Positions 1-49,765 of a stretch of 49,765 bases of DNA are shown here, piece after piece. Under the pieces are notes generated by a model, which did not search any database, had not been told where the DNA came from, and was given only the letters and a program-made list of their open reading frames with translations. Numbering within the stretch: position 1 is the stretch's first letter; the number at the start of each line of letters is the position of its first letter. Source of the DNA: Thioalkalivibrio halophilus (lineage in GTDB: Bacteria; Pseudomonadota; Gammaproteobacteria; Ectothiorhodospirales; Ectothiorhodospiraceae); the NCBI RefSeq assembly GCF_001995255.1, contig NZ_MUZR01000018.1, forward strand, positions 1-49,765. Direction: 5' to 3'. The translations under genes and the position numbers were made by a program.

Positions 1-1
1 G

Positions 2-2821
2 ATACGCGGGATGGCGCCGGCCTTCAGCCATTACCTGGCGCAGACGGTCCGGCGCCATCCCGCGTATCTGCTCGAGGCGCTGGACGACGGGGGGCACATG
101 CCCGCCTGTAACGACGCGGACTTTCATGCAGTCCTGCAGGCCCGGGTGGACGCGGCGGAGGACGAGGACGGCCTGCGTCGGGCGCTGCGCGAGACGCGCC
201 ATCGCGAGCTGCTGCGGATTGGCTGGCGCGACCTGGCCGGCGCGGCGGACCTGGAAGAAGTCATGCACGATCTCAGCCGCCTGGCGGATGGCCTGATCGG
301 TGCGGCGCTGGGGTGGCTGGATACGCGTTACCGCGAGCGCCACGGCCAGCCGCGCAGCGCCGAGGACGGATCGCCGCAGTCGCTGGTGGTGCTGGGGCTG
401 GGCAAGCTGGGTGGCGGCGAGCTGAATTTCTCCTCGGACATCGATCTGATCTTTGCCTTCGAGGAGAACGGTGAGACCGACGGCGCGAAGCCGCTGGACA
501 ACCCGACCTATTTCCAGCGCCTCGGCCGGGCGCTGATCGCGGTGCTGTCCGAGGTGACCGCGGACGGCTTCTGCTACCGGGTCGACATGCGCCTGCGGCC
601 GTTCGGGGATACCGGCCCCCTGGCGATGCACTTCGACGCGATGGAGGATTACTACCAGGCCCATGGTCGGGAGTGGGAACGCTACGCGCTGATCAAGGCG
701 CGGGTGATCGCCGGGGACGTCGAGGCCGGCGGGCGCCTGATGCGCCGGCTGCGCCCGTTCATCTATCGCCGTTACCTGGATTACGGCTCGCTGGCCAACC
801 TGCGCCAGCTCAAGCAGATGATCAACGACGAGTCCGCGCGCAAGGGGCGGTTCGAGGACGTCAAGCACGGCGAGGGCGGGATCCGCGAGATCGAGTTCAT
901 CGGCCAGGCCTTCCAGTTGATCCGCGGGGGACGCGATCAGGCCCTGCAGCGGCGCGACCTGCTGGGCGTGCTGGCGGTGCTCGGGGAGCGCGAGCTGCTG
1001 CCCGATTACGTGGTGGAACAGCTGGAGCGCGGTTATCGTTTCCTGCGGCGGGTGGAGAACCGCCTGCAGATGCTCAACGACCAGCAGACCCACCGTCTGC
1101 CGCGCGAGGGCGATGACCGCGCGCGCCTGGCGCTGGCCATGGGGTTCGAGGACGAGGGCAGTTTCGAGGCCGCGCTGGTACGCGAACAGCACCGGGTCCA
1201 TGCCCATTTCGATCAGGTCTTCGTTGCCCCGCAGCGGGCCGGCGAAGAAAGCATGGAGGACTCGCCGGAGGCCGATCGCGAACAGCAGATCCAGCGGCTG
1301 TGGATGGGCACGCTGAACGAGGACGAGGCCCGTGAGGCGCTGGCCGGACTCGGCTTCAACGATCCCGGGTCGGCCTTCGCCGGCATCAATGATCTGCGCG
1401 AAAGCCCCGGGGTGCGGGCGATGAGCACCACCGGGCGTCAGCGTCTCGACCGGCTGATGCCGTTGCTGCTGGGGGCCATCGCCGAGCAGGACGCGCCCGA
1501 CGATGTCCTGCCGCGGGCGCTGCAGCTGATTCGCACCATCGCGCGGCGCTCGGTGTATCTGTCGCTGTTGGTGGAAAACCCGCTGGCGCTGTCCCAGCTG
1601 GTGCGCCTGGTGGGCGCGAGTCCGTGGATCAGCGACCAGCTGACCCATCATCCCCTGCTGCTGGACGAACTGCTGGATCCGCGCGCGCTGTACGCTCCGC
1701 CGGACCGCGAGGGCCTGCAGGCGGAACTGGAGGACGAGCTGGCACGCTTCCCGGGGCAGGACCACGAGCAGATGCTGGACCGCCTGCGGCAGTTCAAGCA
1801 GGTGCAGACCCTGCGCGTGGCGGCGGCCGACATTACCGGGTTCCTGCCGCTGATGAAGGTCTCGGATCATCTGACCTGGCTGGCGGAGGTGCTGCTGGAA
1901 CAGGTGCTGCACCTGGCCTGGGAGCACATGGTGCAGCGTTTCGGCGCGCCGCAGTGCGGCGAGGATGCCAGCGCCTGCCGTCCGGCGCGTTTCGCGGTCA
2001 TCGGCTACGGCAAGCTGGGTGGCTTCGAGCTGGGCTACGGTTCGGATCTCGATGTGGTGTTCCTGCACGACAGCGATGACAGCGCCAGTGCGCGCACCGC
2101 CGGGCCGAAGGTGATCGACAACAGCGAGTTCTTTGCCCGGGTCGCCCAGCGGGTGGTGCATCTGCTGGGGGCGTTCACCGCCTCCGGGCGGCTGTACGAA
2201 GTAGACACGCGGCTGCGCCCCTCGGGTACGGCCGGTTTGCTGGTTTCCGGGCTGGAGGCGTTCCGTCGCTACCAGGACGAGTCGGCCTGGACCTGGGAAC
2301 ACCAGGCACTGGTGCGGGCGCGCTTCGTGGCCGGAGATCGGTTGCTCGGCGAGGACTTCGCCGCCCTGCGCCGGGAGGTTCTGACCCGTCCGCGCGATGC
2401 CGATGCCCTGCGCCGCGAGGTGGTGGAGATGCGCCAGCGCATGTTGACCGAGCACGCGTCGAAACCGGGCGATGGCTTCCACCTCAAGCGCGACCGTGGC
2501 GGTATCACCGATATCGAATTCATGGTTCAATACTGGGTTCTGGTTGCCGCGCACGAGTATCCGGCAGTGTGCGAATACCCGGACAAGATCCGCACCCTGG
2601 AGGCCCTGGGCGCCAGTGGCGTGATCGACGCCGGGTTCAGCAGCGAACTGGCCGATGCCTACCGCGATCTGCGCAACCGCATCCACCGTTTGACCCTTGC
2701 CGGGCGCGACGCCCGCGTGGAACAGCCGGATGCGGAGCTGGAGGCGGTGCGCGCGCGGGTGACGCGTGCCTGGGAGAGCGTATTCGGCGATGCCGATGTT
2801 GATGCTGCTTCCCGCGGCTGA
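2..2821 (+). CDS. glnE: Bifunctional glutamine synthetase adenylyltransferase/deadenylase (5' partial)
   Basis: GlnE attaches AMP to, and removes it from, glutamine synthetase in response to PII, setting nitrogen assimilation in the cytoplasm. Two nucleotidyltransferase modules are visible. The N-terminal one has GKLGGGELNFSSDIDLIF near residue 130 counted from the ATG at 11. The C-terminal one has GYGKLGGFELGYGSDLDVVF near residue 663. Each is followed by a helical domain. The frame is open to the left edge (codons for Ile-Arg-Gly precede that ATG). By recall of the E. coli protein, the ATG lines up some 35 residues inside it, so the true start probably lies outside the window. The gene ends 35 bases before ilvE on the same strand. 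Identity is firm; only the 5' end is uncertain. Confidence 0.95.
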   Translation: MRGMAPAFSHYLAQTVRRHPAYLLEALDDGGHMPACNDADFHAVLQARVDAAEDEDGLRRALRETRHRELLRIGWRDLAGAADLEEVMHDLSRLADGLIGAALGWLDTRYRERHGQPRSAEDGSPQSLVVLGLGKLGGGELNFSSDIDLIFAFEENGETDGAKPLDNPTYFQRLGRALIAVLSEVTADGFCYRVDMRLRPFGDTGPLAMHFDAMEDYYQAHGREWERYALIKARVIAGDVEAGGRLMRRLRPFIYRRYLDYGSLANLRQLKQMINDESARKGRFEDVKHGEGGIREIEFIGQAFQLIRGGRDQALQRRDLLGVLAVLGERELLPDYVVEQLERGYRFLRRVENRLQMLNDQQTHRLPREGDDRARLALAMGFEDEGSFEAALVREQHRVHAHFDQVFVAPQRAGEESMEDSPEADREQQIQRLWMGTLNEDEAREALAGLGFNDPGSAFAGINDLRESPGVRAMSTTGRQRLDRLMPLLLGAIAEQDAPDDVLPRALQLIRTIARRSVYLSLLVENPLALSQLVRLVGASPWISDQLTHHPLLLDELLDPRALYAPPDREGLQAELEDELARFPGQDHEQMLDRLRQFKQVQTLRVAAADITGFLPLMKVSDHLTWLAEVLLEQVLHLAWEHMVQRFGAPQCGEDASACRPARFAVIGYGKLGGFELGYGSDLDVVFLHDSDDSASARTAGPKVIDNSEFFARVAQRVVHLLGAFTASGRLYEVDTRLRPSGTAGLLVSGLEAFRRYQDESAWTWEHQALVRARFVAGDRLLGEDFAALRREVLTRPRDADALRREVVEMRQRMLTEHASKPGDGFHLKRDRGGITDIEFMVQYWVLVAAHEYPAVCEYPDKIRTLEALGASGVIDAGFSSELADAYRDLRNRIHRLTLAGRDARVEQPDAELEAVRARVTRAWESVFGDADVDAASRG

Positions 2822-2856
2822 CCCGACGGAACAACACGAAACCGAGGACGCAAGCG

Positions 2857-3777
2857 ATGTCGATGGCCGACCGGGACGGGGTGATCTGGCTGGATGGCGA
2901 GATGGTGCCCTGGCGGGATGCGAAGACCCATGTTCTGACCCACACCCTGCACTACGGGATGGGGGTGTTCGAGGGTGTCCGGGCCTATCCCACCGATCAC
3001 GGGCCGGCCATCTTTCGTCTCGAGGATCACACGCGGCGCCTGTTCAACTCCGCCAAGATCCTCGGCATGACCCTGCCGTTCACCGCCGAGCGTCTGAACC
3101 GTGCACAACAGGCGGCGATCACCGAGAACAATCTCGAGAGCGCCTATCTTCGGCCGATGGCCTTCTTCGGTTCCGAAGGCATGGGCCTGCGCGCCGACAA
3201 TCTCGAGGTGCACGTGATGGTGGCGGCCTGGAGCTGGGGCAGCTACCTCGGCGACGACGGCATCGAGAACGGCATCCGCATCCGTACCTCGTCGTTCAGT
3301 CGGCACCACGTGAACGTGACCATGTGCAAGGCCAAGGCCAACGGCAATTACATGAACTCGATGATGGCCCTGCAGGAGGCCACCCGGTGCGGATATGACG
3401 AGGCCATGCTGCTGGACACCGAGGGCTACGTGGCCGAGGGCAGCGGCGAGAACATCTTCATCATCAGCGGCGGCGTGATCTACACGCCGGACCTGACTTC
3501 GGCGCTGGACGGCATTACCCGCCGCACCGTGATCGAACTGGCGGCCGAGGAGGGCTTCCGCGTGGTGGAGAAACGCATCACCCGCGACGAGGTTTACATC
3601 GCCGACGAGGCCTTCTTCACCGGGACCGCCGCCGAGGTCACCCCGATCCGCGAGGTGGACGACCGGCCGATCGGTACCGGCAGCCGCGGCCCCATCACCG
3701 AACTGCTGCAGTCGCGCTATTTCGACGTGGTCCACGGCCGTGACTCGCGGCATCAGGACTGGCTGACCTACGTCTGA
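2857..3777 (+). CDS. ilvE: Branched-chain amino acid aminotransferase
   Basis: This 306-residue PLP enzyme catalyses the last step of valine, leucine and isoleucine synthesis, using glutamate as amino donor. It is a fold-type IV aminotransferase. YGMGVFEGVRAY lies near residue 32, the Schiff-base lysine is K160 in KAKANGNY (the same number as in the E. coli enzyme as I recall it), GSGENIF follows, and the C-terminal FTGTAAEVTP loop binds the cofactor phosphate. A GAGGA ribosome-binding site sits 8 bases before the ATG. It follows glnE closely, so the two nitrogen-metabolism genes are probably co-transcribed. D-amino-acid and aminodeoxychorismate lyase relatives share the fold, but length and motifs favour IlvE. 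Confidence 0.95.
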   Translation: MSMADRDGVIWLDGEMVPWRDAKTHVLTHTLHYGMGVFEGVRAYPTDHGPAIFRLEDHTRRLFNSAKILGMTLPFTAERLNRAQQAAITENNLESAYLRPMAFFGSEGMGLRADNLEVHVMVAAWSWGSYLGDDGIENGIRIRTSSFSRHHVNVTMCKAKANGNYMNSMMALQEATRCGYDEAMLLDTEGYVAEGSGENIFIISGGVIYTPDLTSALDGITRRTVIELAAEEGFRVVEKRITRDEVYIADEAFFTGTAAEVTPIREVDDRPIGTGSRGPITELLQSRYFDVVHGRDSRHQDWLTYV

Positions 3778-3812
3778 ACGGCGCGACCCCGACCCGGAGC
3801 GAGACCCGAACC

Positions 3813-4040
3813 ATGGTGAATCCCGATACCGCCAGCCATCAGGACCAGTACACGACCGCCAATGCCGAGACGACGGTACGCGTGACCCAGCGGGATCTCC
3901 CGCTGCACTGCCCGACGCCCGGCACGGCCCTGTGGGCTTCCCATCCGCGGGTGTTCATCCCGATCGACGAGACCGAGGACGGGCGCTACCAGTGTCCCTA
4001 TTGCGGCACGATCTACATCCTCGAAGACGCCGCCGACTGA
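3813..4040 (+). CDS. Small CHCC-type zinc-finger protein
   Basis: This 75-residue protein carries a zf-CHCC domain. LHCP, then SHPRVFIPI, then CPYCGTIY supply the Cys-His-Cys-Cys ligands in the order typical of the family, which also includes the zinc-binding region of the complex I subunit NDUFS6. The first 30 residues are polar and look disordered. Bacterial members are short stand-alone proteins of unknown biochemical role. It lies 35 bases after ilvE with a CGGAG element before its ATG, so it probably belongs to the ilvE transcript. A strong hairpin follows it, before hldE. The family call is good; the function is unknown. Confidence 0.85.
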   Translation: MVNPDTASHQDQYTTANAETTVRVTQRDLPLHCPTPGTALWASHPRVFIPIDETEDGRYQCPYCGTIYILEDAAD

Positions 4041-4046
4041 TCCCCC

Positions 4047-4079
4047 CGCCCGGGCCCGGCACGATCCCGGACCCGGGCG
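4047..4079 (+). other. Perfect 8-bp stem hairpin upstream of hldE
   Basis: CGCCCGGG (4047-4054) and CCCGGGCG (4072-4079) form a perfect 8-bp stem around a 17-base loop that itself contains CCGG repeats. It lies between the zinc-finger stop and the hldE start at 4091. There is no T-run, so it is not a canonical intrinsic terminator. It could trim transcripts from ilvE or reduce ribosome access to hldE. Confidence 0.4.
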
Positions 4080-4090
4080 CAGGTACGACC

Positions 4091-5515
4091 ATGACCCTGC
4101 CCCCCCTGGATCAGGCCCGCGTGCTGGTCGCCGGCGATCTGATGCTGGATCGCTACTGGCACGGCGCGACCGACCGCATCTCGCCGGAGGCGCCGGTGCC
4201 CGTGGTGCACGTGCGCGACATCGAGCAGCGTCCGGGCGGGGCCGGTAACGTCGCCCTGAACCTGGCCGCGCTGGGCGGTCGTCCCGACCTGGTGGGGGTG
4301 ACCGGGGACGACACGGCCGCGTCCGATCTGTCCGCATTGCTGGAGGAGGCGGGTGTTCGCTGCCACTTCCGGCGCCGGTCGGGGGCCGCGACCATCACCA
4401 AGCTGCGGGTCATCAGTCGTCATCAGCAGCTGATCCGGCTGGATTTCGAGGACGGTTTCCCCGGCGCCACGGCCGGTGACCTGCTGGCGGATTTCGAACC
4501 GTTGCTGAGCGACTGCCAGGTGGTGGTGCTGTCCGACTACGCCAAGGGGGCGCTGCGCGACCCGCAGCCGCTGATCCGCGCGGCGCGGGCCGCCGGCCGC
4601 CCGGTGCTGGTGGACCCCAAGGGCACCGATTTCTCCGCCTACCGCGGCGCCAGTCTGGTCACGCCCAATCTCGCGGAACTGGAGGCCGTGGCCGGTCCCT
4701 GTCCGGACACGGCGGCGCTGGAGCGCGCGGCCACCGGTCTGCTCCGCGAGCATGGTATCGAGGCGTTGCTGGTCACGCGCGGGGCGGAGGGCATGACCCT
4801 GTTCCGTCCCGACCGGCCGCCGGTGCATCAGCCGGCCAGGGCACGCGAGGTGTTCGACGTGACCGGTGCCGGCGACACGGTGATCGCGACCCTCGCGGCC
4901 GCGGTGGCGGCCGGCGAGACGCTGGAGGATGCGATGCATCTGGCCAACCTCGCCGCCGGGATCGTGGTCGGCAAGCTGGGCACCGCGACGGTATCCCCGG
5001 ACGAACTGCGCGCGGCGCGGCACGAGCCGGGGGGCGCCGATCGCGGCGTGCTGTCCCGCGCCGGGCTGATGGCCGCGCTGGAGCGCGCGCGGGCCGCCGG
5101 CGAGCGCATCGTGATGACCAACGGCTGCTTCGACCTGCTGCATGCCGGGCACGTGGCCTATCTGGAGCAGGCCCGGGCTCGCGGCGACCGGTTGGTGGTG
5201 GCGGTCAACGATGACGCCTCGGTGCAGCGCCTGAAGGGCGCCGGACGACCGGTAACCCCGCTGGAGGGCCGCATGGCCGTGCTCGCCGGGCTGGCCGCGG
5301 TCGACTGGGTAGTGCCGTTCGCCGAGGACACCCCGGCGGAGTTGATCGGCGAGATCCTGCCCGACGTGCTGGTCAAGGGCGGCGACTACAGGCCGGAAGA
5401 CATCGCGGGTTATGATGCCGTCACTGCGGCCGGCGGCCGGGTCGAGGTGCTGGATTTCGTCGACGGCTGTTCGACCAGCGCGGTGATGGAGCGTATCCGA
5501 CAGGGCCATTACTGA
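4091..5515 (+). CDS. hldE: Bifunctional heptose-7-phosphate kinase / heptose-1-phosphate adenylyltransferase
   Basis: HldE performs two steps of ADP-heptose synthesis for the LPS inner core. Its kinase makes heptose 1,7-bisphosphate, and its nucleotidyltransferase attaches AMP. The N-terminal ribokinase-type domain shows GDLMLDRYW, RISPEAPVPV, GGAGNVA and the catalytic DVTGAGDT near residue 256. The C-terminal cytidylyltransferase-like domain begins near residue 340 with TNGCFDLLHAGHV, giving the HxGH signature. At 474 residues it matches the usual full length. The ATG at 4091 begins the conserved N-terminus; the longer open frame upstream runs through the zinc-finger gene and is not used. 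GmhA and GmhB, the other enzymes of this pathway, lie at 23.2-24.4 kb. Confidence 0.96.
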   Translation: MTLPPLDQARVLVAGDLMLDRYWHGATDRISPEAPVPVVHVRDIEQRPGGAGNVALNLAALGGRPDLVGVTGDDTAASDLSALLEEAGVRCHFRRRSGAATITKLRVISRHQQLIRLDFEDGFPGATAGDLLADFEPLLSDCQVVVLSDYAKGALRDPQPLIRAARAAGRPVLVDPKGTDFSAYRGASLVTPNLAELEAVAGPCPDTAALERAATGLLREHGIEALLVTRGAEGMTLFRPDRPPVHQPARAREVFDVTGAGDTVIATLAAAVAAGETLEDAMHLANLAAGIVVGKLGTATVSPDELRAARHEPGGADRGVLSRAGLMAALERARAAGERIVMTNGCFDLLHAGHVAYLEQARARGDRLVVAVNDDASVQRLKGAGRPVTPLEGRMAVLAGLAAVDWVVPFAEDTPAELIGEILPDVLVKGGDYRPEDIAGYDAVTAAGGRVEVLDFVDGCSTSAVMERIRQGHY

Positions 5516-5540
5516 GACGAATTCCGGGGCAAAACCACAC

Positions 5541-6350
5541 ATGAAAGTACTCTATCTCGTGGGCATGGGCCGCAGCGGTTCGACCCTGCTGGACATCCTG
5601 CTGGACGCGCACAGCCAGGTGCGCGCGCTGGGCGGGGTCCGGCGCCTGGCGCATTACGCGCGCAAGCATCCCTGCCCCTGCGGCGCGCCCAGCTTCTGGG
5701 CCTGCGACTTCTGGTCGGCGGTCAACGCCCGGCTGGAGGAGCGCCTGGGCTGCAACCTGGAGACCCTGGACGTGCATGCGCGCGACCCGGCCCGTTTCAA
5801 CGAGCACAACCGCACGTTGTTCGAGGTGGTCTCCGAGGTCAGCGGGGTCCCGTTCGTGACCGACAATTCCAAGTCGGTGCAGCGCCTGCGCCGGCTGATG
5901 GCCGCCCCGGACATCGAAGTGGTGCCCATCCACGTGCTGCGCGACCCGCGCGGGCGGGCGCAGTCGCTGCGCAAGCGCAAGCAGCAGAACTACCTCCCCA
6001 CCTTCTCCTATTCCCATCGCTCGCTGCGGCTGTACCACCTGCTGCGCAACGAGCCGCACATCGTGGTGAACTACGAGAAGCTGGCCTACGACCCCGAGGA
6101 CCAGCTGCCGAAGCTGATGGAGCGTCTGGGGCTGGAGTTCGAGCGCCCGCAGCTCGACTCCTGGGCGGAGATGGCGCATCACAACATCGGCTCGGCGGAT
6201 GTCTTCCGCAAGACCGAGGGGAGCGTGATCTGGCCGGACGATGCCTGGAAGCAGGTGATCCCGCCGTACATGCAGCGCATCCAGAACGTGATCGCCTGGC
6301 CCGGACGGGTCGCCAACGACGCCAAGGAGCGTCGCTGGGGTCTGGACTGA
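5541..6350 (+). CDS. Sulfotransferase family protein (ST-A)
   Basis: This 269-residue protein is a P-loop-like sulfotransferase that probably moves sulfate from PAPS to a carbohydrate hydroxyl. GRSGSTLLD at residues 10-18 is the 5'-phosphosulfate-binding loop. VTDNSKSVQRL and VLRDPRGRAQSL, near residues 110-140, correspond to the 3'-phosphate-binding region. A Cys-rich stretch (KHPCPCGAPSFWAC) near residues 48-61 is unusual and may bind a metal or form disulfides. It follows hldE by 25 bases on the same strand and meets the double-kinase gene tail to tail. It is the only + strand member of the eight sulfotransferases. Family confidence is high; the acceptor is unknown, with an LPS or capsule sugar inferred from context. 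Confidence 0.85.
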   Translation: MKVLYLVGMGRSGSTLLDILLDAHSQVRALGGVRRLAHYARKHPCPCGAPSFWACDFWSAVNARLEERLGCNLETLDVHARDPARFNEHNRTLFEVVSEVSGVPFVTDNSKSVQRLRRLMAAPDIEVVPIHVLRDPRGRAQSLRKRKQQNYLPTFSYSHRSLRLYHLLRNEPHIVVNYEKLAYDPEDQLPKLMERLGLEFERPQLDSWAEMAHHNIGSADVFRKTEGSVIWPDDAWKQVIPPYMQRIQNVIAWPGRVANDAKERRWGLD

Positions 6351-6371
6351 CGCACCCGCGTCCGCAGCCGG

Positions 6372-7655
6372 TCAGCGCGCCTCGCCGACCCGCAGCAGCC
6401 ACTCCCGGTCGTGCTGCGCGGCACGCAGAAAGCCGCGCGCCCTCGGCCGGGCAAAGGCCAGCGGCAGCGGATCGAGGATCCACAGGTTCCGGCCGTCGCT
6501 GCCCAGCATGCGCGGATCCCGCCCGCGGAACCGGATCCCGTAGTCCCGCAGACCCGCCCACAGCGTCTCGGCCGCTTCCGGACCGGGCGGAGGGCCGCCG
6601 TCCGTCAGCGGGTGCATGTCCGGGATCGCCTCCTGGACCAGCCAGATCATGCCGCAATCCGCAGCGACCACCGCCACCGGCCGCGGCACCGCCAACCCCA
6701 GCCGCCGGAGGGTGAGCGCATGGCTCCAGACCCGACGCGCGACCCGGCGGGTGAGGGCCGGGCGCAGCAGGGCAGGCAGGGTCTGCCAGGGGGCGTCGAT
6801 GCGTCGGGCCCGCAGCTCGTTGTTCGCCGGGGTCTCGGGTAGCTCGCCGGCCGCGTACAGCTGGCGGGCGATCTCGCCGGCCTGCTCACGGGTGATGCTG
6901 CGCCGGTCGTGGATGATCCCGAGGTCGTCGCTGCGAAAGCGCGGATAGTGTTTCCAGCCCCGTGCCGCGCGGTGCGCAACCCGGCGGGCGTGGCGGACGC
7001 GGGCGTGGCGCAGTGCCCGCAGGAAACGCTCCAGCTCGGCCTCGCTCGCGTCCCAGCCGCGCAGCTCGTGGTAGCGCCGGAAGCCCTCGCGGATGCGCGC
7101 CTCGGGCACGCGGGTCTTGGACGCGTACAGCCGCTGCAGGTGGCGCAGGGCGGCTCGCCGTCCGAGGGCGGCTCCACGCTGGCGTACCCGGTCCCCGTCG
7201 ATCGCGTACAGCTTTCCGTCGCGGGGGATGAAGTTCAGCCAGTTGAGATCGTTCTGCACGACGCCGGCGCGGTGGTGTTCGGCCAGGGTGGTCAGCAGCC
7301 GGGCATGGGCCTCGTGCCCGGGATCGCCGCCGGGCGGTGGCCAGGGGGTATCCGCCTCGACCAGGTCCAGCACCAGCAGCCACGCGCGGTATTGCGGGCA
7401 GTAGCCGGCGTGGTGCAGCGCCGGCGCCGGCACGCCGGCCGCCTCCAGTCGGCGTGCCCCGCGGGCGCCACGGCGCCATTCGGCCCACTGCGCGATGCGC
7501 CCGAGATAGAACTTGGCGACCACCACACGGCCGTCCGCCAGCCGGGCGCGAAAGATCCGCCGCTTGCCCGGGTACTCGTGGAGGCAGTCCTCCAGCGCGA
7601 GGGGGCCGAGCCCGGCGACTTCCGGGCGGTCACCCGTTTGCGGCGTTGGGGCCAT
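6372..7655 (-). CDS. Lipopolysaccharide-kinase-like protein with two kinase-like halves
   Basis: A 427-residue protein of the InaA/Kdo-kinase-like small-kinase superfamily, probably phosphorylating a glycan or lipid. The N-terminal half has VVVAKFYLG (K48 as candidate ATP lysine), a catalytic-loop equivalent QNDLNWLN (D136, N141; Gln replaces the usual His) and IDGD (D153) as metal-binding motif. The second half, from about residue 240, looks like another kinase C-lobe: a LGLAVPRPVAVV hinge, WLVQEAIPD, then a degraded loop RDPRMLGSDGRNLWILDPLP. This suggests one active and one decayed domain. Its start overlaps the end of the sulfotransferase gene before it by 26 bases, so they are translationally coupled. 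The substrate cannot be read from sequence. Confidence 0.75.
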   Translation of the reverse strand: MAPTPQTGDRPEVAGLGPLALEDCLHEYPGKRRIFRARLADGRVVVAKFYLGRIAQWAEWRRGARGARRLEAAGVPAPALHHAGYCPQYRAWLLVLDLVEADTPWPPPGGDPGHEAHARLLTTLAEHHRAGVVQNDLNWLNFIPRDGKLYAIDGDRVRQRGAALGRRAALRHLQRLYASKTRVPEARIREGFRRYHELRGWDASEAELERFLRALRHARVRHARRVAHRAARGWKHYPRFRSDDLGIIHDRRSITREQAGEIARQLYAAGELPETPANNELRARRIDAPWQTLPALLRPALTRRVARRVWSHALTLRRLGLAVPRPVAVVAADCGMIWLVQEAIPDMHPLTDGGPPPGPEAAETLWAGLRDYGIRFRGRDPRMLGSDGRNLWILDPLPLAFARPRARGFLRAAQHDREWLLRVGEAR

Positions 7656-8343
7656 CGAATTCGTAGCCCAGCAGGTCCAGGTCGCGGCGGTAATGCTGCG
7701 CCACCATCTCCGCCAGGGTGTCGTCGTAGTAGCTGCGGTAGTCGTCGCGTTCGCTGGCGCGGCGCAGATGCGGAAGCTCGGGCGTCGGGATCCCGATGCG
7801 CTGACAGATCGTGGCGAAATCCTCGTGCAGGTTCTCGTAGCGGCCGATGAAATCCACGATCACCCGCCCCTGCAGATCCACGATGTATTCGTGCTGCAGC
7901 TCCGCCGAGGTGTCCAGCATGTAGTCGTACGGCCGTTCGGGGTCGAATTTCAGCCGCAGGAAATCGCCGAAGGTGCTTGTGCCCTCCAGTACTTGGGGCT
8001 TCTCCCGCTGGATGTGGTGCCAGGAGCTCACCTGCAGATCCCAGGGATTGCGCACGATCGCGCACTTGAACAGCTCGCGGTAGACCGGCTCCGGCAGCAT
8101 CTCCTTCGCCGCGATCGCCTTCGCGTGCCGCGGAAACTTCAGCCCCAGCTTGTGCCGCGGCCGGGTCAGCTGACTGACCTGGCTGGCCGCCCACAGCGGA
8201 ATGCTGTACCAGCCGCCCCAGCGATACGGCCGCAGCGCCGCCCGGATGCTGGTCCCGCCCGTCTTGGCGATGTGCACGAACAGGAAATTCTTGCGATAGG
8301 AAATCAGCATAAATCGGGGTTCGGCTGCGAACGGTCGCGGCAT
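7630..8343 (-). CDS. Sulfotransferase family protein (ST-B)
   Basis: A 237-residue member of the carbohydrate sulfotransferase group (Sulfotransfer_2 type). The N-terminus has the strand and PAPS loop FLFVHIAKTGGTSI (K27-S32). CAIVRNPWDLQVSSW is the 3'-phosphate-binding segment with its Arg-Asn-Pro-Trp-Asp core. YIVDLQGRVIVDFIGRYENLHEDF is a typical late motif of this group. The start may be the ATG at 8343 or an in-frame ATG at 8310 that begins directly before the conserved strand; neither has a clear ribosome-binding site. It sits between the NGNHR protein and the double-kinase gene in a tight minus-strand operon. The acceptor is unknown. Confidence 0.85.
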   Translation of the reverse strand: MPRPFAAEPRFMLISYRKNFLFVHIAKTGGTSIRAALRPYRWGGWYSIPLWAASQVSQLTRPRHKLGLKFPRHAKAIAAKEMLPEPVYRELFKCAIVRNPWDLQVSSWHHIQREKPQVLEGTSTFGDFLRLKFDPERPYDYMLDTSAELQHEYIVDLQGRVIVDFIGRYENLHEDFATICQRIGIPTPELPHLRRASERDDYRSYYDDTLAEMVAQHYRRDLDLLGYEFDGPNAANG

Positions 8344-8359
8344 TGTAACCGCGGGCGCT

Positions 8360-8962
8360 TCAGGAGTCCGCGGGGTTGCGCCGCGCGTTCAGTGAGCGCA
8401 GGGCATGGAGTACGGCCTCGTCGGCGTCCCGCCGCGAGGACTGGCGGCGCAGCCAGTCGCGGTGCACGAACTGGATCTCTCCGACGACCTGCGATACCCC
8501 GGCCAGACGGGCCACCGCCAGCCGATGGTTGCCGTTCGCCACCTTGATGAATTCGCCCTCCGGGCCGATGGCCACGCCGATCTCGTCCTTGCCCAGACCG
8601 GCGACGTATCCGTTCTCCGCCATGTTGCGGGCGAGGCCACGGTACCGCTCGAGGTACTTGTCCAGTGAGCGCGCGATCTTCTCTTCGGCCTGGTCCTCGG
8701 TTTTTCCACGGGCCCGATAGTAGCGATGCAGCGCCTCGATGTGTTCGGAGCGGCTGCGTTCTTCGTCCAGTAGATGTTCCAGCAGGGCGTAGATCGGGTG
8801 CAGGTCGAAGGGTTCGGTCCGCCGGTGCCACTGCCCGCGACGCACGCGGCGGGGCAGGAACAGCCCGTCCAGGAAAAACCGGGCCTTGGATGCCGGATCG
8901 CGCTTGGCGAGGTAGCGCCGGAGTTCCCGGGTGGGCAGGTCGACGAGGACGGGCGGTTTCAT
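8360..8962 (-). CDS. Hypothetical protein with ParB-like NGNHR motif
   Basis: This 200-residue protein is mostly helical and charged. The recognisable part is FIKVANGNHRLAVARLAGV near residues 140-160. It resembles the (D/N)GNHR phosphate-binding motif of the ParB/sulfiredoxin fold, known to bind nucleotides (CTP in ParB, ATP in sulfiredoxin). No helix-turn-helix DNA-binding region is evident, so a chromosome-partition role is unlikely. The ATG overlaps the stop of the upstream GT4 gene by four bases (ATGA), so the two are translationally coupled. That suggests a part in glycan modification or in nucleotide-dependent control of it, which is inference. The long upstream extension of this frame overlaps the GT4 gene and is not real. 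Confidence 0.65.
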   Translation of the reverse strand: MKPPVLVDLPTRELRRYLAKRDPASKARFFLDGLFLPRRVRRGQWHRRTEPFDLHPIYALLEHLLDEERSRSEHIEALHRYYRARGKTEDQAEEKIARSLDKYLERYRGLARNMAENGYVAGLGKDEIGVAIGPEGEFIKVANGNHRLAVARLAGVSQVVGEIQFVHRDWLRRQSSRRDADEAVLHALRSLNARRNPADS

Positions 8963-10101
8963 GGGGTGTGTGTTTCCGGATTGGTCGTTGGCGCGATGCC
9001 CAGCGCCTCCAGATAGGCGCGGGCGCTCGTTTCGACGGTGTAGTTGGCGACGGCCTGTTGCAGCAGCCCCGGTTCGATGGGTGCCTCCAGCCCGCGGGCC
9101 ATCCCTTCGGCCAGCGCGGAGGTATCGCCCATCGGGACGAGCGGGCCGAGGCGGCCCCCGGCGAGGATGTCGCGCGGACCGCTCGGGCAGTCGGTGGCCA
9201 CCACCGGTGTCCCGAGCGCCATGGCTTCGACCAGGACATTGGGCGATCCCTCGAAGCGGGATGACAGCACGAACAGGCTGGCAGCGCGCATCAGCGGATA
9301 CGGATTGGAGCGGAAGCCCGCCAGATCCACATGGTCGGCGATGCCCAGTTCGCGCGTCAGGCCCTGCAGGCGGTCCCGCTCCGGTCCTTCCCCCAGGATG
9401 ATGAGCCGGCAGGGTCGCCGGGCATGCAGCAGCGCGAAGGCCCGCAGGAGGGTAGCGAAATCCTTTTGCGGCCGCAGTCGGCCCACCGCCAGGATCACCG
9501 GTGTTTCGCTCCGTGTGCCCGCTTCCAGCCATGGATGCTCCGCGGCTTCTTCAGCCCTGGCAATCAGGGATGGCGAGATCACCGGGTTGGCGATGACGCG
9601 GAAACGTTTCGACGGGATGCCCCCGATGCGGGCGAGGTCGTCGGCTACCGGCTGCGCCACGGCAACGATGGCATCCGCCAGCGGGTACAGTCGCCGGACG
9701 GGGCGGTAACGCAGCCATCGCTGCAGGGCGGTCTTGTCGGCCAGCGAGCCGCTGAGGTGCATCCCCATCCGCAGAACGATCCGCGTCGGGACCCGTGCCA
9801 GCCGGCGCGCTCGCAGGGCCACGCGGCCGGCGCGATCCTTGGCCGCCAGCAAGGCGTCGGGACTCTGGCGACGCAGGTAGCGGGTGACCGCGGGCAGCGC
9901 CAGCAGGGAGGTGCGCGCATCCAGCCGGATCACATTGACCTCTGCCGGGATATCTTCGACATGGCCGCCACGGGCCTTCAGCAGTAGCAGATCCACCTGC
10001 ACGCCGGCATCCACGAACCCGCGCAGCAGATGGTTCATCATCTTTTCGACGCCGCCATCCCCGGTGTAGGAAACGAGTACGGCCAGCCGCGGGGTTGTCA
10101 T
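8959..10101 (-). CDS. GT4-family glycosyltransferase (GT4-a)
   Basis: A 380-residue GT-B retaining glycosyltransferase of family 4. The N-terminal acceptor domain starts MTTPRLAVLVSYTGDGGVEK, with the Gly-Gly-rich loop. The donor domain shows ILAVGRLRPQKDFATLLRAF, RLIILGEGPERD, and the E-x7-E-type segment FEGSPNVLVEAMALGTPVV, followed by ATDCPSGPRDIL. It is closely related to the GT4 proteins at 16094-17272 and 19833-20978, so these look like a duplicated set. The ATG at 10101 forms an ATGA overlap with the kdkA stop, which fixes the start; the longer upstream frame is antisense-free but runs through kdkA. It probably adds a hexose or similar sugar to the LPS core or glycan at the inner membrane. 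Confidence 0.9.
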   Translation of the reverse strand: MTTPRLAVLVSYTGDGGVEKMMNHLLRGFVDAGVQVDLLLLKARGGHVEDIPAEVNVIRLDARTSLLALPAVTRYLRRQSPDALLAAKDRAGRVALRARRLARVPTRIVLRMGMHLSGSLADKTALQRWLRYRPVRRLYPLADAIVAVAQPVADDLARIGGIPSKRFRVIANPVISPSLIARAEEAAEHPWLEAGTRSETPVILAVGRLRPQKDFATLLRAFALLHARRPCRLIILGEGPERDRLQGLTRELGIADHVDLAGFRSNPYPLMRAASLFVLSSRFEGSPNVLVEAMALGTPVVATDCPSGPRDILAGGRLGPLVPMGDTSALAEGMARGLEAPIEPGLLQQAVANYTVETSARAYLEALGIAPTTNPETHTP

Positions 10102-10850
10102 GCCGGTTTCCGTTCCTCGTTGTAGGCCTGAAGCAGGTGCGGCCATCCGAGGGCGCCGCGTTCGCGGGTCGCCGGCCATTTGTCCAGCGAACGCCGCAGA
10201 CGCGACAGGTTGTCCTGAAGCCCCCGATAGTAGCCGATCCGGCCCCGGTCCCAGTCGATCAGCCAGACCTGCCCGTTGCCCTGGATCAGGATGTTGCGGG
10301 CGTTGAGATCCGCATGCCAGGCGCCATGGGCGTGGAACCGGGCGATCACGCGCCCGACCGCATCCCACAGTTCGGGCGTGTCCTTTCCGTCCCCGATCCA
10401 TTCGTCCAGCGGGTGGCTGTCCGGGATGCGTTCGCTCAGCAGATCGCCACGATACACCGGCCCGTGGCGGCAGACCCGTGCGGCCCCCGGACGCGGGACC
10501 GGCAGCCCCAGTTCGTGCAGTCGCGCCATCAGGCGCCACTCGCGCACAGGACGGCTGCGTTCCAGCCCGGTCCACAGGTAGGTATCCGTGGCAACCCGGG
10601 CCATCAGTCCGCCCCGCCAGTAATGGCGCAGGACCCAGTCGCGCCCCTCGTGACGCAGGAAGTGGGTCGCACGCCGACCGCTGCTGCTGCCGGTCCACTG
10701 ACCTCGTGCCCGCAATGACTCGGGGTCGAACAGGTCGTTATTGCACTCCCGGAGCATTCCGGGGTCGGACAGGATACGGCACTGTCGCCTCCGCGGATGG
10801 GAGCGCCAGTGTTCAAGTGCGGGCTCGTCGACCTGTCGTGGATTGTCCAT
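10098..10850 (-). CDS. kdkA: 3-deoxy-D-manno-octulosonic acid (Kdo) kinase
   Basis: KdkA phosphorylates Kdo linked to lipid A, giving a Kdo-4-phosphate inner core. Family features are THFLRHEGRDWVLRHYWRGG (an N-lobe with the nucleotide-binding region), ELGLPVPRPGAARV, DLLSERIPDSHPL, the catalytic loop HADLNARNILI, and the metal-binding LIDWDRG. The chosen ATG at 10850 gives 250 residues, close to the usual KdkA length; an ATG 60 bases upstream adds a non-conserved stretch. It overlaps the following GT4 gene by ATGA. In organisms with KdkA, phosphorylation usually accompanies a single Kdo residue, but the WaaA sequence here does not reveal how many Kdo units it adds. The identification is strong from the motif set. 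Confidence 0.88.
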   Translation of the reverse strand: MDNPRQVDEPALEHWRSHPRRRQCRILSDPGMLRECNNDLFDPESLRARGQWTGSSSGRRATHFLRHEGRDWVLRHYWRGGLMARVATDTYLWTGLERSRPVREWRLMARLHELGLPVPRPGAARVCRHGPVYRGDLLSERIPDSHPLDEWIGDGKDTPELWDAVGRVIARFHAHGAWHADLNARNILIQGNGQVWLIDWDRGRIGYYRGLQDNLSRLRRSLDKWPATRERGALGWPHLLQAYNEERKPA

Positions 10851-10946
10851 GAGGATCACTGGTATTCCAGCCGGGGAATGGCAGGATGAGGGTCCATGTT
10901 CCGCTGGCACTCGTCACCGAGGCTCTCTTGAGAGACACACGACGTT

Positions 10947-11903
10947 TCAGTGGCGTCGCACGCGATGGGTGAGACCGGTCATCCAGAGCGAAAAAGCCTC
11001 TTTCCAGTGGCCCGCTCGCGCTCGCCCACGGGCTGCGCGGGAGCAGAGCCTCGGGCGTATCAGCCCGCACCGGACAGCGTGATGAGCCATCACCTCGGCT
11101 TCGCGGTCGTTATCCCGTTCAAGAATCTCGGACAACATGGCATAGGGTTTCGGCTGGTCCGGCTCGTGCTGGATCGCGCAGCGCAGATGCTCCCGGGCTT
11201 CCCTAACCCTTCCGACATTCAGGAGGTTGGTAGCCAGGAAATACCGGGCATCAGATTTGTATGGGCAAGCCTCCACCCACTCGCGGCTTGTCTTCATATC
11301 CTCGGGGGACGGGCGTCCCGAAAGCCGGGGGAGGGGTATCGGATCGTGTCCCAGAAATGCGCAGATTTGTTCCCCGGCGTTGCCGTCTGCGATGTCCACA
11401 GTACAGAGCCGATCTGCCTCGCCCAGATGTTTCTCAAAATACTCCCGTACCTGATGCGTGTGTTGTTCGTGGATTTCTGCAAGCCTTCCCTTCGGAATCT
11501 CAGGCAATCGCTGGATGTTTGCATCCACGTAGAGACGGTACTGAATCCGGTTGTAGGGTGACAGTTTCCGGTCCTTCATATGTCCGCGGGCGCTACGTTC
11601 CCAGTGGTCAGGGTCGCGATGGACAAGTATGAAGCGACTATCTGGCCAGCGCTCGGCGAGCTGCGGGTAAAGGCCCGGAAACGGGACGTCGCTGAAGGCG
11701 TCACGCGACTCAATGAGTGGGGTCAGCCGTTGTAGTACCCGTTCAGGGTTATCCTCCAGCCCACGTACTGCCTCCATCAGATTCTCGCCATTGAAGAATT
11801 TGGGGAAATGGAGTGTGGTGTACCCCAGGCTGGACAGAAGGATGTCCGTGCTGCGAGTCATCGTGCGGTGCAGGGAGATCACAAAAATCTTGCTTTTCGT
11901 CAC
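10947..11903 (-). CDS. Sulfotransferase-like protein with C-terminal TPR-type repeats (ST-C)
   Basis: The N-terminal two thirds resemble the Sulfotransfer_4 group: FVISLHRTMTRSTDILLSSL is the candidate PAPS loop, and FILVHRDPDHWERSARG the later phosphate-binding strand. From about residue 205 the sequence changes to helix pairs, including YFLATNLLNVGRVREAREHL and PKPYAMLSEILERDNDREAE, with TPR spacing, suggesting a protein-interaction or acceptor-holding module. I chose GTG at 11903 (318 residues): GAGGAG lies five bases before it and it forms a GTGA overlap with the upstream stop. GTG at 11909 is the alternative. The PAPS loop lacks the usual Lys/Arg-x-Gly-[Ser/Thr] arrangement, so activity is less certain than for its neighbours. 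Base composition is lower in GC than in the flanks. Confidence 0.72.
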   Translation of the reverse strand: MTKSKIFVISLHRTMTRSTDILLSSLGYTTLHFPKFFNGENLMEAVRGLEDNPERVLQRLTPLIESRDAFSDVPFPGLYPQLAERWPDSRFILVHRDPDHWERSARGHMKDRKLSPYNRIQYRLYVDANIQRLPEIPKGRLAEIHEQHTHQVREYFEKHLGEADRLCTVDIADGNAGEQICAFLGHDPIPLPRLSGRPSPEDMKTSREWVEACPYKSDARYFLATNLLNVGRVREAREHLRCAIQHEPDQPKPYAMLSEILERDNDREAEVMAHHAVRCGLIRPRLCSRAARGRARAGHWKEAFSLWMTGLTHRVRRH

Positions 11904-12655
11904 GGGCACTCCTCGAACTCGAAACCCAGCAACTGGATCTCCCTTGCGAAGAAGACCTCGACAATCCTTCGCGTCTCGTCATCATAAAGGCTTACCACAT
12001 CCCGGGCTTTGCGATACCCCCCCTTGGCAGAAAGGCCCCGCAGAGTTTCACCTACATCCTCCGGTAGTCCAAGCTCACGGGACACGTCGCCCAGCTCTTC
12101 GTTCAGCCGGTCATAGCGGATCAATCGATCTACGCCAAGGATGCCGTTGACGGTGTAGCAGTCGAAATTGCTCTTCAGTCCGTTCCCGGACAGAATGAAG
12201 TCCCGGAATGAAAGCCCCGTCTTCCGCTTCTTGGGATCCCAGAAGTACCGAGACACCATTTTATCCCAAGGGTTTCTTTCAATGGAAAATTTGTAGTACG
12301 AGTTCCAGATTTCTTCGCCCACGCGCTCACGTATCGCCCTGGCGGGCATGTGATCCCAGTAGCGCTTGGGGGCGCGGGTTGTCGCTCGCAGGGCCTTTTC
12401 CGGGTTGCCTGATCGAGTGCCGACAGATGAACGAAGCCAGCGTGGCCATTGTCGGGGCGTCAGGGTGCGCAATGCCTGTTCGAAGTTCTGTGCTGTAGGA
12501 TAGCCGCGTTGGTAGCGTTCCTTCTCATCACCCCAGGTAAGTGGAGTGATGATGTCTTCGGGGCCCATGAACCTTGAAAGGGCCATTTCCACCGATGTCC
12601 CGCCGACCTTTCCGGTCTTGATGAAGATAAACTTGTATTCATGAGAGATCAGCAT
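11900..12655 (-). CDS. Sulfotransferase family protein (ST-D)
   Basis: A 251-residue carbohydrate-type sulfotransferase. It starts MLISHEYKFIFIKTGKVGGT, where the last residues form the PAPS loop, and carries FSIERNPWDKMVSRYFW as the 3'-phosphate segment. The ending KGGYRKARDV then FFAREIQLLGFEFEE is shared in outline with ST-E and ST-H, with which it forms a paralogous trio. The start was placed at the internal ATG (12655) because all three align from an M/V-x-x-x-H-x-x-x-F-I-F-I-K-T beginning; the 21 residues upstream are not conserved. The gene is AT-rich for this window: 23 of 60 bases are G or C in 12241-12300 by hand count. Recent acquisition is likely. Confidence 0.85.
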   Translation of the reverse strand: MLISHEYKFIFIKTGKVGGTSVEMALSRFMGPEDIITPLTWGDEKERYQRGYPTAQNFEQALRTLTPRQWPRWLRSSVGTRSGNPEKALRATTRAPKRYWDHMPARAIRERVGEEIWNSYYKFSIERNPWDKMVSRYFWDPKKRKTGLSFRDFILSGNGLKSNFDCYTVNGILGVDRLIRYDRLNEELGDVSRELGLPEDVGETLRGLSAKGGYRKARDVVSLYDDETRRIVEVFFAREIQLLGFEFEECP

Positions 12656-12656
12656 G

Positions 12657-12899
12657 TCAATAGCCCGTCTCGGAAAGATCGGTCTCAAGCGATTGGGGCA
12701 ACTTTGTATTGCCGCCATGAACCGTTTCGTTTGCTCGTGCCCACAAATCCAGAATCGGGAATTCGGTTAGCCGCTCCCGGTATTTCTGTTTCCTATGCAG
12801 CTCCATCGGCAGTCCATGCGTTTTGTCCGCAGTTGGATGTGATTCAGTCCCTGGTATCCCGACGTGGATGAGGAGCTCATTCACCGGAGCGCTCTTCAT
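12657..12899 (-). CDS. Small hypothetical ORF, possible sulfotransferase remnant
   Basis: This 80-codon frame fills the gap between the GT2 gene and ST-D. It overlaps the GT2 end by 23 bases and stops two bases before the ST-D ATG, the tight packing seen across this operon. After a short leader it reads NELLIHVGIPGT, which resembles the first strand and loop of PAPS-dependent sulfotransferases, but the K-[TS]-G-[TS] core is missing and nothing later matches the family. It may be the decayed N-terminus of a ninth sulfotransferase, a small orphan protein, or chance. I see no known domain. A frame starting at 12880 with an ATGA overlap is the competing start and gives an unrelated sequence. Confidence 0.35.
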   Translation of the reverse strand: MKSAPVNELLIHVGIPGTESHPTADKTHGLPMELHRKQKYRERLTEFPILDLWARANETVHGGNTKLPQSLETDLSETGY

Positions 12900-13809
12900 G
12901 GCTGCGGCCCTTGTTCCTTGCGCGAGCGGCCTCCTTCTTTTTCTTGTGTTTCAGACGTCGATGAATGAAGCGAATGGATTTCGTCGCATCTTCGAAGAGC
13001 CATTGTTGGTCTTCCTTCATGCCGGTCGGCCGGAGCACCTCCTGGGCAAGCGGCAATCTGCTCAGGTCGCGTTCGTAAAGCCACTTCACTTCGGACGGGG
13101 TCATGGGTTCGTACGGATAGAATCCGACTTCCCGATACCATTCGGCGAAGCGGTGAAGGAGGCTCTTGCGCCGGAATTTTGAACTCTCGGCATTGGGGAG
13201 CCACATCATGAATGGATACGGTGTAAACCCCATTCTGACGCCGAGTTCGCGAGCCTGCTGGTTGTTTTCGCCTTCGGTGGGCATGAAGCCCCAGTCGGCT
13301 TCACGCAGGCGAGCCGTGTGAAACAGCCCGGTGGCAGCAAAATGGGCGCGGCGGCTGACTGAGTCATCGCGGAAATAAACTGGCACTTCCGGGTCGATGT
13401 GGAAGTTGAGCGAACCGGGGCGCCGGTTGGCCTTGAGGAATGTGGTGGCAAGTTCCACGGCTTCCGGATGGACTGCGAAAAAGCGCTTCCAGTGTTGCTC
13501 GTCCCGTTCGTCCAGATCCCGCACGATCTGCTGGTCGTCCTGGATGAACAGGGCCAGGTCGTCACCGTCGCGATCATCCAGGGCCTGCTGCATGTTGGCG
13601 TAGAGACCGCCCAGATATGCGGTGCTTGCGCGATCGTTGCGTATGACACGGATCCTCTCGCCGAACGCTTCCAGCGCGGTGTCCACTGCGGGGTCGGTGC
13701 TGCCGTCATCCATCACCGTAACGGGATACTGGGGTGCATGCCGAAACAGCGAGTCGAGGCAATTGTGCAGGTAACGGCCCCGGTTGTAGGAAAAGACGAC
13801 AATCCGCAC
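12877..13809 (-). CDS. GT2-family glycosyltransferase with basic C-terminal tail
   Basis: A 310-residue GT-A fold glycosyltransferase. VRIVVFSYNRGRYLHNCLDS opens the nucleotide-binding strand. VTVMDDGSTDP carries the first Asp motif, and LALFIQDDQQIVRDLD holds the Asp-rich metal-binding region near residue 95. ESSKFRRKSLLHR and PYEPMTPSEVKW follow. GTG at 13809 is the likely start: it sits two bases after the upstream TAA and begins exactly at the conserved strand; upstream residues are antisense to nothing conserved and run into the ligase gene. The last 25 residues are very basic (KHKKKKEAARARNKGR) and could anchor the protein to the inner membrane. Donor and acceptor are unknown; surface-glycan assembly is inferred from context. 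Confidence 0.85.
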   Translation of the reverse strand: MRIVVFSYNRGRYLHNCLDSLFRHAPQYPVTVMDDGSTDPAVDTALEAFGERIRVIRNDRASTAYLGGLYANMQQALDDRDGDDLALFIQDDQQIVRDLDERDEQHWKRFFAVHPEAVELATTFLKANRRPGSLNFHIDPEVPVYFRDDSVSRRAHFAATGLFHTARLREADWGFMPTEGENNQQARELGVRMGFTPYPFMMWLPNAESSKFRRKSLLHRFAEWYREVGFYPYEPMTPSEVKWLYERDLSRLPLAQEVLRPTGMKEDQQWLFEDATKSIRFIHRRLKHKKKKEAARARNKGRSHEERSGE

Positions 13810-13811
13810 GG

Positions 13812-15221
13812 TTAGCTCGGTTCGTTGGATTGAGTGGGGCGGGTAGCTGGGCGGATGGGGTCCCATCCGAGTTTTCGGGCGAATGCGGCGGCCCACATTA
13901 CCCCGAACATTATCCCATACAGGTGTTCAACCCGGAAACGATTGAGATTTGCACTGGCCAGTGATGCGACCAGGAACGTTATCAGGAACGCAGCTGCCGC
14001 AAGTGCGAGGAAGCGCGCTGCATTGTTTCGTCTCAGCTGAATCCGTATTTCATTCATGGAGAGCAGGATTGTCATGATGATGAATGCGTATCCGATGCTT
14101 CCAAACCGGAGCATTATCTCAAGGTGGCCGTTATGGAAATGCCCCTGTCGGCCTTCAAGGACCTCGGGAAGATCAGGGTCCTCGAATCGGAGATATCGCG
14201 GATCAGCTGGCCCGTATCCCATCATCGGGCGTTCCATGAGATATCCGAACCCTGTCACTAGATAAGCGGCCCGGATGGCCTGCCCGTCCGAGGGCAGCTC
14301 TTCGATCCAGTTGCTCGGTGGCGTGGTGATCATAGCCCGGAGAAATTCACCCTGGTCGCCCGCGGCCCACCGGTCCTGAATATTGTCCCATGATGCGGCG
14401 AGTACCCCTGCCGCCGTCATTAGGCCGAGCAGAATGGTGACGCCGACCGTGCGAGAATGTTTCGCCGAGAGTTCCCGGCGGCCGAACCAGAGCATGGCCG
14501 GCACCAGGAATACGAGACCGATCAGAGTCGCAAGCCAGATGGTTCGGGCCTGAAATACGACGATGCCGACCAACGCCACGGTCGTTGCGCAGACCCAGAG
14601 GGTGATGCGCCATACCAGTCCCCACCCCCGTGTCTGCCCCAGCAGGGCGGGTGCCAGGGCGAGAGCCGCTAGAACCAGGGTCGCGAGTTTGAGGCCATCG
14701 ATCCAGGGGTTGACACCCTCCATGTAGCGATGTCCTTCGAAAATGGCGGCATGCAGCTCCGATAAGGAAAAGCCGCTGGCCAGCATCAGCAGGAAGCCCA
14801 GCGCCCAGGTGACCACGACCCCGAGCGAATGACGGATCCAGTTGCCGCTCGCTGCCAGCATCAGGCCCACCAGCAGGATGGGGAGTGGCCCGGTTCGGAC
14901 CCAGTCACCGGTTCCCTCCCATTGTTCGGCAGCCATGTCGGGGCGTTCTAAAAGCGCCGCTGCTGCCCCCCGCCCTATGACGTAGAGGATGAACCCCACC
15001 GTTACCCAAAGCATCGGGGAACTGCGCAGAGCCGCCCAGTGCTGGATGACGATAATGATGGCCAGCACCAGCATGATTGCCTGGAACAGCTGGCCCAGCG
15101 ATATGCTGATGGACCCGAAGAAGGCGAAGCCGTATGCCGAGCCAATGGCCCAGTGCCTGAGTGGCCCGAGGCCTTGTTTGCCCTCGGTGCCGGGCTCAGC
15201 GGTTGATTCCATCATGATCAT
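13812..15221 (-). CDS. O-antigen ligase-like polytopic membrane protein
   Basis: A 469-residue protein with about ten to twelve hydrophobic segments, among them LFQAIMLVLAIIIVI, GPLPILLVGLMLAAS, ALGFLLMLASG, LATLVLAALALAPALL and ALAAAAFLITFLVASLA. It fits the O-antigen ligase/polymerase (Wzy_C, RfaL-like) superfamily. VVFQARTIWLATLIG matches the Arg-containing motif before the large periplasmic loop. GHFHNGHLEIMLRFG gives the conserved H-N-x-x-L and closely following residues. It would join an undecaprenyl-linked glycan to the lipid A core, or polymerise repeat units, on the periplasmic face. WaaL versus Wzy cannot be told from sequence alone. Next upstream is ST-E (8-base gap); next downstream is the GT2 gene (2-base gap). 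Confidence 0.82.
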   Translation of the reverse strand: MIMMESTAEPGTEGKQGLGPLRHWAIGSAYGFAFFGSISISLGQLFQAIMLVLAIIIVIQHWAALRSSPMLWVTVGFILYVIGRGAAAALLERPDMAAEQWEGTGDWVRTGPLPILLVGLMLAASGNWIRHSLGVVVTWALGFLLMLASGFSLSELHAAIFEGHRYMEGVNPWIDGLKLATLVLAALALAPALLGQTRGWGLVWRITLWVCATTVALVGIVVFQARTIWLATLIGLVFLVPAMLWFGRRELSAKHSRTVGVTILLGLMTAAGVLAASWDNIQDRWAAGDQGEFLRAMITTPPSNWIEELPSDGQAIRAAYLVTGFGYLMERPMMGYGPADPRYLRFEDPDLPEVLEGRQGHFHNGHLEIMLRFGSIGYAFIIMTILLSMNEIRIQLRRNNAARFLALAAAAFLITFLVASLASANLNRFRVEHLYGIMFGVMWAAAFARKLGWDPIRPATRPTQSNEPS

Positions 15222-15229
15222 CGCGGCGC

Positions 15230-15958
15230 TTAAAATTGATATCCGAAGGCTCGGATCTCGGGTTCGCAGACCCGTTCGATCAGGGTCCTGTCTGATTGGC
15301 CGAGTACATCCCGGTATGAGCGCGTGTCCTTCCGGAATCCGCCTTTGGCTTTTTGTTCAGGTAGTTGTAATTGCGTCGCGTCGACCCGGAGCGTTTGCGC
15401 GAGTTCCGCCAGATCCGACTCGAGCCGTTCGTAAAGAAGAACCCGGTCGACGAGGAGGTCATCGTCGATGGCGTAGTGTGCCCAGTTGGAGATCCACTGA
15501 GGCTTGTTTTTCTCCATCCAGACCAGGTACTCGGACACGCTGGGGAAATCCGTCTGCCCCTGTTCTTCGCGTCGGCCCTTCATCCACCAGTACCGCGACA
15601 GGGCACGGTCCCATGGGTTACGCTCGACCGTGACCTTGAGATAGCTGTCCCATACATGGCGAGGAAGCAGCGCGCGAAGAGTTCGTGCAGTAGTGTGCTG
15701 CCTCCAGCGTGCGCGTTGTCCCTGCGTCAGCAGCCGGCGCCACTCCCGGAACCCGCGGTGTGCACGAACGGGCTTCCGGTCACCGGTGGGGCCATAGCCG
15801 CCCTCTTCCTGTCGGAGTCTTTCTTCGCCCCGCTCCGAGCTCAGGCGCGTGACGATGTCTCCGGGGCCGCACAGGCGGGAGAGCGCGATCTCGATGCTGC
15901 TGCCGGCGGTTTTGCGGGTCTTGATGAAGATGAAGCGGTGCCGGTGGCAAACGATCAT
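15230..15958 (-). CDS. Sulfotransferase family protein (ST-E)
   Basis: A 242-residue protein, closest in the window to ST-H. MIVCHRHRFIFIKTRKTAGS forms the first strand and PAPS loop. VERNPWDRALSRYWW is the 3'-phosphate site, and SNWAHYAIDDDLLVDRVLLYE and PEQKAKGGFR are shared later blocks. The ATG at 15958 is chosen because it opens the shared N-terminus; the 32 upstream residues of the open frame are not conserved. It is the first gene of the minus-strand run that continues to 6372 and faces the GT4-b gene across a divergent spacer, so its promoter should lie in 15959-16093. The conserved Lys-Thr-Ala-Gly-Ser-Ser loop suggests an active enzyme. The acceptor is unknown. Confidence 0.87.
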   Translation of the reverse strand: MIVCHRHRFIFIKTRKTAGSSIEIALSRLCGPGDIVTRLSSERGEERLRQEEGGYGPTGDRKPVRAHRGFREWRRLLTQGQRARWRQHTTARTLRALLPRHVWDSYLKVTVERNPWDRALSRYWWMKGRREEQGQTDFPSVSEYLVWMEKNKPQWISNWAHYAIDDDLLVDRVLLYERLESDLAELAQTLRVDATQLQLPEQKAKGGFRKDTRSYRDVLGQSDRTLIERVCEPEIRAFGYQF

Positions 15959-16093
15959 CCGGCGGGGCCCCCGGTGTTTGGCGAGAATATCGGTCTTATT
16001 ACACCACAAACCGAGCAGGGCCGACCAGGTGAGCGGCTCACTTGAGCCTGACACGGTTAAGCCGGGTGTGGAATTTCGCAGGATGTATCATAT
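15959..16093. promoter_or_regulatory. Divergent spacer between ST-E and GT4-b
   Basis: This 135-base spacer separates two outward-facing glycan genes and is AT-richer than most of the window, with ATATCGGTCTTATTACACC on the left and TGTATCATATGTGTACAC on the right, so promoters for both directions are expected. I could not fit a -35/-10 pair with good spacing in either direction, so no exact promoter is claimed. GTGTACAC is an 8-base palindrome at the right end, just inside the longest GT4-b frame. Confidence 0.35.
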
Positions 16094-17272
16094 GTGTACA
16101 CGAGATCGAGTATGGTGCGTGCGCGCCTTCATTCCGGCCGGTTAACGGGGGCGACAGCATTGAACTCGCAATTGGTGATTTTTGCACCCTTCAAGGCCTG
16201 GGGCGGGATCGAGCGCAAGATGCTGATCCTGAGTCGGGAGTTCCTGCAACTGGACATCCGGCCCCGGCTTGTGCTGACCCGCGGCGGACAGGTGCCCTAC
16301 CCGGAGGAACTCCCGGCGGCCGTGGAGGTAGTGGATCTTCAGAGCAGGGGTAAATTCGACAGCCTGTTCAAGCTGCGGCGTCTGCTGCGGCAGGATCCGC
16401 CCGGGGCCGTGCTGACCGCCAAGGACCATTCGGCCAAGGTGGCGGTGCTGGGGCGCATGCTGGGGTGGGTGCCGTCGCCGGTGTTCGTGAAGGTGACCAA
16501 TACTCCGAGCCAGACGTTGCGCCGCCCATTTAAGCGCCGTTCGGCGCGCTGGCTGTACCGGCATGCCGACCGGGTCATCGCGATCTCCGAAGGCGTCCGG
16601 GATGACCTGGTCGAGCATTTTGACGTGGATCCCGAACGGATCGAGGTGATCTACAACCCGACCGTAACCCCGGACATCCCCGAGCGCGTGAAGGCGCCGG
16701 TGGATCATCCCTGGTTCGCCGGTGACGGACCGCCGGTCATTGTCGGGGCCGGTCGTCTGACACCGCAGAAGGACTTTGCCACGCTGCTGGAGGCCTTCGC
16801 CCGGGTGCACGAACGGCGTGCGGTGCGGCTGGTGATCCTGGGCGAGGGCCCCCTGCGTGAAGCCCTGCTGGAGCAGGCACGGCGGCTGGGGGTGGCGGAG
16901 GCCGTTGACCTTCCCGGCTATGTCCCGGACCCGTTGCCCTATTTCGCCCGGGCCGGGGTCTTCTGCCTTTCTTCGCGTTATGAAGGGCTGGGTAACGTCC
17001 TGATCGAGGCGCTGGCGGCCGGAGCGCCGGCGGTGGCCACCGACTGTCCTTCCGGCCCGGCCGAGATCCTTCAGCACGGTCGGATCGGTCCGCTCGTGCC
17101 GGTGGGGGACGCGAATGCCCTGGCCGGGGCCCTGGAGGCGACGCTGGAAAACCCGCCCGGGGAGGAGCGGATCCGCGAAGGCCTGGATCGCTTCCGCAGC
17201 GACCGTGTCGCCCTTCGGTATGCGCAGGTCATGGGGCTGGTGAAGGCAGAGTCGACTGCGGCCCGTTCGTGA
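16094..17272 (+). CDS. GT4-family glycosyltransferase (GT4-b)
   Basis: A GT-B retaining glycosyltransferase. The N-terminal domain begins LVIFAPFKAWGGIERKM with the Gly-Gly-Ile loop. The donor domain shows IVGAGRLTPQKDFATLLEAF, RLVILGEGPLRE, SSRYEGLGNVLIEALAAG and ATDCPSGPAEIL, close to GT4-a and GT4-c. The ATG at 16094 gives 392 residues, but the first 22 are not conserved. A TTG at 16160, preceded by GGGGGC, begins right at the conserved strand and may be the true start. It is the only + strand gene in a 17-kb minus-strand stretch, which suggests a separate insertion or inversion. It ends 17 bases from the end of ST-F, tail to tail, with no clear terminator. The sugar donor is unknown. Confidence 0.88.
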   Translation: MYTRSSMVRARLHSGRLTGATALNSQLVIFAPFKAWGGIERKMLILSREFLQLDIRPRLVLTRGGQVPYPEELPAAVEVVDLQSRGKFDSLFKLRRLLRQDPPGAVLTAKDHSAKVAVLGRMLGWVPSPVFVKVTNTPSQTLRRPFKRRSARWLYRHADRVIAISEGVRDDLVEHFDVDPERIEVIYNPTVTPDIPERVKAPVDHPWFAGDGPPVIVGAGRLTPQKDFATLLEAFARVHERRAVRLVILGEGPLREALLEQARRLGVAEAVDLPGYVPDPLPYFARAGVFCLSSRYEGLGNVLIEALAAGAPAVATDCPSGPAEILQHGRIGPLVPVGDANALAGALEATLENPPGEERIREGLDRFRSDRVALRYAQVMGLVKAESTAARS

Positions 17273-17289
17273 GGCGCGGCCGGCTGCCG

Positions 17290-18195
17290 TTATCCGGTTC
17301 TGTCGGAGACATACTCGGCAGGCGGGACATAACCGAGCCGGGCGAGCCGGTCGGATACGTTGGTGGCAAAGGCGCGCAGCTCTTCATCCTGCTGCCAGGC
17401 GTGGGCCCGGTCGGGACGAAAAGCCGCGGCCGCTGCGGCCACCCGTTCGGCATCGGGGGGGCAGCCGCAGAACTCCAGGGCCTGCGGCAGCAGTCGCGCC
17501 GGATCTCTCAGCAGGTCCTCGTAGGCGATCTCCATCGCATTGGGGCCCAGGGCCCGGACATGCTCCCGGGCCCGCTGCAGGTAGCTTTCCCACAGGGAGA
17601 AGCCGCCTTCCAGCGTGCGGCACCGTACCTGTGGAGCGAAGCCGCGCCGCGCCGGGGCGCCGGGGTGGTTGCGATACCAGCCCCGCAGGGATCGATAGCG
17701 GCGCACGCGCCGGTCGAACACCCCGCGGCGGCGGGCGCGCAGGCTTGCCGCCACATCCACGCCGTGCCGCGTGATGTGCAGCACGCGGGCCTGCGGAAAG
17801 AGCTCCAGCCACAGCGGCAGGGTGTAGGTGTTGCGCGGGTCCTTCCAGCCCCAGGGCCGGTTCTGTCCGGGCATGCCGCCGCCGCGCAGACCGCGGCGGA
17901 ACCCGAGGAAGCGCAGACTGGCGGGCCCGCGCACGACCCCTTCCATGTAGTCCAGCAGCCACGGCCTGAGTGTTTCGTCCTCCAGTAGCCAGTCGAACGA
18001 CTCCGGGCGGTCCCAGGTCGCGGAGGCCTCGCGGAAGAGCCAGGCGTTGATCGCGTTGGTGAAGGCCGCCTCTTCGTTGCGGCTGGCACCGACCCCCATG
18101 AAGAATCCGGCTTGTTGCAGCACCCGGGTCAGCAGGCTGGTGCCCGAGCGGTGCATGCCGATGATGATGACGGGGGGGGTCGCACGGGTGGTCAT
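17290..18195 (-). CDS. Sulfotransferase family protein (ST-F)
   Basis: A 301-residue P-loop-like sulfotransferase. PVIIIGMHRSGTSLLTRVL at residues 8-26 is a classical PAPS-binding start. WGWKDPRNTYTLPLWLELFP then VLHITRHGVDVAASLRAR supplies the 3'-phosphate-binding Arg and Ser region. Its type (GMHRSGTS with WKDPR) differs from the trio ST-D/E/H, so it probably has a different acceptor. The ATG overlaps the ST-G stop by four bases (ATGA), linking F and G translationally. It is the last gene of the minus-strand operon that begins upstream with the acyltransferase and GT9 genes, and ends 17 bases from GT4-b. The acceptor is unknown. Confidence 0.86.
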   Translation of the reverse strand: MTTRATPPVIIIGMHRSGTSLLTRVLQQAGFFMGVGASRNEEAAFTNAINAWLFREASATWDRPESFDWLLEDETLRPWLLDYMEGVVRGPASLRFLGFRRGLRGGGMPGQNRPWGWKDPRNTYTLPLWLELFPQARVLHITRHGVDVAASLRARRRGVFDRRVRRYRSLRGWYRNHPGAPARRGFAPQVRCRTLEGGFSLWESYLQRAREHVRALGPNAMEIAYEDLLRDPARLLPQALEFCGCPPDAERVAAAAAAFRPDRAHAWQQDEELRAFATNVSDRLARLGYVPPAEYVSDRTG

Positions 18196-19031
18196 GATGC
18201 AGCGCTGTAATAGCGGTAGCCCGCGTACCAGGGGTCCAGGCGCTCGTTGATGATGGCCTCGACGTATTCGAGGCTCTCGCCGTCGAGGTATTCGCGGTAG
18301 CCGCCGACTTCGCCCTTGCGGGTCTTGTAGCTTTCGGTGTCGTCGGCGTCGCGGGCGGCCAGCGAACTGCTCCCCATCGCGTTGCGGGATTCCAGCTGGC
18401 GCATGTTGTCGAAGCGGCCGAAGTCTACCGCGGCCCGGAGTGTTTCCGTGGATACGTCCTGCATGCCGATGAATTCGAGCACCCGCCGGAGCTGGCCAGC
18501 GGTGTCGGCGTGCAGGTCTTCATAGCGCAGCAGCAGGAAATCGCCCGGCACGTCACGGTTGCGCGCCCAGATGTTGTAGAAATCGACCAATGTCTCGATC
18601 CCGCCGCGCCGCTCCCTGACATAGTCTTCCATTCGGCCCTGGTAGTTCGCGTTGCGGCGGGTCTTCTGGAAATAGGACGAAACAAGGACATCCCGGGGGT
18701 CGCGGACCATAAAGACGACCTTGCGCCCCGCATAGTCACTCTTGTCCTGCTCCAGCTCCTCCGGGAGCAGAAACTCCGGACCGCCGTCGTGGTGCTGCAG
18801 GATGTAGGGGATGTCGCGCCAGGGGCGGGCATAGCCCCGCAGGCGCAGCGGCTTGCGCAGACGGATGCCGTAATGCAACTCGAGGGACTTGCTGAGGAGC
18901 ACGACCAGCCAGGTCCTCCCGCATTTGGGGTAGGAGATCAGGTGGACGTCCGCACGCCGGCGCCGCCAGCGACGCCGGATATGCTGGATGCCGCGGCGCA
19001 GCGGGCCGCGATTGCGGGAAATGGCCGCCAT
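18192..19031 (-). CDS. Sulfotransferase domain protein (ST-G)
   Basis: A 279-residue member of the Sulfotransfer_1 group. After a basic leader, VHLISYPKCGRTWLVVLL (near residues 29-46) is the PAPS loop of the Y-P-K-[CS]-G-x-T-W type seen in cytosolic-like sulfotransferases. VVFMVRDPRDVLVSSYF gives the 3'-phosphate-binding Arg and Ser. LLLRYEDLHADTAGQLRRVL and the late KTRKGEVGGYREYLD complete the family pattern, the latter corresponding to the RKGxxGDW-like dimer/PAPS segment. It starts two bases before the ST-H stop codon region ends, and overlaps ST-F by ATGA. This subfamily often acts on small molecules or lipids as well as sugars, so its acceptor may differ from that of its neighbours. 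Confidence 0.87.
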   Translation of the reverse strand: MAAISRNRGPLRRGIQHIRRRWRRRRADVHLISYPKCGRTWLVVLLSKSLELHYGIRLRKPLRLRGYARPWRDIPYILQHHDGGPEFLLPEELEQDKSDYAGRKVVFMVRDPRDVLVSSYFQKTRRNANYQGRMEDYVRERRGGIETLVDFYNIWARNRDVPGDFLLLRYEDLHADTAGQLRRVLEFIGMQDVSTETLRAAVDFGRFDNMRQLESRNAMGSSSLAARDADDTESYKTRKGEVGGYREYLDGESLEYVEAIINERLDPWYAGYRYYSAAS

Positions 19032-19033
19032 GT

Positions 19034-19768
19034 TCAGCCGTCCTCGAAACGGTAGCCGAAGGCGTCGATCTCGCGCCGGCAGACGCGGTCGATGATCGCC
19101 CGGTCGTTATCGGTCAGGATCTCGCGGTAGTCTTGCCGCCCCTGGCGAAAGCCGCTCTTGGCCCGCTGCTCGGGCAGCCGGATGTCGGTGCCGAGGCCCA
19201 GTTCCTGCTGCAGTTCCGTAAGTTCGTCATTCAGTTTTTCGTAGCGCAGAACCCGGTCCACGGCGATCTCGTCATCGATGGTGTAGTGATCCCAGTTGCT
19301 GAGCCAGTGCGGCTTGTGTTCCTCCAGCCAGGCGAGGTATTCGCTCAGGCTCGGGAAGTTATCGCGCCCCTTCTCTTCCCAGCGGTGTTTCTGCCACCAG
19401 TAGCGCGACAGGGCCCGGTCCCAGGGGTTGCGCTCGATGGTGAAGCGGAAATAGGAGTGCCAGATTCCGGGTCCGATAAAGGAACGGATCTGTGGCGCGC
19501 GAGCATGTTGTGGGTACTCGGTGCGCCGTCCCCGGAAGAGCAGCCGTCGCCATTCCTTCCATCCTCGGTGTTCGAGGGGGCGCTTGTGGCAATTAGTGGG
19601 GCCCTGACCGCCTTCGGCCCGGCGCAGCTCTTCCTCGCCGCGATTGGCGCTCAAAGGGGTGATGATGTCCTCGGGCCCGCAGGCGCGCGAAAGCCCGACT
19701 TCCAGGCTGGAGCCGGCGGTCTTGCGTGTCTTGATGAAGATGAAGCGATTGCGGTGCGAGATGATCAC
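19034..19768 (-). CDS. Sulfotransferase family protein (ST-H)
   Basis: A 244-residue paralogue of ST-E and ST-D. It carries VIISHRNRFIFIKTRKTAGS at the N-terminus, TIERNPWDRALSRYWWQKHR at the 3'-phosphate site, SNWDHYTIDDEIAVDRVLRYE, and PEQRAKSGFRQGRQDYREIL. GTG at 19768 is proposed as start: it encodes the first residue of the conserved beginning and AGG lies about ten bases upstream. The 46 residues above it in the open frame are low-complexity and unlike ST-E or ST-D. It follows GT4-c by 64 bases and is followed two bases later by ST-G. Similarity to ST-E across the full length points to duplication within the locus. Confidence 0.86.
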   Translation of the reverse strand: MIISHRNRFIFIKTRKTAGSSLEVGLSRACGPEDIITPLSANRGEEELRRAEGGQGPTNCHKRPLEHRGWKEWRRLLFRGRRTEYPQHARAPQIRSFIGPGIWHSYFRFTIERNPWDRALSRYWWQKHRWEEKGRDNFPSLSEYLAWLEEHKPHWLSNWDHYTIDDEIAVDRVLRYEKLNDELTELQQELGLGTDIRLPEQRAKSGFRQGRQDYREILTDNDRAIIDRVCRREIDAFGYRFEDG

Positions 19769-19832
19769 GATGAAGGGCCTTGTCGGGCGACTGGCTGGGT
19801 GGATTAGATCACAGGCGCGGGAACGCGACCAA

Positions 19833-20978
19833 TCAGTGGTCGGAGGATGCCGGCGGGTGAGCGAGGCCGAGCGCGGCCAGGTAGGCGCGGGCGGAGCGCG
19901 CCGCATCGAACGGGGTGGTGGCCTGGCGCAGGGTGTCCGCCGAGGGGGGGCTGTCCAGTACCTGCTGCAGTGCTTCGGCGAGGGCCGCGTCGTCGCCCAT
20001 GGGCACGACCGGGCCCTGTTGGCCGTGGCCGAGGATGTCGGCGGGGCCGGTGGGGCAGTCGGTGGTAACGGCCGGGGTGCCGCAGGCGAGGGCCTCCACC
20101 AGTACCGCGCCGGAGCCCTCGCGTCGCGAGGTCAGGGCGAAGGCATCGGCGCGGGCCATCCAGGCGTAGGGGTTGCCCTGAAAGCCGGGCAGGCACAGGT
20201 CATCCATGATGTTGAGTTCGGTTGCCAGCCCCTCGAGGGCCGGGCGTTCGCGGCCTTCGCCGAGGATGATCAGACGGGCCGGGCGTTGTTGGCGGAGGCG
20301 CGCGAAGGCGCGCAGAAGGGTGGCGAAATCCTTGCGCGGCTCCAGGGAGCCAGTGCCCAGAATGACGGGGGCGGCCGGGTCGCGGTGGTCCGCCAGCCAC
20401 GGGTGATGGGGATCCTCGGTGGCCTGCTGCAGCAGGGCCGGGGTCACGATCGGGTTGGGGATGACGTGCAGATGCGGTTGAGCCACGCCGGCGAGTCGCC
20501 GCAGGTCCTCGCCGACACCGGCCGACGGAGCGATCACGGCATCCGCGCGCGGATACCAGCGTTGCATGGAGCGCCGCAGGCGCCGGGCCCGGCGTCGGGG
20601 CAGGGCCTCCAGCGTGGCGGCGACCGACATGCCCATGCGGATCGCGACCGGCATGCGCGGTCGGGCCAGTGCGCGCGCGAGCAGCGCCGCGCGATTGAGG
20701 CGGTGGCTGGCGGTGTACAGGGCGCGGGGGCGGTGGCGCAGGAGATAAGCGATCAGCGCGGGCAGGACGGTGTTGCGGTGGGCGGCCCGCAGCGGGACAT
20801 GGCGGACGTTGTCCGGCAGCTCGTCGATATACGGTCCGTGCCCGCAGATCGTCACCAGGTCGAATGGCTGGTCTACGTCTGCGAATTCCTGGACCAGGTT
20901 GGCCACCACGCGATCCACCCCGCTGTGTCCGGAGGTCGCGAAGAACAGGGCGACGGGGTGTTTGGCGCGATTACGCAT
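19833..20978 (-). CDS. GT4-family glycosyltransferase (GT4-c)
   Basis: A 381-residue GT-B glycosyltransferase. VALFFATSGHSGVDRVVANL opens the acceptor domain. The donor domain has ILGTGSLEPRKDFATLLRAF, RLIILGEGRERPAL, SRREGSGAVLVEALACGTP and TTDCPTGPADIL, paralleling GT4-a and GT4-b. In the first E of the donor motif region the sequence is RREGSGAVLVE rather than RFEGSPNVLVE, a modest divergence. Its ATG lies eight bases inside the end of the GT9 gene, so the two are coupled. It precedes ST-H, ST-G and ST-F, forming a glycosyltransferase plus three-sulfotransferase module. Probably a core or glycan glycosyltransferase at the cytoplasmic membrane face. Confidence 0.9.
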   Translation of the reverse strand: MRNRAKHPVALFFATSGHSGVDRVVANLVQEFADVDQPFDLVTICGHGPYIDELPDNVRHVPLRAAHRNTVLPALIAYLLRHRPRALYTASHRLNRAALLARALARPRMPVAIRMGMSVAATLEALPRRRARRLRRSMQRWYPRADAVIAPSAGVGEDLRRLAGVAQPHLHVIPNPIVTPALLQQATEDPHHPWLADHRDPAAPVILGTGSLEPRKDFATLLRAFARLRQQRPARLIILGEGRERPALEGLATELNIMDDLCLPGFQGNPYAWMARADAFALTSRREGSGAVLVEALACGTPAVTTDCPTGPADILGHGQQGPVVPMGDDAALAEALQQVLDSPPSADTLRQATTPFDAARSARAYLAALGLAHPPASSDH

Positions 20979-22065
20979 CGGAAGATGTCGCCTGCCTCAG
21001 TGCATCCAGGCGCTCGGTGACCTCGGCCACCGTGATGCGCTCCATCACGTTCGGTTCGCGCACGCGCCGGCCCCAGCGCAGGTCTTCGGGCGGCTTGCCG
21101 AACGCGGCCCGGCAGGCCTCGGGGTACTGGTTGACCACCCATTGCCGGCTGCAATAGGGGCCGGTGCGGTCGGGGTTCGAGCCGGCGTACAGGCCGATCA
21201 CCGGGGTGCCGGTGGCGTTGGCCATGTGGGCGGGGCCGGAGTCGGGCGAGACCAGCACCTGAGCGCATTCGAGCACGGCCAGCAGCTGCTTGAGGTCGGT
21301 CCGGCCGACCAGGTTGGTGACGGGGTGCCGGCATTGCGCGGCGATGGCCTCGCCGTATTCGCGTTCCAGGTCGGTGGGGCCGCCGGTCAGCACGATGTCC
21401 ATGCCATGGCGCTCGGCGGCGTGGTCGGCGACCGCCGCGTAGCGTTCCGGGGCCCAGTTGCGGAAGTTGCGAAAGCGCGCGCTGGAGCACGGGTTGATGG
21501 CGAGCCAGGGTCGGTCCGCGGGCAGGTAGCCGGCGGCCCAGGTCCGGGCTGCATCCGGCACCGGAATGTCCCAGCGCAGAAGGCGTTCGCGCACCCCGAG
21601 CGCCTCGGCGAAGCCGAAGAAGCCGTCGAGTACGTGTTCGCGCGGGCGATGGGCGATGCGGTGGCGGGTGAACAGCCACTGGAAGTCGCGCGCGCGCTGG
21701 CGGTCGAAGCCCAGGCGCTGGCGCGCGGGGACCTGCAGGCCCAGCAGGCTGGCGCGCAGCGAGACCTGCATCTGCAGCAGGACGTCAAAGCGGCGTCCGC
21801 GCAGGGCGCGGCGCAGGTCGCCGTAGGCGCGGCGGCCGCGGTTCTTGTCCACGACCACGAATTCGACCCCGGGCAGTCCTTCCAGCAGCCGGTGTTCCAG
21901 CCGCCCGATGATCCAGGTGATGCGGGTCTGCGGCCAGGCGGCCTGCAGGCTGCGCACCACCGGGACGACGTGGGTGCAGTCACCCAGGGCCGACAGCCGT
22001 AGCAGGCACAGCTCGTCCGGCGGGGCATTGATCAGCGGGCGGTCGGCCGAATACTCAGGAGGCAT
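20971..22065 (-). CDS. GT9-family (heptosyltransferase-like) glycosyltransferase
   Basis: A 364-residue ADP-heptose:LPS heptosyltransferase-family protein. ELCLLRLSALGDCTHVVPVV is the N-terminal acceptor motif, with the catalytic-type Asp in GD. AINPCSSARFRNFRNWAPERY corresponds to the central donor loop. LVSPDSGPAHMANATGTPVI is the conserved D-S-G-P-x-H signature near residue 275. It most resembles the heptosyltransferase I branch and would add heptose to Kdo in the inner core. It overlaps the acyltransferase gene by 11 bases and GT4-c by 8. Placement between lpxL-like and glycosyltransferase genes supports an LPS-core role. No symbol is given because waaC and waaF cannot be told apart here. 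Confidence 0.88.
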   Translation of the reverse strand: MPPEYSADRPLINAPPDELCLLRLSALGDCTHVVPVVRSLQAAWPQTRITWIIGRLEHRLLEGLPGVEFVVVDKNRGRRAYGDLRRALRGRRFDVLLQMQVSLRASLLGLQVPARQRLGFDRQRARDFQWLFTRHRIAHRPREHVLDGFFGFAEALGVRERLLRWDIPVPDAARTWAAGYLPADRPWLAINPCSSARFRNFRNWAPERYAAVADHAAERHGMDIVLTGGPTDLEREYGEAIAAQCRHPVTNLVGRTDLKQLLAVLECAQVLVSPDSGPAHMANATGTPVIGLYAGSNPDRTGPYCSRQWVVNQYPEACRAAFGKPPEDLRWGRRVREPNVMERITVAEVTERLDALRQATSSDA

Positions 22066-23086
22066 CGTCCGGGCCCTGTTCGCGGGCGGCCTTCTTGCGC
22101 TTTTTCTTCAGGGCCTTCTTTTTCTTGTTATTCTGCCAGGGCATGCGCCCGATATGCTTGGTGCGCAGGCCGGGATACGGGTCGGGTGCGTCCTCGGGCT
22201 GGGTCTTGAACCGCCGATGGGCCCAGAAATACTGCTGCGGCGCGTGCCGGACCGCGTCTTCCAGCACCGCGTTCATGCGGGCGGCGTCGCGGGCGCGATC
22301 CTCGCCCGGGTAGTCCTCCAGCGGCGGCCCCACCACGAACTCGTAGCCGTCGCCGGCGTCGTTCACGTAATAGAACATCGGCAGCACCCGCGCCCGGCCC
22401 ATGTGTGCCAGTCGCGACAGGCCGGTGGTCGTGGAGGCCTGCATGCCGAAAAACGGCGCGAACACCTGCTCGGTGCGCCGCATGTTCTGGTCGCCGGCGT
22501 ACCAGATGGTCCCGCCCTTTTTCAGCTTGCGCAGGATCCCGCGGATGTCGTCCTTGGAGATCACGCGCTCCAGCTTGCGTTCGCGGCCGTAACGCAGGGC
22601 ACGTTCCAGCACCGGTTTCTTGTCCATGGGCTTGTAGATCGCGGCCATCGGTACCTGTGCGCCGAACAGCCGACCGGCCATCTCGATGCAGGAGAAATGC
22701 CCGGACAGCAGGATCACCGGGTCACCGGCCTCGTGCGCTGCCTCCAGGTGCTCCATCCCGTGGAAGCGACACGGCACGCGATCCACTGCCGGCCCGCCGA
22801 ACCAGCCCAGGGCCACCTCGGCCACCCCGCGACCGGTGTAGCCGAAGTTCGCGCGCACCCAGCGTTCGCGTTCATCCGGGTCGAGGTCCGGGAAACACAG
22901 CTCGAGGTTGCGGCGCACCACGTAGCGCCGGTCCCGCGCCAGGTAGTAGAGCAGGTGGCCCAGCCCGGTGCCCAGGCGGATCGCCCAGCGCCAGGGCAGG
23001 CGGGCGAGCAGCCACAGCAGGGCGGTGGCCAGGGCCTGTCCCCAGTTGGCCGGATGCCAGGCTTGTTCGCGGCGTTGCGATGTCAT
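22055..23086 (-). CDS. Lipid A biosynthesis lauroyl/myristoyl acyltransferase
   Basis: A 343-residue LpxL/LpxM (HtrB/MsbB) family enzyme that adds a secondary acyl chain to Kdo-lipid A. A hydrophobic N-terminal segment (ALATALLWLLARL) anchors it. H130-x4-E135 in SGHFSCIEM is the catalytic HX4(D/E). AAIYKPMDKKP and GTIWYAGDQNMRR are the usual substrate-binding blocks. The ATG at 23086 starts MTSQRREQ; an ATG 48 bases upstream adds a non-conserved leader. The C-terminus is extended by a lysine-rich tail (KKKKALKKKRKKAAREQ) not typical of the family, which could strengthen binding to acidic membrane. It leads the minus-strand operon running to ST-F. Confidence 0.92.
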   Translation of the reverse strand: MTSQRREQAWHPANWGQALATALLWLLARLPWRWAIRLGTGLGHLLYYLARDRRYVVRRNLELCFPDLDPDERERWVRANFGYTGRGVAEVALGWFGGPAVDRVPCRFHGMEHLEAAHEAGDPVILLSGHFSCIEMAGRLFGAQVPMAAIYKPMDKKPVLERALRYGRERKLERVISKDDIRGILRKLKKGGTIWYAGDQNMRRTEQVFAPFFGMQASTTTGLSRLAHMGRARVLPMFYYVNDAGDGYEFVVGPPLEDYPGEDRARDAARMNAVLEDAVRHAPQQYFWAHRRFKTQPEDAPDPYPGLRTKHIGRMPWQNNKKKKALKKKRKKAAREQGPDDAS

Positions 23087-23088
23087 CG

Positions 23089-23118
23089 TTGGTCGAAGTC
23101 GGGTGTCGGGTAGATAAT
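23089..23118 (+). promoter_or_regulatory. Candidate sigma-70 promoter for gmhA-gmhB-waaA
   Basis: TTGGTC (23089-23094) and GATAAT (23113-23118) are separated by 18 bases in the spacer between the divergent acyltransferase and gmhA genes. GATAAT matches the -10 consensus at five of six bases. The element lies about 85 bases before the gmhA start. On the other strand TACAAT (23131-23126) could serve the acyltransferase gene, but no good -35 was found for it. Confidence 0.45.
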
Positions 23119-23202
23119 GTTGCGCATTGTACATTCGGGACCGCCGGGACGGGGCGTCGCCGGTGGCCGTCTCCGGGGTCGCCCCCCGAAAGTGAGGAAC
23201 GC

Positions 23203-23802
23203 GTGCAGGAAGGGATCGCAGCAGAGTTGCAGGCCGCCAGCCGGCTGTTCGGACAACTGGCCGAGGATGCGGAATTCCTCGGGGAGGTGGAGGCCGTCGC
23301 GCGGCGCTGGCTGGCCAGCCTGGATGCCGGCGGCCAGATCCTGCTCGCGGGTAACGGCGGCAGTGCGGCGGATGCCCAGCACATCGCGGCCGAGATCGTG
23401 TGCCGTTACCGCGTGGTGCGGCCGGGCGCGGCGGCGGTTGCGCTGACCACCGACACCTCGGTGCTGACGGCCATCGCCAACGACTTCGGTTACGAGCATG
23501 TGTTCGCGCGGCAGGTCGAGGCGCTGGGGCGTCCCGGCGATGTACTGGTCGGCTTCACCACCTCGGGCGAGTCCCCCAATGTGCTGCGCGCGCTGGAAAC
23601 CGCCGGGCGCCGGGGCCTGACCACGGTCGCGCTGACCGGCGCGCGGGGGCTGCCCGCCGGCCCCGCGGTGGACCACCTGCTGGCGGTGCCGGACCCCGCG
23701 ACCGCGCGGGTGCAGGAGGTGCACGGGCTCATCGGGCATCTGTTGTGCGCCGTGGTGGAAGATGCCCTGGTCGCCCGCGCGCAGGGCGATGCGGCGCCGT
23801 GA
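23203..23802 (+). CDS. gmhA: Phosphoheptose isomerase
   Basis: GmhA converts sedoheptulose 7-phosphate to D-glycero-D-manno-heptose 7-phosphate, the entry to ADP-heptose. The 199-residue protein is a SIS-domain isomerase. LLAGNGGSAADAQHIAAEIV (near residue 46) is the phosphate-binding loop, FTTSGESPNVLRAL the second Ser-rich loop, and VQEVHGLIGHLLCAVVED the C-terminal catalytic helix with its His. The start is GTG at 23203, with GAGG eight bases upstream; the much longer upstream frame is antisense to the acyltransferase gene. The stop overlaps the gmhB GTG by four bases. DiaA relatives share the fold, but the GmhB neighbour supports GmhA. Confidence 0.92.
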   Translation: MQEGIAAELQAASRLFGQLAEDAEFLGEVEAVARRWLASLDAGGQILLAGNGGSAADAQHIAAEIVCRYRVVRPGAAAVALTTDTSVLTAIANDFGYEHVFARQVEALGRPGDVLVGFTTSGESPNVLRALETAGRRGLTTVALTGARGLPAGPAVDHLLAVPDPATARVQEVHGLIGHLLCAVVEDALVARAQGDAAP

Positions 23803-24371
23803 GCCGGCCGGCGCTGTTCCTCGACCGTGACGGCGTGATCAACGTGGATCACGCCTATGTGTACCGCCCCGAGGACTTCGATTTCATGCCCGGGATCTTC
23901 GAGCTGGTGGCCCGGGCCGGTGCCGCCGGCTACCCCGTTGTGGTGGTCACCAACCAGTCCGGCATCGGTCGCGGGTACTACGGCGAGGACGACTTCGAGC
24001 GGCTGACGCAGTGGATGCGGGCCCGTTTTGCCGAACGCGGCGGACGTCTGGATGCGGTCTATCACTGCCCGCACCATCCGCGCGATGCGCTGGAGCCCTG
24101 GCGGCGCGACTGTCCGGACCGCAAACCCGCCCCGGGCATGCTGTTGCGGGCGCGGGACGCGCTGGACGTGGATCTGGCGCATTCGGTACTGGTAGGGGAC
24201 CGCCCCTCCGACCTGGAGGCCGCGCGCCGTGCCGGGGTGGGCACGCGGCTGCTGTTCGCTCCGGAGACCCCGGATGCGGAACAGGCGGCTGCGCTGCAGG
24301 CGGATCCGCAGGCACGGCGGATCCGTTCCCTGCAGGAGGCGGCGGCGCTTCTGGAGACGGAACGCTCCTGA
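23799..24371 (+). CDS. gmhB: D-glycero-beta-D-manno-heptose-1,7-bisphosphate 7-phosphatase
   Basis: GmhB removes the 7-phosphate from heptose 1,7-bisphosphate, the product of the HldE kinase, before HldE adds AMP. It is a 190-residue HAD phosphatase: FLDRDGVINVD near residue 7 holds the nucleophile and acid Asp pair, VVVTNQSGIGRGYY is motif II, KPAPGMLLRA carries the motif III Lys, and SVLVGDRPSDLEAAR is motif IV. CPHHPRDALEPWRRDC supplies the Cys/His zinc loop typical of GmhB. GTG at 23799 gives a GTGA overlap with the gmhA stop. Its stop TGA overlaps the waaA ATG by one base. Histidinol-phosphatase relatives are excluded by context. Confidence 0.92.
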   Translation: MSRPALFLDRDGVINVDHAYVYRPEDFDFMPGIFELVARAGAAGYPVVVVTNQSGIGRGYYGEDDFERLTQWMRARFAERGGRLDAVYHCPHHPRDALEPWRRDCPDRKPAPGMLLRARDALDVDLAHSVLVGDRPSDLEAARRAGVGTRLLFAPETPDAEQAAALQADPQARRIRSLQEAAALLETERS

Positions 24372-25651
24372 TGCGGCGCGCCGGTTACGCGGTCCTGTCA
24401 CGCCTGCTGGCGCCGGTCATGGGCGCGGTCCTGTGGCGGCGTGCCGCGCGCAACCACGTCCCGGCGGCGCGCCGCCTGGAATGGTTGGGCCGGGGTGCCG
24501 CGCCGCCGTCGGGGGCATGGTGGGTGCATGCCGCCTCGGTGGGCGAGGTGGAGGCCGCCCTGCCGCTGATACGGGGCCTGCGCGAGCGATTCCCCCGGGT
24601 GTCCGTGCTGGTGACCACCACCACGCCCGAGGGCGCGGCGCGGATCACGGCGGCGGGCATCGACGACGTCCACCATCGTTTTCTGCCGCTGGATCTCCCC
24701 GGCGCCGTGCGGCGCTTCGTGGTCGCGGCCCGACCGCGTGCCGGGGTGATCGTGGAGACCGAGCTGTGGCCGCATCTGTTCGCGGCCTGCGAGCGCGCCG
24801 GGGTGCCCCTGGTGCTGGCCAGCGGCCGGCTCTCGGATCGTGCGTTCCGGCGCTATCAGCGCCAGCAGCCGCTGATCGGCGAGGTACTGGGCGTGCCCAT
24901 GCGAATCCTTGCGCAGGATTCCACGGCCGCCGGGCGGTTCCGGGCACTGGGCGCGCCGCCCGGGCGGGTGGAGATCGGCGGCAACCTGAAGTTCGATCGC
25001 GATCCGCCTGCGGGCGCCGAGGGGGGCGCGGCACTGCGTGCCGCCCTGTGTTCCGCGGAGGTGCCGGTGTGGGCGGCGGTCAGTACCCGCGAGGGCGAGG
25101 ACGAGGCCGTGCTGGCGGCTCATGCCGCCTTGCGCAGGCACCATCCGGACGCACGGCTGATCTGGGTACCGCGCCACCCGCAGCGTTTCGATACCGTGGC
25201 GCGGGCGGCCGCGGACGCGGGCCTGTCGGTGGCGCGACGCTCGCTGCAGGCGGACGCCCCCGGGCGCGCGGACCGCGAGGCCGACGTACTGCTGGGGGAT
25301 ACTCTCGGCGAGATGGGGCTCTATCTCGCGGCGGCCGACGTGGCCTTCGTCGGTGGCAGTCTGGTGCCGCTGGGCGGACAGAACCTGCTGGAGCCGGCGG
25401 CCCTGGGGCGACCGGTGCTCACCGGCCCGGACGTGTCGAATTTCGCCGCTGTCGCCCGCGCCCTGGATGCCGTGGATGCCCGCATCGAAGTCGCCGATGG
25501 CGACGCGCTGGGCGCGGCTCTGGTCGGACTGTTCGGCGACCCGGAACGAGGGCGGCGCATGGCCGTAGCCGGCCAGGATGTGGTGGCCTCCGGGCGCGGT
25601 GCCGTGGCGCGGGTCCTGGGTGTGCTGGAGGAGACGGTGGCGGCAGGCTGA
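24371..25651 (+). CDS. waaA: 3-deoxy-D-manno-octulosonic acid transferase
   Basis: WaaA transfers Kdo from CMP-Kdo to tetra-acyl lipid IVA at the inner membrane. The 426-residue protein has an N-terminal hydrophobic/basic anchor, then WWVHAASVGEVEAALPLIRG with the catalytic-type Glu, VLVTTTTPEG, IVETELWPHLFAACERAGVP, and in the donor domain WAAVSTREGEDEAVL, IWVPRHPQRF and FVGGSLVPLGGQNLLEPAAL. These are the KdtA signatures. The start overlaps the gmhB stop (TGATG). The REP-like inverted repeat in the next 250 bases may end or stabilise the transcript. Whether it adds one or two Kdo residues cannot be read, but KdkA in the locus favours a phosphorylated Kdo. Confidence 0.95.
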   Translation: MRRAGYAVLSRLLAPVMGAVLWRRAARNHVPAARRLEWLGRGAAPPSGAWWVHAASVGEVEAALPLIRGLRERFPRVSVLVTTTTPEGAARITAAGIDDVHHRFLPLDLPGAVRRFVVAARPRAGVIVETELWPHLFAACERAGVPLVLASGRLSDRAFRRYQRQQPLIGEVLGVPMRILAQDSTAAGRFRALGAPPGRVEIGGNLKFDRDPPAGAEGGAALRAALCSAEVPVWAAVSTREGEDEAVLAAHAALRRHHPDARLIWVPRHPQRFDTVARAAADAGLSVARRSLQADAPGRADREADVLLGDTLGEMGLYLAAADVAFVGGSLVPLGGQNLLEPAALGRPVLTGPDVSNFAAVARALDAVDARIEVADGDALGAALVGLFGDPERGRRMAVAGQDVVASGRGAVARVLGVLEETVAAG

Positions 25652-25732
25652 TTCCGTGCCGGCGCCGCCTGGCTTCCTGGCACAGAACCTGCCGATCGGT
25701 TATGGCCGGATCGAGGGCGTCCACCGGCCATG

Positions 25733-25802
25733 TTCGCGTGCGAGCACGCTCCCACCTTTCTGTTCGCATCACCCCGCCTGTGGGAGCGTGCTCGCACGCG
25801 AA
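25733..25802. repeat. REP/BIME-like inverted repeat pair
   Basis: Two perfect 23-base arms in inverted orientation lie at 25733-25755 and 25780-25802, separated by 24 bases. Each arm is itself partly palindromic (GCGTGC-GA-GCACGC). The arm read as GTGGGAGCGTGCTCGCACGC resembles the REP elements widespread in Pseudomonas and other gammaproteobacteria (GTGGGAGC followed by a GC hairpin, then GCGAA). It fits a BIME of two REPs between the convergent waaA and msbA genes. REPs of this kind are mobilised by RAYT transposases, none of which is in the window. The pair may also act as a bidirectional terminator or protect mRNA 3' ends. Confidence 0.75.
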
Positions 25803-25897
25803 TCGGCAGGGTCCGGGTGACTCCCCGGAATCGCCGCATGACTTGCTCTCCGACTGCATCCGTTTGAATCGCAGCCAGCCCGGTCAGCGCCGGAGGA

Positions 25898-27691
25898 TCA
25901 CTCTTCGGGGCCGGCCTGTTCTTCCTCGCCGAACTGACCCTTCTGCAGCCCGGCGTAATGTCCGCCGGCCTCCATCAGCTCGTTGTGCGTACCGGATTCC
26001 ACCACCTGGCCGTCGTCCAGCACCAGGATGCGGTCGGCGTCCTCCACCGTGGACAGGCGATGCGCGATCACCAGCGTGGTGCGTCCGCGCATCAGCTGTT
26101 CCAGGGCGTCCTGGATCTTCTGCTCGGACTCCGAGTCGAGTGCCGAGGTGGCCTCGTCGAGGATCAGGATGGGTGCGTCCTTGAGCAGGGCGCGGGCGAT
26201 TGCCAGCCGTTGCCGCTGCCCGCCGGAGAGCATCACGCCGTTCTCGCCCACCACGGTGTCGAAGCCGTCGGGCAGGTCGTCGATGAACTCCAGGGCGTTG
26301 GCCGCGCGCGCAGCCTCGTGCAGCTCTTCGGCGGATGGTTCGCGCGCCAGGCCGTAGCCGATGTTGTTGGCCACGGTGTCGTTGAACAGCACCACCTGCT
26401 GGCTGACCAGCGCCATCTGCCCGCGCAGGTCGCGCAGTGGATATTCCCGCACCGGATGGCCGTCCAGGCGCACTTCCCCGTGTTCGGGTTCGTAGAAGCG
26501 TGGAATCAGACTGGCCAGGGTGCTCTTGCCGCTGCCGGACCGTCCGACCAGGGCCACGGTCTGCCCCGGCCGGATCTCCAGCGAGATGTCGCGCAGCACC
26601 CAGTCCTCGGTCTGCGGATAGCGGAACCAGACATGGTCGACCTCGAGATGTCCCTCGGCCCGTTCCAGGCGGCGTTCACCGTGGTCCGGTTCCGGGGAGG
26701 TGTCCAGCACCTCGAACACGCTCTCGCCCGCGGCCAGCGCCTTCTGGATCTCCGAGTTGACCTTGACCACCCGTTTGAGCGGGGGCAGCAGCAGAAGCAT
26801 GGCCGCAATGAAGGAAATCATGCCGCCGGGGGTGATCGTCTCCATCACCATGTCCATGGTGGCCAGATAAACGATGATGGCCAGCGCGATGACCGCACCG
26901 AACTGTGACAGGGGCTGACTGGCGGCCTCCACCGTCTTGTAGCGCATGAACTGTCGGTGGTGGCGCTCGTTGATCTTGCGGAAGCGGCTGGATTCATAGT
27001 CTTCGGCGCCGAAGATCTTGACCTCCGAATGCCCGCGAATGCTGTCTTCCGCGACCTGGGCATAATCCCCCACCGAGCGCTGCATACGCCGGCTGAACTT
27101 GCGAAAACGCTTGTTGGCTGCGGTAATGACCAGGGCTACCGCGGGTGCCAGTCCGAACACGATCAGCATCAGCCAGCCGCTGAGCCAGGTCATGTACATC
27201 AACAGGAAAAGGATGGTGAAGCTGTCCTTGACCAGGATCAGGATGGCCTTGGAAGCGGCCGCACTGATCTGATTGACGTTATAGGTAAGCTTGGCCAGCA
27301 GGGTGCCGGAGGAATGCCGGTCAAAGAACCCTGCCGGCAGCCGCAGGTACTGATCGAATACGGCCTGGCGGATGTCCTTGACCACTTTACGGCCGACCCA
27401 GGCCACCGTGTATTGTGCGGCGAAGGTGGTGAATGCATAGAAGAAAAAGATGCCCACCAGACCCAGCGGCACCCAGATGCGGGCATCCGGATCCTGCTGG
27501 ATGAACGTGCCATCCACCAGCGGCTGGATGATCCAGGCGAAGGCGGCCTGGCCAGCGGCGGCCAGGATCATTGAGATGATCGCCACGATGCCCATGCGCC
27601 AGTACGGCTTGATGAACTGGAAGATCCGGCGGAACAGATTCCAGGATTCGCCGGCGCTGGGGTGGGTGGCGTCGAGTGCTTTTCTCTTCAT
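25898..27691 (-). CDS. msbA: Lipid A export ABC transporter, permease/ATPase
   Basis: MsbA flips core-lipid A across the inner membrane. The 597-residue protein has a six-segment transmembrane domain (MGIVAIISMILAAAGQAAFA; VPLGLVGIFFFYAFTTFAA; two pairs further on) followed by an ATPase domain: ALVGRSGSGKSTLASLIPRF (Walker A), Q-loop near MALVSQQVVL, MLSGGQRQRLAIARALL (signature), ILILDEATSALDSE (Walker B) and VIAHRLSTVEDAD (switch His). The ATG at 27691 gives a family-typical N-terminus; the longer frame upstream runs into the SprT gene region. It converges on waaA across the REP pair. Other type I exporters look similar, but the LPS context supports MsbA. Confidence 0.9.
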   Translation of the reverse strand: MKRKALDATHPSAGESWNLFRRIFQFIKPYWRMGIVAIISMILAAAGQAAFAWIIQPLVDGTFIQQDPDARIWVPLGLVGIFFFYAFTTFAAQYTVAWVGRKVVKDIRQAVFDQYLRLPAGFFDRHSSGTLLAKLTYNVNQISAAASKAILILVKDSFTILFLLMYMTWLSGWLMLIVFGLAPAVALVITAANKRFRKFSRRMQRSVGDYAQVAEDSIRGHSEVKIFGAEDYESSRFRKINERHHRQFMRYKTVEAASQPLSQFGAVIALAIIVYLATMDMVMETITPGGMISFIAAMLLLLPPLKRVVKVNSEIQKALAAGESVFEVLDTSPEPDHGERRLERAEGHLEVDHVWFRYPQTEDWVLRDISLEIRPGQTVALVGRSGSGKSTLASLIPRFYEPEHGEVRLDGHPVREYPLRDLRGQMALVSQQVVLFNDTVANNIGYGLAREPSAEELHEAARAANALEFIDDLPDGFDTVVGENGVMLSGGQRQRLAIARALLKDAPILILDEATSALDSESEQKIQDALEQLMRGRTTLVIAHRLSTVEDADRILVLDDGQVVESGTHNELMEAGGHYAGLQKGQFGEEEQAGPEE

Positions 27692-27795
27692 GCGATTGCG
27701 GGGTCCTGGTCGGAACGCCGGCTGCGGGATTGGCTGCGAAGCCGGGCAGGCATGATAACAGACCTCCCCGGGCGCCTCCGGGGCGCGGCGGTGCG

Positions 27796-28293
27796 TCATT
27801 CGTTCGGGCGCAGCCAGCCCCCGCATTGCCGGCACTGGTAGCGGTAACCCTTGTTGCGAATCAGGGCGTGGCGCTGCGGGCTCAGCGCATGGTGCCTGCA
27901 GTCGCAGACATAAGCATAGGTGCGCTGGCGGCGTGCGGGTGTGAGCGGTGTGGCATGACGCACCCGGGGCGTGGCGCCGAGGTGGTGCATGATGGCCTGC
28001 CATTCCGCGCCGTGGGGGCGTACCCGGCGTCCGCGATAAAGGGCGTAAACCGCGGCATGGGCCACTTCGTGTGCAATGGTTTCCGGGAAATGCGCATCCC
28101 AGTCGTGAACAAAGGCCTCGGGGTTGAAACGGATGGTCTCCTGACCCCGGTGCACTCGGAATTGCCCTGCGGCGCGGCCGCGCAGATCAAAGCGTATCTC
28201 CGGGGTGGCGGTCGCGGGCTGACCGGTGGCCTCGATGTAAAAGGAACGCGTACGCCGACGGATGCGATCCCGCGATTCGGTGTCGAGATTCAT
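27796..28293 (-). CDS. SprT-like zinc metalloprotease
   Basis: A 165-residue SprT-family protein. ETIAHEVAHAAVYALY (H75 and H79) is the HExxH zinc site. The C-terminus has a zinc-ribbon of YVCDC and YQCRQCGGW. The eukaryotic relative Spartan digests DNA-protein crosslinks; the bacterial proteins are little studied, so the substrate is unknown. RPHGAEWQAIMHHLG, after the active site, supplies the third His ligand. It lies 104 bases upstream of msbA on the same strand and diverges from the coiled-coil/winged-helix gene. The start ATG at 28293 lies at the natural N-terminus; its ribosome-binding site is weak (GAAAG). Confidence 0.85.
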   Translation of the reverse strand: MNLDTESRDRIRRRTRSFYIEATGQPATATPEIRFDLRGRAAGQFRVHRGQETIRFNPEAFVHDWDAHFPETIAHEVAHAAVYALYRGRRVRPHGAEWQAIMHHLGATPRVRHATPLTPARRQRTYAYVCDCRHHALSPQRHALIRNKGYRYQCRQCGGWLRPNE

Positions 28294-28330
28294 GCAGAAT
28301 TTTGGTTTCTTTCGGGGATTCGTGGCATAT

Positions 28331-28359
28331 TTGTAAAAAGATGGCGCGACCGCAATATT
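28331..28359 (+). promoter_or_regulatory. Candidate promoter of the coiled-coil/winged-helix gene
   Basis: TTGTAA (28331-28336) and AATATT (28354-28359) are spaced by 17 bases in an AT-rich spacer (28294-28436) that contrasts with the GC-rich surroundings. The element lies about 78 bases upstream of the 28437 start, which itself has a good GGAG ribosome-binding site at 28429. AATATT is only a partial -10 match, so this is a candidate. Confidence 0.35.
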
Positions 28360-28436
28360 TTATGCGTTGTCGTTATCTTCCGGAATTCGCATTGAGGCGG
28401 ATTCTGCAGACATCGAAACGAATATTGGAGTGAGTA

Positions 28437-28883
28437 ATGGCTGTGGATGACAAGAAGGCTTCCGAACTGTCGGCCGAGGAACTTTATGCCCTGGCACGGG
28501 AGCGCGAGCGCGAAGAAGAGGAACGCAAGGAAGCCGAGCGCAAGGAAAAACGCGAGGCGCTGAAGGAAAAGCGCCGCGAAATGGTCGCCCGGCACAAGGC
28601 CGAACTGCGCGAACTCGACCGCCAGATCGAGGAACTGGGCGGGCGCGTCGGGGGCCGGCGGAAGGCCTCGTCCGCACGCGGCGGGCGCCGCGGCGGCGGT
28701 GGTTCCATCAGCCAGAAACTGTGCGACATCGTGGCCTCGCAGTCGGAGATGAGTGTGAAGGACATCAAGGCCGAGGCCGAGAAGGCCGGGCTTGATACCC
28801 GTAACATCAGTCAGACGCTGGCCTATCTCAAGCGTCAGGGGCGTCTGACGTCGCCGCGTCGCGGCGTTTACAAGGCCGCCTGA
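28437..28883 (+). CDS. Coiled-coil protein with C-terminal winged-helix-like domain
   Basis: A 148-residue protein of unknown function in three parts. Residues 1-70 are almost pure charged helix (AEELYALAREREREEEERKE and onward) with heptad-like spacing, predicting a coiled-coil oligomer. Residues 70-92 are a basic Gly/Arg linker (GGRRGGGG). Residues 92-148 look like a helix-turn-helix/winged domain: SISQKLCDIVASQ, MSVKDIKAEAEKAGLDTRNI, TLAYLKRQGRLTSPRRGVY. This oligomeriser-linker-DNA-binder plan recalls nucleoid proteins such as H-NS, though no sequence match to them is claimed. It stands alone between divergent and convergent neighbours, with its own promoter candidate and terminator. Confidence 0.8.
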   Translation: MAVDDKKASELSAEELYALAREREREEEERKEAERKEKREALKEKRREMVARHKAELRELDRQIEELGGRVGGRRKASSARGGRRGGGGSISQKLCDIVASQSEMSVKDIKAEAEKAGLDTRNISQTLAYLKRQGRLTSPRRGVYKAA

Positions 28884-28887
28884 GAAA

Positions 28888-28925
28888 GGGGCGCCCGGGA
28901 GCGGGCGGCTCGCCCCCCTCTTCCT
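28888..28925 (+). terminator. Candidate terminator after the coiled-coil gene
   Basis: GGGGCG (28888-28893) pairs with CGCCCC (28911-28916), enclosing an inner GAGC/GCTC stem, followed by the pyrimidine stretch CTCTTCCTCT. It lies five bases past the stop of the 28437 gene and before the convergent rnd end. The tract is C/T rather than pure T, so strength is uncertain. Confidence 0.45.
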
Positions 28926-28950
28926 CTCCCGCCGGGGAAGGCTGGCGGCC

Positions 28951-30111
28951 TCATCCGGCCGTGGATTTCAGCTCGAGTCCGTTTGCGGGAGCGCGTGACA
29001 ACGCGGTTTCGCCGTTCAGCCAGCGCTGAATCTCGGCGCCCGCCACGTGATGGCGCCAGCCGCTGCCGAGGCGGCTGTCCTGCGCGCGTCCGCGCACCAG
29101 TTCCACGACATCCTTGCGCTGGGCGATGGCCGCGGGCGTGATCTCCTGCCTGCGTGCGAGTTCGCGCAGCAGGGCCATGGCCATGTCGGCGAGCACCTCG
29201 TCAGCCTCGGACAGCGGCTTCTGTTTCGGCAATGCCGGCCATTCCGACTGCGGACGCTCGCGTCCTGCCCGAATCGCCTCCAGCAGGCCCTGTACCCGGT
29301 CGTCGTTCATGCCCGAGGGGAAACCGCGCAGTCCGCGCAGTTGCGAGCTCCCTGCGGGTGCCCGGCGGGCGATCTCCAGCAGCAGGTCATCGCTCAGGAC
29401 CCACTTGCGCGGCCGGTCGCTGCTCTGCGCCGTGCGTTCGCGCCATGCGGCCACGGCCTGCAGCACGGAGAGTTCGCGCGGTTTCAGGCGCTTGTGTCCG
29501 GAGACCCGGCGCCAGGCCGCCTCGGGATCCGCGCGGTAGGCCTCGGGGTCGGCGAGGGCGTCCATCTCCGGCTGCAGCCATTCCAGGCGCCCGCTGCTCT
29601 CCAGTTCCGCGTGCATCTGCTGGTACAGGGCCGCGAGATAGCGCACATCGTCGGCGGCATATGCCAGCTGCTCCGAATCCAGCGGACGGCGCGACCAGTC
29701 GGTGCGGGTCTGGCTCTTGTCCAGTTCGTGGTCGAGCACCGCGCGGACCAGGTTGGCATAGCCCACCTGATCGCCGTGTCCCAGCATCGCGGCGGCGATC
29801 TGGGTGTCGAACGCAGGCGCGGGCACGTCGCCGGTCTCGCGCAGCAGGATCTCCATGTCCTGCCAGGCGGAATGAAAGACCTTGGTCACGGAGCGATCGT
29901 GCAGCAGCGGGGCCAGCCGTTTTACGTCCAGCACCAGCGGGTCGATGCTGCCGATGTGCTCCGGGGTGGCCGCCTGGATCAGGCAGAGCTTCGGGTAGTA
30001 GGTCTTCTCGCGCAGGAACTCGGTGTCCAGGGCGATCCACGGGGCACCCCGAACGGCCTGCAGGAATGCCTGCAGTGCCTCCGGGGTGTCGATCAGGCCG
30101 TGATCATGCAT
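28951..30111 (-). CDS. rnd: Ribonuclease D
   Basis: RNase D is a 3'-5' exoribonuclease that trims tRNA precursors. The 386-residue protein begins with the DEDDy nuclease domain: ALDTEFLREKTYYPKLCLIQ (Asp and Glu of ExoI), VFHSAWQDMEIL (ExoII Asp region) and LAYAADDVRYLAALYQQM (ExoIII Tyr/Asp). It continues into HRDC-type helical domains (LSVLQAVAAWRERTA; RKWVLSDDLLLEIARRAP). The ATG at 30111 gives the conserved N-terminus; the longer frame upstream is the DUF1244 gene in another frame. It overlaps that gene's end by 8 bases. Length and motifs fit the family. Confidence 0.93.
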   Translation of the reverse strand: MHDHGLIDTPEALQAFLQAVRGAPWIALDTEFLREKTYYPKLCLIQAATPEHIGSIDPLVLDVKRLAPLLHDRSVTKVFHSAWQDMEILLRETGDVPAPAFDTQIAAAMLGHGDQVGYANLVRAVLDHELDKSQTRTDWSRRPLDSEQLAYAADDVRYLAALYQQMHAELESSGRLEWLQPEMDALADPEAYRADPEAAWRRVSGHKRLKPRELSVLQAVAAWRERTAQSSDRPRKWVLSDDLLLEIARRAPAGSSQLRGLRGFPSGMNDDRVQGLLEAIRAGRERPQSEWPALPKQKPLSEADEVLADMAMALLRELARRQEITPAAIAQRKDVVELVRGRAQDSRLGSGWRHHVAGAEIQRWLNGETALSRAPANGLELKSTAG

Positions 30112-30409
30112 GGTCTTCGTCGGGACGGTTCTTTTCGAATGCCTCCAGCTGCTCGGTGCTGGCCGGTTTCTGATACCGCTCCTTCCACTCGGCGTAGGGC
30201 ATGCCGTAGACGATCTCGCGGGCGGCCTCGTAGTCGACGGACTCGCCGCGTTCCTCGGCGGCCGCGACATACCATTTGGACAGGCAGTTGCGGCAGAAAC
30301 CGGCGAGGTTCATCAGATCGATGTTCTGCACGTCCTTGCGCTCGTCCAGATGCTGAAGCAGGCGGCGGAAAACCGCGGCCTCGATCTCGGTCTGCTTGTT
30401 CGGGTCCAT
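30104..30409 (-). CDS. DUF1244-family protein
   Basis: A 101-residue protein starting MDPNKQTEIEAAVFRRLLQH and containing MNLAGFCRNCLSKWYVAAAEERG with a C-x-x-C pair, then YGMPYAEWKERYQ. This is the DUF1244 pattern found in proteobacteria; no biochemical role is established. The two Cys near residues 39-42 suggest metal or redox chemistry, which is inference. It overlaps the start of rnd by 8 bases on the same strand, so the two are co-translated. The 83-base spacer upstream (30410-30492), toward the mreD end, holds no gene and no promoter that I could fit. Confidence 0.85.
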   Translation of the reverse strand: MDPNKQTEIEAAVFRRLLQHLDERKDVQNIDLMNLAGFCRNCLSKWYVAAAEERGESVDYEAAREIVYGMPYAEWKERYQKPASTEQLEAFEKNRPDEDHA

Positions 30410-30492
30410 GGGGCCTCCGGTCGAATGGGGATTGTATGGCTCGAGGAGTATGCCGCAGGCCGGCGGCCGAGTGCGACGGCCCGCGTGCCGGT

Positions 30493-30984
30493 TCAGGTGA
30501 GATGCAGCAGCCAGCGTTTGCGCACGTCGCGCAGCAGCACGAAGATCAGGGGCCACACCAGCGCGCTGCTGAGCACGGGGGCCCAGTACCACGGGGTGCC
30601 CGGCGGCAGGCCGGTCAGGCCCTGCGGCCACAGCGCCACCAGTTTGTACAGGGCGATCAGGCCGATCACCACGATCATCTGCTGCCATACAGGATAAACC
30701 CGCAGGCGTGAATGCAGCTGGATGGTCAGATAGGCCACCAGCGCCATGGCCACGGCGTTCTGGCCGAGCAGTTGTCCCAGCAGGACATCCAGCAGCAGTC
30801 CGGACACGAACGCGGTGAACACCCCGATGCGCTGGGGAAAGGCCATGGCCCAGTAGATCAGGACCAGTGCCACCCATTCCGGACGCAGCAGCGCGAGGCC
30901 CTCGGGCATCGGCACGATGGCCAGCGCCAGCGCCGCCAGCAGGCTCAGCGGCACCGGCCAGGGGATGCCCGCGCCGCCGCTCAT
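30493..30984 (-). CDS. mreD: Rod shape-determining protein MreD
   Basis: MreD is an inner-membrane subunit of the elongasome that couples MreB filaments to peptidoglycan synthesis. The 163-residue protein has about five hydrophobic segments (PVPLSLLAALALAIVP; ALVLIYWAMAF; FTAFVSGLLLDVLLG; ALVAYLTIQLHS; MIVVIGLIALYKLVA; SALVWPLIFVLL). The Asp in GLLLDVLLGQLLGQNA matches the conserved family spot. Its start overlaps the mreC stop by ATGA. Gene order mreB-mreC-mreD on the minus strand is canonical, making the call safe although MreD is poorly conserved. Confidence 0.92.
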   Translation of the reverse strand: MSGGAGIPWPVPLSLLAALALAIVPMPEGLALLRPEWVALVLIYWAMAFPQRIGVFTAFVSGLLLDVLLGQLLGQNAVAMALVAYLTIQLHSRLRVYPVWQQMIVVIGLIALYKLVALWPQGLTGLPPGTPWYWAPVLSSALVWPLIFVLLRDVRKRWLLHLT

Positions 30985-31871
30985 GATGCCGGGCCGGTTT
31001 CGGTTTCGTCTTCGGTGGGCAGCGGAGTCGGGATCGCGTCGCGTTCATGGTCCTCCATCCACAGCAGCAGGACTTCGCGCGAGCGGTCCAGCGCGGCCAG
31101 GGGTTCCGCCTCGATGGCCAGGAACGGCTCGCCCGGCGGGCGTTCCACCGAGGTGACCCGCGCGACCGGGTAGTCTGCGGGGAAGCGCCCGCCCAGCCCC
31201 GAGGTCAGCAGCAGGTCGCCCTCGACGATGTCCTCCTGCGGCGGGACGTGGCGCATGTGCAGGCGCTGAGGGTTGCCGGTGCCGACCACGATGCCGCGCA
31301 GGCCGGTGCGGGCGCTGACTACCGGCAGTGCATGTCCGGGGTCGGAGATCAGCAGCGCCGTGGCGCTGGAGCGTTGTGCGGAGAGGATCTGCCCGACCAC
31401 GCCGTCGGCGTCGATCACCGGCTGGCCGGCATACACCGCATCGCGCTGTCCCTTGTCGAGCACGATCTGCTGGCGGAAGGGATCCAGGTCCACCGCAAGG
31501 ATCTGCGCGACCTGGACTTCCTCGTCGGCCTGACGGGCGGTGTTGAGCAGGGCGCGCAGGCGGTCGTTCTCCGCCTGCAATGCCTCGAAGCGGAGCTGGC
31601 GGGCGCGCAACTCGCTGTTTTCGCGCCGCAGGATGCGGTTCTCCACCACCAGGTCCTCGCGGCTGGAGAACGATTCCAGGACCCGCGAGCCCGCGCGGAT
31701 GGGCGCATCCACCGCGACCTGGATCGGGTAGGCCACGGTGGCGAGTACGCTGCGCACCGTCTGCAGTTCGTTCAGGCGGTGGTCGAGCACCATCAGCGCG
31801 ACCCCCACCAGGACCACGAAGAGCAGGCGAAGCGTGGGCGAGATGCCCAGTCTGAACAGGGGCTTGCTTAT
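30981..31871 (-). CDS. mreC: Rod shape-determining protein MreC
   Basis: MreC is a bitopic periplasmic scaffold that binds PBP2/RodA and MreB/MreD. The sequence has a transmembrane segment (LRLLFVVLVGVALMVLDHRL), a coiled coil (RENSELRARQLRFEALQAEN), and the beta-domain with DPFRQQIVLDKG, GVVGQIL, RTGLRGIVVGTG, DLLLTSGLGGRFPADYPVA. The annotated start is unusual. The first standard start in frame is GTG at 31817, which would cut into the transmembrane helix and has no ribosome-binding site. A perfect GGAGG at 31883-31879 points 7 bases ahead to ATA at 31871, giving ISKPLFRLGISPTLRLLF before that GTG, the expected family N-terminus. I report the frame from 31871. Confidence 0.85.
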   Translation of the reverse strand: MSKPLFRLGISPTLRLLFVVLVGVALMVLDHRLNELQTVRSVLATVAYPIQVAVDAPIRAGSRVLESFSSREDLVVENRILRRENSELRARQLRFEALQAENDRLRALLNTARQADEEVQVAQILAVDLDPFRQQIVLDKGQRDAVYAGQPVIDADGVVGQILSAQRSSATALLISDPGHALPVVSARTGLRGIVVGTGNPQRLHMRHVPPQEDIVEGDLLLTSGLGGRFPADYPVARVTSVERPPGEPFLAIEAEPLAALDRSREVLLLWMEDHERDAIPTPLPTEDETETGPAS

Positions 31872-31899
31872 AACCGAACCTCCGGAACGCGGGGCGACT

Positions 31900-31917
31900 C
31901 CCGGGGGCGCGCCCGGG
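31900..31917 (-). other. GC-rich hairpin between mreB and mreC
   Basis: CCCGGG at 31900-31905 and again at 31912-31917 pair across six bases in the 54-base mreB-mreC spacer. The mreB stop itself lies in a 12-base palindrome GGAGTTTACTCC (31921-31932). No T-run follows. It could attenuate or process the transcript so that mreB is made in excess over mreC, which is inference. Confidence 0.3.
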
Positions 31918-31925
31918 CCCGGAGT

Positions 31926-33458
<1,533 letters not shown>

Positions 33459-33491
33459 TCAGCCACGCTTGAAGGAAAGAGTCCCGAGTCC

Positions 33492-34946
33492 ATGACCCAG
33501 GAAACCCTCTCCGACTGGGTACGCAAGCTGCGCGCCCGAGAGATCAGCTCGCGCGAGCTCACCCGCCTGTACCTGGACCGCATCGAGCGTCTGGATGCGG
33601 ATCTCAACAGCTTCGTCACCGTAACCGCCGAGTCCGCGCTGGAGCAGGCGGACGCCGCCGATGCGCGTCTGGCGAAGGGCGAAGAGGCCCCGCTGCTGGG
33701 CGTGCCGGTGGCGCAGAAGGACATCTTCTGCACCCGCGGCGTGCGCACCGCCTGTGGCTCGCGCATGCTGGACCCGTTCGTCTCGCCCTACGACGCCACG
33801 GTGGTCGAGCGCATGCACGCCGCCGGCGCGGTGATGCTGGGCAAGACCAACATGGACGAGTTCGCGATGGGCTCGTCCAACGAGACCAGCTTCTACGGCC
33901 CGGTGCGCAACCCCTGGGATACCGCGCGGGTTCCGGGCGGCTCCTCGGGCGGTTCCGCGGCCGCGGTGGGCGCACGTCTGGCGCCCGGCGCCACCGGCAC
34001 CGACACCGGTGGCTCCATCCGCCAGCCGGCCGCGTTCTGTGGGATCACCGGCCTCAAGCCGACCTACGGCCGGGTCTCGCGCTACGGCATGATCGCCTTC
34101 GCCTCCAGCCTGGACCAGGGCGGGCCGATGGCGGCCTCGGCCGAGGACTGCGGGCACATGCTCAATGCCATGGCCGGTTTCGACGAGCGCGACTCGACCA
34201 GCCTCGAACGCCCCGCCGAGGATTTCACCGCGGCGCTGGACGCCGACCTCACCGGGCTGCGCATCGGCCTGCCGCAGGAGTTCTTCGGCGAAGGCCTGGA
34301 TGACGGCATCCGCGCCGCGCTGGACGAGGCGATCCGGGTGCTGCGCGAACGCGGCGCCGAGATCCGCGAGGTCAGCCTGCCCAACAGCCACCTGTCGGTG
34401 CCGGCCTACTACGTGGTGGCCCCGGCCGAGGCCTCGTCCAACCTGTCGCGCTTCGATGGCGTGCGCTACGGCTATCGCTGCGAGGATCCGCAGGACCTGC
34501 TGGACCTGTACACCCGTTCGCGCGGCGAGGGCTTCGGCGCCGAGGTCAAGCGGCGCATCATGGTGGGCACCCACGTGCTGTCCGCCGGTTACTACGACGC
34601 CTACTATCTCAAGGCGCAGAAGGTCCGCCGGGTGATCGCCGACGACTTCCGCCGAGTGTTCGCCGACGTCGATCTGCTGCTGGGCCCGACCACGCCGGAA
34701 CTGCCGTTCGAGCTGGGGGCCAAGAGCGCCGACCCGGTCAAGATGTACCTCTCGGATATCTACACCATCGCCGCCAATCTGGCGGGGCTGCCGGCGATGT
34801 CGCTGCCGGCGGGCGAGGTGCAGGGGCTGCCGGTCGGGCTGCAGCTGATCGGCAACTATTTCGACGAGGCGCGCATGATCGGCGTCGCACACCAGTTTCA
34901 GCAGGAGACCGACTGGCACGCCCGCGTGCCGTCGGCCTTTGCCTGA
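33492..34946 (+). CDS. gatA: Asp/Glu-tRNA amidotransferase subunit A
   Basis: GatA is the glutaminase subunit that releases ammonia for GatB. The 484-residue protein is an amidase-signature enzyme: [20 protein letters not shown] carries the catalytic Lys, [20 protein letters not shown] the Gly/Ser-rich signature with the cis-Ser, and [17 protein letters not shown] the nucleophile Ser. [20 protein letters not shown] follows as in the family. It sits 11 bases upstream of gatB and after gatC. The AAGGAAAG element upstream supplies a ribosome-binding site at a slightly long distance. Assignment is firm given the operon. Confidence 0.97.
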
Positions 34947-34957
34947 GGGGTCGCAGC

Positions 34958-36394
34958 ATGGAATGGGAAACCGTCATCGGGCTGGAGATCCACGCCCAGC
35001 TCAATACCGTCTCCAAGATCTTTTCCGGGGCGCCCACCGCCTACGGCGCCGAGCCCAACCGTCAGGCCTGTCCGGTGGACCTGGGCATGCCCGGCGTGCT
35101 GCCGGTGCTCAACCGCGGGGTGGTCGAGCGCGCGGTGATGCTGGGGCTGGCGCTGGACGCCGAGGTGGCCGGCCGCTCGGTGTTCGCGCGCAAGAACTAT
35201 TTCTATCCGGACCTCCCCAAGGGCTACCAGATCTCGCAGTTCGAGCTGCCGATCGTTGCCAGCGGGCATCTGGATATCGAGCTGGAGGACGGCTCGACCA
35301 AGCGCATCGGCGTGACCCGTGCGCACCTCGAGGAAGACGCCGGCAAGAGTCTGCACGAAGGCTTCGAGGCGATGACCGGCATCGACCTCAACCGCGCCGG
35401 CACCCCGCTGGTGGAGATCGTCTCCGAGCCGGACCTGCGTTCGGCGAAGGAGGCGGTCGCCTACATGAAGAAGCTGCACTCGCTGGTGCGCTACCTCGAC
35501 ATCTGTGACGGCAACATGCAGGAGGGCAGTTTCCGCTGCGACGCCAACGTGTCCATCCGTCCGAAGGGCCAGGCGGAATTCGGTACCCGTGCGGAGCTGA
35601 AGAACCTCAACTCCTTCCGCTTCGTCGAGCGTGCGATCAACTTCGAGATCGAACGCCAGATCGACGTGATCGAGGGTGGCGGCCGCGTGGTGCAGGAGAC
35701 CCGCCTGTACGATCCGGACCGCGACGAGACGCGTTCGATGCGGACCAAGGAAGAGGCCAACGACTACCGCTATTTCCCCGATCCGGACCTGCTGCCGGTG
35801 GAGGTCGATCAGGACTTCATCGAGGAGATCCGCGGCCGCCTGCCGGAGCTGCCCGACGCCAAGCGCGAGCGTTTCGTGCGCGAGTACGAACTGCCGGAAT
35901 ACGATGCCGGCGTGCTCACCGCGACCCGCGAGATGGGGGACTTCTACGAGGCGGTGGTGCGGGGCTGCAATGCGCCCAAGCTGGCCGCCAACTGGGTGAT
36001 GGGCGAGTTCTCCGCGGCGCTCAACCGCTCCGAAGTCGAGCTCGCCGAGGCCCCGGTGGATGCCGGGGCGCTGGCCGGGCTGCTGGCGCGCATCCAGGAT
36101 GAGACCATCTCCGGCAAGATCGCCAAGGAGGTGTTCGAGGCGATGTGGAACGGCGAGGGCGATGCCGACAGCGTGATCGAGGCCAAAGGGCTCAAGCAGA
36201 TCACCGACACCGGCGCGATCGACGCCATCATCGACGAGGTGATCGCGAACAATCCCAAGCAGCTCGAGCAGTACAAGGGCGGCAAGGACAAGCTGTTCGG
36301 TTTCTTCGTCGGCCAGGTGATGAAGGCCACCCAGGGCAAGGCCAACCCCGCCCAGGTCAACGAGCGGCTGAAGGAACGCCTGGATCAGGCATGA
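34958..36394 (+). CDS. gatB: Asp/Glu-tRNA amidotransferase subunit B
   Basis: GatB binds the mischarged tRNA, phosphorylates the side chain and amidates it with ammonia from GatA. The 478-residue protein has [20 protein letters not shown] at the N-terminus, [19 protein letters not shown] (the hallmark), [11 protein letters not shown] and a C-terminal YqeY-like helical domain ([37 protein letters not shown]) that contacts the tRNA. A GAGGGG ribosome-binding site precedes the ATG. Its stop overlaps the hslO ATG (ATGA), so the chaperone gene is part of the same transcript. Confidence 0.97.
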
Positions 36395-37317
36395 GTGATG
36401 CGGGCATGGGCGCGGCATCCGCGCGCGAAGCCGATACCCTGCACCGCTTCATGCTGGAAAACACCGGGGTGCGCGGCGAATGGGTGCACCTCGACCAGGC
36501 ATGGCAGGCGGTGCTGGAGCGCCACCCCTACCCGCCGGTGGTGCGCGACCTGCTGGGGCAGGCCTGCGCCGCGGTCACCCTGGTCGCCGCCACGCTCAAG
36601 TTCAAGGGCTCCCTGATCCTCCAGGTCACGGGTTCCGGTCCGCTGCACATGCTGGTGGCGCAGGCGGACGGGCAGGGGCATCTGCGCGGGGTGGCCCGTT
36701 ATCACGAGACCCCGCCGGAAGACGGCACACTGGAGGCGATCCTGGGCGAGGACGCGCGGGTGATGATGACCCTGGATCCCGGGGACGGCGGCGAGCGCTA
36801 TCAGGGTGTTGTGGAGCTGCGCGGGCAGACCCTGGCCGCGGCCCTGGACGGGTATTTCGAGCAGTCCGAGCAGCTCCCCACGCGGGTCTGGCTGGCCGCC
36901 GATGGCCAGCGCGCCGCGGGCATGCTGCTGCAGGGGCTGCCGGATGACAGCGGGCAGCCGCTGTCGCGCGACAGCGAGGACTGGAACCGCGCGACCACCC
37001 TGGCCGCGACCACCACGGCGGCCGAATTGCTGCAGCTGGACGCAGGGTCGCTGCTGGGCCGGCTGTTCGCCGAGGAGCGCGTGCGCCTGTTCGACGGCTC
37101 CACGGTGGAATTCCACTGCCACTGCTCGCGCGAGCGCGTGGCCACCACCCTGCAGAGCCTCGGGGTGGACGAGATCCGCTCGATCCTGGCCGAGCAGGGC
37201 CGCATCGAGGTCACCTGCGAGTTCTGCAACGCGCAGTACGTGTTCGATGCGGTGGATGCCGAGGCTCTGTGCCGTCCGGGCAACGCGCAGCCGCCGGGGC
37301 CCGATACCTCGCAATAG
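36391..37317 (+). CDS. hslO: Redox-regulated chaperone Hsp33
   Basis: Hsp33 is a cytosolic holdase that becomes active when its zinc-bound cysteines oxidise. The 308-residue protein has the N-terminal domain ([60 protein letters not shown]) and a C-terminal zinc domain with CHC (HCHCSRERV) and CEFC ligands, the C-x-C and C-x2-C pair. The ATG at 36391 overlaps the gatB TGA by four bases. Its 3' half is overlapped on the other strand by the extended MoeB/ThiF-like frame, which is why the convergent spacing here is odd. Confidence 0.95.
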
Positions 37318-38105
37318 GGGGCGGATCGGCCGGTCGGTCGACCCCCTGCGAACAGGGGGGCGCCCCGTGCCCCGCAGACCGGGCAGGCCGGGTCGCGCTG
37401 CAGGCCGATCTCGCGGAACTGCATGTGCAGGCCGTCGATCAGCAGCAGGCGCCCCGCCAGGGTCGGCAGGCCGGCCAGCAGCTTGAGGGCCTCGGTCGCC
37501 TGCAGGCTCCCGACCACCCCCGGCAGGCTCGCCAGCACCCCGCTGGTCGCGCAGGTGTCCTCGTCCGCGCCTTCGTCGCCGTACAGACAGTGGTAGCAGG
37601 CCGCCTGCGGGTCGCGGAAATCGAAGGTGGTGAGCTGGCCCTCGAAGCGGATCACCGCGCCGGAGACCAGCGGCGTGCCGGTGGCGACCGCCGCGCGGTT
37701 GATCGCGCCACGCGCGGCGAAATGGTCGGTGCCGTCCAGCACCACGTCGGCCCCGGCGAAGAGCGCGCGCATCGCGTCGGCGTCCAGCCGTTCGGCGCGG
37801 GTCTCCACCCGGCAGGCGCTGTTCAGCGCCGCGATGCGCCGCGCACCGGAGGCGACCTTGTCCGCGCCCAGGTCGGCCTCGCCGTGCAGGATCTGGCGCT
37901 GCAGGTTGCTCGCCTCGACGTGATCCGGGTCCACCAGGGTCAGCCGGCCGACCCCGGCCGCCGCCAGGTAGGCCGCCACCGGTGAACCCAGCCCGCCCAC
38001 GCCCATCACCACCGCATGCGCCCGGCGCAGGCTTTCCTGGCCCTCGACCCCGATGCCGGGCAGCATGATCTGGCGTGCGTAGCGCAGGAGCTCGTCGTCA
38101 TTCAT
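36801..38105 (-). CDS. MoeB/ThiF/HesA-type adenylyltransferase with extended open frame
   Basis: The first 250 residues are an E1-like enzyme that adenylates the C-terminal glycine of a small sulfur-carrier protein (MoaD or ThiS). GVGGLGSPVAAYLAAAGVGRL binds ATP, DPDHVEASNLQRQILHG carries the catalytic Arg/Gln, DGTDHFAARGAINRA the Asp, and two Cys pairs (CYHC, CPVC at 241-244) bind zinc. A family member normally ends just after the second pair. Here no stop follows and the frame runs 184 codons further, antisense to hslO, to 36801. The tail has no recognisable domain. The other two minus frames also lack an early stop, so a simple frameshift does not explain it. Confidence 0.75.
   Translation of the reverse strand: MNDDELLRYARQIMLPGIGVEGQESLRRAHAVVMGVGGLGSPVAAYLAAAGVGRLTLVDPDHVEASNLQRQILHGEADLGADKVASGARRIAALNSACRVETRAERLDADAMRALFAGADVVLDGTDHFAARGAINRAAVATGTPLVSGAVIRFEGQLTTFDFRDPQAACYHCLYGDEGADEDTCATSGVLASLPGVVGSLQATEALKLLAGLPTLAGRLLLIDGLHMQFREIGLQRDPACPVCGARGAPLFAGGRPTGRSAPYCEVSGPGGCALPGRHRASASTASNTYCALQNSQVTSMRPCSARIERISSTPRLCRVVATRSREQWQWNSTVEPSNRRTRSSANSRPSSDPASSCSNSAAVVVAARVVARFQSSLSRDSGCPLSSGSPCSSMPAARWPSAASQTRVGSCSDCSKYPSRAAARVCPRSSTTP
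37342..37359. terminator. Hairpin at the hslO/moeB-like junction
   Basis: CCCCCTG (37342-37348) and CAGGGGG (37353-37359) form a perfect 7-bp stem closed by the tetraloop CGAA, 25 bases past the hslO stop. No T-run follows on either strand. It may terminate or stabilise the gatCAB-hslO transcript; on the minus strand it falls within the extended frame of the MoeB-like gene. Confidence 0.45.
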
Positions 38106-38262
38106 GGGTGGATTGTAACTCCGTCACATGGCCGCGCGGGCAGCGTGCCGGAACTGCGGCGGGCTTCACGCAATGCGCCAGGCGGTTCAAGGGGCGTTCA
38201 GTCGGAAGGGCTAGTCTGGTTCCCGGCAATTCGGCCAGAAGAGAAAGGGAAGGAGGCGTCCC

Positions 38263-38712
38263 ATGAACCCCGAACAGAAATCCATCCTGCAGCGTCTGAC
38301 CGCCGTGGTCGTCCCCGCCGCACTGCTCGCCTTTGTGGTCGCGGCACCGGCCCAGGCCGCGACGCCGGTCAAGGGGGCAGCCGGCGGGGCCACGCTGCAG
38401 TTCTCGGTCGAGGGCCTGCAGGAGGTCCGCCATGATCGGCGCTCGGGCAAACGCGGTTACAAGCACAAGCGCGGGCATCCCGGGAGTCGTGGCCACAAGT
38501 ACAAGCGCGGGCATCCGGGCGCGCGCGGGCACAAGCAGTCACGCCGCGGCCATTCGCGCGGGCGTGGGCCGGGCCACCGCTCCTCGCGGGGGGCTGAACA
38601 CCATCACCACTACTATGGTCGTTCAAAGCGTTCCGGGTCGCGGGATCGTCGTGACCGGCGTTCCTCCGGCAGCATCCACCTCAAGCTGCCACTGCCGCTG
38701 CCGCGTCTGTGA
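38263..38712 (+). CDS. Secreted basic Gly/His/Lys/Arg repeat protein
   Basis: A 149-residue protein of unknown function. An N-terminal signal peptide is clear: basic start, hydrophobic core TAVVVPAALLAFVVAA, and APAQA before a likely cleavage near residue 32. The mature part is extremely basic and rich in Gly, His, Lys, Arg and Tyr. It includes a 12-residue tandem repeat RGYKHKRGHPGS / RGHKYKRGHPGA / RGHKQ, a HHHHYY run, and an Arg/Ser-rich tail ending in SIHLKLPLPLPRL. Such composition suits binding metal, polyanions or sulfated glycan, but this is inference. A strong AAGGAGG ribosome-binding site precedes the ATG. It diverges from the MoeB-like gene and ends in a GC-rich hairpin. Confidence 0.8.
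   Translation: MNPEQKSILQRLTAVVVPAALLAFVVAAPAQAATPVKGAAGGATLQFSVEGLQEVRHDRRSGKRGYKHKRGHPGSRGHKYKRGHPGARGHKQSRRGHSRGRGPGHRSSRGAEHHHHYYGRSKRSGSRDRRDRRSSGSIHLKLPLPLPRL
38452..38535 (+). repeat. 36-bp in-frame tandem repeat in the basic protein gene
   Basis: Two full 36-base units (38452-38487 and 38488-38523) and a partial third (38524-38535) encode RGYKHKRGHPGS, RGHKYKRGHPGA and RGHK. Units differ at a few bases, so the repeat is not recent. It could vary in copy number between strains. Confidence 0.8.
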
Positions 38713-38755
38713 TGTGCAGCCGGGCCGCTCGCCGGTCCGGAGCATGGCACGCAGG

Positions 38756-38779
38756 GCCCCCGGTGCATGCGCCGGGGGC
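38756..38779 (+). terminator. GC-rich hairpin between the basic protein gene and prmC
   Basis: GCCCCCGG (38756-38763) pairs perfectly with CCGGGGGC (38772-38779) across an 8-base loop, followed by TTCGGC. It lies between two genes that converge, 44 bases past the secreted-protein stop and 18 bases before the prmC end. With no long T-run it would be a moderate bidirectional terminator. Confidence 0.55.
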
Positions 38780-38796
38780 TTCGGCATGTCTGTCAG

Positions 38797-39663
38797 TCAG
38801 CGCCGGGCCCGCAGGCGCGCCCCGGTCACGCGGGGATGACCGGCGGTGTCCGGCCAGGTCGTGATGTCCGTCCACGGCCCGGTCTCCAGTCGTGCCCGTA
38901 CCGCCGCGTCCTGGTCGAATCCGTGTTCCAGCAGCAGCCAGCCGTCGTCCGTCAGGTGATCGGGTGCGGTGGCGATCAGTTCATGCAGGTCCGCCAGTCC
39001 CGTTTGCGCCGCGACCAGCGCATCCCGTGGCTCGAAGCGCAGGTCGCCGCGTTGCAGATGCGGGTCGTCCGCGGCGATGTACGGCGGATTGGAGACGATC
39101 AGGTCGAAGCGTGCCGCGGGCGCCAGCGGTTGCAGCCAGGCCCCGGCGAAGAAGCGGACGTCCAGATCCAGTTCGCGGGCGTTGGCGCGGGCGCGGGTCA
39201 GGGCGTCGAGGCTGGTGTCGCTGGCGAAGCCGTCGATCGCCGGCCGTTCGGCCTTGAGCGCAAGGATGATGGCCCCGGAGCCGGTGCCCGCGTCCAGCAC
39301 CCGGGGGTGTTCTTCCGGCGCCGCGTCGATGACCCCCAGCGCGGCCTCGACCAGCACCTCGGTCTCGGGGCGCGGGATCAGGCAGGCCGGGGAGACCCCC
39401 AGATCCAGGGTCCAGAAGCCGCGCCGGCCGAGGATGTGGGCGATCGGTTCGCCCTGCAGGCGGCGCCGGCACAACGCCTCGGCCGCGGCTGCCTGCGTGG
39501 GGCCGGGGGCATCGCCGCCGCGCGCGATGAGTTGCGCGGTGCTCAGGCCGGTGGCCATGCCGAGCAGCAGGCGTGCCTCCAGGCCGGCGGCCTCCACGCC
39601 GGCCTCCTGCAGCCGGTTGCGCAGGCTGGCCAGCAGGGCGTCCAGCGTGACCGGGTGGTCCAT
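38797..39663 (-). CDS. prmC: Peptide chain release factor glutamine methyltransferase
   Basis: PrmC (HemK) methylates the Gln of the GGQ motif in release factors, including the PrfA encoded just upstream. The 288-residue protein has an N-terminal helical domain that binds the release factor, LIPRPETEVLVEAAL, the SAM-binding loop VLDAGTGSGAIILALKAERP, and the catalytic NPPY in DLIVSNPPYIAADD. The C-terminus DGWLLLEHGFDQDAAVRARL is typical. Its ATG overlaps the prfA stop by one base (TGATG), so enzyme and substrate are co-translated. Confidence 0.95.
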   Translation of the reverse strand: MDHPVTLDALLASLRNRLQEAGVEAAGLEARLLLGMATGLSTAQLIARGGDAPGPTQAAAAEALCRRRLQGEPIAHILGRRGFWTLDLGVSPACLIPRPETEVLVEAALGVIDAAPEEHPRVLDAGTGSGAIILALKAERPAIDGFASDTSLDALTRARANARELDLDVRFFAGAWLQPLAPAARFDLIVSNPPYIAADDPHLQRGDLRFEPRDALVAAQTGLADLHELIATAPDHLTDDGWLLLEHGFDQDAAVRARLETGPWTDITTWPDTAGHPRVTGARLRARR

Positions 39664-40748
39664 CAGGCGTCGGCGAGGGAGGCGAGCTGTTCCGCCTGGT
39701 GCTCGTGGATCAGCGGGTCGATCACCGGGTCGAGGTCGCCGGCCATCACCTGCTCCAGCTTGTACAGCGTCAGATTAATGCGGTGGTCGGTGACCCGCCC
39801 CTGGGGGAAGTTGTAGGTGCGGATCCGTTCCGAGCGGTCGCCGCTGCCCACCAGACCCTTGCGCTCGGCGCTCTGGGCCTCGGCCTGCGCGGCGCGTTCG
39901 TCCTCGTACAGCCGCGCGGCGAGGAAGTTCATCGCGCGGGCGCGGTTCTTGTGCTGGGAGCGCTCTTCCTGGCATTCGACCACGATGCCGGTGGGCAGGT
40001 GGGTCAGGCGCACGGCGGAATCGGTCTTGTTCACGTGCTGGCCGCCGGCACCGGAGGAGCGGAAGGTGTCCACGCGCAGGTCGGCCGGGTTGATCTCCGG
40101 CATCTCGACCTCCTCCAGTTCCGGGAGGATCGCGACCGTGGCCGCCGAGGTGTGGATGCGGCCCTGGGACTCGGTCTCGGGTACGCGCTGCACGCGGTGT
40201 GCGCCGGATTCGAATTTGAGCCGCGAATAGGCCCCCTGGCCGGCGAGTCGGGCGATCACCTCGCGGTAGCCGCCGTGTTCGCCCTCGCTGGCCGACAGGA
40301 TCTCCAGCTGCCAGTGGCGCTGTTCCGCGTAGCGGCTGTACATGCGCAGGAGGTCGCCGGCGAACAGTGCGGCTTCGTCCCCGCCGGTGCCGGCGCGGAT
40401 CTCGAGGAACACGTTGGCGTCATCGTGCGGATCCTTCGGGATCAGGTGGCGGTAGAGTTCGGCCTCCAGTTCCTCGTTACGCGCATTGAGGGTCTCGATC
40501 TCGCCCTCGGCCATCGCGCGCAGTTCGGGGTCGTCGTCCTCGAGCATCGCGCGCGCCTCGTCCAGCGCGGCGCGGTTTTCGTTCCATGCCTTCCACGCCT
40601 CGGCCACCGGTTCCAGCTGGCTGTATTCCTGCGACAGCCGGCGCAGCTGCTCGGGGTCCTCGGCGGCATCGGGCGTGGCGAGCAGGCCGGCGATCTCGGC
40701 GTGGCGTTCGGCCAGGCCCTCCAGTTTGGCGCGAAAGGAATCCTTCAC
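39663..40748 (-). CDS. prfA: Peptide chain release factor 1
   Basis: RF1 ends translation at UAA and UAG. The 361-residue protein has the GGQ motif in [20 protein letters not shown] and the anticodon-like PxT-type region [20 protein letters not shown], plus IFLEIR-like block [20 protein letters not shown]. It starts with GTG (GTGAAGGAT) overlapping the hemA TGA by four bases, and its stop overlaps prmC. Gene order hemA-prfA-prmC is widely conserved in gammaproteobacteria. RF2 would read SPF instead of the P-x-T-type specificity loop seen here. Confidence 0.97.
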
Positions 40749-42106
40749 GCGTCGTCCCTGGTGTCGTCGGGTTCCGCGCCGTGGCCATGCCCCGGGGCAT
40801 GACCGTGCTCAGGCCCGTGATCACGCCCGCGATCATGTCCGGGGTCGTCCTCGCGTTCGGGCAGCTGAAACAGCTGATGCGCGGCTTCCAGCAGGCGGGC
40901 GTCGCCCTCGTGGGCTGCGGTGTTGAGGCTCTTGCAGGGGTGGTGCATCAGCTTGTTGGTCAGGGTGTGGGCCAGCCAGGGCAGGACCTCGTCGGGCGAC
41001 CGACCGGCGCGGATCATTGCCAGGGCACGCTCCACGGTCTCGTCCTTGACCGTCTCCGCGCGCTCGCGCAGCTGGCGGATGCTGTCGATGGAGTCGCGCG
41101 CCCGCAGCCAGCGCATGAACTCCCCGGCGCGCTGGTTGATGATCTCCTCGGCCTGTTCCGCGGCGGCCTGACGCGAGGCCATGTTGTCGTCGATCACCTC
41201 CTGGAGGTCGTCGACCGTGTATAAATAGATGTCCTCAAGTTGCCCGACCTCGGGTTCGATGTCGCGCGGGACCGCGATGTCGACCATGAACATCGGCTTG
41301 CGGCGGCGCTTGCGCAGCGCGCGTTCCACCGCCCCCTTGCCGAGGATGGGTACCGGCGCGGCGGTGGAGGAGATCACGATGTCGGCCTCCGGCAGGCGTT
41401 CGCCCAGATGGTCCAGGCCGATGGGCTCGCCGTCGAAGCGTTCGGCCACGCTGCGCGCGCGTTCCTCGGTCCGGTTGGCCACGATCACCCGGCCGATGCC
41501 GAGGCCCCGCAGGTGCTGCAGGGCCAGTTCGATGGTCTCGCCCGCGCCCACTACCATGGCGGTCAGCGGCTTGAGGTCGCCGAAAATCTGCCGGCCCAGC
41601 GATACCGCGGCGAAGGCCACCGAGACCGCGCTCTGGCCGATCGCGGTCTCGGTGCGTACGTCCTTGGCGGTGGCGAAGGCGTGCTGGAACAGCCGCTCCA
41701 GCGACAGCCCGAGGGTGCCGGCGTCGTGGGCGTACTGGTAGGCGGTCTTCATCTGCCCCAGGATCTGCGGTTCGCCCAGCACCATCGAATCCAGACCGCT
41801 GGCGACCCGCAGGGTGTGGCGCACGGCCGAGCCGTCGTGGTGCAGGTAGAGATAGGGCCTCAGTTCGGAGCGGTCGATGCCGTGGTAGCCACCCAGCCAG
41901 TCCACCACGCGATGTTCGCTGTCCTCCCCGCTCTCGCGGAAATAGACCTCGGTGCGGTTGCAGGTGGAGAGGATCGCACTCTCCGGCAGCCGCACGCCGG
42001 AGCGCAGCGAATGCAGCGCATCGTCCAGTTCGTGCTGGCTGACCGACAGCCGTTCGCGGATCTCGACCGGTGCCGTCTTGTGATTGATTCCGAGTGCGAA
42101 GAGCAT
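40745..42106 (-). CDS. hemA: Glutamyl-tRNA reductase with His-rich C-terminal tail
   Basis: HemA reduces glutamyl-tRNA to glutamate-1-semialdehyde, the first step of haem synthesis. [20 protein letters not shown] opens the catalytic domain, and the nucleophile Cys lies near residue 49 in [13 protein letters not shown] Rossmann domain ([20 protein letters not shown]) and a dimerisation helix follow. The ATG at 42106 has AGG five bases upstream; an ATG 21 bases before it adds a non-conserved leader. At 453 residues it exceeds the E. coli protein because of a last stretch of about 38 residues rich in His, Gly and Asp ([21 protein letters not shown]) that is not part of the known fold and may bind metal or haem. 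Confidence 0.94.
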
Positions 42107-42263
42107 AACCTGCGTATTGTGCCGCAAAACGTCCCCTGCGGGTCAGTAGTGTACGCGGTGAAAGGGTTCGGTACAGTGCGCAGGAATCCGGATGCCGGGC
42201 CCGAAGGAACCTGGCGCGGCCCGGTGCCGTCTCACTGAAAGCTGACATGCATGGAATGCCTCT

Positions 42264-43985
42264 ATGACCCGAACCCTGCTGGCCGCGGCCGTTGCCCTCC
42301 TTGTCAGCGGCTGTGCGCACCATTCGCTCGGTGCCGGCGAGCCGCTGGAAACCGACGCCCCGGAGATCGTGACCCTGCCCGAGAGCGGATTGCAGGAGGA
42401 TCCGGAGGCGGCGCTGATGTTCAGCGTGCTTGCCGGCGAGATCGCCGTGCGTTCCGGGCAGACCGCCGATGCGGCGGCCTTCTACGGTGCGGCGGCGGCG
42501 CTGAGCCACGACCCGGAGATCGCCGAGCGGGCCACCCGCATTGCCCTGTTCGCGCGGGATCGTGAGCAGGCCCTGCGTTCCGGGGAGCGCTGGCTGGCCC
42601 TGTCGCCCGAACACATGGAGGCGGTGCAGATCGTTGCGCTGCTGCGCATCGACGCCGGGCAGGTCGAGGCCGCCGCGCAGCAGCTGGATGAACTGATGCA
42701 GCGGCGCGCGCGGGAAGGTGCCAGTCCCTATTCATCGCTGGCCTCGCTGATGGTGCAGGCCGACAACCGGGACCACGCGCTGGAGACCCTGGACCACCTC
42801 GCCACGCGGCGGGCCGGGGATCGCGACACCTGGCGAGTGTATGCCGAACTTGCGCTGCGGTTCGACGCGACCGGGGCGGCCCTGCAGGCCACCGAGCGGG
42901 GTCTCGAGCAGCATCCCGACGCCATCAGCCTGTACCTGTTGCGGGCGCAGGCCCTGGAGCGAGACGAACGCGGGGACGAGGCCCTGGCCCTGATGCGCGA
43001 GGCCGTCGCCGCCCACCCGGACAGTCGCGACGCCCGCATCGGCTATGCCCATGCACTGACCGACCATGCCGACGACGACCGGGGCCCGGAGGAGATCGCG
43101 CGGCTGGCAGAGCTGGCCCCCGACGACCACGAGGCCCGCCTGACGCTGGCCCTGCTGAGCCTCGAGAGCGGCTGGCACGAGGCCGCGCGCGAGCAGCTGG
43201 AGGCCCTGGAGGCCCGCGGCGTGCGCGAGAACGAGGTGGCCTATTATCTGGGTCGTCTGCACGAGCTGGAAGGGGATGCGGACCGGGCCCGGACGTTCTT
43301 CGAGCGGGTTGGCGAGGGCGAGTTTCGCGCGGATGCGCGGCTGCGCCTCGCGGCCCTGACCCTGCGCGAAAACGGTGCCGGGGCGGCGCGCGCTGCGTTC
43401 GACGAACTGCAGACGCACGACGACGCCGATGTGGCACGCGAGGCCTGGGTCGTGGAGGTCAACACCCTGCGCGAGGAAGAGGCCTACGAACGTGCGCTGG
43501 AACGCGCCGATGCGGCACTGGATGCCTTCCCCGAGGAGAGCGACCTGCTGTATCTGCGCGGGCTGATCCACGAGCGCCTGGACCGGGTGGACGCGGCGCT
43601 GCAGGACTTTCGCACAATCCTTGACAACGACCCGGACAGTGCCACGGCGATGAACGCGCTGGGGTACACCCTGGCCGACCGGACCGACCGCTACGAGGAG
43701 GCCTACGAGCTGATCACGCAGGCCCTCGAGCAGCGTCCCGATGACGCAGCCGTGGTCGACAGCTACGGCTGGGTGCTCTACAAGCTCGGGCGGCTGGACG
43801 AGGCCGAAGAGCAGTTGCGGCGGGCCTGGAGCATGATGGAGGACGGCGAGATCGCCAGTAATCTGGCCGTCGTGTTGTGGGAGCAGGGCGAACGCGACGA
43901 GGCGCGCGAGCTGCTCGATAAGGCGCTGGAGCGCGAACCCGGGCACGAGCGGCTGCAGCGGGTCCGGCGCGAGCTGCTCGAATGA
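42264..43985 (+). CDS. TPR-repeat lipoprotein upstream of lolB
   Basis: A 573-residue lipoprotein precursor. MTRTLLAAAVALLVSGC is a signal peptide with lipobox, Cys at residue 17. The rest is built from tetratricopeptide-type helix pairs, e.g. PDAISLYLLRAQALERDERG, and LDRVDAALQDFRTILDNDPD-SATAMNALGYTLAD, then VVDSYGWVLYKLGRLDEAEE, near the C-terminus. It probably scaffolds proteins at the periplasmic or outer-membrane side. Homologues sit upstream of lolB in many gammaproteobacteria, by established gene order, without a clear function. The stop overlaps the lolB ATG by four bases. It diverges from hemA over a 157-base spacer in which I could not fit a convincing promoter. Confidence 0.85.
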   Translation: MTRTLLAAAVALLVSGCAHHSLGAGEPLETDAPEIVTLPESGLQEDPEAALMFSVLAGEIAVRSGQTADAAAFYGAAAALSHDPEIAERATRIALFARDREQALRSGERWLALSPEHMEAVQIVALLRIDAGQVEAAAQQLDELMQRRAREGASPYSSLASLMVQADNRDHALETLDHLATRRAGDRDTWRVYAELALRFDATGAALQATERGLEQHPDAISLYLLRAQALERDERGDEALALMREAVAAHPDSRDARIGYAHALTDHADDDRGPEEIARLAELAPDDHEARLTLALLSLESGWHEAAREQLEALEARGVRENEVAYYLGRLHELEGDADRARTFFERVGEGEFRADARLRLAALTLRENGAGAARAAFDELQTHDDADVAREAWVVEVNTLREEEAYERALERADAALDAFPEESDLLYLRGLIHERLDRVDAALQDFRTILDNDPDSATAMNALGYTLADRTDRYEEAYELITQALEQRPDDAAVVDSYGWVLYKLGRLDEAEEQLRRAWSMMEDGEIASNLAVVLWEQGERDEARELLDKALEREPGHERLQRVRRELLE

Positions 43986-44614
43986 CCCGAATGAGGGGGC
44001 CAGGTGTGCGCGCGGCACTCGCGCTGATGACCGTGATGCTGCTCGCCGGGTGTGCGGCCCTGCCGGAGGTGGACCGGGGCGACGCCGCGCAAAGGGCCTT
44101 CGAGGAGCGCAGCGAGCGGCTCGCCGCCATCGAAACCTGGCGCCTGGTGGCCCGCCTGGGGCTGGATACCGAGCGTGAATACTGGTCCGCACAGCTCAAC
44201 TGGCGGGTGCAGGAGGGTACGCATATCCTCGATCTGTCCGGTCCGATGGGGCGGGGTGGCGGCCGATTGACCCTCGCCGAGGGACAGCCGGCGCGGCTGG
44301 TGACCCGTGATGGCGAACATCACAGCGCACGCGATCCGGACGCCCTCGCGCAGCGTCTCACCGGCGATGCGATTCCGGTGTCGGGGATGGTCTACTGGGT
44401 ACGTGGCCTGCCGGATCCCGCCCGTCCGTTCGAGCACGAGGTGGACGCCGAAGGGCGTCCGATCCGCATCCGTCAGGCCGGCTGGGAGATCGAATACGGC
44501 GAGTACGAGGAATTCGACGGCGAGTCCATGCCGGTGCGCATGGAGCTGCAGCGCGATGAGCTCACGCTGCGCGCCGTGATCCGCCAGTGGCAGATGGGAG
44601 ACGGATCCGCCTGA
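43982..44614 (+). CDS. lolB: Outer-membrane lipoprotein receptor LolB
   Basis: LolB accepts lipoproteins from the periplasmic carrier LolA and inserts them into the outer membrane. The 210-residue protein has a signal peptide with lipobox VMLLAGC, Cys at residue 24. The mature beta-barrel-like fold has TWRLVARLGLDTEREYWSAQ, LDLSGPMGRGGGRLTLAEGQ, MVYWVRGLPDP and GWEIEYGEYEEFDG. These blocks and the length are usual for LolB. Its ATG overlaps the TPR-lipoprotein stop (ATGA), and its TGA overlaps the ispE ATG by one base, so all three are one transcript. The lolB-ispE-prs order is classical in gammaproteobacteria. Confidence 0.93.
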   Translation: MTRMRGPGVRAALALMTVMLLAGCAALPEVDRGDAAQRAFEERSERLAAIETWRLVARLGLDTEREYWSAQLNWRVQEGTHILDLSGPMGRGGGRLTLAEGQPARLVTRDGEHHSARDPDALAQRLTGDAIPVSGMVYWVRGLPDPARPFEHEVDAEGRPIRIRQAGWEIEYGEYEEFDGESMPVRMELQRDELTLRAVIRQWQMGDGSA

Positions 44615-45489
44615 TGGACAAGCCCTTTGCGCAGATCTTCCCCGCGCCCGCGAAGATCAACCGCTTCCTGCACATCACCGGTCGGCGCGCGGACGGCTAC
44701 CACGAGCTGCAGACCGTGTTCCAGTTCCTCGATCTGGAGGACCGGCTGCGCTTCGAGCCGCGCCCCGGCGGGGAGGTGGCGATGGCCTCCGCGGATGCCG
44801 TGGACGGGGCCGAAAACCTGTGCGTGCGCGCCGCCCGCATGGTCTTTGCGGCCGCCGGGCGACACGAAGGGGTGACGATCCACCTCGACAAGCGCCTCCC
44901 GGTCGGTGGCGGTGTGGGCGGAGGCAGTTCCGACGCTGCCACCACCCTGGTTGCGCTGAATCATCTGTTCGAGCTTGGGCTGGACGAATCGACGCTGGCC
45001 GACCTCGGCCTGCGTCTCGGCGCGGACGTGCCGGTCTTCGTGCGCGGCCGCGCCGCATGGGCCGAAGGCGTGGGCGAAACCCTGGTCCCGGTGCGGCCCG
45101 ACTGCCCCTGGGCGCTGCTGATCGACCCCGGTGTCCCGGTCGCCACCGGAACCATGTTCGGGTCAGGAGAATTGACACGCGACTGTCCCACCGAGAGAAT
45201 CTCGCACGCGGTCGACGGCGCGCCATTTGGGAACGTCTTCGAACCGGTGGTCCGGACGCGCCATCCGGACATCGCCCGGGCGCTGGACTGGCTGGGCTCG
45301 CAGACCGACCGGGCCCGCCTGAGCGGAACCGGCGGTTGCGTGTTCGGGCTGTTTCGCGACCGCGCCGAAGCCGAGAGGGCACGCGAGGAACAGCCGCTGC
45401 CCTGGAGCAGCCGGGTCACCCGGCTGCGCAACGAGTCGCCCCTGCGGGCGTGGTTGCCCGAGTCGGGCGGCCATTCTACTGGGCCGTAG
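44614..45489 (+). CDS. ispE: 4-diphosphocytidyl-2-C-methyl-D-erythritol kinase
   Basis: IspE phosphorylates CDP-methylerythritol in the MEP isoprenoid pathway. The 291-residue GHMP kinase has FPAPAKINRFLHITGRRADG at the N-terminus (catalytic Lys region), LPVGGGVGGGSSDAATTLVA as the ATP loop, LGADVPVFVRG with its Asp, and ARLSGTGGCVFGLF near the C-terminus. The start TGATG overlaps lolB. The last 10 bases, including the stop TAG, lie inside the 5' end of tRNA-Gln, an uncommon overlap of coding sequence and tRNA gene. Confidence 0.95.
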   Translation: MDKPFAQIFPAPAKINRFLHITGRRADGYHELQTVFQFLDLEDRLRFEPRPGGEVAMASADAVDGAENLCVRAARMVFAAAGRHEGVTIHLDKRLPVGGGVGGGSSDAATTLVALNHLFELGLDESTLADLGLRLGADVPVFVRGRAAWAEGVGETLVPVRPDCPWALLIDPGVPVATGTMFGSGELTRDCPTERISHAVDGAPFGNVFEPVVRTRHPDIARALDWLGSQTDRARLSGTGGCVFGLFRDRAEAERAREEQPLPWSSRVTRLRNESPLRAWLPESGGHSTGP

Positions 45490-45554
45490 CCAAGCGGTAA
45501 GGCAACGGGTTTTGATCCCGTCATGCGCAGGTTCGAATCCTGCCGGCCCAGCCA
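45480..45554 (+). tRNA. tRNA-Gln (anticodon TTG)
   Basis: A 75-base cloverleaf can be drawn. The acceptor stem is TGGGCCG/CGGCCCA (45480-45486, 45544-45550), followed by G and an encoded CCA. The D-arm region is AGCCAAGCGGTAAGGCA. The anticodon stem is ACGGG/CCCGT with loop TTTTGAT, placing TTG (Gln, CAA codons) in the middle. The T-arm is GCAGG-TTCGAAT-CCTGC. Its first 10 bases overlap the ispE 3' end. A hairpin follows at 45562-45584. With GatCAB encoded nearby, this tRNA could be charged with Glu and then amidated if GlnRS is absent. Confidence 0.96.
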
Positions 45555-45561
45555 TACAATC

Positions 45562-45584
45562 GCCCCGCGCCGAAGGCGAGGGGC
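45562..45584 (+). other. Hairpin downstream of tRNA-Gln
   Basis: GCCCC (45562-45566) with GGGGC (45580-45584) and CGCC (45568-45571) with GGCG (45575-45578) form a stem interrupted by one G/A mismatch, with a GAA loop. It starts seven bases after the tRNA CCA end. There is no T-run. It may guide tRNA 3' processing or partly terminate transcription before prs. Confidence 0.4.
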
Positions 45585-45674
45585 ATGTTCCCGAACCTCG
45601 GCCCCGGCCGGGGTTCCTTACTGGAGACCGCGCCATCCGGGCGCGGTTCCGCACCACCCAGACCGGGACAAGTC

Positions 45675-46631
45675 GTGGTCGACAAGAGTCGCATGATGAT
45701 CTTCGCGGGGAACGCCAACCCGCGACTGGCACAGGGCGTTGCCGAGCACCTCGGCCTGCCGATGGGGAAGGTGACCGTCGGCCGGTTCAGTGACGGCGAG
45801 GTCCAGGTCGAGATCCTGGAAAACGTGCGCGGACGCGACGTCTTCCTGATCCAGCCCACCGGGCAGCCCACCAACGAGAACCTCATGGAGCTCGTGATCA
45901 TGGTGGATGCCCTGCGCCGCGCTTCGGCCGGCCGCATTACCACGGTGATCCCGTATTTCGGTTATGCCCGTCAGGATCGCCGTGTGCGCTCGGCGCGCGT
46001 GCCGATCTCGGCCAAGGTCGTGGCCAACATGATCGAGGCGGTGGGCGCCGATCGCGTGCTGACCATCGACGTCCATGCCGATCAGGTTCAGGGATTTTTC
46101 AACGTTCCGGTGGACAACATCTATGCCTCGCCGGTGCTGCTGGGCGATGTCTGGCGTCACGTCTCCGGTGATCTGACGGTCGTGTCGCCCGACGTCGGCG
46201 GCGTCGTGCGCGCCCGAGCGATCGCCAAACGGATGGATGACGCCGACCTGGCGATCATCGACAAGCGCCGCCCGCGCGCCAACGAATCCGAAGTGATGCA
46301 CATCATCGGGGACGTGCGCGGCAAGTCCTGCATCATCATCGACGACCTGGTGGATACGGCCGGTACCCTGTGTCAGGCAGCGAAGGCGCTGAAGGAGCAT
46401 GGCGCCTCCTCGGTCAGCGCCTATGCCACCCACCCCGTGCTTTCCGGCGCGGCGATTGATAACATAAACGGTTCGGCGCTGGACGAGCTGGTGGTGACCG
46501 ACACCCTGGCCCTCCAGCCCAACGCGCAGGCCTGTCCGAAAATCCGGCAGCTCTCGGTCGCAGAGATGCTCGCGGAGACCATCCGCCGCATCAATCGCGA
46601 GGAGTCCGTGAGCTCGCTGTTCGTGGACTGA
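45675..46631 (+). CDS. prs: Ribose-phosphate pyrophosphokinase
   Basis: Prs makes PRPP from ribose 5-phosphate and ATP for purine, pyrimidine, His, Trp and NAD synthesis. It has [20 protein letters not shown] at the start, [31 protein letters not shown] (ATP loop), [17 protein letters not shown] (metal and ribose phosphate site) and the PRPP loop [14 protein letters not shown]. Two starts are possible: GTG at 45675 (318 residues, with GGGAC upstream) or ATG at 45693 (312 residues); both suit the family length. I chose GTG because of the purine-rich element. The longer frame to 45585 runs into the tRNA-side hairpin and is not conserved. Confidence 0.94.
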
Positions 46632-46660
46632 GCCCGGGCCGGCGGAACCCGGTCTGCGTC

Positions 46661-46710
46661 GCCGGCGATCGCCGGCTGCCCCGAATCCGGGAGGAAGGGC
46701 CTCCCGCTTT
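46661..46710 (+). terminator. Palindrome plus hairpin between prs and rplY
   Basis: GCCGGCGATCGCCGGC (46661-46676) is a perfect 16-base palindrome, followed by a 7-bp stem CGGGAGG/CCTCCCG (46688-46694, 46700-46706) and CTTT. They lie 30 to 79 bases past the prs stop. The second hairpin with its short T-run could be a weak terminator or attenuator ahead of rplY, whose own start follows at 46761. Confidence 0.5.
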
Positions 46711-46760
46711 ACGCCTCACCTGGTCGCGGGTGGGGCGCGTTCATTCTGGAGAACGTCATC

Positions 46761-47459
46761 ATGAGCATGAGCTTTACCCTTGAAGCCGAGAAGCGTGACG
46801 AACAGGGTTCGAGTGCGAGCCGCCGCCTGCGTCGCGCCGGCAAGCTGCCCGCCATCCTGTATGGCGGCGACGATCCCGCGGTGCCGATCACGCTGGATCA
46901 CAACGCGATGGTGCACAACCTGAAGGAAGACGCGTTTTATTCGCACATCCTGACGGTCAAGCTGGACGGCCAGTCGCAGAAGGCGATCCTGCGTGACGTG
47001 CAGCGCCATCCGTTCAAGCCCACCATCTACCACGTGGACCTGCTGCGCGTGAGCGCCAACCAGCCGATCCGCGTGAACGTGCCCATCCACTTCCTCAACG
47101 AGGAGACCTGCAAGGGCGTGAAGCCCGGCGGTGGCATGATCAACCGTCAGGTCAACGAGATCGAGGTCGAGTGCCTGCCGGACGACCTGCCGGAATCGAT
47201 CGACGTCGACATGACCGGCGTCGACGTGGGCGAGACCCTGCACCTGTCCGACCTGAAGGGTAATCTGCCCAAGGGTGTCGAGATGGTCGCGCTGATGCAG
47301 GGCGACGAATACGACTACGCGGTCGTGACCGTGCAGCTGCCGCGTTCCGCCAAGGGTGGCGGCGGTGGTGGTGCGGCCGCCGCCGAGGGCGCCGAAGGCG
47401 AGGAAGGTGGTGACGAGGCCGCGGGCGAGGAAGCCGGCGGCGAGGAAGACAACGGCTGA
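46761..47459 (+). CDS. rplY: 50S ribosomal protein L25 / Ctc
   Basis: L25 binds 5S rRNA in the large subunit. The 232-residue protein is of the long Ctc type. The N-terminal L25 domain has [20 protein letters not shown] and [20 protein letters not shown], and the second beta domain has [20 protein letters not shown] and [19 protein letters not shown]. It ends in a low-complexity Gly/Ala/Glu tail (about 45 residues, [20 protein letters not shown]) common in such proteins and probably disordered. GGAG lies 12 bases before the ATG. Order prs-rplY-pth-ychF is conserved in gammaproteobacteria. Confidence 0.95.
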
Positions 47460-47482
47460 ACGCCGCGGTCACGACCTCCCGC

Positions 47483-48079
47483 ATGACCAGCCGACCTGCG
47501 CCGATTCGCCTGGTGGTCGGGCTGGGCAACCCGGGCCCGCGTTACGCCGAAACCCGGCATAACGCGGGCTTCTGGTTTGTGGATGCCCTGGCCCGTGATC
47601 ACGGCGTCCGCTTTCGCCCGGAGAACCGCTTCGATGGCGAGGCGGCCCGGCTGACCCTCCCCGAAGGTGATGCCTGGCTCCTCAAGCCGATGTCCTTCAT
47701 GAACAAGAGCGGCCTGCCGGTGCGCAAATGCGCCGATTTCTATCGCATCGCTCCGGAGGAGATCCTGGTCGTCCACGACGAACTGGATCTCGAGCCCGGG
47801 GTGGTCCGCCTGAAGCATGGCGGCGGGCATGGCGGGCATAACGGTCTGCGCGACCTGCACCGGCACCTGGGCGGTCCCGCCTACTGCCGTCTGCGCGTCG
47901 GTATCGGTCATCCCGGCGAACGCGACCAGGTGGTCCCGTTCGTGCTGGATCGTCCCGATCGTGATGCGGCGCGGGCGATCGGCGAGGCACTGGACGACGC
48001 GACGCGCGAGATCCCGGCCCTGCTGGCCGGGCGCTGGGACGAGGCCGTGCGCCGTCTGCACGGTCGCGGTTCCGGCTGA
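47483..48079 (+). CDS. pth: Peptidyl-tRNA hydrolase
   Basis: Pth recycles tRNA from peptidyl-tRNA released early by ribosomes. The 198-residue protein has [20 protein letters not shown] with the catalytic His at residue 26, [33 protein letters not shown] (catalytic Asp) and [18 protein letters not shown]. These are the family signatures, and length is usual. It is 23 bases after rplY and 43 bases before ychF, so the three genes are likely one operon. The ATG at 47483 gives the expected short leader before the first strand. Confidence 0.96.
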
Positions 48080-48122
48080 GTCCGCACCGAGCCCGCACCG
48101 AAGTTACATCCGAGGAAACCCC

Positions 48123-49217
48123 ATGAGCCTGAAATGCGGCATCGTCGGCCTGCCGAACGTCGGCAAATCGACTCTGTTCAACGCCCTCACGCGCGCGGAG
48201 ATCGCCGCGGAGAACTACCCGTTCTGCACCATCGATCCCAACGTCGGGGTGGTGGAGGTGCCGGACCCGCGGCTGGCAAAGCTGGCGGAGCTGGTATCGC
48301 CGGAGCGGGTGCTGCCGACCACGGTGGAGTTCGTCGACATCGCCGGGCTGGTGTCCGGGGCGGCCCAGGGCGAGGGGCTGGGCAACCAGTTCCTGGCGCA
48401 TATCCGCGAGACCGACGCCATCGCCCAGGTGGTTCGCTGTTTCGAGGACGATGACATCGTCCATGTAGCCGGCCGGGTGGACCCGCTGGCCGACATCGAG
48501 ACCATCAGTACCGAGCTGATGCTGGCGGACCTGGAGACGGTCAACAAGGCGCTGACCCGTCTGACGCGTGCCGCCAAGTCCCAGGACAAGGAGGCCATCG
48601 CCCGGCTCCGGGCCGCCGAGAAGGTGGCCGAGGGCCTGGGTGAGGGCATCCCGGTGCGTGCCCAGGATCTGGAGGCGGAAGAGCTCGAGCTGCTGCGCGA
48701 TCTCCACCTGCTGACCATCAAGCCGCTGATGTACATCGCCAACGTCAACGAGGCGGGTCTCACCGAGGATAACGAACAGGTGCGCGCCGTGCGCGCGAAG
48801 GCCGCCGAGGAGGGGGCTCAGGTGGTCAGCGTGTGCGCGGCCATCGAGGCCGAGATCGCCGTGCTCGAGCCCGGCGAGCGCGCCGAATTCCTCGCCGATC
48901 TGGGCCTCGAGGAACCCGGTCTGGACCGCGTGATCCGCACCGCCTATGAGCTACTGGATCTGCAGACCTTCTTCACCGCCGGCGAGAAGGAGGTGCGGGC
49001 CTGGACCGTGCGCCGGGGCTCCACCGCGCCACAGGCGGCGGGCGTGATCCATACCGATTTCGAGAAGGGTTTCATCCGCGCCGAGGTGGTCGCCTACAAC
49101 GACTACGTGGAGCACGGCGGTGAGCAGGGGGCGAAGGATGTCGGCAAGTGGCGGCTCGAAGGCAAGGAATACGTCATGCGCGAAGGGGACGTTGTACATT
49201 TTCGCTTCAATGTCTGA
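48123..49217 (+). CDS. ychF: Redox-responsive ATPase/GTPase YchF
   Basis: YchF (Ola1 in eukaryotes) is an Obg-family P-loop NTPase that prefers ATP and binds ribosomes. The 364-residue protein shows G1 [21 protein letters not shown]2 [12 protein letters not shown]3 [20 protein letters not shown], the atypical G4 of the family IANVNEAG (NxxE in place of NKxD), a coiled-coil insertion and a C-terminal TGS domain ([40 protein letters not shown]). GAGGA precedes the ATG. A perfect TATAAT follows at its stop codon, probably the grxD promoter. Very secure. Confidence 0.97.
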
Positions 49218-49228
49218 GTATAATACTC
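49216..49228 (+). promoter_or_regulatory. Perfect -10 box in an inverted repeat upstream of grxD
   Basis: TATAAT (49219-49224) is an exact -10 sequence, centred in GAGTAT-A-ATACTC (49216-49228), a 13-base inverted repeat that overlaps the ychF stop codon. No good -35 stands at 16-18 bases; TTGTAC (49192-49197) is 21 bases away. The repeat around the -10 is a plausible operator. The grxD start is about 85 bases downstream. Confidence 0.5.
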
Positions 49229-49313
49229 GGACTTTGTCGCGGGGGCGGCACCCCTGCGCCCGGCACGTTTCCTTATCGCAATCAACCATCAGGCCCGTAT
49301 CAGGAGTACAGCA

Positions 49314-49652
49314 ATGGATGTAATGGACCGTATCCGCCAGCAGGTGGAAGAGAACCCGGTCGTGATCTTCATGAAGGGGAGCCCGCAGTTCCCGATGTGC
49401 GGCTTTTCGAGCCGCGCGGTGGAGGCGCTGAAGCGCTGCGAGCGCGAGTTCGGCTACGTGAACGTTATCGCCGATCAGGAGGTCATGCAGAACCTGCCGC
49501 GCTTCGCCGACTGGCCGACCTTTCCGCAGGTCTATATCGACGGCGAGCTCATCGGCGGCTGCGACATCACCCTGGAGATGTTCGAAAGCGGCGAGCTGAA
49601 GAAGATGGTCGACGAGGCCCACGACAAGCACGCCCAGCGCAACGCCGGCTGA
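49314..49652 (+). CDS. grxD: Monothiol glutaredoxin (Grx4 type)
   Basis: A 112-residue monothiol glutaredoxin that binds a [2Fe-2S] cluster with glutathione and takes part in iron-sulfur transfer. KGSPQFPMCGFSSRAVEALK holds the CGFS active site (C29-S32), WPTFPQVYIDGELIGGCDIT the cis-Pro and Gly-Gly-Cys-Asp GSH-binding motifs. Length and motifs are those of E. coli GrxD. It is transcribed apart from ychF, with its own -10 box, and ends at a good intrinsic terminator. Confidence 0.97.
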   Translation: MDVMDRIRQQVEENPVVIFMKGSPQFPMCGFSSRAVEALKRCEREFGYVNVIADQEVMQNLPRFADWPTFPQVYIDGELIGGCDITLEMFESGELKKMVDEAHDKHAQRNAG

Positions 49653-49675
49653 AGCGACCGGCCCGCGGCGTGCCC

Positions 49676-49711
49676 GGCCCGTCATCGCGATCGCGGTGGC
49701 GGGCCTTTTTT
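49676..49711 (+). terminator. Intrinsic terminator after grxD
   Basis: GGCCCG (49676-49681) pairs with CGGGCC (49700-49705), enclosing an inner self-complementary CGCGATCGCG, and is followed at once by six T residues (49706-49711). This is the most canonical rho-independent terminator in the window. It lies 24 bases past the grxD stop and just before the stop of an oppositely oriented gene. Confidence 0.85.
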
Positions 49712-49715
49712 GTGG

Positions 49716-49765
49716 TCAGCTACCCGGCGGGAGTTCTTCCGGGTCAGGCAGCTGCAGCGCGGCCT
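49716..49765 (-). CDS. 3' end of an unidentified gene (partial)
   Basis: On the minus strand the last 15 codons read A-A-L-Q-L-P-D-P-E-E-L-P-P-G-S, then TGA at 49718-49716. The gene continues beyond the right edge. The proline-rich ending is not diagnostic, so no product is offered. Its stop lies 4 bases from the T-run of the grxD terminator, which fits a convergent arrangement with a shared terminator region. It may also be a chance open frame, since only 50 bases are visible. Confidence 0.35.
   Translation of the reverse strand, partial: AALQLPDPEELPPGS

Follow-up and report, generated by a model that had tools for sequence, protein, structure and literature searches.

Eight sulfotransferase genes in a putative lipopolysaccharide outer-core island of Thioalkalivibrio halophilus

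Analysis of the window, i.e. the whole stretch of 49,765 nucleotides from contig NZ_MUZR01000018.1 of the sulfur-oxidising Thioalkalivibrio halophilus (genome size 2.87 Mb), revealed that positions 5541-19768 carry eight PAPS-type sulfotransferase genes, here designated A to H, flanked by hldE and by a GT9/lipid A acyltransferase/MsbA-like block, as in an LPS-core locus. The island is bordered on the left by hldE, coding for heptose kinase/adenylyltransferase (4091..5515, + strand), followed by sulfotransferase A (5541..6350, +), the Kdo/WaaP-like LPS kinase gene kinX (6372..7655, -; a weak match of 20.8 bits against a cut-off of 21.3), sulfotransferase B (7630..8310, -), an uncharacterised 200-aa protein that is retained in some congeners and for which the family search found no family (8360..8962, -), GT4 glycosyltransferase a (8959..10101, -) and a KdkA-like LPS kinase of the Kdo/WaaP family (10098..10910, -; PF06293, 2.4e-42). 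The middle part comprises sulfotransferases C (10947..11909, -) and D (11900..12655, -), a GT2 glycosyltransferase (12877..13896, -; PF00535, 8e-10), an O-antigen-ligase-like membrane protein, Wzy_C (13812..15221, -; PF04932, 1.2e-12), and sulfotransferase E (15230..15958, -). GT4 glycosyltransferase b (16094..17272, +), sulfotransferases F (17290..18195, -), G (18192..19031, -) and H (19034..19768, -) and GT4 glycosyltransferase c (19833..20978, -) follow, and a GT9 heptosyltransferase-family protein (20971..22065, -) forms the right border. Translation of B, D, E and H probably begins at 8310, 12655, 15958 and 19768, respectively.

Beyond the island, positions 22055..28003 contain genes for a lipid A acyltransferase (-), an SIS protein (+), a HAD protein (+), a WaaA-like Kdo transferase (+) and an ABC transporter (-); the SIS, HAD and transporter genes are those which we take to be GmhA-like, GmhB-like and of the MsbA type. 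Thus the LPS core set of hldE, GT9, Kdo transferase, LPS kinase, lipid A acyltransferase and MsbA-type transporter is all present at the locus, and the eight sulfotransferases compare with three GT4, one GT2 and one GT9 protein. The preliminary description had reported eight sulfotransferase genes within 14 kb, interleaved with GT4/GT2, KdkA and O-antigen-ligase-like genes; all eight were found on the strands it gave, and the interleaved genes were confirmed by Pfam. It had further proposed a densely sulfated core or O-antigen, with possible ties to salt, alkaline pH or phage defence. Of the two acceptors the core is the more likely, because no repeat-unit flippase, ABC-2 or other polymer exporter was present among the ORFs scanned in 5541-25900 (the scan passed over some small ORFs), the Wzy_C protein aside.

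Pfam assigned seven of the eight proteins above the cut-off. A and F belong to Sulfotransfer_3 (PF13469; 2.4e-13 and 1.1e-21), G to Sulfotransfer_1 (PF00685, 3.8e-26), C to Sulfotransfer_4 with weak C-terminal TPR matches (PF17784, 1.6e-22), and B, E and H to Sulfotransfer_2 (PF03567; 6.8e-11, 2e-6 and 6.3e-5, the last with 23.7 bits against a cut-off of 22). D is a distant Sulfotransfer_2 member (PF03567, 2.1e-4) that fell 0.1 bit short (21.9 bits against 22). E and H share 58% identity and D is homologous to both; NCBIfam gave no specific name for any of the eight, and none matched the Stf0 family (LpsS type) in Pfam at E values up to 0.1. The divergence of the eight is compatible with the several acceptor positions suggested earlier. 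A genome search with four families at E 1e-3 recovered seven of the island enzymes (D was missed) and one further place, C2:62882-63652. Since eight of the nine known sulfotransferases of the genome lie within 14 kb, their clustering is not by chance.

PAPS-dependent sulfotransferases are recognised by a 5'-PSB loop and a 3'-PB Arg...Ser pair. The loops quoted in the preliminary description were found in the sequence, and the 5'-PSB loop together with the 3'-PB Arg-x7-Ser is retained in all eight proteins, C having the unusual loop HRTMTRS and D the loop GKVGGTS. The 3'-PB Arg and Ser were invariant across all aligned rows, which numbered 2 for D, 3 for C and E, 11-13 for A, F, G and H and 91 for B, some rows being second copies of one genome stretch. 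Two of the eight, B and H, were modelled with AlphaFold, and both predicted folds were those of sulfotransferases, with all 50 listed entries being sulfotransferases in each case. The best match of the B model was NDST1 (Z 9.9), HS 6-OST being matched as well. The H model, whose alignment included D and E, matched heparan-sulfate 6-O-, 3-O- and 2-O-sulfotransferases, the best being HS 6-OST with bound PAP (Z 9.7); by Foldseek the matches of H were modest (best E 4.7e-4, TM 0.41-0.51 in the top five). A PDB sequence search with B, C and G yielded SULT enzymes for G and weak relatives for B and C. On these motifs and folds, all eight are predicted to transfer sulfate from PAPS. It could be argued that several of them are relics or perform other chemistry, so that true sulfation occurs at one or two positions only: D falls short of the Pfam threshold, E and H score weakly, the loop of C is odd, and E and H are similar enough to be redundant. 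We consider this improbable, as each protein has both PAPS motifs intact, the H model matches glycan sulfotransferases with bound PAP, and purifying selection was detected on all eight (dN/dS 0.05-0.21 against G012).

Comparison with congeners indicated that synteny of the LPS core locus is conserved in relatives and that the same place holds either a short locus (hldE-kinase-GT9) with zero sulfotransferases or an island with 3-8. Sulfotransferases A, B, F, G and H recur in congeners, not each in every one, while C, D and E form a variable set in a low-GC segment where other species carry different sulfotransferases. Several Thioalkalivibrio genomes are without the island, and it is therefore not needed for the soda-lake life style; a strict soda-lake adaptation is likewise weakened by congeners without sulfotransferases. 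Congeners whose corresponding site carries the minimal locus offer natural controls.

The only APS kinase found in the genome is part of a single Sat-APS kinase (ATP-sulfurylase/APS-kinase) fusion with PUA_2, ATP-sulfurylase and APS_kinase domains (G000:C36:1481-3193), and not of a cysDNC set as the preliminary description had suggested looking for. No PAPS reductase (PF01507) match was obtained in the genome, whereas 14 of 14 control genomes matched, so that sulfation appears to be the sole use of PAPS. Among 23 high-quality genomes of the genus, counted by hand and ignoring shared ancestry, the fusion occurred in five of six island genomes and in two of 17 others (p 0.0034). In the sixth, G020, the contig stops about 200 bp short of the expected place of the PAPS synthase, which may in part explain this apparent counterexample to the PAPS supply. 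Both genomes with the fusion and no island carry sulfotransferases elsewhere (two in G001, one in G021), and in G029 and G004, which are without sulfotransferases, the fusion is reduced to scraps of 28 and 36 aa near ugd. The association of any APS kinase with any sulfotransferase was weaker (12/17 genomes with and 1/6 without any sulfotransferase; two-sided Fisher p 0.052), as was that with two or more sulfotransferases (8/10 versus 5/13, p 0.090). Sulfotransferases without a strong APS kinase match were observed in G017 (four on separate contigs, 99% complete), in G014, G022 and G026 (one each), in G023, and in the MAGs G007, G013 and G018 (79, 67 and 66% complete); G016 has an APS kinase and no sulfotransferase match. 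Of ten genomes elsewhere carrying at least three sulfotransferases, two gave no APS kinase match.

The PAPS synthase adjoins Wzz, UDP-sugar dehydrogenase (ugd) and epimerase genes outside the LPS-core locus and is at yet another location in G012, so that a different polysaccharide may receive some of the sulfate. Carried further, the main target would be a separate surface polysaccharide (the wzz/ugd capsule or EPS) or an O-antigen repeat, with the position in the LPS locus incidental. The Wzy_C protein inside the island, the capsule or EPS nature of the known multi-sulfotransferase clusters and genome G007, which has a minimal hldE locus and its sulfotransferases on other contigs, agree with such a target. 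We nevertheless regard it as unlikely: in seven genomes (G000, G012, G005, G020, G024, G025 and G018) the sulfotransferases lie in among the glycosyltransferase and LPS kinase genes from hldE to GT9, and the proteins scanned included no repeat-unit flippase or ABC-2 exporter.

Analyses of divergence revealed that A is 93-99% identical in G012, G005 and G025, and that A and B changed less in protein than glnE, ilvE and hldE. Against G005, dN was 0.041 for A and 0.046 for B at dS of 0.65 and 0.41, compared with 0.163 at dS 0.69 for hldE and 0.096 at dS 0.60 for ilvE. The likeness of B to G005 may stem partly from transfer, because its dS is below that of its neighbours. Several of the eight have close relatives in other phyla, including Desulfurivibrio, and family B is widespread, with 56-92% identity in 79 retained loci of several phyla, ilvE or glnE lying within the stretch of B in 26 of the 79. 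A universal GT4-B pair was rejected, a GT4 gene lying immediately upstream of B, at no more than 400 bp, in only 29 of the 72 loci with enough sequence. A phage origin was also not upheld: B, D, E and H match the distant phage-encoded sulfotransferase family phrog_3347, but a scan of viral contigs, restricted to places with two peptide patterns, confirmed no relative of B. The patchy presence within one genus, the replaceable enzymes of the low-GC segment, the near relatives in other phyla and the phrog_3347 matches would all suit a surface-variation cassette under phage or predator pressure, in which sulfates hide receptors and their precise arrangement counts for more than charge. We regard this as a tentative possibility, against which stand the viral-contig result and the slow protein change of A and B, unlike that of an arms-race part. 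Such a cassette would be compatible with a sulfated LPS core, since it concerns the reason and not the chemistry.

Taken together, the best explanation, to which we assign a probability of roughly three in four, is that the locus is an accessory LPS outer-core island of ~15 kb encoding a hypersulfated lipid-A-linked oligosaccharide. The enzyme families, the PAPS-site residues, the genomic setting and the loss pattern, together with a PAPS synthase for which no reductive outlet was found, give good support to dense sulfation of a glycan linked to lipid A, and a very heavy sulfate load on the outer surface is probable. We infer that the acceptor is the LPS core and that each enzyme serves one position, and any physiological role is likewise presumed. 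Three cytoplasmic GT4 and one GT2 enzymes would extend the heptose/Kdo inner core, and the eight PAPS-dependent carbohydrate sulfotransferases, five recurrent (A, B, F, G and H) and three variable (C, D and E), would each modify their own sugar or position, either before the MsbA-like transporter exports the glycan or while it does so. PAPS would be supplied by the Sat-APS kinase fusion of the wzz/ugd polysaccharide locus, and the Wzy_C protein could possibly add further glycan outside. No published report of sulfate on any Thioalkalivibrio glycan was found in the literature searched. Family B could serve to flag sulfated LPS in genomes, and the island enzymes may prove useful for sulfating carbohydrates at high salinity and pH.

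Well-studied LPS cores are held together by divalent cations bridging phosphates. Thioalkalivibrio is a genus of soda lakes, which are described as low in calcium and magnesium with a pH up to 11 in PMC6146748. A more speculative extension, which we consider doubtful, is an LPS core hypersulfated to roughly one sulfate per sugar, whose pH-independent charge would be balanced by monovalent ions rather than by Ca/Mg-bridged phosphate; the island would then be exchangeable and common to phyla of haloalkaline habitats, and PAPS synthesis would be kept in these sulfur oxidisers for it only. Sulfated-polysaccharide clusters with two to three sulfotransferases and LPS sulfation by one enzyme are already known.

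In heparan-sulfate synthesis several sulfotransferases each act on one position of one glycan. HS6ST, HS3ST, HS2ST and NDST1 are the nearest solved folds of the predicted H and B structures, but these are animal enzymes with 8-18% identity that act on a polymer and not on LPS. The sulfated capsule of Vibrio sp. KMM 8419, as presented in PMC11641403, likewise combines sulfotransferases with a dedicated PAPS-synthesis set, there within the surface-glycan cluster; it differs in having three sulfotransferases in an ABC-exported capsule/O-antigen region with cysNDC, which is not the LPS-core locus. The synechan (xss) cluster of Synechocystis 6803 also unites sulfotransferases of distinct subfamilies and glycosyltransferases, and according to PMC8205485 the sulfates per repeat roughly track gene number; that cluster has two sulfotransferases for eight glycosyltransferases and makes a Wzx/Wzy-type secreted polymer, while in the island eight sulfotransferases accompany three GT4, one GT2 and one GT9 enzyme within an LPS-core context. 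Sinorhizobium LpsS resembles the island enzymes in acting on LPS, and its expression drops with divalent cations (PMC12445080, citing Keating 2007), but it is a single enzyme of the Stf0 family, to which the island enzymes show no match. Relative to LPS cores bridged by divalent cations, a core with eight sulfotransferases would be another kind of chemical answer, or else another form of surface disguise.

Comparison with Pfam profiles indicated that the eight genes A (5541, +), B (7630, -), C (10947, -), D (11900, -), E (15230, -), F (17290, -), G (18192, -) and H (19034, -) are real, family-level sulfotransferases, as the preliminary description had proposed; they are spread over Sulfotransfer_1, _2, _3 and _4, and only D falls short of the Pfam cut-off, by 0.1 bit. 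The PAPS-binding loops it had recognised were confirmed by alignment, since all eight carry both a 5'-PSB loop (MGRSGST, AKTGGTS, HRTMTRS in C, GKVGGTS in D, RKTAGSS in two genes, MHRSGTS and PKCGRTW) and a 3'-PB motif, Arg-x7-Ser. The Arg and Ser of the latter were invariant in every aligned row. The rows number between 2 (D) and 91 (B) and are not all independent, because some are second copies of one genome stretch (L022/L039, L025/L043). Two of the eight, H (pLDDT 88.7) and B (84.8), were modelled with AlphaFold and matched against solved structures, and for each model 50 of the 50 entries listed were sulfotransferases with heparan-sulfate enzymes ranked at the top; the best matches among these entries were 5t03 for H (Z 9.7, rmsd 4.4, 182 aligned) and 9f6z for B (Z 9.9, rmsd 5.1, 188 aligned), while Foldseek scores for H were modest (best E 4.7e-4). 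The sole further sulfotransferase found in the genome (L034, C2:62882-63652; Sulfotransfer_3, 2.8e-15) lies on a separate contig.

In order, glnE, ilvE and hldE are followed by A, a gene with weak likeness to Kdo kinases, B, a 200-aa protein, GT4, a Kdo/WaaP kinase, C, D, GT2, Wzy_C, E, GT4, F, G, H, GT4 and GT9; next come a lipid A acyltransferase gene, SIS, HAD and Kdo-transferase genes, and an ABC transporter of the MsbA type. This content identifies the locus as an LPS-core locus. The island, the sulfotransferase-bearing stretch between hldE and GT9, spans 15.5 kb, and its portion 10947-16093, containing C, D, GT2, Wzy_C and E, has a GC of 0.589 against 0.67-0.69 in the surroundings. The 200-aa protein (8360-8962, -) matched no family, carries a ParB-like 'NGNHRLAVARLAG' stretch, and is 82-88% identical to counterparts adjoining B in the congeners G005 and G012. 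An ORF next to the MsbA-like gene (28437-28883, +) scored below the cut-off for an AbiEi antitoxin domain (20.5 bits against 25).

The island was compared among 30 Thioalkalivibrio genomes, the window's own included. The hldE gene is 97% identical to that of G012 and, judged by sequence, the genome is that of a Thioalkalivibrio near G012, whose equivalent locus holds all of A-H. A scan of named genomes found family B in T. thiocyanoxidans ARh2 (G020) and Thioalkalivibrio sp. ALJ3 (G005) and ALJ7 (G024); the loci of G005, G020, G024, G025 and G018 carry 8, 8, 7, 4 and 3 sulfotransferases, respectively. Five of the eight (A, B, F, G, H) recur, though not all of them in every genome, A being missing in G024 and G018 and H in G025. 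Close orthologues of C, D and E were found in G012 only, C having further matches in Halorhodospira neutriphila (52%) and G007 (30%), and the mid-island of G005, G020 and G024 is occupied by different Sulfotransfer_2 genes. Six genomes (G029, G015, G009, G011, G001 and G028) have an hldE-GT9 gap of 0.8-2.8 kb that contains a kinase but no sulfotransferase, and their GT9 and kinase share just 45-57% identity with those of the window. In G007, a MAG 79% complete, the hldE locus is likewise minimal and the sulfotransferases lie on other contigs. The hldE search found a full HldE (at least 70% identity) in 15 of the 30 genomes and none or a partial one in the rest, several of them near-complete, a hint that half of the genus may have LPS cores free of heptose.

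By simple Nei-Gojobori counts, dN/dS against G012 was 0.05-0.21 for all of A-H. Against G005, dN was 0.041 for A (dS 0.65) and 0.046 for B (dS 0.41) compared with 0.163 for hldE (dS 0.69); A is therefore under stronger constraint than its neighbouring genes and B probably likewise, though the lower dS of B leaves room for transfer.

As to PAPS supply, cysDNC had been the suggested source, and instead the only APS kinase match in the genome forms the C-terminal end of a 571-aa PUA_2/ATP-sulfurylase/APS-kinase fusion, encoded on contig C36 among genes for a UDP-sugar dehydrogenase, an epimerase and a Wzz protein. The fusion and the dehydrogenase gene are also no more than 15 kb apart in G005, G025 and G001, but not in G012. 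PAPS reductase (PF01507) gave no match in the genome at E 1e-3, one clear (G019, 1.8e-36) and two weak matches (G001, G029) in the 29 congeners, and matches in 14 of 14 control genomes, so that PAPS would most likely serve sulfation alone. The fusion occurs in seven of the 30 genomes (G000, the window's own, G001, G005, G012, G021, G024 and G025), and in a hand tally of the 23 at least 90% complete, ignoring relatedness, in 5 of the 6 whose island has at least three sulfotransferases versus 2 of 17 without such an island (p 0.0034). In G020, the exception, collinearity with G001 extends to a contig end about 200 bp short of the fusion's expected start, in a repeat-rich stretch and coinciding with interspersed repeats. 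G029 and G004, without a sulfotransferase match, retain 28 C-terminal or 36 N-terminal residues of the fusion close to ugd, a pattern suggestive of loss. The link is weakened by two observations: other APS kinases in the genus track sulfotransferases just weakly, and G017, G014, G022, G026 and G023 have sulfotransferase-family matches without a strong APS kinase match. Many interspersed repeats, often of 70-160 bp, lie between ugd and the PAPS synthase (L132, L036, L040, L042); translated repeats of L033 resemble 'PIGRRAGLL'.

Relatives of B were found in 266 stretches, and the best 79 loci belong, by record title, to Pseudomonadota (68), Thermodesulfobacteriota (5), Myxococcota (4) and Verrucomicrobiota (1), one being unassigned. 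Among 45 loci with at least 20 kb of sequence, 31 carry one sulfotransferase, six two and eight three to five, as counted with profiles seeded by the window's eight, which others may escape. At least three occur in 14 of the best 79, where end fragments in shorter loci (e.g. L049) may count twice: four Thioalkalivibrio, H. neutriphila, Alkalilimnicola ehrlichii, Ectothiorhodospira haloalkaliphila and Desulfurivibrio sp. AMeS2, and six MAGs, including one Aquisalimonas and two with the label CSSed, which the part of PMC6146748 consulted gives to a Cock Soda Lake sediment. The Desulfurivibrio locus reads B, GT4, H, G, Wzy_C, F, GT4; its G enzyme is 71-72% identical and clusters with those of Thioalkalivibrio and Halorhodospira (SH-aLRT 96; midpoint root, without bootstrap), four further rows of the family Ectothiorhodospiraceae or the genus falling outside this group. 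APS kinase was found in 10 of 12 genomes searched through loci with at least two sulfotransferases, one of which (that of L061) looks like the relative G036, and in 8 of the 10 with at least three.

In the open literature, subscription journals being mostly outside its scope, no paper was found whose title concerns sulfotransferases of Thioalkalivibrio, none among the matches listed combining sulfotransferase, Ectothiorhodospiraceae and lipopolysaccharide, and none described as multiple sulfotransferases in one polysaccharide cluster; LPS sulfation by a sulfotransferase was found only for Sinorhizobium, and a sulfated Cobetia capsule has a genomic account (PMC11766843). Expression of the Sinorhizobium enzyme is reported to be lower with divalent cations (PMC12445080, in excerpt) and Ca and Mg are scarce in soda lakes (excerpt of PMC6146748), which suggests that sulfate charge may take the place of cation-bridged phosphate; against a strict need for the island, several congeners lack it. 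According to the portion of PMC8205485 consulted, a Synechocystis cluster has two sulfotransferases, eight glycosyltransferases and a sugar:sulfate proportion of 8:2, with sulfate roughly proportional to sulfotransferase number. By analogy, sulfates are predicted to outnumber transferred sugars in the core encoded here, the 2:8 ratio of sulfotransferases to glycosyltransferases in Synechocystis contrasting with eight to three GT4, one GT2 and one GT9 in the window.
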